Shown piece by piece: positions 1 through 64,000 of a DNA stretch of 64,000 bases; position 1 is the first letter of the stretch; the number at the start of each line of letters is the position of its first letter. Source of the stretch: Nakazawaea peltata (lineage: Eukaryota > Ascomycota > Pichiomycetes > Alaninales > Pachysolenaceae); contig BCGQ01000004.1 of the NCBI GenBank assembly GCA_001599355.1, positions 255,249 to 319,248 on the forward strand. The letters run 5' to 3'. The notes beneath the pieces were generated by a model. The model ran no database searches and was not told where the DNA came from. It worked only from the letters and a program-made list of their open reading frames with translations. A program made the translations under genes and the position numbers.

Positions 1-367
1 AGAAGATCTTGATAGAGAAATGTCGGAAATGATAGCACTGCATATTAAACAGCGTGGAGGTTTACAGCTGAAGCAGCAACTGTTGGCAAACGCTCGACTT
101 CCAACTCCAATGGAATTAAGCGTCTCATCAGAAGGGGGTTCATCTAAAGCTTCTCCTATTACAAGTGGAGTCTCATTTACACTTCTTTCGAAACCAAGAG
201 CAAATAAACAATCTACTGATCAACTGCAAATCAAGATGAGTTCAATTAATTTACCTCTGTCACACAGGGCTGCTACTAAGGTTGAACAACTGCAACGTCT
301 TAAGCAGGAACAAGCTGCTAAGCTTAAACTGTTTGCTATTCAACGTTCCCAAAATGGGATGGACTGA
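1..367 (+). CDS. C-terminal end of an unrecognised gene, cut by the window edge
   Basis: The frame is open from base 2 to a TGA at 365-367, so this is probably the last ~121 codons of a gene that starts to the left. An ATG at 20 lies in this frame, but nothing shows that it is the start. The visible part is rich in Ser, Lys and Gln and has a short helical, probably coiled-coil tail near the C-terminus (KVEQLQRLKQEQAAKLKLF). No domain is recognisable. AKR1 follows 400 bp downstream on the same strand. Function unknown. Confidence 0.6.
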   Translation, partial: EDLDREMSEMIALHIKQRGGLQLKQQLLANARLPTPMELSVSSEGGSSKASPITSGVSFTLLSKPRANKQSTDQLQIKMSSINLPLSHRAATKVEQLQRLKQEQAAKLKLFAIQRSQNGMD

Positions 368-764
368 TAAAGTATATAGAGAATAAAGATTATTAAGTAT
401 TATGTGTGTGAGCATTCATAATTTTGAAGAACCTCGACTCTCCCTCGTGTCCTACCCCCTGTGGTCCCCCCTGTGGTCCCCCGTGCTTCCTAACCCCTCT
501 AGCCCCCCTAACCCCCCTCGCTTAACTGCGCCCCCCGTGACCCCATCTCTTGTGCTCAAGGAAAAATTACCCAATCGGGAAACAAAAAACGTCGGCTATA
601 AAAAGAAGTCGAAATACCCCTGGGAATGACAGAAGACATCATCGACAGGGAAGACAGAGAGTTGATTTGGCGGTAAGAACAGCATATTCGGGCATCTACG
701 TACCAATAATAACCATCCGATCAAGAATTGAGACCAATTTAAACTACTTTTTGTTTTCTTAGCT
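368..764 (+). promoter_or_regulatory. AKR1 upstream region with C-rich tract
   Basis: Non-coding spacer. At 440-550 the AKR1 sense strand is strongly C-rich and contains a short imperfect tandem repeat of CCCCCTGTGGT (about 450-485). CCCCT, the inverse of the AGGGG stress element, recurs. A GTAAGA at 673, a TAATAAC at 707-713 and a pyrimidine-rich TTCTTAG ending at 762 could form a 5'-UTR intron just before the AKR1 ATG. That reading is speculative because no upstream ATG joins AKR1 in frame. Confidence 0.4.
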
Positions 765-2954
765 ATGACCGACCAAGGGGATTCACTCTCAATTAGTAGC
801 ATGCAAGCGATGATGGACAAGAGTGAGGATGTGATAGATGAGATTGAGTTGAAGGAAGTTGAAGGAAATGAGAAAGGTCTGGAAGATCAATTAGAGAATG
901 AGAAAATCAATAATGATGTGCTGCAAGAACCTGAGAAGCCAAAGCTTCCTTTGGAATTTACTCAGTTCATTGAACTGTGTCAGAAAGGTGATTTAGAGGC
1001 TCTTAAGAAGCTTGTCGATTCGAAGAAGGTAGATCCCCTGATTGTACGTGATCAAGACGGAATCTCGGGACTCCATTGGGCTGCTATCAACAATAGGTTG
1101 AATGTAGTCAAGTATTTATGTGAGGATTGTACTGATGTGACAGTCGATGTTAGAGGAGGGGATTTGAGAGCCACTCCATTACATTGGGCTGCTAGATATG
1201 GGTTGGTATATGTTGTTGATTACTTGATAAAACGTGGGGCTGACCCATCGATATGCGATAATCAGGGTTTTAATGCCCTTCATTTACTGGTACATTCATC
1301 GAATGTCATGCTTGTTATTTACATGCTCAAATTCACTTCTATTCATGTCGATAGTGCCGACCCATCGGGCCGTACTTCACTCCATTGGGCACTGTACCAA
1401 GGAGATACTTTGACAGTTGATGTGTTATTGAAACATCATGCAGTAGTTATCCTTAGAGATACCACCCAGTTCACTGCTTTGCATTGGTCTTTGATGAGAG
1501 GTACTCCTCAAATTATGAAGGATTTGATCAGACTGGGACTGAGTGTTCATGATAAAAATAATGACGGCAAGGACTGTTTCCAGATCCTGAAAGACATGAA
1601 TTGTACTGATAGGTTACTTGCCGCTATGAAAGAATGCGGACTAGATCTGAATGGTGAGCCTCGTAACTCACTTCTCGATCCCAAGACCGCCAAGTTGGTG
1701 ACATTCTTCCAGCCTTATATAGTTCTCTATGGGGCGTTGCGTTTGTTAGATTTTGGTAATGATTATTGGATTGTCAAGCTTGGTCTCACTATCCTGTTCC
1801 TTGCTCTGAGTCAGATGATACTCATGAAGGTGCTCATTCCTTGCTATGTAAACGAACGTAACCCATTAATTAAAACTCCATACATGGCTGGGATTTTCTC
1901 TCTGACAGCATTTTGGGTCATTATAACCTGGTTCGGTTTGACTTATAAGGCTCCTTCTCATGAACATTACTCACCTTGGAATCTCACATTCTTCTTTTTA
2001 TTCCCACTTGTTCTGTTCTTCTTCTTTTCGGCCATGTTCATGGACCCAGGGTATTTGAAGACTCCAAGAGATCAAGAGGTAATTAAGAGAACTATATCTG
2101 AGCTTATAGATCTTCGCCTCTTTGATTCTAAACATTTCTGTATCTACACATACGTCAGAAAGCCATTAAGATCAAAATTCTCTTGGAATTCCAAATTGAA
2201 TGTTGCTCGTTTCGACCATTATTGTCCATGGGTTTACAATGAAGTTGGGTTACGGAATCATAAAGTGTTCATGGCGTTCATTTACGTATTAGCATTAACT
2301 ATAATTATGTATTTAAGAACAGTATACGATGTGTTTGACTCTTTGGATGATGATGCCAATGACAAATGTTCTCTTTTGGGTGACGATGCCATTTGTCTGG
2401 GTTATAGACAGATGCCTTTCGTCTATAATTTGGCAGTATGGTGCTGTTTCCAAATGACTTGGTTAACTATGTTAATTTTCGGTCAAACATTCCAAATTTG
2501 CCGTGGAATAACTTCTTATGAGCTGGCTACAAGTCATAGAGAAAGAGAAAGTGGAGATTATTCTAGTGTTCCTACAGATGATATCACGTCATCGGCCTCT
2601 GTATCTGGAGTCAATGATGGAAATTCAGCTGCCGGACCGGGTTCTGTAGCTGGTCATAACCATGGGTCCAAATCAAAATTATCATGTCTTACTGGATCTT
2701 CTCTTTCTAAACTTCTTGGTCTTGATCTTTTCATTATGAATCTTGGTGATGCTTTGGGTCAATATAAAAGTAATATCCCTACTAATTATGGGTTGGTTAC
2801 AAATTGGAAGGACTTTTGGTTTGTACGTTCTGAGGGAGAGTCATGTAATTACGGCTCATTGATCGCTATACCCGAAGGAGGAAGAGCTAATTTGAATGGC
2901 GAGGTTGTTAATTATTATAAGCTTTGGGAATTGCCAGGTCAATCGAATGTATAA
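765..2954 (+). CDS. AKR1: Palmitoyltransferase with ankyrin repeats (Akr1 family)
   Basis: Protein S-acyltransferase of 729 aa, close to the ~764 aa of S. cerevisiae Akr1. The acidic N-terminus is followed by about six ankyrin repeats (roughly residues 70-285, with repeated LHWAA-type cores). Hydrophobic segments then lie near 340-360, 375-395, 406-426, 500-520 and 555-580. The cysteine-rich domain carries the Akr-type DHYC catalytic motif at residues 484-487, not DHHC, followed by PWVYNEVGLRNHK. The family acts in Golgi/endosomal membranes and palmitoylates targets such as Yck kinases. The CTG at 1392-1394 lies in WA(CTG)YQGD, where the family has Ala. The C-terminal tail is Ser/Gly-rich. 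Confidence 0.95.
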   Translation: MTDQGDSLSISSMQAMMDKSEDVIDEIELKEVEGNEKGLEDQLENEKINNDVLQEPEKPKLPLEFTQFIELCQKGDLEALKKLVDSKKVDPLIVRDQDGISGLHWAAINNRLNVVKYLCEDCTDVTVDVRGGDLRATPLHWAARYGLVYVVDYLIKRGADPSICDNQGFNALHLLVHSSNVMLVIYMLKFTSIHVDSADPSGRTSLHWALYQGDTLTVDVLLKHHAVVILRDTTQFTALHWSLMRGTPQIMKDLIRLGLSVHDKNNDGKDCFQILKDMNCTDRLLAAMKECGLDLNGEPRNSLLDPKTAKLVTFFQPYIVLYGALRLLDFGNDYWIVKLGLTILFLALSQMILMKVLIPCYVNERNPLIKTPYMAGIFSLTAFWVIITWFGLTYKAPSHEHYSPWNLTFFFLFPLVLFFFFSAMFMDPGYLKTPRDQEVIKRTISELIDLRLFDSKHFCIYTYVRKPLRSKFSWNSKLNVARFDHYCPWVYNEVGLRNHKVFMAFIYVLALTIIMYLRTVYDVFDSLDDDANDKCSLLGDDAICLGYRQMPFVYNLAVWCCFQMTWLTMLIFGQTFQICRGITSYELATSHRERESGDYSSVPTDDITSSASVSGVNDGNSAAGPGSVAGHNHGSKSKLSCLTGSSLSKLLGLDLFIMNLGDALGQYKSNIPTNYGLVTNWKDFWFVRSEGESCNYGSLIAIPEGGRANLNGEVVNYYKLWELPGQSNV

Positions 2955-3185
2955 CTTGAATGAAAGTTGAATGTGCAATATGGAATATGTAGAATATGTG
3001 GAATATGTAGAAAAGAAGATTTAGAATATGTAGAATTATAGTATCGTCTCGATGCGCGCACCCCGCGTCTCGAAGAGACTAAAAAATACCTAAAAGAGCC
3101 AAAAGTCTCAAGATAAGTCTTCTGATCGTTAGAAGAACAAGTATTCAAGTAGTGGGGTTGTAAGAGTGCCACGGGAACGATATTC
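2955..3185 (+). promoter_or_regulatory. AKR1-PEP7 spacer with short tandem repeat
   Basis: This 231-bp spacer between two same-strand genes begins with imperfect repeats of GGAATATGTAGAATATGT (about 2980-3035). A GC-rich patch at 3050-3075 contains CGTCTCGATGCGCGCACCCC. No gene is seen. Confidence 0.4.
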
Positions 3186-5183
3186 ATGAGCGGTTCAGGC
3201 ACAAAGAACAGCGCGGTACGATCTAACGGTGATTCGTCACCTAAAAATAGTCCCAATCCCAATGGAAGTCTGGCGCCTAAGAGAAGAGTGCTAGGAAGGG
3301 GTGGCAGTAGCCACGATACAGCGAGAAAAGGCAATAATAACGGTGGAAATAGTGGTGGAAACGGTGATGCAGATTCACATAGAAGTGTCAATGAAGTCAT
3401 AAAACCTTCAAATGACCAAAATTTCACCCCATCAACCCCAGAAACTGTCACCGATTCATTATATTGCCCCATTTGCAATGAGAAAATGATCACTTTGGGA
3501 CAATTAAACCACCATTTGGACGATGAACATCTGTCTGGATCTTCTAATGAGCCCCGGCAAGATCTGGTGGGTCGGTTGGATAAGGATATACTGACATGGT
3601 TCCGAAAGAAGTCTGTTAGTACGGAGACAAGTCCAGTACTGAGTAAAGTAGGGGCGGCTCTGAGATTGGGTGGCCATGGGGCTAACGGATCCCCCAATTT
3701 GGTCAAATTAGACTTGTTTGATAGTGACCGGAACTTCTCTTATACTTTGACGGGTGATATGGATGTTTTGGGGGAGTCAGATACCACTGAAAGTACTCCT
3801 AATAGACAACAATATCTTAGTGGGAGTCCTCGTCGTGGAGGGGCTGCTGGATCTTCTGCTCTTTCCTTGTCAACATCACCGTCGAGTGCCAGATCTACTC
3901 CAGTCCCATCTGTAGACGAGATACCCAAGAATCACTGGAAAAAACCAACCTCAAGTAACATTTGTCACTCTGCTGGCTGTTCGAAATATCTCAATATTAA
4001 GAATGGGAGTGTGAATTGTCGTAAATGTGGATATTTGTTCTGTAATGAGCACACGTTCTTCAAGATGAGACTCAATACTAGCCTAGAATATGATCCCAAT
4101 GGTATCATGGTGAGGTGTTGTGAAGATTGTTTCAAAAGTAAACCTGATTATAATCTGACTCTGTATGTAAGAGATCTCAGTGGAGCTTTCAGAGGTATCC
4201 GTGAGCTGAGATCGGCTTCCCAATCACTTGAGCTGAACAGACTTGAACGTCGTCTAATTAAGTTCTATAATTTCTTTGAATCTGGAGCTGCTGATACCCT
4301 CCGGGCATCTGAAGTGAAGAAATTTGAGCACTCCGTAGTAAGTTGGGACTTGGATGCTTCTCTGTGTAACGTATGTAAACGTCTGTTCTCATTTTGGGAG
4401 AGAAGAGGCAGACACCATTGTAGATTATGTGGGGAACTGGTTTGTGGAGATTTGGAAACTTTATGCTCCATGGAAGTACCTGTGATGATGCTTATGAAAT
4501 ACTTAGAAGTACAACCTCGTAGATCTATGGAATCGTATACTATAAGATGCTGTATCGATTGCAAGAGATGTATTTTTGATAAGAAGTTGTTTTCGAGGGA
4601 CATATCAGCTCCTAAACCTCAAATATTGACTATTTATGACACAATTGTCTTATATAAATCTAAAATTGAGCTCATGTTACCGGAATTTAATGAGAATATT
4701 TCGGCTTTACAGAGACAAGCAGGGGCAGATCACCAATTGATTCAGAAAGTGTCACTGGATAGGATGAAATTGAAAATCTTATTCAAAAAACTCGATTCTA
4801 TCATTAAACAGTTACATCTGAAAGTATCAAGTGATGAAACTGAGCTGAAAGTCTCATTTGATGAGCTTAGATTGGAAAAAGCTATTTATTCTGTACTGTT
4901 AGGATTTTTACAGGAGAATATGGGTATGTTACAGAATGCAGTTGCTCCTACAATGGATACGAAACCTTCTACACCAACTTTAAGCCGCAAAGAAGTACGT
5001 ATTAATCGAGATAAATTGATGGTTCTTATGGAACAGAAATTTTTGGTGGAGGAAATGATCAAGAATAGTAAGAAGAAGAGGAAATTTGATGATCTTAAGT
5101 CGTTAGATGCTAATCTCGCCGATATACAGAGTGAGATTGATCATATTCAGACGACGCTTGGTGACGAATTTGGATTTGATTGA
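3186..5183 (+). CDS. PEP7: FYVE-domain vacuolar sorting protein Pep7/Vac1
   Basis: A 665-aa endosomal tethering factor; the S. cerevisiae protein is ~515 aa. After a low-complexity N-terminus there is a C2H2 finger (YCPICNEKM...HHLDDEH, about residues 93-115). A first FYVE-like zinc region (about 258-300) and a canonical FYVE region (about 397-460) follow; the latter contains the PI3P-binding RRGRHHCR motif and a C-terminal CCIDCKR pair. Residues ~490-665 look helical/coiled-coil, matching the part that binds Rab5 (Vps21), Vps45 and Pep12 in the family. It acts in Golgi-to-late-endosome vesicle fusion. TIM11 follows, as in S. cerevisiae (YDR323C/YDR322C-A). Confidence 0.93.
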   Translation: MSGSGTKNSAVRSNGDSSPKNSPNPNGSLAPKRRVLGRGGSSHDTARKGNNNGGNSGGNGDADSHRSVNEVIKPSNDQNFTPSTPETVTDSLYCPICNEKMITLGQLNHHLDDEHLSGSSNEPRQDLVGRLDKDILTWFRKKSVSTETSPVLSKVGAALRLGGHGANGSPNLVKLDLFDSDRNFSYTLTGDMDVLGESDTTESTPNRQQYLSGSPRRGGAAGSSALSLSTSPSSARSTPVPSVDEIPKNHWKKPTSSNICHSAGCSKYLNIKNGSVNCRKCGYLFCNEHTFFKMRLNTSLEYDPNGIMVRCCEDCFKSKPDYNLTLYVRDLSGAFRGIRELRSASQSLELNRLERRLIKFYNFFESGAADTLRASEVKKFEHSVVSWDLDASLCNVCKRLFSFWERRGRHHCRLCGELVCGDLETLCSMEVPVMMLMKYLEVQPRRSMESYTIRCCIDCKRCIFDKKLFSRDISAPKPQILTIYDTIVLYKSKIELMLPEFNENISALQRQAGADHQLIQKVSLDRMKLKILFKKLDSIIKQLHLKVSSDETELKVSFDELRLEKAIYSVLLGFLQENMGMLQNAVAPTMDTKPSTPTLSRKEVRINRDKLMVLMEQKFLVEEMIKNSKKKRKFDDLKSLDANLADIQSEIDHIQTTLGDEFGFD

Positions 5184-5512
5184 ATTTATAATGAATGAAA
5201 TGTGCGGTGTATCCCTTTTTTTGTAGTTTTTCTGCCTATTTTCCCCTATGATTTCCCCTTATGATTTCGGCCAAGATCCCGCCCAAGCTCCTCCCACGCT
5301 CCGCCCAAGCTCCACCTACATTTCCACCCACTTCCCCCTACTACCTCCCCAAAATTTCACCCCTCTCACCCAATCAAATGCGCGATAACTCAAAAGTCGT
5401 GTACCCCTCCCCAATACCCCTCGGAGAATCGAACAAAAAAGGACAAAAAAATTTTCAATACAAAACCATAACCAAGAGGCCTTTGGAGGATCAGTATAAG
5501 AAATAACAAGAG
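5184..5512 (+). promoter_or_regulatory. PEP7-TIM11 spacer, C-rich
   Basis: A 329-bp spacer. The TIM11 sense strand is C-rich from about 5235 to 5370, with the short phrase GCCCAAGCTCC occurring twice (5281 and 5303 areas) and CCCCT repeats. No open frame of interest and no RNA gene are seen. Confidence 0.35.
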
Positions 5513-5794
5513 ATGTCATCTTTCAACGTATTCAGATGGAGTGCTTTGGCTACTGGTGTAGTCTACGGTGCTTACCACACCCAAGTTTTGAAGTCTGCTG
5601 GAGCCGCCAAGCAAGAAAAGCTCGACTTTGAGCACAAGGAAAAGTTGATTGCCGAGGCCAAGGCTGCTTACGCTAAGAGTCAAGCTGCTGCTGCTCCAGC
5701 TCCAGCTGCTACTTCTGCCCCAACTTCTATCAATTTAGATGATCCAAATGTCGACTTTGCCAAGGTTATCTTGAGCGCTGTTGAGAGTTTGTAA
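5513..5794 (+). CDS. TIM11: ATP synthase subunit e (F1Fo dimer subunit)
   Basis: A 93-aa mitochondrial inner-membrane protein. The single N-terminal membrane segment holds a GxxxG motif (G15-VVY-G19), which in the family drives dimerisation of ATP synthase and cristae formation together with subunit g. A charged coiled-coil segment (about 34-57) is followed by an Ala/Pro linker. The C-terminus NLDDPNVDFAKVILSAVESL is typical of yeast subunit e. Codon use is strongly biased (TTG, GCT, TCT, AAG), as expected for a highly expressed gene, and CTG is absent. The PEP7 neighbour is conserved with S. cerevisiae. Confidence 0.93.
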   Translation: MSSFNVFRWSALATGVVYGAYHTQVLKSAGAAKQEKLDFEHKEKLIAEAKAAYAKSQAAAAPAPAATSAPTSINLDDPNVDFAKVILSAVESL

Positions 5795-6275
5795 ATAAAA
5801 GGAGGGGACTGACTTTTTCACCCGAGACGCGGGTGAGATGCCGATGTTCATTATGTTTTTTATAGTCAATTGATTTGATTTGGATAGAGAGTGTAGAATT
5901 GGATGGGATTGAGGGGAGAGGGGAGATTGAGGGGAAGATGGCGGAGATTGAGGGGATTGACACGTAAAGTAAACTAACTATGTAGATAACTTAAAGGAGG
6001 GATTGGCGTAGTGATACATTGCGCCTCCCCAATTATTTATAACAATGTCCCACCATGACTGCCAACACTGTCATCCCTGTACCACTGTTCCCCTGTCTCT
6101 TTCTTTCCCCCTCTGATACCCCTGGCCCACCTTGCCTCAGTCTATTCGGCTGCCCCACCCTTTAGTAAATCCATCCCTTTATAAAAAAGTCGTGAACCCC
6201 CAAAAATGATCCTTTTCCCAATTTTTTTAACTAAAGAGCCTCCTTTACAACGATGACCAGAACAAGTGCATCAGT
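5795..6275 (+). promoter_or_regulatory. TIM11-PTC7 spacer
   Basis: A 481-bp spacer. It contains a run of GGGATTGAGGGGA-like repeats (about 5905-5960), then a C-rich stretch on the PTC7 sense strand (about 6065-6165) and a TATAAAAAAG box at about 6179-6188, some 90 bp before the PTC7 ATG. No gene is seen. Confidence 0.4.
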
Positions 6276-7436
6276 ATGATCGTAACAATTAGCAGTAAAA
6301 GAGTTGGGAGTGTGGCAGGAGTGTGTTCCCGGACAGTTATAAAGAGAAGTTTCTTCAATTCGTCATTTTTCGGCTCGTCTCATAACGGCGCTGGGGCGGG
6401 AGCAAGAGCTGGAGCTGGAGCGGGGACGGGAGCTGGTAGTGGCGGTAGTTTCTGGCTGCAAGCGAATGGTTTCTCGAGTAATGGAAGCATTGATGGCATC
6501 TACAGATATAATATGGCTGTGGCGTACCAGCCTAAAGATAGGGAGTTGCTGGAGAAAGGCGCTCTTTACCAAAGGTTGGATAAACTGAATAAGGATAGAA
6601 GGCCTGAGATCATCTCCAGTAGTATGTCACCTACAGGGGAGGACAATTATGTGGCAGGCGTGAATAAGGCGACTAAACAAGTTCTTCTTGGGGTGGCTGA
6701 TGGTGTAGGAGGCTGGTCTGAAGTGGGGTATGATTCTTCTCTGATATCAAGAGAACTTTGTAAGGAGATGAGCTTGGAATTTGAATCATCGAAGGAATCG
6801 GTGGTGGATTTGAAGCTGCTTCTTCAAAATCTGTTCAATAATGTGCTTAAGAATGGAAAGGTCGATGTGGGAGGGACTACTATATGCTTTGGGGTGGTGG
6901 ATCTTGTGACTAATCGGTTCAGTGCGGCCAATTTGGGTGATTCCTGGTTCGGTGTGTTTAGAAGAAGCGATGATCTGGCCCCAGATTCCAATTTCCAATG
7001 CGTATATGAATCGAAGGAACAAACACATGGCTTCAATACACCTTATCAGCTCTCTATTATCCCTGAAAAACTACAAAGAGAGTCCCTGAAACAAGGTACT
7101 AGATATTTACAAGATCATCCAAAGCAACTGGATTTATATTTGGACTATGAATTGAAGAAGGGAGATGTAGTGATTTTTGCATCGGATGGTGTCACCGATA
7201 ATGTGTGTTCTGAAGACATTCTGGTGTTCTTAACTGACAATTTAAGTGCTTGTAGTGCTGGAGATGATCTTCTTCTTGAATCTGTGTCACAAAAACTTGT
7301 CCTGAAGGTTAATGCTCTTAGCAGAGATCCTAATTATCCTAGTGTTTTTGCTCAGAATTTATCAAATTTGATCCATCAAAAATATACAGGAGGTAAATAT
7401 GACGATATTACGTTGGTTATGTTCCAAATGGATTAA
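6276..7436 (+). CDS. PTC7: Mitochondrial type 2C protein phosphatase Ptc7
   Basis: A 386-aa PPM/PP2C phosphatase; S. cerevisiae Ptc7 is 343 aa. The N-terminus is basic and hydroxylated with no acidic residues, fitting a mitochondrial presequence, and is followed by an Ala/Gly run (about residues 35-55). Metal-binding motifs are present: GVADGVGGWSEVGYDSSAISREL (CTG at 6741-6743 is the conserved Ala), FASDGVTDN and the closing KYDDITLVMFQ. In yeast Ptc7 dephosphorylates Coq7 and helps coenzyme Q synthesis. The frame starting at an ATG at 6253 ends after eight codons, so 6276 is the start. The stop lies 17 bp from the SHE4 stop (convergent). Confidence 0.93.
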   Translation: MIVTISSKRVGSVAGVCSRTVIKRSFFNSSFFGSSHNGAGAGARAGAGAGTGAGSGGSFWLQANGFSSNGSIDGIYRYNMAVAYQPKDRELLEKGALYQRLDKLNKDRRPEIISSSMSPTGEDNYVAGVNKATKQVLLGVADGVGGWSEVGYDSSLISRELCKEMSLEFESSKESVVDLKLLLQNLFNNVLKNGKVDVGGTTICFGVVDLVTNRFSAANLGDSWFGVFRRSDDLAPDSNFQCVYESKEQTHGFNTPYQLSIIPEKLQRESLKQGTRYLQDHPKQLDLYLDYELKKGDVVIFASDGVTDNVCSEDILVFLTDNLSACSAGDDLLLESVSQKLVLKVNALSRDPNYPSVFAQNLSNLIHQKYTGGKYDDITLVMFQMD

Positions 7437-7453
7437 ACTATATAAGGATACGG

Positions 7454-9568
7454 TCATTTAAACTCGATTAAATGACATAAATTCACACTCATATTAACAA
7501 TCTCTTGATCTAATGACCCTTGTCTTTGCAAAAGTCCCAATAATCCATCCCTAACTTCAGCAACGTTGAAGATTTTGATCCTCTCCTCTTTTTTATTGGA
7601 TTTCAAAGTCACCAATAAGTTCTGAACTATATACAATAAACGGAGAGTGAAATCTTGGTTGTTAAGAAGGTTTGAGGTGAAGAAATCCACTATTAATTCG
7701 TAGAATCTGTTATCGAACAGGATCAGTAACAGGATTGGTTCAATTTCTGAGCAATTGGCAAAAAAATTTAAAGTCAGAATTTGTACTTCGATATCTGGAG
7801 CGTTCAATTTCACTATCATCAAGTCGAAATTGAGTGTATTTGTAGAAACAGCATTGTCTTTGATCTCGAAAAATTTCGATAACACGAGTCCTTGAGGGTC
7901 GATTGTCAAATTCAGTACTAATTCTAACAGGGATTTGCTCAATTGGGCGTTATTTGACTCAATCAAATCCACCAATTTTTCAAAGCAATGTTCAACAATG
8001 ATCTTGCAACTCAAAGAATCCTGGATAGAGCTTAAATTGATCAAGGCAATGAGAATCTCAAAGCAGGACTCAGGTTTTAATTCTGTATTGTTCTTTAATA
8101 CTTCACATAAGAGGGGTGTACAGAGAGAATTCGAGAGTTCCGACTCCGTTTTGAATATAATGGTTGGATCATTGTTCACCAAGATCCTCAGGACTCCCAA
8201 AATGGTATTATATCTTTCCTGAAGAAGGAGTTTGTCATCAGATTTCAAAGTCAAATTCTTTGAATCAAATCCATAACGTAAATTCTCATTGAAAATGAAT
8301 TGAACAAGTAAGAAAAGACCTCTCTGTTTCAATATTTCGGCTCTTAAATGTTTGACTGTAGTGAAAGATGCGATCAATTGGACTGCACTTTTGAAATAAT
8401 CCAATTCCTTATGCAGGAGACAAGTTGCTTTGAATTTAGCCACTAATTGATGATTTTCTACTAACATCAGAATGAAAGAGTCGATATTTTGGGAGTCAGA
8501 GGTGGATTGTAGCAGATTAGGAGTTAATCTGGCCTTCAAATCATCGAATTCCCCGTGTTCTACAATGGTTAAACTTTCTAAAATCTTGCAACTGCTCATC
8601 CGTAGGGATAATTCTGGTTCTTGGATGTAATTACAGATCTTTTCAATCACTTCAACGTTAGATCTGAGTATTTCTCGCTGTTTGGAAAGAGCTGACAGAT
8701 AAACAAGACAGTCAAGCCAAAGAAGAGGGTTCTCTTGGTCATTAGTACGGATCACATTGTCAATTACAGCACCCAAATCGATCAAGCTCTTATTCTCCTT
8801 GTTAACATAAGTGGAATACTTGATCACGACGTTATAATTAAGAAGAGACAAAGTGTTTGAAGAAGTATTAGGAGACAGACAAATCAGTTTGAATTTAGTG
8901 CTCAGAATGAACAGAGCCCTGGTCTTTTCATCTATGACGAGAGTAGAGGCGAACTTTAAGATTGCCGATTCAGATCCATTATCGAACATTAATAACGTTT
9001 CCAGATGTGCCGAGTGTATAAAATCTATAACCAGCTTATTGGCGACCAAAAATAACTCCAGACAAACTAAGTACAGTTGATCGTAATTTTCCATCAAGGT
9101 CAGGTTCTCCAAGAACTCGACAATTGTCAGTTCCAATTTAGAGCCGTCCAACTCAAGTAGCCTAACAATGATAATTTCGATATAAGACACCAAGACTGGG
9201 TTGGAGACGGCTGGTAAGATCAGCTGAAGGGTCGTGTAGTACAGAGGATTTGTCAATTCAAATTGGGTGACGATCCGATGAAATAATCGGAGGTAAAATG
9301 GGTTGGTACTGTTCTCTGTGATCAACTTCAAAGCTGCATTAGGTAATATATCTTCTTGGGAGAGGAATGAACATAATTTAGTCAACAATTCACCCCTCTT
9401 ACTCTCCTTCTCTTCGTTGTAGATGGTCTCAAATAAACGGATCAGATCATGGATCTGTTGGACAGATTTAGTACTCAACTCGTTGGCGAAAGTGGCTGAA
9501 TCCAAATGATCCGTCAAGTACAGCTTCTTGGCCGCATTAGAAGTGGACTCATCGAAGAATTCCGACAT
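7454..9568 (-). CDS. SHE4: UCS-domain myosin chaperone She4
   Basis: A 704-aa all-helical ARM/HEAT-like protein; S. cerevisiae She4 is 789 aa. The C-terminal half carries the UCS signature region (ILGVLRILVNNDPTIIFK... FEILIALINLSS... LELVLNLTIDPQGLVLSKFF... NFDLMIVKLNAPDIEVQ), which lines up segment by segment with She4. The family folds and stabilises class I and V myosins, and in yeast it is needed for endocytosis and ASH1 mRNA transport. In S. cerevisiae SHE4 (YOR035C) is next to AKR2 (YOR034C), and AKR1 is close by here. Confidence 0.88.
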   Translation of the reverse strand: MSEFFDESTSNAAKKLYLTDHLDSATFANELSTKSVQQIHDLIRLFETIYNEEKESKRGELLTKLCSFLSQEDILPNAALKLITENSTNPFYLRLFHRIVTQFELTNPLYYTTLQLILPAVSNPVLVSYIEIIIVRLLELDGSKLELTIVEFLENLTLMENYDQLYLVCLELFLVANKLVIDFIHSAHLETLLMFDNGSESAILKFASTLVIDEKTRALFILSTKFKLICLSPNTSSNTLSLLNYNVVIKYSTYVNKENKSLIDLGAVIDNVIRTNDQENPLLWLDCLVYLSALSKQREILRSNVEVIEKICNYIQEPELSLRMSSCKILESLTIVEHGEFDDLKARLTPNLLQSTSDSQNIDSFILMLVENHQLVAKFKATCLLHKELDYFKSAVQLIASFTTVKHLRAEILKQRGLFLLVQFIFNENLRYGFDSKNLTLKSDDKLLLQERYNTILGVLRILVNNDPTIIFKTESELSNSLCTPLLCEVLKNNTELKPESCFEILIALINLSSIQDSLSCKIIVEHCFEKLVDLIESNNAQLSKSLLELVLNLTIDPQGLVLSKFFEIKDNAVSTNTLNFDLMIVKLNAPDIEVQILTLNFFANCSEIEPILLLILFDNRFYELIVDFFTSNLLNNQDFTLRLLYIVQNLLVTLKSNKKEERIKIFNVAEVRDGLLGLLQRQGSLDQEIVNMSVNLCHLIEFK

Positions 9569-9643
9569 CTTGAACTGGTTGGTTATGGTCTCTCTGGATG
9601 AAGAATCATCGAATTTTCAGGTGAATAAATTCTGCAATAAGAA

Positions 9644-9701
9644 TTCCTAAATAGGAAATTGAATAACTAATTTTTGAAGTAGATTAATTCCTAAAAAGGA
9701 A
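9644..9701 (-). promoter_or_regulatory. Two Mcm1-type (CArG) sites in the SHE4 promoter
   Basis: TTCCTAAATAGGAA (9644-9657) and TTCCTAAAAAGGAA (9688-9701) are near-perfect palindromes that match the MADS-box Mcm1 consensus CCYWWWNNRG. They lie 76-133 bp upstream of the SHE4 ATG in the 212-bp gap between SHE4 and YNG2, 44 bp apart. Binding is inferred. Confidence 0.5.
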
Positions 9702-9780
9702 GTTAAATTGATATTTATTTGAATTATTTGAACACCTCTTTGGGTAATTCTACATTAAGTAATCGTCATATAGTACATTA

Positions 9781-10956
9781 TCATTTCTTCTTACGTCCCT
9801 TCCTTGAAAGGTTCAACTTCAGACAATCAGGACAGTACCAGGTGCCCTGAGGAGGTTCTTTCAATCCAACACAGTCATAATGGAACCACTCGTATTTACA
9901 GTTAGCATTATCACAGGCAATCATCTCTCCGAACGAGACTTGTCTACAGAAACAGTAGAGTTCGTCTTCTTCTGTAGCTCCTAGAGGGCCTGTTCCACCC
10001 ATGGAGACATCTCCAGCAGATGGGTGTAATGATGACAGCAATACTAAATTTCCTGGCGGAGGAGGAGGATGCTGATGATGCAGGTGGTGATTATTATCGA
10101 GATGAGGAGGAAGAGGTCTCATTTGAAGAGATCCGTCTGATTTCATACCTGGACGTCTGCGGTTAGGAGTATCACTCATTTGATCAAGAGCCAACGAAGA
10201 CGATGACCCCAATGATGGTGCGCCGATTCCAAGATTATATCCCCCATTTGGTGATGTCATATAGTCCATTTCGTCCATAGGAATATCTCCAAGAGGAGGG
10301 GAGCTCTGTTTGCGATGTAGTTTGAGGTTTTGTGGGGGAACCGACAGTCTTGAAGGAGTAGTGAAAGAAGGTGTTGCTGTCCTCGAGTTAGCACTTGATC
10401 CTCCAGCACCAGGCCCCACCAGATTAGCTTTACGTGACTGTTGACGTTTGTGTTTATTGTTAGCGGCGGAGGCAGATCCAGCAGATGCCCCTGCAAATGA
10501 TCCTCCCAGCAGCATACCATTTGAGCCAGAGAGTGATAAACTGTTGGTGAGCTGCAGTAACAGTTCCGAAAGAGATTGTTCTTGCTCCAAAAACTCCAGA
10601 GGCAGCAACAAACCTTCACTTTCTAACTGTTCAATATCAACTTCCAACTTTGTCAAATGCTTAGTCACCAAAAATAAGGCTGTATTTGATAGAAGACATT
10701 TCTCTTCTTGTAACTTATGCAGTTTCTCGAAATCCTCACGGATCTTTGCATACATATGTTGCTCTTTTGGTGACTGTTTCAACGATCCATGTTGCTTTAT
10801 AAACTTATGAATTTGACTATCACGCTGTTGAATCCTTTTCCTGGTCTCATAATACTTCATATCCTTGTCACGGATCTCTGTTAATAAATGTGCCAACTCT
10901 TGAGGAAGGTTGGAGAGATCCTGGGTGTGCTGTTCGAGCACAGATGCCGCGTCCAT
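9781..10956 (-). CDS. YNG2: ING-family PHD-finger subunit of the NuA4 acetyltransferase
   Basis: A 391-aa protein; S. cerevisiae Yng2 is 282 aa. The N-terminal ING helical domain (residues 1-~120, starting [20 protein letters not shown]) scaffolds NuA4. A long Ser/Gly/His/Pro-rich linker follows. The C-terminal PHD finger (C335-C378: CFC...[15 protein letters not shown]...WYCPDC) is the type that reads H3K4me3, and a polybasic SRKGRKKK end follows it. I chose the ATG at 10956 because family homology begins there. The frame stays open ~100 codons further upstream, but that part is a low-complexity, C-rich leader. Confidence 0.92.
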
Positions 10957-12206
10957 GATGGATTCAGTAATGCTTTGGAGTTGGTGGTTTATTATTAACC
11001 GCCGTTTGTTCTTGAGCTTTGAATTAAAGTGATGATTTTTATTTGTATAAAGTGCACGACTTTTATGAAGGGGGTTTGGAGGGATGAGAAGGGAGGATGG
11101 GGGTGGATAATGAGGGGGGTGAGGGGTGGCGAGTGAGCGAGGGGAATGAGAGGGGGGAATGAGAGAGGATAAGGATAGAAGATAATGAGGGACGGGTGAG
11201 ATACTGGCACCAATCTCAATATATCTGACAATCTGCTCAGACTTGCATATACTAAGCACATGCTCTCTATAGTTAAGGACATACCTAAAGAAATAATAGA
11301 AGAAAGGGGTTATTTATGTGAGGGAAGGGGGGAAATAGGTAGGACTGTCCGAGTGGTAGGGTCTGGCTGGCACGTCTTACTGCTGGGTTCGATTCTTATA
11401 CTGACTCTCATCCTGAAGTCCAATTTCATATCCACCGCTTATCATTATTGTATACACCTATACTGGTTTTAACATTCTACATCGTAGTTCGGTTACCGAC
11501 TCATTTATCCTATTAGTACATCGGCTAAAGGACCACTGAGCCCCTATAATGACACCCGATAAAATTCCCATATTCGGTATGTCTTTCCAATTTCAGCAGT
11601 CGTTTATCACCCCTTGAGCAAATTATCATCTGCTCGCCTGCGCTCCGTGAATGTCCCTTCGCTTTAAAGTGTGCGCATTCCTACCGTACAGCCGGATCAA
11701 TGGCAAAATGTCACAAGTGATGACTTTTTTGCACACTCAAACACAAAGGTACTTACCTCGTTTGCTTGGGGTTCTGCGCCTGTATGATTAAGTTAAACAC
11801 TGCTTTGATTGGCCTACTCCGGGTTTTAGTATGCACAAATTCTGGCACACTACCCATGGATTAATCTCATCCGTGCCAAAAATCTATATATACATTAGAC
11901 GATTGCCATAGCTTAGATTAAATGTAAATTTGTAAACGGTTGACTAGTTTAACATACAAGTATTTTTAGTGAAAATAAGTGGGACCCGCTGATTCATCAC
12001 TGTAACATATCGGTGTATAACTCGTCTGATATTCCAGCTAATAGGCATTCTTTTACTTACGAGCACCTTTGAAATTGCTAGGGTTTGAAAATTTTTACAC
12101 CCCGTATCACATCACTTGACTCTGCGCTTATTATAAAGAGAGAGTTGGTGACTAATATATAACCGAGAGAAGAGTATCATTTATAGAGGTGGAAAGGACA
12201 TTCAGG
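10957..12206. other. 1.25-kb non-coding spacer between YNG2 and YFH7
   Basis: Divergent promoter region. Next to YNG2 (11045-11180) it is very G-rich on the plus strand, so C-rich in the YNG2 sense. A possible Pol III RNA lies at 11341-11730 (separate entry). A TATA-like CTATATATACA occurs at 11883-11893, and TAATATATAACC at about 12151-12162 lies 45-55 bp before the YFH7 ATG. No protein gene is seen. Confidence 0.5.
11341..11730 (+). ncRNA. Possible RNA polymerase III transcript, SRP-RNA-like start
   Basis: Two internal Pol III promoter motifs are visible: an A-box-like GTCCGAGTGGT (11347-11357) and a consensus B-box GGGTTCGATTC (11385-11395), spaced as in a tRNA gene. The flanks do not fold as a tRNA: the T-stem is weak and there is no acceptor match. 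A T6 run, a Pol III stop, lies at 11725-11730. This gives a transcript of about 390 nt, in the size range of yeast SRP RNA (scR1) or leader-containing RNase P RNA. I could not find the conserved SRP helix-8 or RNase P core motifs with confidence, so the identity is open. Confidence 0.3.
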
Positions 12207-12965
12207 ATGAGTAAGATGGAGGCCGTTCACACACAGCTCACATCGCGTGTGTTCAAGTTGTTAAATGAGCTCCCATATAACCAACGCTTAGTGATATCGA
12301 TATCCGGTCCTCCGGGCGCAGGTAAGACTTATACACTGCTGAATTTACAAAAGAAGATTAATAAGATGGCCCATAAGCGTGGATTTGTGGAGTATAATGA
12401 GGACTTATGTGTGGTGATACCTCAAGAACTGTTCAGAGTACGAAGACCAGAGATGGAGAAGTTGATGGCCGAAGATCTGGGGTCTAATGAACAACTGAAT
12501 TATAATCTGATGAAGCAATTTATGATGCTTCGAGATGTGCCAAAATTGTACAATTCCAAGTATTTATTGAACTTATTAAACTTTTTGCATCAGGAGATCC
12601 ACGAATTACAAACTCCTACCATTTATTTAAGCAAAGATGGATCTGCTAGCGACAAGGATTCCTCAGCTGATATGATTAAGATCAGTTCCAGTTGCCGTGT
12701 GGTTATCATCGAGGGCTCTTATGTCCAGTTGAAGGACCCAGTATGGAGTCAGATTGCGCAGACTGTCGAGGAGAGATGGTTTATCCGTGTCAAACCTCAG
12801 ATTGCCAAGAGGCGTCTCCTTACTAAATACATCGAACAAGGAGTAGTTAAAAGTTTACCAGACCTGGTGAAGTTGTGGCTGGATGTGGACTCGATTAAGA
12901 GGGACTACGTGATTACACATACGATGATGCCAGATCTTATTGTTGACTCATTTGATCAAGATTAG
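12207..12965 (+). CDS. YFH7: Uridine-kinase-like P-loop ATPase Yfh7
   Basis: A 252-aa protein of the YFH7/phosphoribulokinase-uridine kinase fold; the S. cerevisiae protein is 353 aa. The Walker A motif GPPGAGKT is at residues 34-41, and a hydrophobic VVIIEGSYVQLKDPVW segment marks the strand that holds the family's substrate/Walker B region. A typical LID-like stretch (RWFIRVKPQIAKRRLLTKYI) follows. The first ATG is 12207. The codons before it in frame start with GTG, which yeast does not normally use. The cellular substrate of Yfh7 is not known. Confidence 0.82.
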   Translation: MSKMEAVHTQLTSRVFKLLNELPYNQRLVISISGPPGAGKTYTLLNLQKKINKMAHKRGFVEYNEDLCVVIPQELFRVRRPEMEKLMAEDLGSNEQLNYNLMKQFMMLRDVPKLYNSKYLLNLLNFLHQEIHELQTPTIYLSKDGSASDKDSSADMIKISSSCRVVIIEGSYVQLKDPVWSQIAQTVEERWFIRVKPQIAKRRLLTKYIEQGVVKSLPDLVKLWLDVDSIKRDYVITHTMMPDLIVDSFDQD

Positions 12966-13187
12966 CGCCACATATTTATTTATTTGCATTTTCAATTCGA
13001 CCTATTTAATTAAATTTAACCCCTTTTTCATTTTCAATTAGAGAAATTTTTTGTATGGATGGACTTCATCTCCCCGTAGGGTCACAGGGGGTGTTTGCGC
13101 AGATAAGAGAGCGACACCCCAATGCGCACCCTGTAAGGTGATGTTAGTGGTAAAAACAGAGCAAAAGGAGAATCATATAGATTAACA
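12966..13187. other. Convergent spacer YFH7/EMC1
   Basis: A 222-bp AT-rich gap between two converging genes, with a GC-rich island (about 13070-13135). Nothing beyond shared 3' ends is seen. Confidence 0.4.
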
Positions 13188-15584
13188 TTATACACTGACC
13201 CATTGTATGGCCATCAGCTTGTTGGTTACGGCACTACGTACCATCCAGATCAGTACTAACAATGCCACAATAGTTCCTATCAATTGTATTCTGCTTCCCA
13301 ACAGCTTTTGTGAATCTGACAAAGCATCAAATCTACCTGAAGGAGACAATTCGATACAGAAAAAGTCACCCCCCTGAGGGCCTCCGTAGGCACATACAAG
13401 AGTAGTACTTTCGAGGGCTGTCTGAGAAGATTTGATGCTCAGTTTACCAGATCTACCAATATGGAAGGGCAACCCGTGAGTGACAGAGTCGTATTTTAAT
13501 ACGGGTTTAGGTAAGATGTCGGACTGTGTTATCACTGGTTTAGGGATTTGAATGATTCCATGGTCTAAAGTAACTGCCACTATCAGCTTTGTAGCTATAT
13601 TGAATTTGGTTTGGGTGACAGTGAGCAGTAAGATACGATGTGGAACTATGAATGAGTTAGAGATGATCGATGGTTCTTTGGAGAGGTTCAATCTCTCGTC
13701 AGGGTTCAACGATTCGTATAAATCAACAACTACCAACTTCTGTTCAAATGTAGGTGTGTAGCCCAAGTAACTGTAGATGATGAAGTTCTCATCGTAGGCA
13801 ATTGAGAATGGGGCCGACTCGTCTATACGGACAAACTCATCTGAGGAGTGATCGATCACCAGAACGACTTCTCCTGTGACTACGCTAAGTAATTGAAGTT
13901 GTAAGGCTCCAGCCTCGGTCAATCTCAGTACAACGAAGAGGTTAGGTACAAGATACTTGTATAATACTTTACGATCTTTTTGGATCAATCCGATACTAGC
14001 CACGTTGTCGTTATTCGGGTCGGGTCTTGAAGCCGAAGCGATGAGCCCAGAGATGTGTTTAGTCCAAGTCTTGGTGATAGAGGAGCCATTCAAAATCAAT
14101 CCCTCTATAGTTCCCGTTGAAAGATCAACATGCAGCAGATAACGAGGTTGTACGTCTTCTTGTGGGTATATAATCATCTTGTAGTCTCCATTGATGAGTT
14201 TCAGGTACAGATAAATATCGTCGACGACTTGGATATCGGAGACTTGGTCGTTCCAGTACTTTGGGTCGTTGTCTACTGTGATCAGGACGAGCTTATCGGA
14301 GTTTGTGAGTCCTAAAATGTGCTCACCACATAATTCCAATTTCTGAGCGTCTTTAAGATCACCTACAGTATGAGTGAGGTGGGTTGTTACGTCTATCATT
14401 CCACCTTCGGATGGACCACCGTAATAGATATCTGGAAGACGACGAGATGGGTCGGCACGAAGAATGAAATCGGATATCTCTGGGAACAGATCAAGACTCC
14501 AGATATGTCCATCAGTACTATATAATTGCCATTGAGTGGTTAATGCGATTGTTTTACCTGAGACCGAAGTATCGAAGAGGATGAAAGAGTCTTCAGAAGA
14601 TACGATTTTATCGATTTCGATTCCTGTCTCGGCATCGATGATAAGCAATTCCTGTGGAGAGACCGTGTCATAAATAAGGCTTCCTTTGATGATTGCAGCT
14701 TCTGAGGTCTTGTCAGGGGATGAGTAGATCAGCTCATCGTCATTCCAATTGTAAAATGTGGGTCCTTGGAAGTAACCCAATGGCGAGATACTCCTGCTTT
14801 TACTAGTTCTCTTGACTACATTACCATCTAATTTCAATTCGTAGATATCGGCTGGTGTATCTATAGCATTACTCGAGTGATGTTTCGACGAGCTTAAAGC
14901 TCTGACAAAGATGGAGTCTTTGGAATCTTCGGCAATGGTGATCTCGATTGTATTTTTCACTGGCCATGAAACAGTTGGCTCCCATGATGAAGTATTGTAG
15001 AGAGAGACCTCATTTTGAGTCAGTACAGCTATCAAGTCCTTGTCCTCCATAGGATATATCAATTGAACCTCTTCCAACGGTGTAGTTGATACAGTGGCAT
15101 TGATTCCAGTGGGAGATTTCTGGAGGGTCAAAATATCGACGAAACTAGTACTCTCTTTTGAGAGGTAAACATGGTTCAATCTTTGGTCATATGTTAATAT
15201 CTTGGTATACGGATGCTCCAATGACTTGACCAAGGCCAAATTGTCGATGTCGTGGACTCTTATTCCCCGCTTGTTGTCAGCTATTATATAATAGTCCAGA
15301 AACAGATAAGTCTGGACATCAGAAGCTGTGGCGGGGTAGGAAGAGCCTTGAATGTGCAGTTTTTTGAGGGTTTGACCACTCTTGAGATCTACCGAGACAA
15401 TGGACTGTAGAAACAGACTGTATGCAACGATTATATTCTTATGAGGCACCATTAATGGATCTGTGAAAGTCTCAGTGGAAAATCCCAATGAGGAGAATGC
15501 GGTACCCAGCTCTTCCTCGGTAATACACATGGCAGCGACTACCAATGTCGCTAGAAGCAACATGAATCTGGATATGAGCAACAT
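13188..15584 (-). CDS. EMC1: ER membrane protein complex subunit 1
   Basis: A 798-aa protein; S. cerevisiae Emc1 is 760 aa. From the ATG at 15584 there is a signal peptide (MLLISRFMLLLATLVVAAMC), a long lumenal beta-propeller-type region, and one C-terminal membrane segment (about residues 760-785, LIGTIVALLVLIWMV) close to the end KLMAIQWVSV, typical for the family. The complex inserts tail-anchored and multipass proteins into the ER membrane. The frame is open for 72 codons upstream (to 15800), but that part has no signal-peptide character and is rejected. MGR1 lies just upstream; the same pair is adjacent in S. cerevisiae (YCL045C-YCL044C). Confidence 0.9.
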   Translation of the reverse strand: MLLISRFMLLLATLVVAAMCITEEELGTAFSSLGFSTETFTDPLMVPHKNIIVAYSLFLQSIVSVDLKSGQTLKKLHIQGSSYPATASDVQTYLFLDYYIIADNKRGIRVHDIDNLALVKSLEHPYTKILTYDQRLNHVYLSKESTSFVDILTLQKSPTGINATVSTTPLEEVQLIYPMEDKDLIAVLTQNEVSLYNTSSWEPTVSWPVKNTIEITIAEDSKDSIFVRALSSSKHHSSNAIDTPADIYELKLDGNVVKRTSKSRSISPLGYFQGPTFYNWNDDELIYSSPDKTSEAAIIKGSLIYDTVSPQELLIIDAETGIEIDKIVSSEDSFILFDTSVSGKTIALTTQWQLYSTDGHIWSLDLFPEISDFILRADPSRRLPDIYYGGPSEGGMIDVTTHLTHTVGDLKDAQKLELCGEHILGLTNSDKLVLITVDNDPKYWNDQVSDIQVVDDIYLYLKLINGDYKMIIYPQEDVQPRYLLHVDLSTGTIEGLILNGSSITKTWTKHISGLIASASRPDPNNDNVASIGLIQKDRKVLYKYLVPNLFVVLRLTEAGALQLQLLSVVTGEVVLVIDHSSDEFVRIDESAPFSIAYDENFIIYSYLGYTPTFEQKLVVVDLYESLNPDERLNLSKEPSIISNSFIVPHRILLLTVTQTKFNIATKLIVAVTLDHGIIQIPKPVITQSDILPKPVLKYDSVTHGLPFHIGRSGKLSIKSSQTALESTTLVCAYGGPQGGDFFCIELSPSGRFDALSDSQKLLGSRIQLIGTIVALLVLIWMVRSAVTNKLMAIQWVSV

Positions 15585-15900
15585 TTGAAGCAATTGGGCT
15601 CTGTTTGGCTCTATACCAATTGGTTGATTCCTGGTTTTGATCTGAATTGACTTCCGCCTGAGCGCGAGCCCATTTTCGCTGGGGAGTCTCTGCCTGAATT
15701 GGGCGGAGCTTGATGGGATAAAAGGTCGTGTAAATAGTACAAATGGAGATGGGATGATGGGAATGATGATGGGAATGGGTCTAATGAATATATCAGGCAT
15801 CTCTCATACTACCAGTCTACTACTATGAATCCTTTTATCTACACATATCACTTTAAATGCACTATTTATCATTATACCCATTTTATCTAGCCTTATATAT
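15585..15900 (-). promoter_or_regulatory. EMC1 upstream region
   Basis: A 316-bp gap between the EMC1 start and the MGR1 stop. It holds the upstream open extension of EMC1, a CATC/ATGG-rich simple stretch (about 15745-15785) and an AT-rich tail. No separate gene is seen. Confidence 0.35.
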
Positions 15901-16779
15901 TTACAGAGTGGAAGTCAGCAGATCTTGGATGGACAGATCCGGTTCTGAAGAGGCTACAAAATTCCATTTTGGTAAGAAATTGATAGACAAGTTGACTTCC
16001 TGCCATAATTCTTGCCAAGGGTCGAGGAATTCGAACCAAACATAATTCAAATCAGCCTCATCTTCTAATTTGACATCGTTTAACTTGAGTGGGGGTTTAG
16101 CAGCCCCAATACCGGTCAGCATACCCCTCAGTTCGCGCAATTGGCGCATTATATCACTACGGAAGTAAATCTCGTTCTGCTCCATCAGCTTGAGCCCCTT
16201 TTCGACGATTTTGTCGCCCTCGAATTTCAAAAGCGTTGTGGTTTGATGATGAGAACGATTTAATAAGAACAGAAGCTCTTTCTGGCTCATATATTCGTAA
16301 TTCTTGGGACCAAACCACCAATTGACTGGTTCTCCCAGTTGTAACAGTTTCAGCCTTTGTCTTTTCAGATCCAGCAGTAAAACAGTATCGTCTCCGTTTA
16401 ATTGGTTGGATAACAGTTGAGCAACGCCACAGAACATCAAATGGCCGGCCATGGCAAACAGTCCAAACCTCAATAAGGTCCTTAAGACTGAAGGGGACTT
16501 TATAGGAGCACCATTTGGTGCTCTTGCCATCCTTTGACGGCGGCCCATCAGCATGCCCATTCTAAATAAAGAGACTCCCATTGTCAGTTCAACCAGAGCC
16601 ATGATGTTACTCAGTTCCAAGTTATCAGGAGCTGGATTGAGCACAAAGAGTACGCTGCTGAGGAATGGACTTGGCCTTCCATAGTAAAATGATGATTTTT
16701 GCCTTTCGAAAGTCGCTGTCGTGACAGTTGGAGTGTCAGAGGGCAAGTCAGTGATTGAAGGGTCTGGATTTTGGGACAT
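15901..16779 (-). CDS. MGR1: i-AAA protease adaptor Mgr1 (mitochondrial inner membrane)
   Basis: A 292-aa divergent, short Mgr1 (S. cerevisiae 417 aa). Shared landmarks in order: an N-terminal FYYGRPSPF...PAPDNLELSN block just before membrane segment 1 (about residues 55-77), a second membrane segment (about 103-125), NWWFGPKNYEYMSQKE in the intermembrane-space part, and a closing DPWQELWQEVNLSINFLPK that matches DPW...ETSLSIKFIP of Mgr1. In yeast Mgr1 and Mgr3 recruit substrates to the Yme1 protease. The identification rests on these short blocks and on adjacency to EMC1, so it is good but not certain. Confidence 0.72.
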   Translation of the reverse strand: MSQNPDPSITDLPSDTPTVTTATFERQKSSFYYGRPSPFLSSVLFVLNPAPDNLELSNIMALVELTMGVSLFRMGMLMGRRQRMARAPNGAPIKSPSVLRTLLRFGLFAMAGHLMFCGVAQLLSNQLNGDDTVLLLDLKRQRLKLLQLGEPVNWWFGPKNYEYMSQKELLFLLNRSHHQTTTLLKFEGDKIVEKGLKLMEQNEIYFRSDIMRQLRELRGMLTGIGAAKPPLKLNDVKLEDEADLNYVWFEFLDPWQELWQEVNLSINFLPKWNFVASSEPDLSIQDLLTSTL

Positions 16780-17074
16780 CGGTGGCGCGAGGTGGTGAAG
16801 TTGAGTGGTGATAAGATAGATGTTGTATGGGAGATTGTATCTCTAAGCTATTATTGTACTGTCTTTGATCCTCGTCTTGATGGTGCCTTACAGTTCGCGA
16901 TGTCACTGGCAGTGTCGTGGCAGTGTATAAATCTGTAAAATTTGCCCTTTTTCATGTCATCAGCCAAGGGCCAGTCAGTTTTTTTCTCCTGAAAATCTGG
17001 AGGGAGAAGATTTACCCCACAAAAGAAGGAGATTCAACAATTGGATTGATCGAGAGATATTGAGGGAATACGGG
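16780..17074. promoter_or_regulatory. Divergent promoter MGR1 / mitochondrial gene
   Basis: A 295-bp shared promoter between two genes for mitochondrial proteins transcribed away from each other. It includes a TGCCCTTTT element (16943-16951), which is also found repeatedly at 33-37 kb. No RNA gene is seen. Confidence 0.35.
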
Positions 17075-18124
17075 ATGAGTTTGATGAATAGGGTAATTAA
17101 GGGTGCTCTGTTTAGTGGTGGATGCAAAAAATCGGTTTTTTTGACTGGTTTTGATGCCATAAGAACCCCCTATCAAAGTGGTCTCACTACAAAATCTCAA
17201 TTTTTGAGATGGAAAAGCTCCAAGAGTGATGTAAAAACGTTGAAAGAGGATGAATTCAAGGTCCCTGAAACTGAAGAGAAGATGTTGGAGACCCTTACTA
17301 TGTTACAACATCGTATTGAGTCAGGAGACAAAAAAGCGACCAAATTATCCACCTCATTTCTTAAGAAATACCCCTTGACAGAATCATTTCTCAAGAAATA
17401 TTGGCTTCAAGTTGGAGCCACAGGCCCAAATCAGGTTCTTGAATCAGTCAAAATCTTCAATGAACAAAATCCAAAGCTGGTGCTCTCAAAAGAGACCTGT
17501 TTGATCCCTTTCCGTCGACTTATCTACGATGGAGAAATGGATCTGGCCATAGATTTCGTAAATGAGACAGTTGCCAGTAAGAAATACGTTGAAAACAGGC
17601 TCCATAAGAGACACCAAGGATTCTTTAAACTGTTTGGTCTCGGAGGTGTCCTGTTAGCTGCCGTAGATCTCGGTTTAAGACAGCTCTTCCTGATCGACCC
17701 TATGCAATTACTGCCCGTATACTGTCTGGTAGTTCTGTACTGTGCCAATGTGACCTTCCTTCTGTCGATGCTGTTCAGTAGCGGGAAACAGGATGGATCA
17801 TCATTGCTCCAGTTTGCTCCAGGAACCTCCCAAAAGCATTGGTACCTGCATCTGGATGAGATTCAGTTCATGGCAAGGGTTTTGGAGTTGGACTTGAAGT
17901 TGAATGAAGGTCAAAATGGGGGTTCAGGTTTCGCTTCTAAGAAATTGGTGGATGATTTGGAGTCTAGAGAGATTGTGTATAATGAGCCGGAGCAAGAGAT
18001 CATGTTGAGACAGTATTGGCTTAGTGGAGGTGATGGATTTGTATGGGTTGAGCCTGAGATTGATCCAGCTGAAACTCAATGGGAGGGTAACCTTGGGAAG
18101 AGATTGTCATTGGGAGGAAACTAG
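17075..18124 (+). CDS. Probable mitochondrial membrane protein, family not recognised
   Basis: A 349-aa protein. The N-terminus MSLMNRVIKGALFSGGCKKSVFL is basic and lacks acids, like a mitochondrial presequence. A charged helical region (about residues 45-165) is followed by two membrane segments (about 188-210 and 213-235) separated by DPMQLLP, and a soluble C-terminal domain with WYLHLDEIQFMARVLELDLKL and QYWLSGGDGFVWVEPEIDPAE. The two close membrane spans with flanking soluble parts suggest an inner-membrane protein. I do not recognise the family. The start is the first ATG (17075); the TTG before it is not used. It shares a promoter with MGR1. Confidence 0.75.
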   Translation: MSLMNRVIKGALFSGGCKKSVFLTGFDAIRTPYQSGLTTKSQFLRWKSSKSDVKTLKEDEFKVPETEEKMLETLTMLQHRIESGDKKATKLSTSFLKKYPLTESFLKKYWLQVGATGPNQVLESVKIFNEQNPKLVLSKETCLIPFRRLIYDGEMDLAIDFVNETVASKKYVENRLHKRHQGFFKLFGLGGVLLAAVDLGLRQLFLIDPMQLLPVYCLVVLYCANVTFLLSMLFSSGKQDGSSLLQFAPGTSQKHWYLHLDEIQFMARVLELDLKLNEGQNGGSGFASKKLVDDLESREIVYNEPEQEIMLRQYWLSGGDGFVWVEPEIDPAETQWEGNLGKRLSLGGN

Positions 18125-18585
18125 CCGTACCCAGAGTCTATCTCTCCATTTATCTCTTCATTTATCTAACCCACTATTTATCTATCTATTTATCTATCTA
18201 TTTATCTATCTATTTATCTATTTATCTATCTATTTATCTATCTACTACAAGAATAAATGATACCTAACTATTACACACACCCGGAGTTTTCATGGTGCTC
18301 CACGACTGCTTCCCACTCCCCGCATGTCCTTCCATCCCGGAATTAATTCCCCAAATGAGCTATTCGGGATCTTCATGAATGATATAAAAAGGGGTCGAAA
18401 TCCGCTTTGAAGGAACAATTTAAGAGTTGAGTCAAGGTACTTCTTTACACCAAATATTAAAATCATTATATTCATATCATCATTAATCGTTAAGTATTAA
18501 GTAATGGGAGAGAGGATGAGGAGGAAAGGAGGAGAGGGTGAGGAGGAGAGGATGAGTGGATGGTGGATGAGTGGCGTCTTTGTTC
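18125..18585. repeat. Convergent spacer with TATC/TATT microsatellite
   Basis: A 461-bp gap. At about 18174-18243 there is a (TATC)n/(TATT)n tract with TTTATCTATCTA units. Downstream is a hydrophobic short frame on the minus strand with no support. No RNA gene is seen. Confidence 0.6.
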
Positions 18586-20235
18586 CTAATTCTCCCCCGG
18601 TCTCACCTTTTCATCCGGATAATAATCACCAATTGCAAAGTTTGGATGAGGTACAAAATCTGGAGGAAGATCCTCATAACTTCTCAGGTTATTTTGAGCC
18701 ATATTTGCTGAGTTTGATGTACCTTCTTGATCCATATCTTGACTTTCTTGGTGGGTCTCTTGCTGAGCTTCTTGCTGAGTTTCTTGCTCAGTCTCTGGGT
18801 CTCCACCCGATGACATTTCTCCCCCCTCCTCAATCTCTTCCTCAAAATCATCATATTCATACATATCATTCTCATGATACCCCTCCATCTCATTTCCCTC
18901 TATTGAGATTTCCCCATATTCAAACTCTCCAGAATCTATAGATATCTCAGAATCTGGAACAAAGGAAAGCATATCTTGTAATTCAAACTCATGATCTTGT
19001 CTTCCTAACTCCACTCTATTTGATCCATTTTGAACACCCAGATGTCTCAGATTTTTCATGAAAATATTCATAAATCTTCTTCCTGGCCGATTATTATTCC
19101 CATCATCAGAATCTGAGTCCGAGTCCGTAGCTACAATATACGGACCCGCTCTACGATTACCTTTAATTTCGCCTTCATTCTCATTCTTAATCTCCCTGCC
19201 CACAATTCCCCTCCTCTCAAATTCCCCACTCACCAGCTCAATATCTAAAATCCATTCCCAACTAAGAGCTGCTGTCATTACTTCAGTAAATAAGAAAAAG
19301 CAATCTGCCCAACTTCTCGAGTTAGAAGTTCGAGTAACGATGAAGAACACAAATGGAGCTACCATGAAAACCATTGTCAACAGCAGTAACGGCCAAACAC
19401 TTCGGCTGAACAGGAATCGGCTTTTATGATAAGCATAGACAAGCACCGTTATAATAAAGAGAAGGTGGATTGAGAGTTGAGTGACAACATCTACGATTTC
19501 AATCAGACCCCACGGACCGCTTTCCTCACCATTTGACTCCCCATTCATATATTCATTTCTCCTCTTAAGCAGATTCACCAAAAAGAATACCAAATTCACT
19601 GTAATAAACAACGGTCCCAACCTCCAAATCCATTTTTTATACCTAGACGAATCCAGTGTATATAATATTATCTCCAACCATGCCACTAAAGTTAGCAATT
19701 GGGATACAAACATAAGCATAGTATATACAAGTCCATACAATATACGATTCTGGAACGTTTCAACGTCTTGAACATTTGAGATCAGTAATTCTTTCACTAA
19801 TTTGTTGAACTGGTCAAGGACCACCGAAACAGCAATGGCAAAGAATAAGGTCGCGAGCTTTATAGAGTATGGCTTTCTATGACTTGACAAAAGAAGCACT
19901 AATAGGAGCATCCAAGCTGATACCAGAACGGCGCTTAGCAGAAAAGCTGATGAAATGAGACCCGTTGTGAAGTCATCTACTGCTGACGATAGAAGATCTT
20001 GATCCATTGAGTCAATGTAGAATTGGAGCAGCTGTGTATAGACGGTCTTTTCGGCGCCTAAATCGGATATAAATGCATCATTTTGACTATCAATCTCACC
20101 AGAGCAATTTGTCACATAAAGAACCGGTAACTTGAGTGAAGTATCATTGAGAAGGACTGTTTTATTGGCCCAGTCATACAGAATCAAAGATCCCAGAGCT
20201 AAGTAGTACACTGAGCATGAGGAATAATTGAGCAT
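18586..20235 (-). CDS. DFG16: PalH-family ambient-pH sensor (Dfg16/Rim21 type)
   Basis: A 549-aa membrane protein. A lumenal/outside N-terminal part of ~100 residues with a few Cys and N-x-S/T sites is followed by seven membrane segments spread over about residues 98-335. A long acidic Ser/Glu/Gln-rich cytosolic tail (340-549, with QETQQEAQQETHQES) completes it. This is the layout of PalH proteins, which sense alkaline pH at the plasma membrane and pass the signal through Rim8/ESCRT to the Rim101 protease complex. Two paralogous types exist, Rim21 and Dfg16. I favour Dfg16 because SHE4, AKR, the bZIP gene and HSP78 are its S. cerevisiae neighbours (YOR030W region). Confidence 0.75.
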   Translation of the reverse strand: MLNYSSCSVYYLALGSLILYDWANKTVLLNDTSLKLPVLYVTNCSGEIDSQNDAFISDLGAEKTVYTQLLQFYIDSMDQDLLSSAVDDFTTGLISSAFLLSAVLVSAWMLLLVLLLSSHRKPYSIKLATLFFAIAVSVVLDQFNKLVKELLISNVQDVETFQNRILYGLVYTMLMFVSQLLTLVAWLEIILYTLDSSRYKKWIWRLGPLFITVNLVFFLVNLLKRRNEYMNGESNGEESGPWGLIEIVDVVTQLSIHLLFIITVLVYAYHKSRFLFSRSVWPLLLLTMVFMVAPFVFFIVTRTSNSRSWADCFFLFTEVMTAALSWEWILDIELVSGEFERRGIVGREIKNENEGEIKGNRRAGPYIVATDSDSDSDDGNNNRPGRRFMNIFMKNLRHLGVQNGSNRVELGRQDHEFELQDMLSFVPDSEISIDSGEFEYGEISIEGNEMEGYHENDMYEYDDFEEEIEEGGEMSSGGDPETEQETQQEAQQETHQESQDMDQEGTSNSANMAQNNLRSYEDLPPDFVPHPNFAIGDYYPDEKVRPGEN

Positions 20236-20519
20236 ATTTGTCCTTTGGTAGTGCTACTTACTACTCGGGTATCTTAATATCTGGAGATCATGAAGATGAG
20301 ACAAGATCGATACAACTGAGCTATTTATTAAAACGTGACCAGCTATTTATTAAATACATTTTGAGCTATTTATTAATTTTTAGAGTATTGTGGGGTTATA
20401 GATTGGGATTGTTTGCACGACCTAATTGGGGGTGATTCAGTATTTCATCTCTCACTACTCCTACTCCTACGACTCTATATCACTTTCTCATATATTATTC
20501 ATTATTCATATCCTCTCAC

Positions 20520-22829
20520 TCAAGTAGAAACCTTACGTAACCCACTTCCCCTCCTATTAGATTTAAAATGTCCACCTCTTCCTCCTGTTCTACCCCCAAC
20601 CTTCTTGGCCCTGCCCTCTAATTCCTTCACATCAATATTTATTATATACGATCTTTTGATCCTGATAGGTTCGTCTGCTCCAGAATTGCTGGTTCCAGAA
20701 CTATTAACCCCCAATTTCTCCAACGATTTATGTCCAATTGGAATATTAATCCGAAATTCAGCATAATCCATACCTCTAAATTTGTTAATGGCTACTTTCG
20801 ACTGTAATTCCCTTACAAACATGAAGTTATTTACTCCACGTTTATAGAAGGTGGATGAAAATCCTTCTGGATACTTCTTGGTGAGCTCTTCATCGAGAAT
20901 GAACAGATTAATTGCATCTGAAGAACTAGTTACGGATTTACTGGATTTTTTAGGGGTGTTTGAACTTGTAGGAAGCGAAATTGGGGGTAATTCCGATTCT
21001 TCAAGGTCTGAAGGCTGCAAATTATCGATCTTTCCTGACATTGGTTCTAATTCACGGCTTTTTACTGCCAATTTGGACTCAATTGCAACAAGAGGCAGTC
21101 CTAATACCTTCGGAGTCTCTTGTTGGGGTCTTTGAAGCAAAGAAACATGTTCAATTGAGGGGTGTTGTGATTGAGTAGTAATAGAAAGTGGATCAATGCC
21201 ATAAATTGAACCTCCATTTCCAGAAATTGGACTAAATGGGCTGTTTTGAACCAGATTAGATTGTGGTAACAGCAGATTTGGGCTATATATTTGAGAATTT
21301 TGACCAAAATAGTCACCTATCGATTGATCTACAGAAGCACGAGGTGACGGAAAGAATCTCGACAGACCTCTTAAGGTATTAGGAGTCTTATTTCCATTGG
21401 AAGGAGTCCAAGAAGGACCCACTGCCGCAGGAGGGGACATCAGTTGGAGATTATTACTATTAGAATTCTCTCTGGAGTTCCAAACAGAGTTGGAAGATGG
21501 CCAAAACTCTCCACCATGGCCCGGACCAGCACTTTCTGGTACATTATGGTTTATATAACTCGAATCAAAGCTATGGTGGTGTGGCAGAGATTGTCCGGGT
21601 GTCTCCAGAAGTGAAATTTTCTCAAATGAAGATGATAAAGAATGTCCAGAGAATTTCCCGAGGCCAGAATTACTATTAGCACGACTCACGTGACCATTTA
21701 CTGGGCTACTTGTCTCTCCGAAGGTCATTGAGGCAGATGTGTTGCGTCTGAACCCAAGAAGAGGTGAAGTAGAGGCCGCGGCTGCTGCGGCTGCGGCTGC
21801 TGCGGCCGACAGGCTAAATATATCATTACTATTTGAAGGTGACATAAGAGATCCACCTGCTACGGAGCTAGTTGTACTGTCTGCACGACTATTAGAGTGA
21901 TCAGGAGTACCATTTGAAGTCTCAGGCACATTTCCAAGTGAGTTCCAGATCTTTTCATTGAAAGAATCGTCCTCTTCGTCATCTATATCGGCCCAATTGA
22001 AACCTGAAGAGCTCAGAGGCACCGAAAGATTGGCAAAAGTGAACCTAGACGAATCTAGCTTGGTAGTCGGGGTGTTAGTGGTGCCGTTATTGCCGATTCC
22101 CATCCCAATAACCTCTGTAGAGGCTGAAGGAGGATCAGTTGAAGCTGGTGAGTTGGTCTTCCTGATATCTGGAGAGTTACTGCGACTTTTCCAATAGTTA
22201 TTTTCTTGGTTTATCAATCGTGAAGTTTGATTATGATTGTAAGGGTCATTTGCGGCATTAGAGGCGGTAGAAGAACCAGCAGAACTCGAATTAGAAATCA
22301 GTAATCCGGTGGTCTTTTTGTCCTGAACAATCTTAAGCTTGGGTCCCGACAGTAAGGCGAAAGTACGGACCGTAGTCGACGGTTGTGGTCTGGAATTCTG
22401 AGCCGGTCTAAGCTGTTGCGACTGGTTAGGAGTGGGCTGAGTAAACTGAGCTTGTTTCGAAGCAGATTGAGTCGACGATTGGGGGAATAATAACGATGAA
22501 GACGAAGACCCAGCCACATTAGCTGTCTTTTCCGAGTCTCCCGACCCTCCGATAGCAGATCTAAGTGTAGGAAACATCATTGTACTGGCAGAAGAGCTAT
22601 TGGAGGAAGAATTTGGTGCTCTAGATAAGTCATCAGGACCCATTCTTGGCACGTTATGTCTAGAGCTCAGTATTCCATACATTCCTCTACTGGGATAACC
22701 ACCGAATGACCCAAATCCGGCGTCATTACTGTTGTACTCGACCGAGACTCCGACGGGTTTGAATAGCTCATTCACCAGCTGAGGTTTGAGTTTTTTGCCC
22801 GGTTTCTTGGGACCTTCTTGGGGTATCAT
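20520..22829 (-). CDS. Large Ser/Asn-rich protein with RG-rich C-terminus, unknown
   Basis: A 769-aa protein, mostly low complexity: Ser/Asn/Pro/Gln-rich over about residues 20-610, with an Ala run near residue 340. A conserved-looking block comes near the C-terminus (about 637-705: LFILDEELTKKYPEGFSS, NFMFVRELQSKVAINKF, DYAEFRINIPIGHKSLE). A basic Gly/Arg tail (GGRTGGRGGHFKSNRRGSG) is typical of RNA-binding proteins. The short N-terminal block VNELFKPVGVSVEYNS may also be functional. The composition suggests a role in mRNA regulation or granules, but no named domain is visible and I assign no function. Confidence 0.8.
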   Translation of the reverse strand: MIPQEGPKKPGKKLKPQLVNELFKPVGVSVEYNSNDAGFGSFGGYPSRGMYGILSSRHNVPRMGPDDLSRAPNSSSNSSSASTMMFPTLRSAIGGSGDSEKTANVAGSSSSSLLFPQSSTQSASKQAQFTQPTPNQSQQLRPAQNSRPQPSTTVRTFALLSGPKLKIVQDKKTTGLLISNSSSAGSSTASNAANDPYNHNQTSRLINQENNYWKSRSNSPDIRKTNSPASTDPPSASTEVIGMGIGNNGTTNTPTTKLDSSRFTFANLSVPLSSSGFNWADIDDEEDDSFNEKIWNSLGNVPETSNGTPDHSNSRADSTTSSVAGGSLMSPSNSNDIFSLSAAAAAAAAAAASTSPLLGFRRNTSASMTFGETSSPVNGHVSRANSNSGLGKFSGHSLSSSFEKISLLETPGQSLPHHHSFDSSYINHNVPESAGPGHGGEFWPSSNSVWNSRENSNSNNLQLMSPPAAVGPSWTPSNGNKTPNTLRGLSRFFPSPRASVDQSIGDYFGQNSQIYSPNLLLPQSNLVQNSPFSPISGNGGSIYGIDPLSITTQSQHPSIEHVSLLQRPQQETPKVLGLPLVAIESKLAVKSRELEPMSGKIDNLQPSDLEESELPPISLPTSSNTPKKSSKSVTSSSDAINLFILDEELTKKYPEGFSSTFYKRGVNNFMFVRELQSKVAINKFRGMDYAEFRINIPIGHKSLEKLGVNSSGTSNSGADEPIRIKRSYIINIDVKELEGRAKKVGGRTGGRGGHFKSNRRGSGLRKVST

Positions 22830-23348
22830 TTGACTAAGGGAGTGGCCTGATGAGTGAGATGGTTTGGTGGAGGTGCTTTGTGACTTAGTCTGGATGAACT
22901 GATGGCGAGTGGAGCCAAGTATTAGAGAGAATTTGGGGTAATTTTTGGGAGAGTCGTGCAGGGCAAATCAGACGGCAGGAGGATGGCAGAAAAGGGCAGA
23001 ATGGAGAAGAGATGAGAGTTGAGAGAGGCTCTGTCGAGTTGACAAGAATTGACGGTGAGTTTATTTCAAGGTTTATATTTACAATACTGGTTGGGTGCCG
23101 GTTAGGTCAAGGCCAGATACCCCCAGATTGAGTTTCTACAGATCCAATGTCTACTTATCTAGTGTATATCTTCATACAATTATAGTACTATACTTTTATG
23201 CCCTTTCTATTCGTGCCCTCCCGCAACTTCTGCCCCAATCCCAAATGAAAATTTTTAGCTCCGCTTAAACTAAAACTCTTTCCTCGGATTACGTAAGACT
23301 TTTGACAGCTTGAAGTATACTCGATCTCATCATAGTATAATTGACAAA
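22830..23348. promoter_or_regulatory. Divergent promoter of the low-complexity gene and the bZIP gene
   Basis: A 519-bp shared promoter. It contains one AAAAGGGCA element (22990-22998) and a Yap site at 23289-23296 (own entry). No gene is seen. Confidence 0.4.
23289..23296. promoter_or_regulatory. Yap response element before the bZIP gene
   Basis: TTACGTAA is the perfect palindromic site for Yap-type bZIP factors. It lies 53 bp upstream of the bZIP ATG, which suggests autoregulation or control by another Yap protein. Confidence 0.55.
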
Positions 23349-24083
23349 ATGAATGGTGCAAATGGCCAAGAAGACTCAACGTCTGTTGTTGGAGTACCAA
23401 TAGCTGATACTCAAAGAAATCTTAGAACCAGAGCAGCAGATTCCACCTCCAATTCCATCAGAGAAACGGCAGCTGAAGGTCGTGTCGAAGACGCGGTAGT
23501 GGACCAGACACCAGGAATCGGCTCTGACTCTTCTGTATACTCTCAATCGCTGCAATATGCTCATATTGTGCCTAAGGCTCCGTCATATACCAGCGGGAAT
23601 CTGATGCCGGCAGGAGCTGTTAGCACTTTTGCCGCTGGAACCAACGTCCCTGGGAGCGTGTTCAGTCAATTCAATGAGGATGTGTCGAGCGCGGTACTGC
23701 TGCTGGTCCGCGTGGGTCGTGAACCGCGTCATCAACTGAAGCATCTGGAGACCCAGCGTCGAATCATGAAACTCAGTGCTCCGAAAGGTGATTCGACTGC
23801 TCTCTCAAGTTCCTCCGGCGGCCGCTCTATCTCACCTCTGGTACCTTCTACCACTGTAAGTACCAATGAGGGAGTATCCGCCACCCCAAGAAGAGCCAGC
23901 ACGAGGAGGGCAGAGCAAAATAGAAAGCTGCAAAAACTGTTCCGTCAAAGAAGAGAGAATTATTTCAAAGAATTAGAGGAGCAAGTAAAGGAGGTGCCTT
24001 CGCTTCGGCAAAAGATAGCTCAATTAGAGGAAGAAAATAGGGTATTGAAGGATTATATAGTTCAGCTTCAAGCTAAGAAGTAG
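23349..24083 (+). CDS. Yap-type bZIP transcription factor (CIN5/YAP6 position)
   Basis: A 244-aa protein. The N-terminal ~180 residues are Ser/Thr-rich and disordered. The basic region starts at ~N191: read with CTG=Ala it is NRKAQKAFRQRRENY, an exact fungal AP-1 (Yap) signature NxxAQxxFR. Read with Leu it would lose both signature alanines (CTG at 23928 and 23937). A leucine zipper with heptads (ELEEQVKEVPSLRQKIAQLEEENRVLKDYIVQL) runs to the C-terminus. The ATG at 23349 (ACAAAATG context) is preferred. HSP78 lies close by, as with YAP6 (YDR259C) and HSP78 (YDR258C), so this is probably the single CIN5/YAP6 ancestor, linked in yeast to salt and drug stress. Confidence 0.82.
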   Translation: MNGANGQEDSTSVVGVPIADTQRNLRTRAADSTSNSIRETAAEGRVEDAVVDQTPGIGSDSSVYSQSLQYAHIVPKAPSYTSGNLMPAGAVSTFAAGTNVPGSVFSQFNEDVSSAVLLLVRVGREPRHQLKHLETQRRIMKLSAPKGDSTALSSSSGGRSISPLVPSTTVSTNEGVSATPRRASTRRAEQNRKLQKLFRQRRENYFKELEEQVKEVPSLRQKIAQLEEENRVLKDYIVQLQAKK

Positions 24084-24730
24084 GGAGCGATTTTCAGGGA
24101 TGGTAAGCGATGGTGAGCGATGATCATCGCTGGATTCCCCTTTATTGTTAAGTGGGTCCATCTTAGGTCCACTCTCACTCTTCTCAATAATCCCCACCAG
24201 ACCCCCCTCTTCACTTAATAACCATCCATCTCTCCCCCGTCAACTCTTTCCCCTTGATATGCCCCTATCATGCCCCTCCCCTCGTTTGCCCCGTCCCCGT
24301 CCCCGATAACAATTTCCTTATCGGGCAGCATTTTACTGATAAGAAAAAGTTAAATTCAGATAAGAAAGTTTAATGTGTGAAATTGGGCGGTTCGGGTGAC
24401 AGTTTGGACCTGCGACAAAAAGCACAAGTCGGTTATCAGGTATTGAAAGACACATGTCAATCCGATTTGTGATTTTGCCGCTCTTTGGAGCCCTCGCCAA
24501 GAAAATGATGGGGGGTTTAAGATTTATTTTATCTTTAGCTCAAGATAAGCAGGGCTTAAAGCCAGGGGGGTTTCGGCAAGATGTATATATCAGATTTTTT
24601 CAATTAGGATACAGAGTCTCGGGCTCCCATGATCGGCGGTCGACTTGGATTATATAAATTGTAACCATATACACGTTTTGTTCAATTGCATTTTAAATTT
24701 ATTCTTACTCTAATTAAATATATTGCTATT
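24084..24730 (+). promoter_or_regulatory. Transporter promoter with clustered GATA sites
   Basis: A 647-bp upstream region. GATAAG occurs at 24338-24343, 24359-24364 and 24544-24549, and in reverse (CTTATC) at 24318-24323; further GATAA-type sites are at 24305 and 24433. Sites of this kind bind Gln3/Gat1 and repressing GATA factors, so control by nitrogen quality is likely. A C-rich stretch (24190-24305) precedes them, and TTATATAAATTG at 24650-24661 can act as the TATA box. Confidence 0.5.
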
Positions 24731-26323
24731 ATGGATTCCAAAGATTCAAAAATCGCAGTCCATGCGACTGTTGAGGAGCTGTTATCTGAATCATCTTCCC
24801 CAGAACCTCAAAAGTTCACCACCAAACTTGTCAAGATCCCATTTGCTAAAAAGAAGGAATTGTTCTTTTCCAAAGAAACCCCCCCTGGCCCAGCAAAAAG
24901 ACCTTTCTTCCTTTGGCACCCTCCAGGAAGATCTGCTTACGAAAAGAAGTTGGTTTTCAAGCTTGACTGTGTCTTATTGACTTTGGTCTGTTTCACCTTC
25001 TTCGTCAAGTATATGGATCTGAGTAACCTTTCGTATGCTTATACCAGTGGTTTGAAAGAGGACTTCAACTTGAGTGGAGACGATTACAATTGGATCTCGA
25101 CTGCCTTCTCTTTGGCCTACGCTTATTGTGGTGTCTTCTTGACTGTCTTGCTTACCAAGATTAGACCAAGTATCTTGTTGCCTACCTGTGAGTTGATTTG
25201 GGGAGCATTGACTCTGATGGTCGCTGCTACCACCGGTTATAAGAGTATCTTGGCCGTCAGAATTCTCCAAGGTGCTATCGAAGGTATTAGTTACCCTTCA
25301 ATTAACTATCTTTTGGGAGCTTGGTACACTCGTGAGGAAATCACCAAGAGAACTGCTATTTTCTGTGTCTCTGGTTCTCTTGGAACCATGTTCGGTGGTT
25401 ACATTCAATCGGGTATCTATGCCTCTTTATCAGGTAAGGGATCGTTGGCTCCTTGGAAATGGGCTTTCATTGTCGATTTCTTGATTACTCTTCCTGTTGC
25501 CATTGCTTGTTTCCTCTTCTTGCCAGACACTCCTTCTGAACAAAGACCAAACTGGATCTTCTCTGCTGAGGAGATTGAATTCTTGAAGAGAAGAGTCGCT
25601 TTAGAACAAGAACATATCGAGGAGTCCAACAAATTCGATTGGACTCTTATCAAGAACGGTTTGGCTTCTTGGCAATTCTGGGTCTTGCCATTGGCTTACT
25701 CTTTAGGTCAAATTGGTGAATACGTAAGTGGTTATTGGGGTATTGCTTTGAAGCTGGATGGTTACAGTGTTTACCAGGCCAACAATTATCCAACCATTTG
25801 TAATGCCGTCAATATTGTGATCGCGCTTTCTGCTAGTGTTTGGACTGATTACAGACAGACCTTCTGGGAGCTGTATACTGCTGTCAATGTGTTGTGGATT
25901 TTATCTTTTGCGATCCTTGTTGCTTGGGAAGTTCCTCTGGGCTTGAAATTCTTCGCTTTCTGTATTTGTAAAATGACCAGTACCACCTCTTCCACCATCT
26001 GTTCATGGTCAAACTTCAATATGAAACATGACAGACAACTTCGTGCTTTGGTTTTAGGATCTTTTAATGTTTGTTACAGTATTTTCTACACTGCTATTCC
26101 TCTTACTGTTTGGAATACCAATTATGCTCCAAGATATAAAGATGCTCATCTTGTTCATTTGATTCTCCAAGTCATTTCTACATTTTTCACCCTTGTTGTT
26201 CTTGCATTTGACAGATATCAAAGAAGAAAGATGCAATACATCGAGTCTCAATTGACCGACCAATCTACTGTTACTTATGAGGAGGAAGAGCAAGAGGACG
26301 AGAAGATTCTGTTGAAGCTGTGA
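24731..26323 (+). CDS. Dal5/Fen2/Vht1-type anion:cation symporter (MFS)
   Basis: A 530-aa plasma-membrane permease of the major facilitator superfamily, ACS family. An ~80-residue cytosolic N-terminus ends in FFLWHPPGRSAYEKKLVFKLD, then 12 membrane segments follow. Family hallmarks are DLSNLSYAYTSGLKEDF after TM1, RILQGAIEGISYPS in TM4 and LPDTPSEQRPNWIF in the central loop. The C-terminus is acidic. Relatives carry allantoate, pantothenate, biotin, nicotinate or cysteine; the substrate cannot be told from sequence. GATA sites upstream favour a nitrogen-linked substrate. The start is the first ATG, 24731. Codon bias is strong, pointing to high expression. Confidence 0.85.
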   Translation: MDSKDSKIAVHATVEELLSESSSPEPQKFTTKLVKIPFAKKKELFFSKETPPGPAKRPFFLWHPPGRSAYEKKLVFKLDCVLLTLVCFTFFVKYMDLSNLSYAYTSGLKEDFNLSGDDYNWISTAFSLAYAYCGVFLTVLLTKIRPSILLPTCELIWGALTLMVAATTGYKSILAVRILQGAIEGISYPSINYLLGAWYTREEITKRTAIFCVSGSLGTMFGGYIQSGIYASLSGKGSLAPWKWAFIVDFLITLPVAIACFLFLPDTPSEQRPNWIFSAEEIEFLKRRVALEQEHIEESNKFDWTLIKNGLASWQFWVLPLAYSLGQIGEYVSGYWGIALKLDGYSVYQANNYPTICNAVNIVIALSASVWTDYRQTFWELYTAVNVLWILSFAILVAWEVPLGLKFFAFCICKMTSTTSSTICSWSNFNMKHDRQLRALVLGSFNVCYSIFYTAIPLTVWNTNYAPRYKDAHLVHLILQVISTFFTLVVLAFDRYQRRKMQYIESQLTDQSTVTYEEEEQEDEKILLKL

Positions 26324-26840
26324 GCCGGCCTCCTCTTCATTATTTTTCGTATTTTATTAAAATTATTACTTTTTATTTTATTGTTTGTAGAATAGATAAG
26401 GATCTGAGGAGATTTTGATCCGAGGAAGCTTGACATGCAGGTTACTGGATCTGGTAGAATGCGTTAGTGTTATCATGGCTTAATATGGTAGATCGCGCCA
26501 TCCCGATTTGGATCTAATCGGTGCTTAAATATTTTAAATTGGGCGTGTTTTTTTGGGGGGTTAGGCAAAAAATTGGGGGTAATTTCGGCAGAAAAAGATG
26601 GAAATTGTACAAGACGAATTTGGTTTAGTTTTATTGAGTTGACAGTGATTGAGCATGGGAAAGATATGAGCTTTCTAGTCCCCTGTGGCCCTTCTACTTC
26701 TAACCATCTTAACCTCTCTCACCTTCATAACCATTAATTCGTTACAATCCTACAACCTACAATATCCCATACAACTCCTCATATATTCAAGATACTACCA
26801 CTATTAATCATAATGAGATGTTTAGATGTGTCAATCGCAT
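26324..26840. other. Convergent spacer transporter/HSP78
   Basis: A 517-bp gap between two 3' ends: AT-rich terminator-like runs (26336-26395), a G-rich patch (26548-26585) and pyrimidine-rich DNA. No gene is seen. Confidence 0.4.
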
Positions 26841-29357
26841 CTAAAGACCCTCAGAATCGACTTTGTCATCCATCTTCTCAATAACTTCTCCCTTACCCTC
26901 ATTAACTACAAGTTTCTCATTTTCAACACCAATTTCCACTGTCTGTCCATCACGAATTTCTCCCTTGATCATCCTCTTCGACATAGGGTTCAATACAGCC
27001 GTCCTGATCAACCTATTCAATGGTCTAGCACCATAAACTGGATCATATCCATGCTGAGCTAACCAATCTTTCAGTTCATCAGAGAAATGAAGTCTAATTC
27101 TGCGGTCAAGTAACCGTTCTTGGACCTCATTAAGACGGATATCCACAATACTACGAAGCAGCTCAGGTGCAAGCCTGTTAAATACCAAAACATCATCGAG
27201 TCTGTTAATAAACTCAGGTGGATAATGATGTTTCATTAATTCAATTACGTTTTGACGAACTTCTGGAGAAATTTTGGACTCAGAAGCGTCTTGAAGAAGC
27301 AATTCTTGTCCGATATTCGACGTCATTACAATTATGGTATTCTTAAAACTTACATGAGTACCATGAGAATCGGTTAACAGCCCTTCATCGAGCACTTGAA
27401 GAAGTAACTTGGAGATATCCGGATGAGCCTTCTCAAATTCATCAAACAACACTATACTATAAGGTTTACGACGGATTGCCTCGGTCAATTCACCTCCTTC
27501 TTCATATCCCACGTATGAAGGAGGCAGACCTACCAATCTCATTACAGTATGACGTTCTTGGAACTCCGACATATCGAACCGGACAATCAGTTTGTCGTCA
27601 TCGAATAAAAATTCCAGAAGCAGTTTGGTGAGCTCGGTCTTACCTGTTCCTGTTGGGCCCAAGAACATGAAGGACAGAATAGGACGCTTGGAGTCGGTCA
27701 ACCCAGCTCTTTGTAATCTTACAGCATCGGCAATACTGGAGATCAGCTCATCTTGACCCACTACTCTTCCTCTGAGCAGTTCTTCCATGTAAAGAAGCTT
27801 ATCTTTTTCTCCAGCCATGAGAGACAGCAGAGGAATACCGGTCATTCTGGCGATGACACGGGCGATATCGTCGGCAGTGACAGCGTCATGGAGCAAGTTC
27901 GAAGCCCCTCCATTACTTCCTACGTTTTCTACATCTTTTTCTACACCTTCTACAGTGAATTTCAGAGCCTTCTCAAGAGCTGGAATCGTCAGATATTGTA
28001 ACTCTGACAGTCTACCGAAATCACCTTCTCTTCTGGCTACTTCCAATTCATGACGAGCTTTCTCGAGATCTTCTTTCAGTTGCTTGACTTTATCCATTTT
28101 AGCTCTTTCTTCGGTCCAGATAGCAGTCAAACGGTCCAGTTCCTGTTGTTTTTGGGTCAATTGAGACTCTAATTTGGCTCTTCTTTCGACTGAAATCACA
28201 TCGGTTTCCTTTCTTAAACTCTCAAGTTCAATCTTGATAGTCACGATTGCTCTTTCCAAGTCCATAATGGCATCGGGTTTCTCCTCATGTTGTAATCTCA
28301 AGACACTACAAGCTTCGTCGACTAAGTCGATCAGTTTGTCCGGATTGAACCGGTCAGCGATATAACGGTTACTGTAGACGGCCAGGGTTACCAAGGCAGC
28401 ATCATGGATCTGGACTCCATGATGTAACTCGTATCTCTCCTTCAATCCTCTCAAGATACTGACGGTATCTTCGACTGAAGGTTCTTGGACGGTAATTGGT
28501 TGGAAACGACGCAGTAACAGCAGGTCTTTCTCGATGATTTTGTACTCGTCCAATGTAGTAGCACCACAGCATTGTAACTGACCACGAGCAAGAGCAGGTT
28601 TCAACAAATTGGAGGCATCGATAGCCCCCTCCAGCTTACCTAAGCCTAATAAAATATGAAGTTCATCGATGAATAAGATGGTATTTCCATGGGCTTCTTC
28701 GAGTTCTTTTAAAACCAGCTTAAGTCTCTCTTCGAAATCACCTCTGAACTTGGCTCCACTGATCAAGGCTCCCAAATCTAAGGCTACTACCTCTTTATTC
28801 TTCATACTTTCCGGGACTTCTCCTCTGACAATTCTTTGCAGTAATCCTTCGAGGATCAGGGTCTTACCTGTACCGGCTTTTCCGATCAAAACGGGGTTGT
28901 TCTTGGTTCTTCTGGACAAAATCTGAATAGTCCGGCGAATTTCCTGGTCTCTACCGATCACAGGGTCCAATTTCCCACTCTTTGCAAGCTCTGTTAAATT
29001 GGTTCCGTATTTTTTCAAGGCTGGTTCTTCAGCTTCTCCTTGACCTTGACCACCATTGAAGTTCATTCCGAATCCATTTGGGTTACCACCTTGATGAGAC
29101 AGGTATGTTCTATGGCTTACCAATTGGAACGATCTGGAAATCATCCGATTTGGTTCTTTGAGACTCCTTTGAAAGTTGCCACTCCTTGACAATATCGCTT
29201 GAGATTTGCTCATCGCATCGCTTTGGGGGGTGGAAAATGCCCGATTTGCCCCTGAAAATGACGAGATTGGCGTCTTTGTGTATAGAGCCAGCAGAGAGGA
29301 TCCCGAAACATGTGGATTCAATGCTGAAACTCTTCTTATCATCTGTCTCCTGATCAT
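26841..29357 (-). CDS. HSP78: Mitochondrial ClpB-type disaggregase Hsp78
   Basis: An 838-aa matrix AAA+ chaperone (S. cerevisiae 811 aa). A basic presequence (~1-100) replaces the ClpB N-domain. NBD1 has Walker A KAGTGKT (160-166) followed by AILEGLAQRIV, a coiled-coil M domain spans about 365-480, and NBD2 has Walker A GPTGTGKT (567-574), then ELTKALAEFL and [13 protein letters not shown]. All of these read correctly only when CTG is Ala (codons at 28857, 28839, 28512, 28518, 28521, 27675, 27615, 27621, 27525). It re-folds aggregated proteins with mitochondrial Hsp70. A heat-shock element lies about 100 bp upstream. Confidence 0.97.
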
Positions 29358-29453
29358 ATTTGTTAATGAATTGAGTCTGAGATTGGGGTCGTGACACTGA
29401 GATGCATCGGTGACATTTTATAGTTTGTCAGTTTTTTAAGTTTCTGCGCCATC

Positions 29454-29466
29454 GAATGTTCTGGAG
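29454..29466 (-). promoter_or_regulatory. Heat-shock element of HSP78
   Basis: GAATGTTCTGGAG gives three alternating GAA/TTC units (GAA-nn-TTC-nn-GAg) about 100 bp upstream of the HSP78 ATG. This fits Hsf1 control, which is known for the family. Confidence 0.5.
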
Positions 29467-29789
29467 AGGTCTGGAAATTGTGCGCGGTGTGGGGGATGAG
29501 GCAAAAGTGGGCTAGTGAGAAGGGTCAAAGAAAGGGTTCAATTGGTGGCTGATTTAGCGGCTGATGATAATGAAAGGTTGGGCCTGGAATGAGCTTGCCT
29601 CTATATCACTCCGATTAAACAATTACTATCCAAAATTCGAACAATTCAAATTGTTATAAACCTGATATCTATAAGCATTCCCCGAAATTAGCAAAATACA
29701 AAAACAGGATACTCCCAGACCATAACCCGATAAATACAAGCTTACCTATAGAAATTCACCTAATAAATACTTTATTCTTATTCTTGTTC

Positions 29790-29837
29790 TTTTATTCTTC
29801 TTATTCTTCTTATTCTTCTTATTCTTCTTATTCTTCC
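29790..29837. repeat. TTATTCTTC minisatellite
   Basis: Four to five tandem copies of the 9-bp unit TTATTCTTC in the HSP78/SNA2 promoter; a polypyrimidine tract. Confidence 0.75.
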
Positions 29838-30185
29838 CCGGAATCTTACCCCAACTCTTCCTTACCTTTTCCTTAACTCTTCCTGTATCTCCTTCACTAA
29901 ATTTCCTCTCATCCTGTCACCTAACGGCCCTCCTAAAATCCGCAGCAACCACCACCCAAGCACCGCTCACCTGCATATCGCTTCTCCGTTTATTACGCTC
30001 CTAAAATGCACACAAATTTGAAAGGCAAAAAAATTATATATATTGCGTGCAGTGCCCCAGCCTCAAGATTGCTTTACATTTTGATTTAATTCACCTCAAC
30101 ATCCATTGACTTCTTCAGTACACTGATTTACTAATCATCGGTACTATTTGTCTTGTTTACTACTATACCCTTCACTTAATAAGAT

Positions 30186-30437
30186 ATGCACGCTAGAGAC
30201 TGGCTTTTAGCTTTGATTGGATTCTTCATCCCACCAATCCCGGTGTGGGCTAAGCGTGGATTTTTCTCTGCTGATTTCTGGATCAATATTGCTTTATGTA
30301 TCTTAGGATTCATCCCAGGTCTCTTACACTGTTGGTACATCATCTCATGTTACCCACACGAGTCTGGACCTAACTTATCCAATGCCAACAGAATCACCCA
30401 CCCTGGAAACAGAAACAGTGGTTACGGTTCTATCTAG
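30186..30437 (+). CDS. SNA2: Small PMP3-family membrane protein (Sna2 type)
   Basis: An 83-aa proteolipid with two membrane segments: WLLALIGFFIPPIPVWAKRG and FWINIALCILGFIPGLLHCWYII. The PPIPVW and GFIPGxxHxxYII blocks are the PMP3/UPF0057 signature. The C-terminal tail (SCYPHESGPNLSNANRI...GYGSI) resembles Sna2/Sna4, which travel to the vacuolar membrane, rather than the tail-less Pmp3. RBA50 follows, as for SNA2 (YDR525W-A) and RBA50 (YDR527W) in S. cerevisiae, which supports Sna2. Confidence 0.85.
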   Translation: MHARDWLLALIGFFIPPIPVWAKRGFFSADFWINIALCILGFIPGLLHCWYIISCYPHESGPNLSNANRITHPGNRNSGYGSI

Positions 30438-30713
30438 GTTTCTCCCAATCTTATTTTAATGTTTATCCCTTTAATATTATGATGATGCTTTATTGAGCTA
30501 TTAATTGGTTATATTGTAGATTTAGTGGCTAATGTGCCCCTTTCACATGTGCTCCTCCACTATATGCAGCCAAAGCGCTCGCTCTTCTCAGCTCTTCTCA
30601 GCTCTGCTCTTGCTCGTGAAATACGAATTTTCCCTCTGCCATACGAGAAAATTACTAACAAATGAATCGACTTCAATCTTATTAAGTAGATCAAACTTTT
30701 GAGCGTCATTGAT

Positions 30714-32072
30714 ATGGACTTTTTGGGTGATATTGTTGAGAAAGAGGTAGCTCCGCCATCGGAGCCCATCGCTCCACCTGCTGCCACTCTTGAGCGTCCC
30801 TCAGGCTCCTTCAAACCCAGCCGTTGGAGGTCCAGGTTACAGCAAAAAGGCATCTCGTCGATGTCCAATGCCATCGGTCAGAAGCAGCCGCCGAAGAACG
30901 GCAAAACTACCGCCGATAATACTTCTTATGTCAAGAATAGTGCTGGGCTCAACGAATTCGTTAATCCAGAAGACCGTCAGTTGGACTATTCGGGGTTATC
31001 AGAGGCCGAGAGGATCCATCAAGAAAACATCGAGTTATTGAGTAAGATGTCAGTTGAGGAAAGAGAAAGAGAACGTCAAGAGTTGATAGATTCGTTGGAT
31101 CCTGAGATATTGCAGATGCTTTTAAAAAGATCAGGAGGTAGACAGCCCCAAGCTGATGCGGAACCAGAAGCTGCTGAAGGCGATTGGTATGGAAGTGATA
31201 AATCTAGAGATTGGGGTAGACCGATGGATGATGAAGCTGTTGATAAAGCATTAGGGATTGTGAGTGTTAAAAAGGAGAAGAGTGACCCAAAGGAAGACCA
31301 AAAGGAAGAAAAAGTAGAAGAGGTCCCGGAGAAGTCAGAAAAACAGAAGAAGAAAGTACTGTTTGTTGAACCAGAAGATGATGATGATGATCACCATGAT
31401 CATGAGCACCACCATGATTACTCGGCTGCTTCTATTCACTTCCCTAAGCCATCTCAACCAGAATCTCTGGAATCAGACGTCCTTCTCGACTTGGATGACC
31501 CAGATTTCAACGATAAATTGCATGAGAAATATTTCCCAGATCTTCCCAAGAATACTGAGAATTTAAAGTGGATGGAACCTGTAGAACAGACCGAAAAGGA
31601 TGTTGTTGAAGATCTCAAGGATTTGAGGTTCGATTTCAAGGGGAATTTGGTCTCTCCAGACTCGGATATCCCCACTTATCATGGCTTGCACCACCATCTG
31701 AACCAGCCAGGTCTTGCCGGTTATACGATCGCCGAATTGGCCCATTATGCAAGATCCAGCTTCAACTCACAGCGTTGTATCCTGGTTCAGACCTTAGGTC
31801 GTATATTACATAAGTTAGGTTTACAGAAGTTTGACAACTTGCAACTTGTCGACGAGGATGACGAGGAAGTCACTCCAACAGATGAAGTTCTGTCAATCAC
31901 CACGAAATTATGGGATCTTGTCTACGAATATCAAGTCTTAGAGACCTTACAGGAGTTCAGTGATGAGAATATCGAGAGAAACCTCAGTGTTCGTAACTAC
32001 TGTATAGAACTGTTATGGCTTTGGAGAAGAGGAGGAGGAGACAAGAGGGAGGATAAGAAAGGTAGTGTATAA
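30714..32072 (+). CDS. RBA50: RNA polymerase II assembly factor Rba50 (RPAP1 family)
   Basis: A 452-aa protein. The N-terminus MDFLGDIVEKEV and FKPSRWRSRLQQK blocks, then LSEAERIHQENIELLSKMSVEERERERQELIDSLDPEILQML (about residues 100-145), are the RPAP1 N-terminal domain. The RPAP1 C-terminal block DLRFDFKGNL...YHGLHHHLNQPGLAGYTIAELAHYARSSFNSQR is also complete. A His/Asp-rich run (about 222-238) lies between. In yeast Rba50 helps assemble the Rpb3 subcomplex in the cytosol. The ATG at 30714 is the first in frame. The S. cerevisiae neighbours SNA2, SPS1 and SPS2 are conserved. Confidence 0.92.
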   Translation: MDFLGDIVEKEVAPPSEPIAPPAATLERPSGSFKPSRWRSRLQQKGISSMSNAIGQKQPPKNGKTTADNTSYVKNSAGLNEFVNPEDRQLDYSGLSEAERIHQENIELLSKMSVEERERERQELIDSLDPEILQMLLKRSGGRQPQADAEPEAAEGDWYGSDKSRDWGRPMDDEAVDKALGIVSVKKEKSDPKEDQKEEKVEEVPEKSEKQKKKVLFVEPEDDDDDHHDHEHHHDYSAASIHFPKPSQPESLESDVLLDLDDPDFNDKLHEKYFPDLPKNTENLKWMEPVEQTEKDVVEDLKDLRFDFKGNLVSPDSDIPTYHGLHHHLNQPGLAGYTIAELAHYARSSFNSQRCILVQTLGRILHKLGLQKFDNLQLVDEDDEEVTPTDEVLSITTKLWDLVYEYQVLETLQEFSDENIERNLSVRNYCIELLWLWRRGGGDKREDKKGSV

Positions 32073-33101
32073 TGTATATAATTTTTGTGCTGTCTACGGA
32101 AAAAAAAAATTTTCAAAGGGCAGGGCAATATGAAAGTGACTGACTGACTGACTGTCACGACATGTATCTAGTTAAATTGAAAGCTGAACTTTAAATTCTC
32201 TGGAGTCCTGTATTAGGAAATACCGTCCTTCAAAGAAGTAGCTTCATTCGCATATTCTTAAGTTGACTGACCACGATTTCTTAAACCGTCAGATTCAATG
32301 TGTCTTTATGCGTAGATCGACTCATCAGTGCCATCCATACAAGTCCGAGCAGCCAGTTTGGCAGTTTAAGGTTTACTAACACTACTTAGCAAAAAGTATA
32401 TAAGGTTTAAGTTTTTTGAAGAGCATAGAGATATGCAGCGGATCTGTGCCAAACATCTATTTGGGATTTGGGATGAGATAGCTTTTCCGTTGGGGCTCGA
32501 TGACACTAGTAAGGTCTGCATCTGTTTTAGCTGTGGATCTGCTGGGAGACTCAACTGCCCTGATGGTTGGACTTGACTGGTCCGGTGCTCTAATTCATCG
32601 TTTTGTAGCAGGCGTTTTGCTTTGCTGCTGCTTTGAGTCTGAACACCTGGATATTAAGACCTTCTGGTATCTCGTGATGTCCCACGATTCCGGGAATGGA
32701 CCTCCAGTGCCGGATTAGTCGAGACTGCATTAATGGTCATCCGACCATAGTATGTGATTCGTCTCGAGAAATTTTGATCTAGTCCTTGTCTATGGGGTTC
32801 TTCCATAGTGGCATTGAGAGGCTTTGGTCTGGATCTTCTTCATAATTTATTCCTTCGTACTCTTTTACTTTGTGTGGTAAACTTGTCGAACTTGGAACGA
32901 CTTCCCCTTGGAAACTGCTCGGCAATGGCATACATTTAATACATGTAAACCTCACCTTTTATAAAAAGTATCAAACTCCAGAAAATGTGGGGAACCTCTC
33001 GATACTGGTTTCAGAGCTAGTAACAAATCTGTACTATTCCTCCTGACTAGAGAAACTGCTATTTCTTGGCCGATCGCGAACGGTGATAGCAGGGATCCAC
33101 G

Positions 33102-33298
33102 ACGCGTTCTACGTGAACAATCCTTGAGTCTTTTTTGAGGGGAAGACGCGTCATGTCACTACTCTCTTATTTTTCAGTTCTCAGTAAACCCTCACGTGGC
33201 TTGAAGATGTGCGGGTCTCGCGTGAAAATAATGTGGAGTTATCCCTTAAAATTATCTGCCTTTCCTCAATGTCGGTGCGGCTGCAGTTTTCCACGCGT
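33102..33298. promoter_or_regulatory. Cluster of three ACGCGT (MCB) sites
   Basis: ACGCGT at 33102-33107, 33146-33151 and 33293-33298, plus CACGTG at 33193-33198. MBF (Mbp1-Swi6) binds ACGCGT in G1/S promoters. No coding target starts nearby. Confidence 0.35.
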
Positions 33299-35771
33299 TT
33301 CTGCGCGAAGCACTGTCACGAAAGGGCAACTTTATGCAATACAATTTCCGGTGGGATCTAGACTTTTATGGTAAAAGGGCACACAGGCTAAAGCTTCATA
33401 AAAACGTTACGCGGGAAGGGTCAAGATAAGAGGAGCTTATGTTACATACCTCGAGGCTTGCATAACTTTGGCGTCTCGACGATATTAACTAGCAATTGCT
33501 CGTGCGGTAGAGTAAAGGAAAATCAGTCTTGCTAGCTATTATCCCACAATATAGGGTGGATATCAATGCAAGTATCTCTTTGGAGATAAGATAACAGGAG
33601 CAGGTGTTCCACGGCCTTGAAAGAGAAATAATTCCTAGTAATAATTCTTATGTTAGTATAACGGAGGGCATTTTCGGCCCACCCACTCAATTGTCCTCAA
33701 TTCGATATTCTCGTCCCCATTACAAATACGATCGACCTAGTGAACCTCAAACTGGGGCGTCTTCCAATTTCGCTCTTCCGCTTCTTTATTCTCTTCGGGG
33801 CTGCCTAACGGAAGGGCAAGAGATTTCGCTTCTAATAGAGAGCTCCCTCTTAGAGGAAGGAAAAAATTTTCTCCTCGTGTCGTAATAACATTTCCTAAAT
33901 AGGAATATTAATTACAAACCTTAAAAGAAGAGGAGAAAATATGGCGCCCTAACTGCCCTACGGATTCTCTTTCTTGTCTTGGAAAGATGCAAACAGACTG
34001 TATTTTCCTACTAAGGCTCCAGTAAATTGAGTGCGTCAAAGCGGCCAAGAAGAGAGCATCGCGATTGACTGTCATACCGCTACGACCGCTATGCCATCCT
34101 CACAGAACAGAAGAAGAGGTATTTCGGGTGCGGTATCTCTTCCATCGTAATACTATGTTCACCAGATCTGATATTCTTGCCTTTACACTAAGTCGAGTTT
34201 TACACATTATGATTGCTTCGAGTAAGGTACTAAGCGACCTATGGACTGTCGTTTCTTTTTTTCTAGATTTTTTTTCTCTCCTTTTTTCGCTTCCTCGCTT
34301 CTTATCTCGGTGACTCCCTGTCATTTTTTTTGTCGGTTTGGCGTTTGCTGGATTGAAATGCAATAATTAGGCTTTTGAAATTTGCCCCTTTGTTAAATAA
34401 TAGCGTGAGATAATTTTCCAGGGGGGGATGAGCACCAGAAGCCGCCACTGATAAAAACTACAACCACAAGTAATACTTACAGAGCACAATAGGCTCGAAA
34501 CAATAAATTTGTAGCTGGGTAATAGCATCATAGTACATGGTTTACCTAATAGCAAGCGTCAATCTACTTGTTGCAGTATCTTTTATTATAGTGGCTGCCT
34601 TGATAGAGGATTGTAAAATTTTTACATAGATGAAATTTAAAGTTCTAACCAAATCAGTCCTATTCGGGAATTGTATGGGAAAGCAAATTAGTACTAACCA
34701 AGAAATCGACTAGATTTCTGGAATGGTAGTATAAGCCCACCTCGTGCATTTGGCAGAATCAGCAAATGATCATCTGTATGACCTTTAGACAGATTCGGTT
34801 GACCCCGACCCCAATTAGTCTTTTCTTAGCTGCTGAAGAGCACCGAAAACCAGCCACCTTTTTCCTAATGAGATTGCACTTCTGCTCTAAAAATAGATCT
34901 GAGATGCTTTTGCCCTTTTGTGACACTGAGATTGGGGCAAAAGTTTTCTTCTGAAAAAAAAAAAAAGAAATAAAAATTTTTCGTGCTAGTTTGTGTAGAA
35001 AAGAGTCAACAGAGAAAGCCCTAGGGGAAAATTGCAAAATACTTTTAAGTTCAGACCTTCATTGATCGTCCGTTGCTAACCAACTAAGAGTGCCAGCAAC
35101 TCTTTCATATAACTCCTTCACGACACTTTCGTTTCCATTTATGGACACCCTTCGAAATTCTTGCCTATTAACTTTGATAAGATAAGGAATGTACAAACAA
35201 ATTGTGACACTGTGAGATATATGAAGCGCAGCATGCCTGAAGCAAACTTAGTTTATAGAACCAAAAGGGCACAATGCAGATTGTAATAATAATAGAAGCG
35301 AGCAGGGGGGTAGAAGGGAATTCCATTCTATAACCTAAATTACTCGTATTATCCAAGTATGAACCTGCCTTCTAAAAAGCGAAAGCGGAATCAGGGCTCA
35401 GCTTCATTTGTTCCTGAGTCTTGAAGTTTCAGCTTCCAATATCCTTTAATCTTGTCTCATACCGTAGAATGCCCCATCTCCCCTCTCCCACCTTTAGCAA
35501 AGCATCTTTCGCGTTTCCTTGCAATTGAAAATTTTCATGCAGTGTCACCAAAAGACACGAACTATTTAGCAAGATCGACTCAAATTAGGAGAAAAGTTTT
35601 TCGTGATTTTATAGGATTTGCCCTTTTTTTTTGCTAAGTCTTGTGTCAGTTATGCAGAAGAAAACTTTTCCCACCTGTGCCCTTTTCGGCATATATTAAT
35701 TAATTAAATTTTAGAAAAAACACGCGCAGTTGCACAGGGAGGAATTTTCCATCATTTCCATTTTTTTAGAA

Positions 35772-35778
35772 TATAAAA
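35772..35778 (+). promoter_or_regulatory. TATA box of the GPI mini-gene
   Basis: TATAAAA followed by AGG, 98 bp before the ATG at 35870, with a T-rich and then A-rich leader (ending CTAATAATTACAATG). This fits a strongly expressed gene. Confidence 0.55.
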
Positions 35779-35869
35779 AGGCAGGTAGTCCCCCTGCAAT
35801 TTTTAATTTGTTTCCTTCTTTTAATTAACTAAAGTTTATTTCAATCGCTTAAGTCAACTAATAATTACA

Positions 35870-36055
35870 ATGCAATTCAGAAACGTTATCGTCGCTTTGG
35901 CCGCTGTTGCCTCTGTTCAAGCTGCTAACTCCTCTAACGGATCCAACGCTTCCAACTCCACCTCCTCCGTTTCTACCGGTGCTGCCGCTTCTAACGCTAT
36001 GGGTGCTGGTGTCTTGGGTGCCGCTGTTGCCGCTGGTGTCGCTTTCTTGTTCTAA
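35870..36055 (+). CDS. Very small GPI-anchor-type secreted protein (61 aa)
   Basis: Signal peptide [18 protein letters not shown] (cleavage after residue 18), then ~25 residues rich in Asn/Ser/Thr with N-x-S/T sites ([19 protein letters not shown]), a small-residue omega-type region (AAASNAMG) and a C-terminal hydrophobic tail ending AGVAFLF. This is a complete GPI-protein layout with almost no mature chain. Codons are extremely biased (GCT, TCC, GTC, AAC), so it is probably abundant. In S. cerevisiae a similarly tiny predicted protein, YDR524C-B (and YCL048W-A by SPS22), sits next to SPS1/SPS2, so homology by position is likely. Function unknown; it may be a cell-surface or wall component. 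Confidence 0.85.
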
Positions 36056-37350
36056 GAAGTTTGTTACTTTTGTTTGCTAGATATAATATAATAATAGAAG
36101 GTCATAAGAGCATCGTCAATGGTGCCTCTTTGTTGTATAAAAGGACAAAAATTCTTAAATATAATTAACATGGAAAGTGGTTTTTTTTAATTAAATTGTA
36201 AGACTCTCTTCTGATGACGGGAATAGAATAGTAGACGTTTCTTGTTATCTGATGTTCCTGTCATTTCTGAATAGTTCCTAGGGGTAAAGATATTGCTAAC
36301 GTGATGGTTTACTTGAAAGAGTCGCACTGGAGTCACCTACGCTACAGATAATTAGTAATATTCACTATTCCATTGGGAGAAGAATGGACCGAGGCAGTGT
36401 GTCTGCGGAGGCAACTGAATGCTCAGAGCCATATTATCTATATACAACTTTCAAAAGGCAATTTAGCGGCTCGTTAGCTACACCATTCTTTGCCTATTTC
36501 ACCTCCAGTTACCTCCCTCCCTTCTTTTTTTTTACTCCCCTTATGTTTAAGTGGTGCTACATTTTTAGCCAGAGCGGAAAAATTTTCTTGTGTAACATCG
36601 CCTCTTTTTCCAACTCAGCCTGAAGGCAGAAAAAATTCTCTCCTAAAAGCAGCGCATTAATAAAAATAATTCGTAAAAAAAGGGCATAAGTAGGAGGGCT
36701 TCGGCATTCCACTTGGAGGGCAAAATTAAGTGCATAAGGAATTCGAGGCTTTGAACTCCAGTTATAGGTTGCTGCAAGGCAGCAGGGCGTCCAAATTCAA
36801 GTGGTGCTCCCTGCAATAGTTGCGAATAGGGGACACTATACGCTACTCAAATTCAGTCGCGTTAACAATTTCAGCGAAACCTACTATCTACTTGAATGGT
36901 ATGCAATAATTCTTATTCTCGATCTTATTCAATTTAACTTTTCGATGTCTAACGGTGCTTGGCCCCAATTCGCCTGCATCGTTTCTTATGTTTCACACTG
37001 TTTTTTTTGTCCCAATTAGGATAGTACGGAATTTTGTGTATCTGTGCACGACTATCTGAAGTTCTAATGTTACTATCCCCAAGATCTCATCTCTGTGATG
37101 TCAACTGAAGCTATGGACGAGCCATAAAAAAGGGTCACCTTTTCTCTAGGCCATCTTGAAGTAGCTGGTATTGTTATATAATAACCCTTTCTTTATTTTC
37201 AACGCTTCCTTTAATCCAGAAAATTATTTACATATGCATCTCTTTTTGTGGCTCTATCTTGGGGGAATTGTGAGAAACTTAATATTTGTATCCCCTTTTT
37301 GTTAACTCGGATATTTATCTTGAAACTATAGCCGGTAATAGTAAAAGCTT
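36056..37350. promoter_or_regulatory. 1.3-kb spacer between the mini-gene and SPS1
   Basis: No gene is seen. It carries two more AGGGCA elements (36678, 36717) and the SPS1 middle-sporulation element (37244-37252). T-rich 3' processing-like stretches follow the mini-gene (36060-36190). Confidence 0.5.
37244..37252 (-). promoter_or_regulatory. Middle sporulation element of SPS1
   Basis: TTTTGTGGC, in reverse GCCACAAAA, is a full match to the Ndt80 site gNCRCAAAW. It lies about 100 bp before the SPS1 ATG. SPS1 is a known middle-sporulation gene. Confidence 0.6.
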
Positions 37351-38870
37351 ATGGAAGTAGATCCCGTTGAAAAGTACAATATAGGACATTGCATTGGTCG
37401 GGGATCTTTTGGTGACGTCTACAAGTGGTGAGTATCTCCTATTTCGTGCCTGCCTTTTGCAGTTTACTGACCACTTCCTCATACAGCAAGGATAAAGAGA
37501 ATAACACCATAGTTGCTATTAAAGTGATCAACTTGGAGGAGACAAATGAAGATATTCAATTAATTGTGCAAGAGATTAGGTTTCTTTCGGAGTTGAAATC
37601 TCCCTACATCACGGAATATTATGGAACTTGTATTAAAAATTGTGCTTTGTGGATAGCAATGGAATACTGTGAAGGAGGGTCTGTCTCTCTGCTATTGAAA
37701 TGTTTCAAGAAATTATCCGAGCCTCATGTTGCTTTTATCATTAGATGTTCATTACAGGGTTTAGCCTATCTCCATTCACAAAACAAGGTTCACAGAGATA
37801 TCAAAGCAGCCAACATATTGATTACAAAAGAGGGTCAAGTAAAACTTGCTGATTTTGGTGTCAGTGCAGATATAAGTAGACTGACAAGAAGCAATAGACA
37901 CACTTTTGTGGGAACCCCGTTGTGGATGGCTCCCGAGGTTATTTCCAGAGATGAGGAGGGTTACGATGAAAAATGTGATATTTGGTCTTTAGGGATAACA
38001 ACCATCGAATTGATCAAAGGTGCTCTGCCCTATTCTCAGTATCCTCCCTTGAAGGTAGTATTTGAAATACCAAAAATGGAGCCACCTTTATTGCTTTCTA
38101 CCGAACACTCTCGACACCTTAGGCAGTTTTTAAAAAAATGTTTGAAGAAAGAAGCCTCAGAAAGGCCTAGTGCCAAAGCCCTTTTATCAGACAAATTTTT
38201 CAATTACAGCTCAACAAATGAAGATATAGTCTCATTGCTAGAAGAGAGAGATAGGGTATTAGGTGTAAAAATGGCAAATGTACTGAGAAAACCCAGATAT
38301 CCCTTAGATCTTTCTAATGAGAAACAAGGAATTTCAGAATTCGATTGGGAGTTCACTACAGGATTTAAAAATATCTCACCAGAAATTCCGATTTCTTCTT
38401 CATCACCTAACCTTCTTCGAGATACTGATTCTCTTATGGACGAAGAAAGACAGCCAGTGGTCTTTTCACTGGTTTCTCAAGACTACAATTATCTATCCCC
38501 AAGAAATATTTCCAAGAGGATTTATGCTCTCCATAAAAGGGTAGCGAGCAAAATCTTGAAAAGTCCAATCCATTCACAAGAACCGGTTTCAAAAGAAAAT
38601 CAGAAGTCTGCGGATGTTGAAGTCTTGAAGGAGATTGAGCCAAACAAAGAGCTGAGCAAGAATACTCCAGGTCAAATTTTTATGCAGCACGTCTTCACGA
38701 ACATAATGAACAGATCGAGAAACGAAGTCGTCAAAAGTAAAATTAATGGGTTATATCAGAATTTATTAGAGTTTGAAAGACAAACTGCTGGAACTTTCGA
38801 CATCCTTTGCGAGGAAATCTTCATCGGGATGCGGCAAAGGCAATTCAAAAACCCCCAAAAATTGATTTGA
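37351..38870 (+). CDS. SPS1: STE20/GCK-type sporulation kinase Sps1 (two exons)
   Basis: Exons 37351-37427 and 37487-38870 join in frame to 486 aa. Exon 1 supplies the glycine loop IGRGSFGDVYK (residues 15-25), without which the kinase would be incomplete. Exon 2 has AIK (K38), the catalytic loop HRDIKAANIL (D130), DFGVSAD, the GTPLWMAPE activation segment and DIWSLGITTIEL. The C-terminal ~190 residues are family specific. In yeast Sps1 acts late in sporulation, in prospore-membrane and spore-wall formation. The tRNA and SPS2 follow, as SPS1 and SPS2 are neighbours in S. cerevisiae (YDR523C/YDR522C). Confidence 0.92.
37428..37486 (+). other. SPS1: Intron of SPS1 (59 nt)
   Basis: 5' site TG|GTGAGTAT, branch sequence TACTGAC at 37465-37471 (branch A at 37470) and 3' site CATACAG|CAAG. 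Splicing joins TG+C into a Cys codon: ...VYK-C-KDKENNTIVAIKV. The intron sits exactly inside the kinase P-loop/beta-2 strand. Confidence 0.88.
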
Positions 38871-39518
38871 AGATTAATCATTTCTGAGCTAAGCAATTTA
38901 TCATTGACAGACGATCAAACCTTCGTAGTTTTGAATCATCTATATAGATAAGAATTTTTATGCTGTTATCTTTAATGTAGTCCATAAATGCTGCTTATAG
39001 AGAAGAAGGAAGTTCGGTACTTATCTAATTGTCATGAAAGTATTAGACAGCTGGTCTCTTGGAGTAAGACTTTAGAGTACAAAAGGGGATACTGTTAAAA
39101 CGGAAATGAGTATATTTAAAATATATTATATTAATTATGAGAAATGAAACTCCAAGTAGGATCAATACCACTTTAAAGGACTGGAAAACAGGTACAAATT
39201 ATGTATTTTGATAGATACTTGAGAATTACAATCAAATAGTCCCCTTGACAGAATATCTCCGCTAAGATTGAAGATTAAATGATATAGCAGCATTTTACGA
39301 ATAGATGAACGATGACTAGCGATAACAGGCGTCACTAGAAGCCCATAACTGGGAACCAGATGCTGGAGTTTACTTCCCTTCATTGGCTTTGGTAGATGTT
39401 ATTGTGACGAAGGTTGTAAATCCTCCACTTATTAAATATTTTAGTCATCTTGAATTCACATAGTAAAAGGACGAGATATGCATATAATGATCAACTGCTA
39501 AAACAAAAACAAGAATTA
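38871..39518. other. Spacer between SPS1 and tRNA-Arg
   Basis: A 648-bp AT-rich gap with poly(A)-type signals after SPS1 (ATATATTATATTAATTATG near 39120). No gene is seen; short minus-strand frames have no support. Confidence 0.4.
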
Positions 39519-39591
39519 GCCCGTGTAGCGTAATGGTTAACGCGTTTGACTTCTAATCAAAAGATTCTGGGTTCGACTCCCAGCATGGGTG
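39519..39591 (+). tRNA. tRNA-Arg, anticodon UCU
   Basis: A 73-nt cloverleaf without intron. Acceptor GCCCGTG pairs with CATGGGT (two G-U pairs), discriminator G. The D-arm has TAGCGTAATGGTTAACGC, the anticodon stem is TTTGA/TCAAA with loop CTTCTAA (anticodon TCT), and the T-arm is CTGGG-TTCGACT-CCCAG. It reads AGA. A Pol III T-rich terminator follows directly (from 39592). Confidence 0.96.
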
Positions 39592-39640
39592 CTTTTCTTT
39601 TTTATTTTTTTTTAATTTTTTTTGTCTTTGTGGCACAACT
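39592..39640 (+). terminator. Pol III terminator T-runs after the tRNA
   Basis: CTTTTCTTTTTTA and then T10 and T8 runs directly after the tRNA 3' end; several back-up stops. Confidence 0.7.
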
Positions 39641-39739
39641 TTGGGGGTAGCTCGATCCCTTTTCGTAGGGGGGTTTTATTTTTTTAAAAATCATGGCACC
39701 AGCAAATAATTGAAGGTTACAGAGGGTAAACAGCTAAAT

Positions 39740-41032
39740 ATGAGAATCATCTTGATTTTAATGGGCATATTATGTCTTCTTAGCAGGGTATTAGAGCTGG
39801 CAACTATTTCTCCAGACCAAATAAAGCATAAAAACCTTAATGAGCAGGCAAGACAGTCAAATTCTTACCTTGAAGTTACCAAAGAAGTATCCCCCGAATG
39901 TAGTCAATCCATGTTCCAGGTTCATAATGCGGAAGAGTTAAGAAGGATTTCTCAGTGTGAAGTCATTAATGGATCCGTCCAAATTATGGAAGACTTCCTG
40001 GATTATATGGTAGACTTAGGTAGAATATCTGGAATTAGAGGAGATTTTAAAATTGCCAATTCAAGCAATATTCAGAAGATAGAAGGAGAAGGATTACAGG
40101 CAATCTCTGGAATATTTGAACTCCACTCTTTAACGTCATTGGTATCTATTAGGTTTCAATCATTAGCCTCTGTCCGTCAAATTTCTTGGAGCGTCTTACC
40201 GATTTTAAGCCTGGTAGAATTTGACAGTGGGTTACAGAAGGTGGAAGATATCACCATTACCGATACTGCTCTTACTGGTATATTTGAATTCAGTGCCGAG
40301 GAGTTGAATACGTTAAGGATCTCCAGTAATCGATACTTACAAAACTTTAACTCATCGGTAAGAAAGGTCTCTCAAGAGTTGATTATCAGCTCCAACAATC
40401 CAGATATCAGTGTACACTTAAACGAGTTAACTTGGGCAAATAATATAACCTTCAGAGACACAAAAGAATTAAATACAGAGTCTTTGGAAATTGTTGACTC
40501 TTCCATTGGTTTTATATCTAATAGTTTTAAAGAATTGAGCATGCCTAACTTGAAGACAATCGGAGGAACATTAATTCTTGATAAAAACAAGAGACTCGAA
40601 AAAGTAATGTTCCCAAAGTTAGAGGAAATCGAAGGAGGTTTGATGGTTATGGAAAACCCTCTTATTCTGGATATAAGCTTTTTCCCAACTTTAAAATCCA
40701 TTGGGGGTGCAATTAAATTTAACGGTAATTTTGTCGACCTCTCGATGCCCAGTTTAAGATTAGTGAAGGGAAGTGCATCTGTAAGAACAAGTTCTAACAA
40801 ATTCGACTGTCGTCATTGGATGACAGCAGATGCAAGTTTCTACGTTAGAGGAGGTAAAGTTGAGTGTTCTGCCGATACCAAATCATCTGAGACAATTCAC
40901 GTAGATGATAAAGGCATGATTACCGGAAGAGGACATACAGGCGACAGGCACAGTAATAATGCGGCAGCCAGCGGGATCCATCTGACTCAACTTTCGTTAA
41001 TGTTTCTCTCATTAATAATATGCATTATATAG
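39740..41032 (+). CDS. SPS2: Sps2/Ecm33-family GPI cell-surface protein
   Basis: A 430-aa protein. From the ATG at 39740: signal peptide MRIILILMGILCLLSRV, a receptor-L-type leucine-rich beta-solenoid over about residues 55-360 (repeating LxxIxG-xhxI units, e.g. PNLKTIGGTLILDKN, FPKLEEIEGGLMVMEN), Cys pairs at both ends, and a hydrophobic GPI tail (LTQLSLMFLSLIICII). The family includes Ecm33, Pst1, Sps2 and Sps22 and is needed for vegetative or spore wall structure. Position next to SPS1 supports Sps2. The CTTTGTGGC at 39626-39634 is a near-match to a middle-sporulation element. Confidence 0.88.
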   Translation: MRIILILMGILCLLSRVLELATISPDQIKHKNLNEQARQSNSYLEVTKEVSPECSQSMFQVHNAEELRRISQCEVINGSVQIMEDFLDYMVDLGRISGIRGDFKIANSSNIQKIEGEGLQAISGIFELHSLTSLVSIRFQSLASVRQISWSVLPILSLVEFDSGLQKVEDITITDTALTGIFEFSAEELNTLRISSNRYLQNFNSSVRKVSQELIISSNNPDISVHLNELTWANNITFRDTKELNTESLEIVDSSIGFISNSFKELSMPNLKTIGGTLILDKNKRLEKVMFPKLEEIEGGLMVMENPLILDISFFPTLKSIGGAIKFNGNFVDLSMPSLRLVKGSASVRTSSNKFDCRHWMTADASFYVRGGKVECSADTKSSETIHVDDKGMITGRGHTGDRHSNNAAASGIHLTQLSLMFLSLIICII

Positions 41033-41540
41033 AAATAAATCGATAACTTGCCGTCGGTTCAAACCGATACCGCTCAAATTATTTGTAGGAGAAACCGCCG
41101 GAAATCGACGGACCCACCGAATATAAACGCTTTCAGAAACCTCAGCAGGTCCAAAGTATGCAGGCACAGAAGGATTAGAACAACAAACTGGCTAAACAAT
41201 CCACATGCATCAGTAGATCCATCCAAGCTTGACTCATACCCGGACATCCCCACCTTATGCGCACCAACTTCCCTCCTTGATACATACCAAGCCCTGCGCC
41301 AATACTAATGGCTCCTGATAAGATAAGAAACTTTGATAATAATTAAGCACGAGCTCTGCGCAAATGATTAAATTTCAGCGGAGAAAAGAGCAGGAAGTTT
41401 CTGGGGAGTAAACGAGGAGGATCCTGATCGGCAGAATATAGGAACTGGGTGAAAAATCTGGCCATATAAATATTTGTAGCATCCCTTACCAAGATATTTT
41501 ATTCCCTTTTCCTTTCTTTTTCTTTCTTTTTCCTTTTGCG
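41033..41540 (+). promoter_or_regulatory. Spacer SPS2-Zn2Cys6 gene with CGG/CCG pairs
   Basis: A 508-bp gap. CGGTTCAAACCG (41055-41066) is an inverted CGG-N6-CCG, and CCG/CGG triplets recur to 41119, the kind of sequence Zn2Cys6 factors bind. The last 100 bp have pyrimidine runs (TTCCTTTCTTTTTC). An open 86-codon frame inside (41048-41308) has no support. Confidence 0.4.
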
Positions 41541-44500
41541 ATGGTAGAGAAGTTATCAGGTCCTTTGAATGATTCGGATGAGGTATCAATCGTTGCCAAC
41601 GGGACTGCTGGCGTTAGTCCTGATAAAGTGGCAGAGCCGGTAGTTGACGGCATCCAAGGGGATAAGCTGCATGCTGAAGACATTAAGATAAAGCAGGAGG
41701 AACTGGTTTCTCCTTCGATCGCCATGAATAAAAGAGACTCAACTCTGATCGACACCGAGGCGGAGGCTGATACTCTGGAGAGAGAGATCAAGAACATCGC
41801 CGAAAGTAGCCAGAAGGTCAAGGGCATCGATCAACAATTCCAGACCAAGAAGAAGAGAAGAGCTCTTTCATGTTTAAGTTGTCGGAAGTTGAAGACCAGA
41901 TGTGATTTCGAGATCGAAAACGGTAAGTGTCATCGTTGTTCGAAGTTACGTTTAGAATGTTCTTTGACTAGAGAGTACAATCTTGATCCTTCTAAGCTGG
42001 GGAACCTGAAACAATCACCGGGATATCTGGCCATGGATGGTCGATTGAATAAGGTAGAAGGTGGGCTAGAGGCCATGGGATCTAAACTCGATCTGATCAT
42101 TTCATTATTGAGTAGTGTTCCACAGGATTCGAACTCTCAATCCAAATTTCACAGGTCGTCATTCAGTGGGTTCGCCTCTCACCAGGGTGTATCTCCTGTT
42201 ATGAACCGTTCCGGCTCTACTGATGCAGAGGATCGTTTAAAGAACCCATTTTCTAGGAAACTCTCAACCAATTCCTCCGGTTTAATATCTGATTCTCTCA
42301 GCCGGAAAAATAGTTACGGTAATACAACTCAATTGGGAATAAAAGAGCTACCAAATCCAAGTTCACTGTTTTCCTTACTGCAAGATTCATTCACATCATC
42401 GCAGAAGGGACCCGACAGTTTTCTCGATCAGTATATAGGCGAAGCACCTTTGAATATCATCAAGCTGATAGATTCCAGATTATTCCACAGGGCCAATAAA
42501 TATGATCCCCTCAAACAGGCTTGTGGAGAATTCTTAGAGTTCTACTTTGCCAATGAGGAGCTCTGTTTGCAATTGCTGAAGTCGTTCTTGGAAACCTCCC
42601 ATTTCTGGATTATTCCTGGAGGAATCAAAGAATTGAACCGTACTTATGTCATTGAACACCCTTTGATCACATGTGTCTTTGTGATATTGGCGATGTGCTT
42701 TGATGAGAATTATAACTATATTGAAGAACAACGACAATTATATTGGTTGACAACTAAATTATTGGGTATTCTGTTGATCACAGATCCTCTTACTGATCAT
42801 GATATCGAGCTGCTTTTATACCTTTCATTATATAATATTCTGCGGAAACCTAAACAACCACAAACTGACAGCTGGATCTTGTCAGGTACTGGTATCAAGC
42901 ATTTCATGACCTCGATGGATTTCACCGCAATACGTAACCGTGTCATCTACTTAAGACAATATGATGGTGATGATTTATACCACTTGAGGATCTGGAATGC
43001 TCTTTGTGCTTGCCATTTCCAGGCTGCTTTATTATCGGGACGTCCAGTGATGATTCCTAAGGAGTATTTAGATATCCACACTCTCACATTGAAGTTCCCT
43101 CGTGCTGCCATTGGAGATGCCATCAAAGTGAGTGAGATTGATCTCAATGTGAAGTTGATGGCTATTTTACAGAATTCCAGAGAGTATTTTGAGGAGTTGA
43201 TAGTCAATAATCTGCAAGAATCATCTGGTAATATTCGTCATCGTAGAACTTTTTCCAGCTCTTCGATGTCTGGAAGAGTTCCTGTCTTTGATGAAGACGA
43301 TGAAGACGAAGAGGAAGCAGGACAAAGAGATTCGGAATCAGGAGATGCTTCAGAAGAAACGTCACCGGAATCCCGGAGCGATAGTAAGAGAACGAGACCA
43401 AAAATCATTGCAGATTCCACCTCTTCACAGAGAAGATCCTCATTGAAGGAGCGTTCTCATAGTTTCGCAGACTCAAATGATACTACAGGTCTCTTGACAT
43501 TCCCTGAATTGGAAGATTGGAAGAAGAAATGGGAGCATCTCATCAAGAAAGATGTGTCAGGGATCTTATTATTTGCTTATGATACGTATCATGTATTTAT
43601 TAGTCGTAGATTTGTATCAATGGTTCATGACGGCCAAATTAATACGGGTAATTTGTCTCCAGCAGACGTGAAGACTCTGTTGAAGCTGCTGCATAAATCA
43701 GCTTGTAAGCATTCGTTTATAATTCTTGAGAGACTTTTGAAATTGCCTTCATTTTTAATTAGAGGTTCTCCTTCACTGGCTTTACTGCAGATTGTGTATC
43801 TGTCCCTTACTCTTTGTGATCATTTGCCTACAATGAACCCTGAAGATCGTTCTACACTGTTAAGTTTGATTTCTCAGATTTACTGGCATTTGAATCATAT
43901 CGGAGAGAAGATGAATGATGCAACTGATACTGTGGGGAAGATCATCAAGAGTATTGTAGAACTGGCCAGTCATCATGATGTAAATAAAGAAGTGACAAAC
44001 TCCAAGAATCCAAATGACACTGTGTACGATTCGGCTAAAGCCATTTCGGAGGAACGGAAACACATTCTCCTGTATTCACTGTTAAACGACATCCAACACC
44101 AACAAATGCATCTGCAACTGCAAAAGCTGTCTCCTGCAGAAAGTGTAGCAAGTGGAACCTCAAGTTATGGAAGAGGATCTGCTTCGGGAGGTGTCACCAA
44201 TAATTTATACAGCGGAAACTTAAAATCTTTGAATTTAGGGCATGTTGTGTCTCCTTCCAATTCGGTCATGTCTAGATCAGCTCTGCTGCTGCATGGACAG
44301 CAGCTGTGGCTGCATCTGTCTGGGAATGGAAGTAGCCCTGTCACACCTTATTTGACCGGGCTGGCAACTCCTGGCGCTGTACTGACATCCCAATCGGGAA
44401 AACCATCTGCAGGGAACAATGGAGCACCTCTGAGTGCAAATACAAGCTCTGGTCTCCATCCTCTTACGAATCCTACGACTGCTGTTTCATCACCTCTGAT

Positions 44501-44633
44501 GGGATTGAGTTTAGAATCTGTACAGATCCCAGATGTGTCACAGTTTAACACATTCGAAGAGTTCTTCAATGGTGTGTTCAGTGATTTGAATAGCGATATT
44601 AATCATTTTACGAAGCATGATTCTACTAAATAA
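41541..44633 (+). CDS. URC2: Zn2Cys6 transcription factor in the URC2 position
   Basis: A 1030-aa fungal binuclear-cluster factor. The DNA-binding domain has six cysteines, C111-x2-C-x6-C-x8-C-x2-C-x6-C140 (CLSCRKLKTRCDFEIENGK...). The central fungal transcription-factor homology region spans about residues 290-760, with an acidic insert (DEDDEDEEEAGQ) near 578-590. A Ser/Ala-rich stretch and a short conserved-looking end (FNTFEEFFNGVFSDLNSDIN) follow. S. cerevisiae has the Zn2Cys6 gene URC2 (YDR520C) between SPS2 (YDR522C) and FPR2 (YDR519W). Here the order SPS2 - this gene - FPR2 is identical, so I call it URC2 on position. Urc2 controls uracil catabolism in Lachancea. The stop is 21 bp from the FPR2 stop. 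Confidence 0.75.
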   Translation: MVEKLSGPLNDSDEVSIVANGTAGVSPDKVAEPVVDGIQGDKLHAEDIKIKQEELVSPSIAMNKRDSTLIDTEAEADTLEREIKNIAESSQKVKGIDQQFQTKKKRRALSCLSCRKLKTRCDFEIENGKCHRCSKLRLECSLTREYNLDPSKLGNLKQSPGYLAMDGRLNKVEGGLEAMGSKLDLIISLLSSVPQDSNSQSKFHRSSFSGFASHQGVSPVMNRSGSTDAEDRLKNPFSRKLSTNSSGLISDSLSRKNSYGNTTQLGIKELPNPSSLFSLLQDSFTSSQKGPDSFLDQYIGEAPLNIIKLIDSRLFHRANKYDPLKQACGEFLEFYFANEELCLQLLKSFLETSHFWIIPGGIKELNRTYVIEHPLITCVFVILAMCFDENYNYIEEQRQLYWLTTKLLGILLITDPLTDHDIELLLYLSLYNILRKPKQPQTDSWILSGTGIKHFMTSMDFTAIRNRVIYLRQYDGDDLYHLRIWNALCACHFQAALLSGRPVMIPKEYLDIHTLTLKFPRAAIGDAIKVSEIDLNVKLMAILQNSREYFEELIVNNLQESSGNIRHRRTFSSSSMSGRVPVFDEDDEDEEEAGQRDSESGDASEETSPESRSDSKRTRPKIIADSTSSQRRSSLKERSHSFADSNDTTGLLTFPELEDWKKKWEHLIKKDVSGILLFAYDTYHVFISRRFVSMVHDGQINTGNLSPADVKTLLKLLHKSACKHSFIILERLLKLPSFLIRGSPSLALLQIVYLSLTLCDHLPTMNPEDRSTLLSLISQIYWHLNHIGEKMNDATDTVGKIIKSIVELASHHDVNKEVTNSKNPNDTVYDSAKAISEERKHILLYSLLNDIQHQQMHLQLQKLSPAESVASGTSSYGRGSASGGVTNNLYSGNLKSLNLGHVVSPSNSVMSRSALLLHGQQLWLHLSGNGSSPVTPYLTGLATPGAVLTSQSGKPSAGNNGAPLSANTSSGLHPLTNPTTAVSSPLMGLSLESVQIPDVSQFNTFEEFFNGVFSDLNSDINHFTKHDSTK

Positions 44634-44654
44634 AATAAATACATAGATTTTCAT

Positions 44655-45104
44655 TTATAACTCATCTCTTTCGATATCATCAGGCAATTCATAGCCATCA
44701 ATGGCAACTAACTCTGTAGTGAAAACCAATGTTGCGTCAGGTGGGATGACACCGCCCGCACCTCTACTACCGTACAGCAAATGAGGAGGAATCGTCAACT
44801 TTCTCTTTTCACCAATACACATGTTCTGTAAACCTTGGTCCCAGCCAGGAATTACTTGACCAACACCCAACTTGAATACAAGAGGAGAATCACGGTCATA
44901 AGAGGAGTCGAACTTCGATCCATCGGCCAATTTTCCTGTATAGTGCATATGGATGACGTCTCCTGGTTGAGTCTTTCGTGGACACTTTTCTGAAGGAATC
45001 TTGTGGGTAATTCCAATACGGAGTTCATCATCTGCAGCTCCTGCATGAGCAACTGTCATCAATGCGGCCAAGACAAGGCCAATAGTGCGATTAAGACCAA
45101 GCAT
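44655..45104 (-). CDS. FPR2: ER-lumen FKBP peptidyl-prolyl isomerase Fpr2
   Basis: A 149-aa protein. The signal peptide (residues 1-21, ending TVAHA) precedes a full FKBP domain with the usual active-site residues: HYTG, KFDSSYDR, FKLGVGQVIPGWDQGL, LLYGSRGAGGVIPPDA and LVFTTELVAI. It ends ERDEL, an HDEL-like ER-retention signal. The family assists proline-limited folding in the ER. The first true ATG is 45104; the frame upstream begins only with TTG. S. cerevisiae FPR2 (YDR519W) lies in the same chromosomal neighbourhood. Confidence 0.93.
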   Translation of the reverse strand: MLGLNRTIGLVLAALMTVAHAGAADDELRIGITHKIPSEKCPRKTQPGDVIHMHYTGKLADGSKFDSSYDRDSPLVFKLGVGQVIPGWDQGLQNMCIGEKRKLTIPPHLLYGSRGAGGVIPPDATLVFTTELVAIDGYELPDDIERDEL

Positions 45105-45384
45105 GTTGTAATTCGTTCGTAACCGTGCCAACGTAAAGGATCAGAAGAAGATTTAAAAAATGAACTTTAAATTTTCCACGTTCTTTTTCGTTTCTCACCC
45201 TTTTTGGGCCGCTAATTTAAGGGGGAGAGGTAAAGGGGGTGGCATCAGAGAGGGGTAAAGGAGTATAGAGGAGAAAGAGGAAGCAATAAACCAATAAACT
45301 TGAGGGGAGGCAAAAGATCATGCATTAGAACAAACTGATTCATTGAAAACAAAATCTTGATATTGATGTAGACTATATACATTA
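45105..45384 (-). promoter_or_regulatory. FPR2 promoter
   Basis: A 280-bp gap between two tandem minus-strand FKBP genes; a G-rich plus strand at 45220-45275 gives a C-rich tract in the FPR2 sense. No gene is seen. Confidence 0.35.
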
Positions 45385-46036
45385 TCATAACTCATCGTGA
45401 CTGACCCTTTCCCCAATACCAATTAATTCTACCTTGTAGACCAAGTTATTGACGTCAAGATCGACTCCTGCAGCTTCAAGATCAATTGGGGAAGTTAACT
45501 TACGAATCTCTCCAACGCACATATCTTTGAGACCATTTTCCCACAGAGGAATTACCGAGCCTTTGCCAAGTGTAAATTGACTTGATTTACCCCTTCTGAA
45601 GGATGAGTCGATCTCTTGGCCTGTTGGTAGGAATGCTCTATAGTGGATCTCCAAGTAATCACCAATTTGGGATTTGCGGGGACATTCAGCAGCAGGGACC
45701 TCTTTCAAGATTTCTGGTTATATGTTAGTACAATCCTCTGAGTAACAGACAATAAATGATAGCAAAATACTTACCGATGTCGACTTCATTGCTAAGACCT
45801 TTTACAGGCAGACTTCCTGATCCACTTGAGCTCTGTTGTTTGACTGCTGCTGTAGTGGTCGACCGAGAATCAGCGGCTTCTGCTTCTGCTGCCGCCGCCT
45901 CTGCTCTCAGACGAGCAGCCTCTCTGTCCTGAATGAACTTGGGTCTTCTTTTCTTGCCCTCAGGAATAGGTTTGAGTGCCTCACTTATAGCCAAAATAAA
46001 CACTATATAACTTATGATTTTGCTTACAACAACCAT
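45385..46036 (-). CDS. Divergent second ER FKBP with HDEL end (two exons)
   Basis: Exon 1 is 46036-45775 and exon 2 is 45713-45385; together 196 aa. Signal peptide MVVVSKIISYIVFILAISEA, then a ~70-residue basic and Ala/Glu-rich insert, then an FKBP domain ending in SHDEL, a perfect yeast ER-retrieval signal. The start EILKEVPAAECPRKSQIGDYLEIHYRA parallels Fpr2. Compared with Fpr2, the active-site Phe of KFDSS is Ile (EIDSS), the YG(S)RG-GVIPP loop is replaced by a shorter acidic stretch (SPIDLEAAGVDLDVNN), and the last Phe is Tyr; VIPLW is kept. It is probably a non-catalytic or altered paralogue from tandem duplication. Without the intron the domain has no ATG. Confidence 0.85.
45714..45774 (-). 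other. Intron of the second FKBP gene (61 nt)
   Basis: On the minus strand: GACATCG|GTAAGTATT, perfect branch site TACTAAC (plus-strand GTTAGTA 45724-45730) and ACCAG|AAATC. Joining G+AA gives a Glu codon and the sequence NEVDIEILKEVPAAECP. Confidence 0.92.
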
Positions 46037-46224
46037 CTTCAGATCTGATCCAACCTTATTTGCAAAGGCTACTGATGTTTTTGATAACTTTTCCCTTTTC
46101 TCTAACAAAAATTCTTCGGAGCTTGCTAAAGATTCTGAAGGGCGATGGGGTGAAAAAGTTCTTTTACGTGTGTACAATTGTCTTGTAGCTGATAATTCGA
46201 AGTCTTCGAAAGGAGTCATTAGAG

Positions 46225-47034
46225 ATGAGCAGTGTAATGTTGAAAGCATTAAATGATTTCTTACTGTCCAAGAAACAGTTTGCAGTACTATACAGAAGCA
46301 TTGAGCCCTCATCGGGGAGAACGAGAGATACAGCTCTTTCTAAGCGTACCTTATGTGTGCTAGACTCATCGTTCAACCCCCCACATTTGGCTCACGCATC
46401 TTTAGCTAAGAAAGCGATCCAATTTTATCAGAATAAAGGAGTTGTTGAGCTTTTATTATTACTATCGGTGAAGAACGCTGACAAGATCGTTCCACAACCC
46501 GCAGAATTCCATTACAGAATAGATATGATGTGCTTAATGCTGGATAAAATTTCCAAGGAATTTGAAAATACACAAGTTACTGTTCTGTTAACAACACATG
46601 CTAAATTCGTTGATAAAGCAAACCTGATTGATATCGATTATGATTTTCTCTCGTTTGTCGTGGGATATGATACTTTGGTACGGATTTTTGACCCCAAATA
46701 CTATAAGCCACTTACTGTAGCAGAGTCCCTAGAAGAGTTTATTATGAAAAAAAGTGAATTAGTACTGGTTACCAGAGGGGATGAGGGAGAAAATCAGCTG
46801 CAGATCAATGTCACCGATTTGATTAAAGGAGGGCAATTTGAGCAAATTCCTCTGCACTGGAGCGATAGGATCAATTTAATTAGAGGCGATGCAGAATCTT
46901 TAGAATTAAGCTCTTCGCACATCAGACACCAAATTCAAAATGGTTGTGATAACAACTGGAAGGAAAACCTATATCCGGAAATTTCAAATTACGTTTCTGC
47001 CCATGGACTATATTCTAATCCTGATAAGAACTGA
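46225..47034 (+). CDS. POF1: Nicotinamide mononucleotide adenylyltransferase Pof1
   Basis: A 269-aa nucleotidyltransferase of the cytidylyltransferase/NMNAT fold. The ATP-binding HxGH-type motif is present as SFNPPHLAHASLAKKAI (about residues 50-66), and the second signature ISSTxxR appears as LSSSHIRHQI near the C-terminus (about 231-240). In yeast Pof1 makes NAD+ from NMN and was also linked to ubiquitin-dependent protein quality control. It shares a 188-bp divergent promoter with the second FKBP gene. In S. cerevisiae POF1 (YCL047C) is next to SPS22, the duplicate of SPS2, so the order here keeps the pre-duplication arrangement. Confidence 0.9.
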   Translation: MSSVMLKALNDFLLSKKQFAVLYRSIEPSSGRTRDTALSKRTLCVLDSSFNPPHLAHASLAKKAIQFYQNKGVVELLLLLSVKNADKIVPQPAEFHYRIDMMCLMLDKISKEFENTQVTVLLTTHAKFVDKANLIDIDYDFLSFVVGYDTLVRIFDPKYYKPLTVAESLEEFIMKKSELVLVTRGDEGENQLQINVTDLIKGGQFEQIPLHWSDRINLIRGDAESLELSSSHIRHQIQNGCDNNWKENLYPEISNYVSAHGLYSNPDKN

Positions 47035-48159
47035 CAAAAGATAAGGTGCAACGCTTCAGCAAGCAAATTACAAAAAAAGGGGGATATAAGACAATAGTGA
47101 GGCTGAAAATTGATGATGTCAAGACAGGTGCTAACTTGGTGCCTATTGCCTGGTAGCAGAGGGGTTCAGGTTTAGTCTTTCCTGAAACGGAAGGTGAGAT
47201 TATATTTTTTCTATAAATGGAAATTCCACGGGATTCTATATGTCCGGTTTAGAAGGGTGCGCAGCCAGGTTTTGCCACCTCTCTCTTACAACCATTTGGA
47301 GCAGTTCGCTCGAACGAAAGTTCTATCTTAAAAAATTCCGCGACAGCGCTACAGTAGTCCCACCAAGAAATAAAAAACACTCCCAAATACTTCACCTTCT
47401 GATCTACCTCTATACAAAATTTGGCGATGGATGGATAATATTTAATACCATTCAATAGACTTTAAAAACTTCTACTATGTCCGACCACTTCTATTAGGTT
47501 TGCGCTGGTTATGTAGCCCCGGCCCAAACTCAAATGCTCAGAATCACATTATTTCCCGTTAGAAGAGGTTTAAGAAAATACCTCTGACCAATCAAATCGC
47601 GCACTTGCACTGGTTGCCATGGAAACTTCTTTTTTTTGTCGAGTTTTTTATAAAAAAAAATCAATTTTCTTCAATCCTTTTCCTTTCGCAATACTTTTTT
47701 ACATTTTTTTTTACTATTTCTCAAGCAGAAAAAAAAAAGAGAAGGAGAATATACTCTTTAGGGTTAGGAATTTTCATAAATTACTAGCTCAAAATCTCTT
47801 TTCCCTATTAGAATCCTTGTTCTATATATTAGTATATAACTTCAAGGTTTTCATTTTTAAATCCAAGAGGAATAGGATATCGACTACTCGAGACAGACTA
47901 CTGTATTATTCAGATACATCTGATCTGCTTGTGGGTTGCCATTTCTTTTTTGTCATTTAAAAAGGGGTAATTCTAATACAAATTTCTTTGACTAGAAATT
48001 TCTATTTGAACACGCTAGCAAGAACACCAGCCAATCAGACCTCTTCTTTGACCACTTGACTGTGCCCGCTCAAAGATTTTTTGGTTTTTGTTTCTGTCAT
48101 TTTTTTCGAATTTACGTGCAAATAGTTGCAAGGAAAAAGACGTGTATATCGAACCAAAA
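47035..48159. other. 1.1-kb non-coding spacer POF1 - Ser/acidic gene
   Basis: AT-rich with long T and A runs (47628-47740). CCAATCAGA- and CCAATCAAA-type CCAAT boxes occur at about 47589 and 48031. It is probably the long promoter and leader of the downstream gene. No RNA or protein gene is seen; short frames are simple-sequence artefacts. Confidence 0.4.
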
Positions 48160-49164
48160 ATGGCTTTATCATTGAAACGTTCGAGCTCAAGCTTGCCATT
48201 TTCTTCCACTCCACGACCATTGAAGAAATGTCGTCGTGACAACTTCTTGTTTGCATTGACTAAGTCTTCTAACTATGTCAGCTCGTCGTCGTCTGAAGAA
48301 GAAGATGAATATGATGAATATGCTGAAGAATATCAATTAGCAAAAAGAAGAAAGTCCACCCTTACGAGAAGAAGTAGTACTATGTCTGCTGCTGAGACTC
48401 CTCTCAATATTGAGTTGTCTCGTGCTGTCTCATTGTATTCTGATGATGAGGATGATGAAGACGAGGAGAATCGCAGAGAGACTGGTTCGACTGTTTCTTC
48501 TCCTCTTTCTTATAATTCGAAAAAAGATTTGAATACAAGAAAGAGTCACTCAAGAAAGAATTCTTCGAGTAATATATTGAAGGACTCTGCTATCAACAAC
48601 ATGATCAATAATAGTAATGTTAGCAGCAATGATGTCAGATACCTGCCAGAATCAGACCGTATTGCTAGATCTCGTTGTTTCGAGTATTTAGTCGGTGCTA
48701 TCGATGAGGCTTGGGCAAGATATTGTGATGCTGCTACTTATGCTGAAGATTGTGCAGCTGATGCTTCTGCTGCAGCTGACGCAAGAAGATCTGCAATTGG
48801 GGCTGTCGTCTCTACTGACAATGAGAGTGATGCCTCTTCTGGTACAGCTTGTTCAAGTTCTTCTTTTGCTGAGACTGAAATGACTGAGTACTCAGAGTCT
48901 GAGGTCAATTCGAAGAAAGAGAGACTGGAACAAGCTGAGCAACAGACTTCTTTGCAAAATTTGAAGGACAGATTGACAAATGCTAAGTATTACTTGCAAG
49001 ATTTTGTTGATAGTGATGTCTACGATGACTGTGTCGCCTTCTGGAGAAGATGGGACATGATCAAGTACTGTACCATAGAATTAGTTGAGGACGATGAGGA
49101 GGAAGATATTGTCGAAAGCACTATCGATGAATTGGAGAATGGACGTTGTCCTTCTACAGTTTGA
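48160..49164 (+). CDS. Ser-rich/acidic protein of unknown function
   Basis: A 334-aa protein from the ATG in CAAAAATGGCT (48160). The N-terminus is basic and Ser-rich (LKRSSSSLPFSSTPRPLKKCRRDNF), with probable nuclear signals and an RRKST/RRSST phosphosite cluster. Acidic runs (SSSSSEEEDEYDEYAEEY and DDEDDEDEE) follow. A helical Ala-rich core (about 187-225: SRCFEYLVGAIDEAWARYCDAATYAEDCAADA) and a conserved-looking end (DVYDDCVAFWRRWDMIKYCTIE), then acidic DDEEEDI, complete the protein. The alternating helices suggest a small all-alpha domain. I do not recognise the family. Confidence 0.78.
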   Translation: MALSLKRSSSSLPFSSTPRPLKKCRRDNFLFALTKSSNYVSSSSSEEEDEYDEYAEEYQLAKRRKSTLTRRSSTMSAAETPLNIELSRAVSLYSDDEDDEDEENRRETGSTVSSPLSYNSKKDLNTRKSHSRKNSSSNILKDSAINNMINNSNVSSNDVRYLPESDRIARSRCFEYLVGAIDEAWARYCDAATYAEDCAADASAAADARRSAIGAVVSTDNESDASSGTACSSSSFAETEMTEYSESEVNSKKERLEQAEQQTSLQNLKDRLTNAKYYLQDFVDSDVYDDCVAFWRRWDMIKYCTIELVEDDEEEDIVESTIDELENGRCPSTV

Positions 49165-49590
49165 GCTCCCATCGCATTATTTATACACATATCGGGGTGT
49201 CGCTGTTTTTTATTGGGGTTTGATTTTTGATCACATTTTTTTTTGCGTTTTCTAACTGGGTTTTGTCTTTTCTTTGGTGTATTTTTGGTTGCTAAAGGGA
49301 TGTCGGTTTGGTTATTGTTATTTTCTCAAGTTGATAGGTTGTTTGTTCCACTACTCTGTTTTTTTATCATTATATTATAGGGTTGATTTCGTGTTGTATA
49401 TTAGTTGGGTTTAAGAGTATGGAGTGGGACAAAAAGAATAAGAGGCCTCCGAGATGATTACATGTTGACAATAGAAGGGCATCAGACAAAGAAAAAGAGA
49501 ATAAACTCCAGTTCTCAAGTATATGTATTCTTAAGTATATATATAATATGAAGTATGAGATTTTCATGAATGAATTCCTGATGTAGTTAC
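49165..49590. other. Convergent spacer to KAR4
   Basis: A 426-bp T-rich 3' region with (GT/TTT)-rich runs and a TATATATAATATG patch near 49540. No gene is seen. Confidence 0.35.
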
Positions 49591-50619
49591 TTAACCTTTA
49601 GTTCTCGATATAGGTGACTTTGGCCTAAGATTATCAATTTCGGCATCGTAGGGGATGTTGGTAGTGCCAACTTCGGCTGAAAGAGATTGAAGATACTTTT
49701 TAGGTGTAAAATTATTGAGTAAAACATCAGGAGAGAGGGTTACCCAACCTTTTCTCGGTTTGATGGGATGGTTGAAGCCAGTACTTGATGGAATTATATG
49801 CAATCTTCTGGTTGCGGATGAGAAATTCTCTGCGACCTGATAAATATATTCAGGAACAGCGAAATTTCCTGGGTTGGAATCGACCTCAAGATCGGTATTG
49901 ACGTTACAATGAATAAGATGCGAATCAGTGGATCTTCTCACGGTACCGGTGATCAACATCCAGCAATGCCATTGTGAATTAGTGAGCAAAGAATCCGAGT
50001 CCTGAGCGACACCAGAGGTCGAATCTGGAGGAGCTAGAGGGACAAAGACCAATTCTTCGGATCTTCTAAATTTCTTGGCCCAAACAGCATCTTTCTTGTT
50101 AAGCAAGTTATGCAATTCTCTAATTTTGTTAGTTGATGCCCAAATGAATAAGAACCCCGGTTTAGTGACAAGTCTTTCAAGAGGAAGTCTCTCCAAAAGG
50201 GGAAGGAGAAACTGGTTCTCAGCTAATGCGCCTATCATGACGACTTCAAACTTTAAATTGTGTTGAATCCAATTTTCCAAAGTAGGCAAGATATTGGACG
50301 AATCGCAACGGCATCCAAAAGGCCGAGTAGCATATTGAGCCACTTTGCTCAGTTTTAAATCCATTAATCTCTGTAACCTGGGATAACCTTCTAAAGGGTT
50401 GTCTATATTACGAATATAGGAGGCGGGGACCTCCCCTGTGTGTAAATGATGAATGGTAAGATCATTGGACACTTGAACTGGAACAACAGACATTTTGTCT
50501 CGAAAATTTGGACTTGCCAATTGATTGTTTAAAGTCTCCTGCTGTTGAAGCAATAGCTTCCTTAGGGTCAGATAGTAATTTGAGGGATCTACTGTGGTGT
50601 TTTGGGGTGAAGATTTCAT
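49591..50619 (-). CDS. KAR4: Karyogamy factor Kar4 (METTL14-like MTA70 protein)
   Basis: A 342-aa protein, same size as S. cerevisiae Kar4 (335 aa). It belongs to the MTA70 methyltransferase family but lacks the catalytic DPPW: the equivalent strand reads FEVVMIGALAENQF. Diagnostic Kar4 blocks are present: FLFIWASTNKIRELHNLLN, KKFRRSEELVFVPL, QWHCWMLITGTVRRSTDSHLIHCNVNTD, ENFSSATRRLHIIPSSTG and GWVTLSPDVLLNNF. Kar4 works with Ste12 at karyogamy genes during mating and with Ime4 in meiotic mRNA methylation. Pheromone response elements lie upstream. Confidence 0.95.
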   Translation of the reverse strand: MKSSPQNTTVDPSNYYLTLRKLLLQQQETLNNQLASPNFRDKMSVVPVQVSNDLTIHHLHTGEVPASYIRNIDNPLEGYPRLQRLMDLKLSKVAQYATRPFGCRCDSSNILPTLENWIQHNLKFEVVMIGALAENQFLLPLLERLPLERLVTKPGFLFIWASTNKIRELHNLLNKKDAVWAKKFRRSEELVFVPLAPPDSTSGVAQDSDSLLTNSQWHCWMLITGTVRRSTDSHLIHCNVNTDLEVDSNPGNFAVPEYIYQVAENFSSATRRLHIIPSSTGFNHPIKPRKGWVTLSPDVLLNNFTPKKYLQSLSAEVGTTNIPYDAEIDNLRPKSPISRTKG

Positions 50620-51311
50620 TGTGATAGCGGTGTATTTAATCTTTGTTCGATTCTTGTTAATACAATTATATGTTCTATTATATATAACACCGTAGTTGTC
50701 ACAAGTTTCATAATTGAAACGATTCCGAATAGCTTGTTGAAAAGGGGGTTGCTTCAGATCTGCCGCACTGTGTGAAGGGGGTGTTCCTAAAATTCGTAAA
50801 ATGCTATGAAACGAGTCTCTTGGTACTGAAACAATTATGAGACAGATGAGGGAGATAAGATAGGAGTTGGATAGGTGTGAAATGTTTGAAGAGTTTGAAA
50901 TAGCTGCTGCTGGTCAACATTTTGTGTCCAAGCTGCATCATTCTGTTCATTCACCACACACCCCCTTCACCTTTCTCGTTCCCACCCCCTTTTAACTACC
51001 CCTCTACCCCTTTTCTCTTCTCTTTCTCTTCCCCTTAAGCTCTGCGCTATTCCAACTCCGCGCCTGAGATGAGCTCCCCCTTTTCCTCTTCTTCGCGCTC
51101 CTTTTAAAAGAAAAATAAACATAAAGACACTTTTTAAAAGGGGGGCAAGACAAGTTGGTTGATCGGGAGATACATCCAGTACGCGGGGCTTGATGATAAC
51201 CTTGAAGATTTAGTATCTCTACAACCAACTTAGCATATCGTATACACTGGCATCCTTAAAAAACCTTTTCCCTTTAGGCGCCGTTTCATTTAATATCGAT
51301 CCCAAATTGAG
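50620..51311. promoter_or_regulatory. Divergent promoter KAR4 / CLC exchanger
   Basis: A 692-bp shared promoter. The KAR4 side has pheromone response elements (own entry). The CLC side has a C/T-rich sense tract (50955-51040). No gene is seen. Confidence 0.45.
50705..50833 (-). promoter_or_regulatory. Pheromone response elements upstream of KAR4
   Basis: GTTTCATAATTGAAAC (50705-50720) is a head-to-head pair of the Ste12 core TGAAAC. Further TGAAAC copies lie at 50807-50812 and, as a full TGAAACA, at 50827-50833. That is four cores within 130 bp, starting 86 bp before the KAR4 ATG. KAR4 is a known Ste12 target in S. cerevisiae. Confidence 0.6.
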
Positions 51312-54215
51312 ATGAGGAACACCAAAGTACAGCCGATGACGAGCGCTTCGGATGAGAATGCGTCCGATAGAACTCGGGATCCTTCTACTGAGAGATCAAA
51401 TAGCAATAGAATTGTCTCAAGGTTGAGGTCAATTCCTTCTATTAGAACTGACTCTCTGGATGAACCATCACTTCCTCCTTTATTACATTTCCCATCTCAA
51501 CTGTTACTTGATGCCACTTATAATACGAGTTTGAGATCTCCTCGTTTACCTCAAACTCCTGCTGCTGTTCCGCCTACCGGAATAGCTTCATCAGGTGAAT
51601 TCTTTGCTGACCGTGATGAGACACAATCGTTGCTTGGCGTCTCCCGTCCTCTGTTATTCCGAAACAGATCATTACAACCACAGGCATCTATTTATGGAAG
51701 TATTAGGGGCGGCCCAGATACTACGTTTGCCTCTTATGATGAACATCCCGCTGTTCCAGAGACTGAGAAGACCAATTTTTATGATGATTTCACCACTATT
51801 GACTGGCTTGATAACTCGATTCAGCAATCAGAAAGACTCTCTAATTTGACTCGTATGGCTAATCGTTCCTGGCGTATGAAACTTAAAAAGAATTTTGATC
51901 ATGCCAAGAGCTGGATTTTGATCGTCATCATATCGTTTAGTTGTGCCATTTTACTGTACTGCATAGACGTAGTTGAGAATTTATTGATCGACTTGAAGCG
52001 TGGGTACTGTGTCTCAAGCTGGTTCTTGAGCGAGAGTGCTTGTTGCAGTGGCTATAAGCCTCCACTGGGGACGAAGGGCAACGAAATATTTAGATATGTG
52101 CATCATTTAGAGGCTCCTGACTCAGCATTATGTCCAAAATTCAAAACATGGTCAGAGTTCTTCAATGTTGGAGATTCTAACAGTTCCTTCGATATAGAGT
52201 TTGCCATTTACCTGTCTTTATGTATCATCTTAGCCTTCCTGGCTGTACAGATTACTTTGCTTACAAAGACAACAAATCCATTGCTCTATCTGCAACAACA
52301 ATCTTCTGAGGAAGAGGCTACAGGGAAGGATTCTCATGCATCAACTTCAGCTCACCGTAACTACAAGGTCTGGTATACTGCTTATGGATCCGGTGTGCCT
52401 GAAGTCAAGACCATTTTATCAGGGTTTGTTATTCGTAAATTTTTGGGTACTTGGACATTGATATGTAAACTGCTGTCTTTGGTCTTGGCTATCGCATCAG
52501 GAATGTCTCTCGGTAAAGAAGGCCCTTACGTTCATTTATCAGCTTGTATCGGTAACATCTGCTGTCGTATTTTCAATAAGATTCATCGTAATGATTTAGA
52601 GAGAAGGCAAATCCTTAGTGCTGCCGCAAGTGCAGGTGTCCTGTTACTGTTCGGGTCTCCTTTGGGAGCTGTTTTGTTCACCATCGAAGAGGTGGCGTAC
52701 TATTTACCAATCAACCAATTGTTTCATATCTTCATTTGTGCGATGATGTCGACTTTATTTTTGAAATTTTTGAACCCTTATGGGACCGGGAAGACAGTCT
52801 TGTTCGAGGTTGAATATACAAGTGATTGGGTACCTCTTGAAATATTGTCATTTATAGTCATTGGTGTTGCTGGAGGTGTATTTGGTGCTGCTTTTTGTAC
52901 CTTCACTCAATGGTGGGGTCGTCATTACAGGTCTCTTAGTTTTATCAAGGATAAACCTGTTGTTGAAGTACTAATAATTGCTGTTTTGACGGCTATAACC
53001 ACATTCTACAACAAATATACTAAGATTGCTACAACTGAATTACTTTATCAATTAGCAAGTCCTTGTACAATTGAGAATTTGTGCCCAGTTTTGGACTTTC
53101 AACAAGTTTCAGATGCCGGAGGAATAACTACAGTCAATCAATCTAAGTTAATGGCTGATTTGGGTGATATTTCGGTAGCATTTATTGTCAAATTAGTACT
53201 CACATCAGTTACTTTTGGACTGAAATTGCCCCTGGGTATCTATGTACCTTCAATGACCATTGGGCTGTTGTTCGGAAGATTCTTTGCTATGTCTCTTGAG
53301 TATACATTGGGATCACGAGATAGTTGTAGTACGGTGTCTAATTCAGAGATGTGTACGACAAGAGTTGACTTCGGAATCTACGCAATGATTGGGGCCGGTC
53401 TGTTTATGGCTGGTGTCACCCGTATGGGAGTTACATTGGCCCTGATATTATTCGAGTTAACTTCATCTTATTCGTACGTGCTTCCAATTTCAATTCTGAT
53501 AGCCATATCCAACTGGGTGGCCAACATGCTTGAGCCTTCTTCATTATATGAATTATTGATCCTGAAGAATGACTTCCCATTCTTGGACAATAGGTCGACT
53601 CCAGTTTTCATCGACAAGACAGCTCGAGCTGTAGATTTAATCTCTCAAAAAGATAGTTTACAGTACACTATTGATATTTCAGATTCGCCTTATTATCCAA
53701 TGTCGGTCATGAGAGCTAAATTGCGTCTTTTACAGCAAAGCTCTTTACTAGATGGATGCCTTTCTGTTGTAAAATCTCACGGTGATGTTCTTATAGGGTT
53801 GATACCTGCACCGTCTTTAGAGTTTCAGTTAGATAAATTGGACAATTTTGCACAGGAATATAATATCCAAGAAGAGATCATGGTTAAATTGCTGAATGAA
53901 CATGATCCAGATCAAAGTTTCGGGTCTAACTCAGACCTTGTTTCAAATTTATCTGATGTCTCCGAATTATCTCATTTACCTCAAGAGGAAGTCATAGTTC
54001 TGTTATTGAATAAGTTGACCGATTTCACGCAGATAATAGATCACAACCCAATCTATATCGATCATGATAGTAGATTGAGTCTTGTATATTCGGTATTCAG
54101 TAAGTTAGGGACTAGAGAGATTTGTATGCTCAATGCTGATGGTAAATTTTGTGGAACTCTTCACAAGAAAGTGTTTATTGATTACTGCAAGAGGCAGAAA
54201 CTGAAACATAATTAG
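51312..54215 (+). CDS. GEF1: CLC-type chloride/proton exchanger (Gef1 family)
   Basis: A 967-aa protein, longer than Gef1 (779 aa) through an extended Ser-rich N-terminus. CLC hallmarks: GSGVPEVK (359-366), GKEGP (401-405, gating Glu403), TIEEVAYYLP with the proton-glutamate pair near E459/E460, and FGAKLPAGIYVPS around 637-645. Both CTG codons there (53220, 53232) fall on the usual small residue. Keeping both glutamates marks an exchanger, not a channel. The C-terminal ~200 residues hold two CBS domains. Gef1 acidifies Golgi/endosomal vesicles and supports copper loading of Fet3. Confidence 0.88.
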   Translation: MRNTKVQPMTSASDENASDRTRDPSTERSNSNRIVSRLRSIPSIRTDSLDEPSLPPLLHFPSQLLLDATYNTSLRSPRLPQTPAAVPPTGIASSGEFFADRDETQSLLGVSRPLLFRNRSLQPQASIYGSIRGGPDTTFASYDEHPAVPETEKTNFYDDFTTIDWLDNSIQQSERLSNLTRMANRSWRMKLKKNFDHAKSWILIVIISFSCAILLYCIDVVENLLIDLKRGYCVSSWFLSESACCSGYKPPLGTKGNEIFRYVHHLEAPDSALCPKFKTWSEFFNVGDSNSSFDIEFAIYLSLCIILAFLAVQITLLTKTTNPLLYLQQQSSEEEATGKDSHASTSAHRNYKVWYTAYGSGVPEVKTILSGFVIRKFLGTWTLICKLLSLVLAIASGMSLGKEGPYVHLSACIGNICCRIFNKIHRNDLERRQILSAAASAGVLLLFGSPLGAVLFTIEEVAYYLPINQLFHIFICAMMSTLFLKFLNPYGTGKTVLFEVEYTSDWVPLEILSFIVIGVAGGVFGAAFCTFTQWWGRHYRSLSFIKDKPVVEVLIIAVLTAITTFYNKYTKIATTELLYQLASPCTIENLCPVLDFQQVSDAGGITTVNQSKLMADLGDISVAFIVKLVLTSVTFGLKLPLGIYVPSMTIGLLFGRFFAMSLEYTLGSRDSCSTVSNSEMCTTRVDFGIYAMIGAGLFMAGVTRMGVTLALILFELTSSYSYVLPISILIAISNWVANMLEPSSLYELLILKNDFPFLDNRSTPVFIDKTARAVDLISQKDSLQYTIDISDSPYYPMSVMRAKLRLLQQSSLLDGCLSVVKSHGDVLIGLIPAPSLEFQLDKLDNFAQEYNIQEEIMVKLLNEHDPDQSFGSNSDLVSNLSDVSELSHLPQEEVIVLLLNKLTDFTQIIDHNPIYIDHDSRLSLVYSVFSKLGTREICMLNADGKFCGTLHKKVFIDYCKRQKLKHN

Positions 54216-54438
54216 AATTGCATTAATATTTGAACAGTTTGTAGAATAATTCTCCTTTCTCCTTTTTCTCTCGGGCCTCCTTCCTTAATTCCTCAGACTT
54301 TCCCCTGTTCATCCCTTTCCCCACCCTTCCAGCCTTCTCATCTCCCCTTAGCATTTTACTAAAATACACGACACTGAAAACTATACAAGAAGTCAGCGCT
54401 AAAAATTCACCATCGATGAGGAAGACCCAAAGATCGTC
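54216..54438. promoter_or_regulatory. Short spacer CLC - KH-like gene A
   Basis: A 223-bp gap with a pyrimidine-rich stretch (54250-54345). No gene is seen. Confidence 0.35.
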
Positions 54439-55242
54439 ATGGTGCTTGTACCTCCTGCAACTAGAAGAGTTCCAGTTCGATTGATGATACCCAAGGTCGC
54501 ACGAAAACTGATCACCAGTCCAGGTTTTTCAAAATATATAAACCAAACAACAGATATTTCCTTCTCTTCTGACTGCATAGTGAAATCACCAGAGGTCCAT
54601 CAGGAGTTACCGTTTGATATTCTCAGTGTTGATGATGTACCGTTACTTAGAATGGAACTGTTTATGATCGGTGTGTCCAAAGTTATCAATGGGAAAGATA
54701 TTTGGCTGGATTTTGGCTCATCTCGGTATACAAAAGTCCCCATTAGATATAATTATTATTCAGATTTGCCCTTACGCACTAAATGGATTCTCCCACGAGA
54801 ATTTGTGAAGACATTGACTAAAAAAGACGATGAATTCAGGACATTTAATAGTGATAAATGGGTATATGTCGATGATTTTCAACTTTCTCAAATCCCTATA
54901 CATTTGAATATCCCCACTCAGTCTATAGTGATAAGTAAACTTAAGAACAAGTACCTGAATTACTTGAAAAGACAGCTGGAACGAAATGCTGAATTACTAG
55001 ATAATGACATATATCCATTTAATGAGGCACATCATGATGTGCAGGTATTCAGATTTGATGACCTACAACGTATTTTAGACAACAGTATTTCTATCCAACA
55101 TCATACCGGTTGCGCCCTAAGTGTCCCAAAATATCACCCCAGAGCATACAGGAACGAAGATTTATTAGAATTGAATCTCACAGGTCCTTCAAAGCAGGCA
55201 CTCATGAGGCTGCTGAAGACATTGCATAAATATAGATTATGA
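54439..55242 (+). CDS. Divergent KH-like protein A
   Basis: A 267-aa protein with no named family. Two or three segments look like worn KH repeats. The start is VPVRLMIPKVARKAITSPGF (CTG read as Ala), a strand-helix pair in the position of the KH GxxG loop but without that loop. The end is LTGPSKQALMRAAKTLHKY, like the last KH strand and helix. The same landmarks, with NGKxI and (I/F)(L/F)PxxF(V/I)xxL blocks between, occur in the gene at 57757-58809. The two genes flank a zinc-protein gene and look like paralogues. RNA binding is a reasonable guess, not shown. Confidence 0.72.
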   Translation: MVLVPPATRRVPVRLMIPKVARKLITSPGFSKYINQTTDISFSSDCIVKSPEVHQELPFDILSVDDVPLLRMELFMIGVSKVINGKDIWLDFGSSRYTKVPIRYNYYSDLPLRTKWILPREFVKTLTKKDDEFRTFNSDKWVYVDDFQLSQIPIHLNIPTQSIVISKLKNKYLNYLKRQLERNAELLDNDIYPFNEAHHDVQVFRFDDLQRILDNSISIQHHTGCALSVPKYHPRAYRNEDLLELNLTGPSKQALMRLLKTLHKYRL

Positions 55243-55397
55243 TCTTAATGACTACAATATAAAATGTCAAAAAATGTAATAACTCCTCATTTATAAAATA
55301 AAACCTGGTCTCATTGGTATATAAAAATTCAAAAAAATGCTCCTTGGATGGTCTCAATAACAACTTCTATTTCTGTCACGTCTCAATTATCTCATTT

Positions 55398-56735
55398 CTA
55401 ATTTTTGGCTGATCTTCCATTCCGTCTTCTGATATCTATCAACCTACCTGTCTTGTGACTCTTTTTGTAGTGTCTTAAATAGTCTAACAATCTGTTTGGA
55501 TTCTCAGAGTTCAGATCTGAAACCCTACAGATGGTATTGCAGCCATCTACTGGACACTCAACCAGCTCAAACACTCTGTTTGTCCAATTGACCTTATTCT
55601 TCTTTTCACAATAATAAAAGTTATGACCGACTGGATCAGGAATGCTTTGACCATTGGTTTGGATTCCATGCTGGACACAAAGATGATGTCCATAATTCGA
55701 ATTCTTCAATTGACCGAACTTTATGAATGGACAGTATGGACACAATCCCTCAACTATTTGCTCATGTGCTCTTAATCGTTCATTAAACAGATAGTAGGAT
55801 CTTCTAATCTTAGGGAGATAGTTACTCTCCTTGTTCCTCCTTAATTCTAGAGTTGAATCTTCTTCTATTTCAACTCCTGAAATCTCTTGAGTCTCAGGAT
55901 CATTCCAACAATCTGATACTGTAAAGCTATTCTTTTGTCTAAACAGTTCCAACGGTGGGAGGTTCTGAATCTCACTCAATGTCATATCAAAACATCTCAA
56001 ATTTCTATAAACCGATCTGTTGTCATTTGAGTATAATGTATACTCAGAAAGGGAACGGCCAACATCATCTTTCAATTCAAATGAAGAAGAGAGGTCAGGG
56101 AAGTTGGAAATTCCAAATAGTGTTGAGAGGAAATTTGAACCTGCAATTGGAATTACAGGAGACACGGAGCTGACATTTAAGCTATCATCCGGGGTATCCT
56201 GATTTGAAGAGGCTGCCGTGACCTGATTTATCTGAGTATACGGATTATCCAATCTGATTGACAATGTTCCATTTCCAAGATAATATTGATCCAAGATTTG
56301 ATCAGCAGAGACCGAAACTTGCTGATGCTCAAGAGATATATTGTTCTCAATCAGGGGGAAATGAGTGTCGACAGCGTTCAGATTTTGTTCCATTACAAAA
56401 GTGGAAACTTGTTGCGTAGGAAGCAAGAACTGAGATTCACTGGTGGTACTGAACTGGGTAGAGACACTATGAGAGGACTCAAGTTGTTGACTCATATCAA
56501 TATAGCTTTGCACCCAGTCGTCAGCAACAAGATTCATTTGAGGAGGATCAGAAAGATAACCACCAACCACAACATCTTCTGCATTGATAACTTGTTGATC
56601 TGAACCATAAGTTGTCTCCTGCAGAGTGTTGCCTTCTTCTATATCGTCTTCGAGATCTGGAGGGTCGTTTCTAGAGTTAGAGGACCCTCCATCCCAGTTC
56701 ACCAACCAAGAAACGGGCTGCACCTTTCCAGTCAT
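55398..56735 (-). CDS. Rua1-type zinc protein (probable transcription regulator)
   Basis: A 445-aa protein. The N-terminal ~290 residues are acidic, Ser/Gln-rich and disordered, like an activation region. The C-terminal ~140 residues are a Rua1-C-type domain with paired Cys/His: CPYCPF...NSNYGHHLCVQHGI... PDPVGHNFYYCEKK... ECPVDGCNTICRV...LLDYLRHYKKSHK. A basic end (IDIRRRNGRSAK) follows. Rua1 activates the ustilagic acid cluster in Ustilago; yeast members are mostly uncharacterised. A role as a DNA-binding regulator is inferred from the family. Confidence 0.8.
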   Translation of the reverse strand: MTGKVQPVSWLVNWDGGSSNSRNDPPDLEDDIEEGNTLQETTYGSDQQVINAEDVVVGGYLSDPPQMNLVADDWVQSYIDMSQQLESSHSVSTQFSTTSESQFLLPTQQVSTFVMEQNLNAVDTHFPLIENNISLEHQQVSVSADQILDQYYLGNGTLSIRLDNPYTQINQVTAASSNQDTPDDSLNVSSVSPVIPIAGSNFLSTLFGISNFPDLSSSFELKDDVGRSLSEYTLYSNDNRSVYRNLRCFDMTLSEIQNLPPLELFRQKNSFTVSDCWNDPETQEISGVEIEEDSTLELRRNKESNYLPKIRRSYYLFNERLRAHEQIVEGLCPYCPFIKFGQLKNSNYGHHLCVQHGIQTNGQSIPDPVGHNFYYCEKKNKVNWTNRVFELVECPVDGCNTICRVSDLNSENPNRLLDYLRHYKKSHKTGRLIDIRRRNGRSAKN

Positions 56736-57756
56736 ATGAGCTTTATATAACTAGTAAAATATATTACAATGTGCTATGGATGGAATATTTATCATTTAAA
56801 AAGTAATTTGGAAGACATATTCGCCGAGTTAGATGATCCTCAACAGACTGGAATCTGATCTGTAAAACCACCATTTTAGTCTGCTGTCATTCCTCAAAGC
56901 AATAGGAATTAAAAAAACTAACACTATGCTTCTCTGCACTAATAGAAAAAATGATAATCGACTTTGTCGGAAAAATCATTCTGTTACAACGATTTTATTT
57001 CATATTTAAAGTTATTCCGAATATGCATAATTAAATCGTTGTGCTGGTTTCGGCATAACCCCCTTTTTAAATTGGGGGTTTGCATTTTTCATTTTCTGCA
57101 AAAAATAGCAAAATACAATTTATGCGGGGTCCAAATGCAAGAGCGGGGAGTGAGGCAAGGTGACGCAGATGAGGGGGGTAATAAGATGGCGGGGGTAATT
57201 TTACTAAGGGAAGCAAAGGAGATTAGGGACTCGAGAGGGGACCTAAAATGGTCAAAACAACTCTAGTTCTCAACTATCCAACTTTTAAACCGATTCCAAG
57301 GGTCCCCAGAACAATATGGTACGACTTTAAACTCAAATGAGGGGTATAGATGAATCTGATAAGTAAGCAAAAATGCGCTCATTTTAGGCTCAAAAAATGA
57401 CAACAATTTACTGGAATAGGAAAGGGGAGAGAAGAGGAAATGGGGGGAGAGATGGGCGGAGAAGGCAGGAGATGCAAATGTGCAGCGTGTCCAGAATTAA
57501 AGAGCCAAGCAGGGTGCTACTAAGGACCAGAAATGTGCCAAAGTGATCGGCAAACACACACAGAGGCTTGTAAAAACGGCATTTTCTCAAAGTTGTGGAA
57601 TTGTATTGTTAAATAAAATTATTAAATAATTATAGAACTTTGGTGAAGGTAGTTTAAAGTGTGAATATTTATGAAGTGAATCTGATTCGAGCTTTGGTGC
57701 AAAAGTTTTTAATGTTATCTTTAGCTTTAACTTGCAATATATTCGAATAAACGCCA
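56736..57756. promoter_or_regulatory. 1.0-kb divergent spacer
   Basis: Shared upstream region of the Rua1-type gene and KH-like gene B. G-rich sense blocks at 57130-57240 and 57415-57470 alternate with AT-rich DNA. A ~100-codon frame at 56964 starts with TTG and lacks support. No RNA gene is seen. Confidence 0.35.
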
Positions 57757-58809
57757 ATGGGAGACTCAGATGTATTTGAGAGTCATCACCAACAGACAAT
57801 ACGACTTGCAGAGTTGAATAACGGGATTAGACTCAGGAACCAGAATAACACAACGTCTCAACATAGCCATGACCTTCCAAGAAGTGAACACCCTTCTAGA
57901 GAGACACAAAGTCTCCAATCAAATTCTTCACAAATATTCAGGGCTCAACATGCTGGGGCGAATGACAAATTCATACTAAGATGTATACTACCACGATTGC
58001 TGATACCAATTTTGACAGATGATAAGGTGTCAAGATTTCTCAGTAATACACCATCGACCACAACTACTCAACCCAATCATTCACAACAGCATTTTGTCAT
58101 GAGCATCGAAACACAACTGAGTCAACTACCTTACCTGGTTTTCGAATTTGAGATGGACCCAAATAGAGTGATACCAGTGTCGATATTCCTCAACAAGATC
58201 CTCAATGGCAAACCAATTCTGCCTTTCTTACATGATAAAGTCATTCAAGGGAATATCCCTAAAAATTTCATCTATCAAAGCAAGTTTTTATTCCCGGAGA
58301 AATTCATCACCAGCTTACTCATGGTGAATGAAGAGTTGAACAAAATGATCCACAAGACACATATCTCCATGTCGACGTTGCCGGATTGTGATGAAGTGAT
58401 CATAAGAGTCTCTACGAACGTGCTCAAACAATTCTTTCTAATTCTTTTAAAAGAAATAGAAGCTTCCTATACTACTTTTCAAACATTTAATAGCTGCTAT
58501 TATCTCAGCTCCACTTATATCAAATTCCACAAGACCAACAATAGTGAATTGTTCACGGATCAAGTAGTATTGAAATCGTACTATTGTGGTTCATTATTCA
58601 GGAATTTCACCAGCTTCAAGTACACTTTAAGAACGAAATCAGATTGTAATTTCAAAATCCAACGAGTGACGTCATCTGATCCCGATCAAGATGATATCAT
58701 CTTCATAGTCCACGGACCGTATCAACACAATGTCGAGTTTCTGATCAAGATGATAGAGAATTATACTAGGAAATACGCGGATATGAGGAGTCAACGAGAA
58801 TTGGGATGA
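57757..58809 (+). CDS. Divergent KH-like protein B
   Basis: A 350-aa protein. After a ~65-residue disordered N-terminus it has FILRCILPRLAIPILTDDK (CTG as Ala) in the place of a KH strand and GxxG helix. It continues with LPYAVFEFEMDPNRVIPVSI, KILNGKPI, FLFPEKFITSL, a middle strand-helix EVIIRVSTNVLKQFFLILLK, and the end DIIFIVHGPYQHNVEFAIKM, which matches a last KH strand and helix with the usual Gly and Ala. Order and spacing parallel KH-like protein A. It is convergent with MTS1, with 49 bp between the stops. Function unknown; possibly RNA binding. Confidence 0.72.
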   Translation: MGDSDVFESHHQQTIRLAELNNGIRLRNQNNTTSQHSHDLPRSEHPSRETQSLQSNSSQIFRAQHAGANDKFILRCILPRLLIPILTDDKVSRFLSNTPSTTTTQPNHSQQHFVMSIETQLSQLPYLVFEFEMDPNRVIPVSIFLNKILNGKPILPFLHDKVIQGNIPKNFIYQSKFLFPEKFITSLLMVNEELNKMIHKTHISMSTLPDCDEVIIRVSTNVLKQFFLILLKEIEASYTTFQTFNSCYYLSSTYIKFHKTNNSELFTDQVVLKSYYCGSLFRNFTSFKYTLRTKSDCNFKIQRVTSSDPDQDDIIFIVHGPYQHNVEFLIKMIENYTRKYADMRSQRELG

Positions 58810-58825
58810 CTTTTCAACATCTTAT

Positions 58826-58862
58826 ATATTTATTTATTTATTTAATTTATTAATTTATTTAT
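58826..58862. repeat. TATT microsatellite in the shared 3' region
   Basis: A (TATT/TTAA)n run between the two converging stops; it overlaps the last codon of MTS1. Confidence 0.6.
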
Positions 58863-60355
58863 TTGGCCCATTTGATACCCTTCAACAAACCGGTTTGTTT
58901 TGGAATGTACTCGACTCTGTGGTAAGAGTTCAAGTTCTTTCTCAAAACAATTTGGTAACAGGTCAGAGAACCTTGTCTGGAGACAATGGTGGAGGAGGCC
59001 AAGAAGAATTCCCAGATTCTGTACCATTTAACACCATAAGTGTTAATAACCTTCTCCTTGTTGCTGATCCAGTTAAGGTACCATTTCCATAAAGTCAGAG
59101 AATAGTGGACACCAATGTTATCAATGGAAACAACTTCGAAACCAGTACCTTCCAAAGAATCAACGACGAACAGTAATGGAGTAGACAGATCCAGACCTGG
59201 GAAAATGTACTTGTTCATGAATAAACCCCATTCCAAGTCCTCGTATTGCCATGACTTTCTCAAACCTGCATATTGCAAGTAGAAAATACCATCATCTTCC
59301 AACATGTCATAGACTTGTTGTAAGAAAGAACTGAACTTTCTGATACCAACGTGCTCGGCCATTTCCAAACAGGTGATCTTGTCATACTTCTTACCTTCTG
59401 GTAATGGAGTATCTCTGTAGTCCATACACAAAATCTTGGATTGAGATTCTGGAACACCATGTTTCAGCAATTGCAGCATACCGTATTTAGTTTGGTTTCT
59501 ACCTAAAGTGATACCAGTGACGTGAGCACCATATTGAGAGGACAGGAACAGAGCCAAAGTACCCCAACCACAACCCAAATCCAACATGTATTCACCTTTC
59601 TTCAAGTCAATCTTCTCACAAACAGTCTTCAACTTGTTGTCTTGCAAAGTCTCCAAAGATTCCTCCAGGTTGATATCACTGATGACACCAGAAGTATAGA
59701 TCATACGATCACCCAAGAACCAACTGTAGAAATCGTCACCCCTGTCGTAGTGGTCTCTGACTTGTTCCTCATCTTGAGATCTAGTGTGCATAATGACTTC
59801 AGGGATCATACCGAAAAGGAAGAATCTGAAAAGAGACATGGTGAATTTGAAGTTACACCAATCGTGTCTGTATTCAAGAATGTCCAAACAGTCACCTTTG
59901 AAAGAGACCTTGTTGGCAAAGTACAATTCGTGGAAGGTTTCATAAGGGATCTTGTTGTTACCGTGATACTTCTTCAGCAACTCCTCATCATGGAATTCTA
60001 AGTAATATTCGACTCCACGGTTTGGCAATTTAACCTTCTCATTCAAACGAGGAGAGAAACTAGACATGACGGTCCAATACAGCATCAAGATTGGAATGAT
60101 GGTGACAAGGAAGAAGAAAATGAAGGTGAATTTACCCAAACCAAGTTGTCTGGTGATGTACCATGGGACAAAGAGGGCAATTGCACCCAAGATCCAATTG
60201 GAGAAATGCTTCGAACCTGGACCATCGGCTGGTAATGGAGCGTTCAGGATCAGGACGTAATCGGTGGTGCGGAATCCACAATCAAAGGCCAAATCAGCCT
60301 TGGTCAATTGAGCTCCAGACACCTTAGGTTCAGAAGTCGAAACGGCAGAAGACAT
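58859..60355 (-). CDS. MTS1: Sphingolipid C9-methyltransferase
   Basis: A 498-aa enzyme of fungal glucosylceramide synthesis that adds the 9-methyl group to the sphingoid base using S-adenosylmethionine. Two membrane segments lie at about 50-100 and a third hydrophobic stretch near 190. The SAM-binding motif DLGCGWGTLAAFASSQYG begins at residue 259 (both CTG codons, 59543 and 59549, are the usual Ala), followed by GITLGRNQTKYG and EMAEHVG as in cyclopropane-synthase-like enzymes. The first ATG is 60355; the frame before it begins with TTG. S. cerevisiae lacks this gene. Codon bias and a TATA box at 60434-60440 suggest strong expression. Confidence 0.95.
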   Translation of the reverse strand: MSSAVSTSEPKVSGAQLTKADLAFDCGFRTTDYVLILNAPLPADGPGSKHFSNWILGAIALFVPWYITRQLGLGKFTFIFFFLVTIIPILMLYWTVMSSFSPRLNEKVKLPNRGVEYYLEFHDEELLKKYHGNNKIPYETFHELYFANKVSFKGDCLDILEYRHDWCNFKFTMSLFRFFLFGMIPEVIMHTRSQDEEQVRDHYDRGDDFYSWFLGDRMIYTSGVISDINLEESLETLQDNKLKTVCEKIDLKKGEYMLDLGCGWGTLALFLSSQYGAHVTGITLGRNQTKYGMLQLLKHGVPESQSKILCMDYRDTPLPEGKKYDKITCLEMAEHVGIRKFSSFLQQVYDMLEDDGIFYLQYAGLRKSWQYEDLEWGLFMNKYIFPGLDLSTPLLFVVDSLEGTGFEVVSIDNIGVHYSLTLWKWYLNWISNKEKVINTYGVKWYRIWEFFLASSTIVSRQGSLTCYQIVLRKNLNSYHRVEYIPKQTGLLKGIKWAK

Positions 60356-61223
60356 TATTTCACTCAAGATTAAAATTTCAACCCCGTTTTGTGGCCTGAA
60401 TTATTTCCTCAATACTAAGGGACCACCTGGCTTTATATAGTGAGCGTCGAGCCGCTCAATAAGAAAAAAAATCTTTGAAAGTGTGCGCCCAGACTTGTCT
60501 GCATAACTAGCTAGCGCGCCGATTTGATCAGTGGTAGAGAGAGATCTGGCGCGCAACTGCGACGTGTCGTATAGGAAAAATAAAATTTTCAGCGTTGAGG
60601 AAGCAGGTGTAGACAGTCCTAAAGGCTGGGAAAATTTTTCAGCATGGTAAGGCTACATGAAGGGGGGACAATAGAAATTATGCATTGGGAGTTGGTAGGT
60701 GTGAAGTTGGCATCATAGTTAGGGGCGGCTGAGCCAATGTAGTGAAATATCAAGATTTGACTAAACTAATCGGAGAGTACTTATCAGTGTCGGGAGTCGA
60801 TTTGTAACATGCACACGACCAATTTATAGATAGGCGACAACAACATTGAGGATTAGGGGTCGATCGAGAATGAAATTGGATTCTAGGATGTCGTGGATAT
60901 ACAATCTTGAGCATTGATTAGCTGAACCGTTTATTCTTGTATCAGTGTAGTTATCCGTGCTATGACATCTAAAGTGTAAAGTGTCTTAGCTTGTCTCTCT
61001 AACTTCCCTCAGTTTCCACCCCTCTCCCTCTCATTTCCCTCAGGGACGTGCATTTTTAAGCTTAGATCCTCGGGCCGATTTGCGCACCGAACAAACCACC
61101 AGCACCGGAGTTTGAAAGGGTCTCAAACATAACAATTCACAGATTCACATTCAAGTTAATTAGCTGATACTCAATTCTACTTTATACTATCTACACTTCT
61201 ACATCATCTAAAACGTAAAATCA
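60356..61223. promoter_or_regulatory. MTS1 promoter region
   Basis: An 868-bp gap upstream of MTS1, ending at the LRE1/HLR1 stop. A TATA box on the minus strand (CTATATAAAG, 60431-60440) lies ~80 bp before the ATG. GC-rich elements (GGCGCGCAACTGCGAC, 60549-60564) are further upstream. No gene is seen. Confidence 0.45.
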
Positions 61224-62762
61224 TTAATTCTTGGTCTTTCTAAACCACCATCTATGCTTAGTCGCAGTCTTTTTTGGACTGGACACGACTGTTTTAGGCT
61301 GTTCTCCCAGAGATTGGGGTTGATTGTTGGTATTTAAAATCGGATTGAAAACCAGAGGTCCCGGTTCACCAATATCTGTCAATGTAGTATCAAATTGAAG
61401 AGTATCATCTGGTCCAAGCTCACTTCTTACCATCGAGGCAGAAGCCGAACTACGGTACCGGCGATGTAAATGTAATAAATCTTGATTGGTTGTCTTCAGA
61501 ATGATCGAATGAGCCGATGACGAGGAAACTGATGAAGCCGAAGACGATGCCGAGTGATGATGTCTTCTCATTTTATTACTAAGACCAGTTAAAAGAGACC
61601 TAGATTTCTTATGCTGACGCTTCTCTGGAGATGACTCTGGAGTCTCTGCTGGAGATGCCACTTCATGACGAAGAGGAGACGAAGATCTCAAAGATACAGA
61701 TTGCAGTACAGCTGTAGGCTTATAGTAATCGGAGAGCATACCTTCTGGAATATCATAGCTGATACTTTCAAATTTGAATCCGGCATTATTTCCACTACCA
61801 ACACTAACTGTGCTGTCCTTTGAAGGTGAACTCGAAGGGCTACGGAATTTGGAACTGTTCATAATTATCAGTTGCAGCAGCTTTGTAGATCCAACCTTTT
61901 GCTGTGTGTTATAATAGTTTTGGTATCTAGCAGGTTTCCCCTTTGGTCTGTTATGATTACTCTTCAAAGAGCGATCTGATCCAGTTGTAATGGAATGCAA
62001 AGACAGAGACGAATTGTTTTGGAGGAGAAGGAGACTACTAGAATTGCTTGTAGTTGTTCCCAATTTGGTATTACAGTCCATCTCTCCTAATGTCATTCCA
62101 TCATCTTCTTCATCTTCTTCTACGACGACTTCATTCCGCACAGGCGACAGTAAGAATCTCTCTATGTTGGAAGATGCTGGAAGTGAAGTAGAACTGATAA
62201 GTGAGCTAGGGAAACCAGAAAACTCCAGAGGAGCACTCTCAGTTCTCTTATGTCTGAATTTCACAGTCTTATTAAGAACAATATCATCCAAATCTATGAT
62301 AGCATTAGGAATCTCGGAAGAATCTTCGAATCTCAGTTCATCAGTTATAAAGAATCTGTTGGATGGTGATGAAAATGAGAATGAGCTCGAAGAATATGAC
62401 CCTGGCTTCTCAATATTTATCAGCGGAATAGGTAAAGTCGAAGAGACAGGATGTGCAGGTGAAGGAGGGGACGGAGTCTTGATCGGGCTCAGCAAAGCAA
62501 TCGGTTTAGAAGCCGGTAGCACAATCTGTGGAGTAGGTGATACCGAAGATGCCGAAGAACTGGGGTTGTTAGCGACTGTATTTGCAGGAGACGAAAGACC
62601 TCCGTTACAAGCCGTAGTAGCGCTTGAAAGTGATGTGGTGAATATATTATTGAAATCGAAATCTCCCGAGATCGCAGACGATCTCTTATGTCCGTGCCTT
62701 CTTTGGAAGGTCGTCGGAGCCAATAACCTATTAGTATTGTTATTCAATGAAGGAGATGCCAT
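61224..62762 (-). CDS. LRE1: Lre1/Hlr1-family cell-wall regulator
   Basis: A 512-aa Ser-rich protein. Short conserved blocks match Lre1/Hlr1: N-terminal RRHGHKRSSAISGDFDF, RFFITDELRFEDSSEIPNAI followed by IDLDDIV, KFRHKRTESAPLEF, and a basic aromatic end (KHRWWFRKTKN). Several RxxS sites suggest control by AGC or Cbk1-type kinases; in S. cerevisiae Lre1 inhibits Cbk1 and affects cell-wall glucan. LRE1 (YCL051W) and its duplicate HLR1 (YDR528W, next to RBA50) belong to the same ancestral region as the genes at 30-51 kb, which supports the call. Confidence 0.78.
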   Translation of the reverse strand: MASPSLNNNTNRLLAPTTFQRRHGHKRSSAISGDFDFNNIFTTSLSSATTACNGGLSSPANTVANNPSSSASSVSPTPQIVLPASKPIALLSPIKTPSPPSPAHPVSSTLPIPLINIEKPGSYSSSSFSFSSPSNRFFITDELRFEDSSEIPNAIIDLDDIVLNKTVKFRHKRTESAPLEFSGFPSSLISSTSLPASSNIERFLLSPVRNEVVVEEDEEDDGMTLGEMDCNTKLGTTTSNSSSLLLLQNNSSLSLHSITTGSDRSLKSNHNRPKGKPARYQNYYNTQQKVGSTKLLQLIIMNSSKFRSPSSSPSKDSTVSVGSGNNAGFKFESISYDIPEGMLSDYYKPTAVLQSVSLRSSSPLRHEVASPAETPESSPEKRQHKKSRSLLTGLSNKMRRHHHSASSSASSVSSSSAHSIILKTTNQDLLHLHRRYRSSASASMVRSELGPDDTLQFDTTLTDIGEPGPLVFNPILNTNNQPQSLGEQPKTVVSSPKKTATKHRWWFRKTKN

Positions 62763-64000
62763 GCCAAAAATAAAAAAATGAATGTATAGAAATGCAATGA
62801 AATGAAGAGTCTGAAAATGGGTATCGAAAGTAATGTGAATGGAAAGAGCGACTAAATCATAAAATAACGTCTAAATAACGCGGGTGATTGTGGAATAAAA
62901 GAGTGGATATGAATCTCAATACATATACTGGTATTGCCTGTATATAGCAATACTAACAGTAATATGTAAATGTCGATAGATATGGAGGATGTAAAATACA
63001 CGTATTCACGCGAAATGGAGATCCTGGAGATTCAAAGCACCAATTATATAGAAATATATGAGCCAAACTTATCTTTGAAAGAGGAGGGGGAAAGGTGCAG
63101 ATAAATAAATTAAATATTAAAAATGTTAAAGTTTTGAGCCTAAAAAGTTAAAAAGAACTAAATAAGAAAACAAAGAAAATTTTTTTCCTTTCCCTGAAAT
63201 TTCAAAGAGAGACATACAGAGGGAACTGCGGGCCGGATTAGGAAGGGTGCACCACACTGGGGAATGTGACAAGGGGGAGGTTGTTGAGGGGAGATAAGTT
63301 GCTGGAGATGGTTGAAGGATATGGATGAGAAGATGGTTGAGGGAGATAGTTGGATAGTTGGGTGGTTGCAGATAGGTCGAAGGATGAATAGAACATAGGT
63401 CTCGATTGCTATTGAGAGCAGATGTAGTATGAACTATCCTTCAGGGACTATCTCGATTTGGATTAAATTAGATCCCACAAGTTACTTGAGTAATTTGATT
63501 AATTTGGAAAACGCCTGTCTCTATCAGGCAGCTGCAGTACCATTTTCAGGATCGCAGCGTTGATTATGTCACTTGCTAGGAGATCCCACTGCATATAACA
63601 AAAAGAAAAAGATAAATAGAGATTCAAAAGACGCGTATCATAAACCTGAGAGGATTACTTAATTGGGCTTAAATGAGAAGGGAAAAAACTCGAGAACAAT
63701 AGACAGGAGCGAGGGATTGGCTTTTTTTTGTTTTTTTTAAGCTGTCCTGCGTGCGCTAAGAAAAAAACACTTTAAGGCAAACAAGTAGACAACAGACAGC
63801 ATCTGAGACTGAATCAAGCTGTTAAAGCCCGTTGCTATGTTCCACCTCCACATTCCCTAAAATTCCCAATCAATATACCTGATTTGGTTACTAATACGTT
63901 GAAATCGACCGATAAATAAAAGTTGTTTGAGACAGGTCCCAAAATCCAATATTTTCACTAGTTACGGAGCAGAAAACTCGCTCACAAATTGTAAAATAAT
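62763..64000 (-). promoter_or_regulatory. LRE1 upstream region to the window end
   Basis: 1.24 kb without a supported gene. A G-rich plus strand at 63200-63365 (AGGGGG, GTTGAGGGGAG) again gives a C-rich tract in the LRE1 sense. A TACTAAC at 62951-62957 has no matching splice sites on the plus strand. A/T runs lie near 63730. Confidence 0.4.

Follow-up and report, generated by a model that had tools for sequence, protein, structure and literature searches.

The reading of CUG as alanine is an already known variant of the nuclear code, listed as NCBI table 26 and described for the order Alaninales (Pachysolenaceae), which includes Pachysolen, Peterozyma and Nakazawaea; its mechanism and clade have been treated in the literature (PMC5951914). 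Presumably, the anticodon of a tRNA-Ala was mutated to CAG and, since the alanyl-tRNA synthetase needs no anticodon bases, the mutation would leave charging with alanine intact, and this residue would then be delivered at CUG. The same codon is reassigned in the CUG-Ser1 and CUG-Ser2 budding yeasts (table 12). In recoded clades, CUG is described as relatively rare and as lying off conserved sites (PMC5951914; PMC8084343). CUG use in yeasts with the alanine code may be little studied, because a yeast codon-usage survey, according to the accessible part of PMC6701816, omitted its five CUG-Ala species, which the software could not handle. For at least one published genome of the clade, that of Nakazawaea ambrosiae, the annotation was made by AUGUSTUS, run on S. 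cerevisiae as reference species; neither “CUG” nor “codon” occurs in the main text of that report (PMC10106607).

Here, we analyzed a stretch of 64,000 nt (the window) with a GC content of 40.8%, compared to 42.3% in N. ambrosiae (PMC10106607, Table 2). Codon counts are from 27 ORFs with a length of 200 amino acids or more; a 28th ORF of this length (61990–62781, plus strand) was dropped since it lies opposite another ORF. CTG accounts for 356 of the 13,867 sense codons (2.6%) and, read as alanine, is the commonest of the five Ala codons (356/1018). Reading CTG as Ala raises the Ala fraction from 4.8% to 7.3%, whereas counting it as Leu yields a Leu fraction of 11.8%. The initial annotation had taken CUG for alanine on the basis of 17 CTG codons in protein motifs, all of which lie in frame at the coordinates it gave (for minus-strand genes, the number refers to the leftmost base of the codon). 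We regard it as nearly certain that the window comes from the nuclear genome of a budding yeast with table 26 as its code, and from the code and the literature we infer a placement in the Pachysolen/Peterozyma/Nakazawaea clade. A translation with table 1 would thus contain 356 wrong residues in the 27 large ORFs.

With bacterial homologues as distant comparators, each of the 20 amino acids was scored at the columns under CTG in three genes. The genes were an HSP78/ClpB-like mitochondrial disaggregase (26841..29357, minus strand, 29 CTG), an MTS1-like methyltransferase with a CMAS domain (58859..60355, minus strand, 14 CTG), and a CLC chloride channel/exchanger (51312..54215, plus strand, 22 CTG), whose best solved relative is ClC-3. 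For HSP78 the homologues came from two bacterial phyla, mostly from a separate genome search, as the scan of genome contigs yielded two loci; for MTS1 and CLC they came from one phylum. Unaligned CTG columns and those with less than 70% weighted occupancy were dropped, which left 27 in HSP78 and 9 in MTS1, and CLC was scored in its core only (residues 350–768, 11 CTG). The conserved columns under CTG prefer alanine to the 19 other amino acids. Over the 47 columns of the three families, Ala scored +39.7 bits, Ser −42.2, and Leu −103.3; without HSP78 (20 columns), the values were +11.5, −12.6, and −29.6 bits, respectively. Alanine was the best of the 20 meanings in each gene separately, with +28.2 bits vs. 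−29.6 for Ser in HSP78, +2.6 vs. −4.2 in MTS1, and +8.9 vs. −8.4 in CLC. In 5000 draws, no random set of 36 non-Ala columns scored as high for Ala as the columns under CTG did, and alanine came first in 4999 of the 5000 bootstraps, so that the pattern is not due to chance. As a control, the 59 other codons that occur in the columns of HSP78 and MTS1 were called in the same way, and the standard meaning was recovered for 52; the seven misses rest on one to eight columns each, and one Ser codon, TCA (six columns), was also called Ala. In the distant CLC family, three of the nine control codons listed (TTA, CTC, and TCT) were called wrongly.

The strongly conserved columns of HSP78 and MTS1 bear directly on the standard code, under which CUG would be leucine and the matches to Ala would be chance or real substitutions. 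CTG occupies none of the 56 columns with at least 80% Leu, while other Leu codons fill 41 of them; per codon, this amounts to 0/36 for CTG vs. 41/113 (p = 2e-6), and at a threshold of 50% Leu to 0/36 vs. 53/113. With respect to the columns with at least 80% Ala, CTG (10/36) behaves like GCN (16/53; Fisher p = 1.0). At the 50% threshold, 13 of the 36 columns under CTG are Ala, one is Ser, and none is Leu. The outcome that had been named as speaking against the alanine reading, a predominance of Leu or Ser under CTG, is thus absent. Leucine scored slightly best in the Pfam families Rua1_C and MFS_1, the latter in an MFS transporter (24731..26323, plus strand; 123.7 bits with Leu, 121.8 with Ala, 123.2 with Ser). 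In pairs with solved structures, where each gene has a single comparator and CLC, EMC1 and PTC7 are covered over only part of the aligned stretch, Leu lies opposite 5 and Ala opposite 20 of 54 CTG codons, compared to Leu opposite 109 of 206 other Leu codons. Outside HSP78, the 28 CTG codons face 7 Ala, 6 Ile, and 4 Leu, and this pairwise comparison was set aside as too weak there to split Ala from Ile and Leu. Given a Leu score 143 bits below that of Ala over the 47 columns, the standard code is vanishingly improbable, and, barring faulty alignments, the column counts already refute it.

Pfam rescoring covered further genes. Under table 1, 30 frames (the 27 ORFs and three shorter frames) were scanned, and the ten frames without a hit were left out of the rescan with Ala and Ser, which is a selection in favor of Leu. 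Over 27 family rows, from which overlapping families of one stretch were excluded, Ala was ahead of Leu by 106.8 bits and of Ser by 22.6 bits, and thus was the best of the three meanings in total; against Leu it won 21 rows, tied in 4, and lost 2. AAA and AAA_2 were both kept in this sum and may overlap in the second domain of HSP78, and PHD, AAA_18, and, under Leu, bZIP_1 lie below the Pfam cut-offs. Scores with Leu, Ala, and Ser were 115, 121.8, and 121 for EMC1_C in EMC1 (13188..15800, minus strand), 188, 197.8, and 195.1 for PalH/RIM21 (18586..20235, minus strand), and 93.1, 100.4, and 99.1 for RPAP1_C in an RPAP1-like gene (30714..32072, plus strand). Among the uncounted rows, the highest score was obtained with Leu for AAA_22, T2SSE, and Methyltransf_23 and with Ser for AAA_5 and AAA_7.

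A serine reading, as in the Candida-type code (table 12), comes closer. Serine is second of the 20 amino acids in the column test and exceeds Ala in 6 of the 27 Pfam rows; it is the best of the three meanings for Pkinase, Ank_2, AAA_18, and Recep_L. The two residues are hard to separate because Ser codons often lie opposite Ala in the solved relatives (21 of 144, compared to 36 opposite Ser), and outside HSP78 the Pfam margin of Ala over Ser shrinks to 6.7 bits in 23 rows (12 Ala, 6 Ser, 5 ties). The ankyrin rows of the AKR1-like ankyrin/DHHC palmitoyltransferase (765..2954, plus strand, 16 CTG) are mixed, with Ser over Ala by 7.8 bits in the kept Ank_2 and Ala over Ser by 9.1 bits in the omitted Ank. 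However, Ser falls 82 bits below Ala over the 47 columns and 24 bits below without HSP78, CTG occupies none of the nine conserved Ser columns in HSP78 and MTS1 (0/36 at 80% Ser), and the reading would lift Ser to 12.8% of all residues. Serine as the meaning of CUG is therefore very improbable.

The individual sites of the initial annotation give a less uniform picture than its statement that every signature would be lost with Leu or Ser. Multi-sequence columns were obtained for 13 of the 17 sites, and Ala is the top residue in eight of them, namely at HSP78 residues 167, 173, 279 (0.49), 280, 579 (0.52), 581, and 611 and at MTS1 residue 271 (0.74). In the other five, relatives carry Glu/Gln (HSP78 282), Gly (HSP78 561), Arg/Ile (MTS1 269), Ser (CLC 637), or Gly (CLC 641), and the statement is thus overstated. 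At the AKR1 site, aligned stretches of two ankyrin chains show Ala in 6/10, Ser in 4/10, and Leu in 0/10. The site at 6741 in the PTC7-like PP2C phosphatase (6276..7436, plus strand, 11 CTG) is Leu in 6ae9, the best solved homologue. The two sites in the bZIP factor (23349..24083, plus strand) were assessed only via the Pfam score of the whole domain, which is 24.6 with Leu, 32.5 with Ala, and 31.5 with Ser. Since relatives lack Ala at no fewer than 6 of the 17 sites, motif reading from single genes was dropped as proof.

It could also be that the decoding of CUG is mixed, with Ala predominating over a smaller share of Leu or Ser; this would be a variant of the alanine reading and no rival to it. 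The column statistics would be compatible with a second residue at a level of a few per cent, and ambiguity occurs in some other recoded yeasts according to the accessible part of PMC8629427. For Pachysolen tannophilus, a study mentioned in PMC8645108 suggested 10% Leu; this value is called mistaken in the accessible part of the same paper, where more than 99% Ala is cited, and in the window no CTG lies at a column with at least 80% Leu. We consider such ambiguity unlikely. CTA, which is rare (47 codons), was considered as a further recoded codon and left as Leu, a verdict that rests on as few as three codons: two in the PDB alignments face Ile and Leu, and the third, at HSP78 residue 25, has an Ala-like column but belongs to the N-terminal presequence, whose alignment with bacterial ClpB is not trusted.

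The decoding tRNA and its charging would be those known from the literature. A search of the window with and without introns found no CAG tRNA, and the sole tRNA found was a tRNA-Arg(UCU) (39519..39592, plus strand). In the 5.6-kb stretch 32073–37658 no inverted repeat of at least 25 bases was found, and hence no centromere is claimed there.

With CUG as alanine, one feature of the window is less expected, namely its heavy CTG use, which in at least one protein extends to conserved positions. CTG occupies 10 of the 43 columns with at least 80% Ala in HSP78 and MTS1 and, with 10 of the 26 Ala-reading codons there, is the one used most often. Since HSP78 holds all ten sites, a single gene carries this part; CLC contributes one further CTG at such a column (residue 652). 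It might be, at somewhat less than an even chance, that CUG in this lineage is a leading Ala codon that has come to fill nearly invariant Ala sites and not a rare leftover. The step from GCN to CTG takes at least two base changes, so that each such site either went through an intermediate residue, Val or Pro by the shortest route, or had two bases changed at once. Nearly invariant Ala sites filled by CTG would thus mean that a recoded codon can refill conserved sites despite this costly path, which would bear on whether recoding stays limited to neutral sites.

Compared to the CUG-Ser1 and CUG-Ser2 yeasts, the window shares the reassigned codon and, as far as the accessible part of PMC6701816 describes these clades, the rarity of CTA, but it differs in the residue, which is Ala, with Ser 82 bits behind. 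It resembles the nuclear code of P. tannophilus in that the other codons are largely standard (52/59), with a budding-yeast gene set, and agrees with the Alaninales in reading CUG as alanine. Unlike the published picture of recoded clades, however, CTG makes up 2.6% of the codons and occupies conserved Ala sites in HSP78. The window thus suggests heavy CUG use, which would help to show the re-entry of a reassigned codon into conserved sites.

The 64-kb window holds 28 listed ORFs that begin with ATG and encode 200 aa or more, of which 27 were used, one being excluded as it lies opposite another ORF. Pfam and PDB searches of the window yielded a gene set of budding-yeast type, whose main identified proteins, among others present, are an AKR1-like protein (765..2954, +), a FYVE/Rabenosyn-domain protein, a PTC7-like protein (6276..7436, +), an ING/PHD protein, EMC1, PalH/RIM21, a bZIP factor, an MFS transporter, HSP78 (26841..29357, -), an RPAP1-like protein, a kinase, which we take to be of the STE20 type (37351-38870, +), a CLC channel (51312..54215, +), an MTS1-like protein (58859..60355, -), as well as a P-loop protein with a weak likeness to 2ga8 (E 0.002), presumably YFH7. 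The names AKR1, PTC7, HSP78, and MTS1 used in the initial annotation agree with the domains matched. The kinase gene carries a 59-base intron at 37428-37486 (GTGAGT...ATACAG), and joining of the exons gives a 486-aa frame that includes the glycine-rich loop of the kinase N-lobe. In the region 32073-37350, about 5.3 kb long, no ORF reaches 200 aa, the rest of the window being gene-dense; a search of this region for inverted repeats of at least 25 bases and for Rfam matches found neither.

The initial annotation had proposed that CUG is read as alanine, citing 17 CTG codons, all of which are present in frame. For column scoring, one codon type at a time was masked in the window protein, which was then aligned, and the columns were scored for 20 amino acids, whereby HSP78 was compared with 62 ClpB sequences (60 genes) of bacteria belonging to two phyla, and MTS1 with 30 bacterial relatives from one phylum. 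Over the 36 CTG columns of both proteins, Ala reached +30.8 bits, followed by Ser with -33.8 bits and by all remaining residues below Ser (Leu -87.1). Ala was top in 4999 of 5000 bootstraps, and 5000 random draws of 36 non-Ala columns never reached its score. As a control, the standard meaning was recovered for 52 of the 59 other codons seen; among the seven misses, each based on 1 to 8 columns, is the Ser codon TCA, which was scored as Ala (6 columns). Ala was again best in the CLC channel core, compared with 31 bacterial frames (11 CTG columns; Ala +8.9 bits, Ser -8.4), a distant family in which three of nine printed control codons failed (TTA as Ile; CTC, with 2 columns, and TCT as Ala). 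Altogether, the 47 CTG columns gave +39.7 bits for Ala, -42.2 for Ser, and -103.3 for Leu, and the 20 columns of MTS1 and CLC without HSP78 gave +11.5, -12.6, and -29.6 bits, respectively.

The strongly conserved columns of HSP78 and MTS1 were also inspected. At the 43 columns with at least 80% Ala, the window has CTG 10 times, GCT 9, GCC 5, GCA 2, and other codons 17 times, whereas CTG occurs in none of the 56 columns with at least 80% Leu. The conserved-Ala rate of CTG (10/36) is indistinguishable from that of the standard Ala codons GCN (16/53), and its conserved-Leu rate is 0/36 compared to 41/113 for the other Leu codons (Fisher p = 2e-6). All ten conserved-Ala CTGs are in HSP78, where 8 of 27 scored CTGs are at columns with at least 90% Ala, and none are in MTS1, whose highest-Ala CTG column (residue 271) has 74% Ala; in CLC this is residue 652 with 85%.

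Furthermore, 20 domain-bearing frames were translated under tables 1, 26, and 12, which read CUG as Leu, Ala, and Ser, respectively, and each scanned against Pfam. Over 27 family rows, Ala exceeded Leu by 106.8 bits, with 21 rows in its favour, 2 against, and 4 tied, and exceeded Ser by 22.6 bits, with 16 rows in its favour, 6 against, and 5 tied. With HSP78 left out (23 rows), the lead was 75.5 bits over Leu and 6.7 bits over Ser. Thus, the Pfam scores clearly reject the Leu reading, but reject the Ser reading outside HSP78 only weakly. Six genes were also aligned to one solved relative each, with CTG entered as Leu. The 54 CTG codons were aligned with Ala in 20 cases, Ile in 7, Leu in 5, Gly in 4, Ser in 3, and a different residue in 15; the 28 CTG codons outside HSP78 (Ala 7, Ile 6, Leu 4) are insufficient alone. 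In the same alignments, Leu is opposite 109/206 other Leu codons and Ala opposite 54/114 GCN codons, whereas Ser codons face Ser in just 36/144 cases and Ala in 21/144. Without CTG, the residue shares are Ala 4.8%, Leu 9.3%, and Ser 10.2%, and assigning CTG would raise Ala to 7.3%, Leu to 11.8%, or Ser to 12.8%, which is only suggestive.

The column scores, favouring Ala over the 19 other residues, confirm that CTG falls on conserved alanines, and the reading of CUG as Ala is almost certainly correct. The suggestion that each cited motif demands Ala went too far: Ala was top at 8 of 13 cited sites with multi-sequence columns, but not at five, namely HSP78 282 (Glu/Gln) and 561 (Gly), MTS1 269 (Arg/Ile), and CLC 637 (Ser) and 641 (Gly). 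Likewise, PTC7 156 (CTG at 6741) faces Leu in 6ae9, the best solved homologue. These sites look like ordinary substitutions, and the conclusion is carried by the totals, not by single motifs. The conserved columns back an Ala meaning; CUG would presumably be read by a tRNA-Ala(CAG) charged by AlaRS, and tRNA-Leu(CAG) would have been lost. Since GCN and CTG differ at two or more positions in the code table, conserved Ala sites that are now CTG would either have changed two bases together or have held a different residue in between, the shortest path leading through Val or Pro.

The CUG-Ala code itself is already known. According to passages of PMC5951914, it was discovered in 2016 in Pachysolen tannophilus, and Nakazawaea and Peterozyma are also members of the clade; NCBI places all three in the order Alaninales. 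A Codetta screen of 462 species is described as matching the known distribution in 453, with no call in nine (PMC8629427). The Ala clade is the most likely origin of the window. The GC content of the window (40.8%) is similar to the 42.3% listed for Nakazawaea ambrosiae (PMC10106607, Table 2), which is compatible with the genus but no proof.

Within the 27 ORFs, CTG makes up 0.0257 of the codons and, of the five codons read as Ala, is used most often (356/1018), GCG being the least used (46). CTA is the least used Leu codon (47/1287, CTG not counted), a rarity likewise reported for CUG-Ser yeasts in PMC6701816, a codon-usage survey that excluded its five CUG-Ala species. The Ser- and acid-rich ORF at 48160-49164 (+), which has no Pfam match, contains 21 GCT and just 2 CTG, and the next ORF (49591-50619, -) likewise just 2 CTG; the remaining 25 ORFs have 5 to 39 each. 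A search by title and start of abstract, with supplements and many journals outside it, found no papers on CUG use at conserved sites in the Ala clade. In passages of PMC4986446, which predates consideration of Ala for CUG, no Pachysolen CUG is reported where conservation of Leu or Ser is highest (a score of at least 90%), and some are counted at less conserved Ser positions, while on average 3.4% of CTG-clade CUGs are at highly conserved Ser. For clades with changed codes, CUG is described as relatively rare and tending away from conserved sites (PMC5951914), and mean frequencies given for recoded species are 0.005 in GAL1, 0.003 in GAL10, and 0.006 in GAL7 (PMC8084343). Set against this published picture, in a comparison that is not like-for-like since gene sets and alignments differ, the frequent use of CTG in the window, including conserved Ala sites in HSP78, is less expected.
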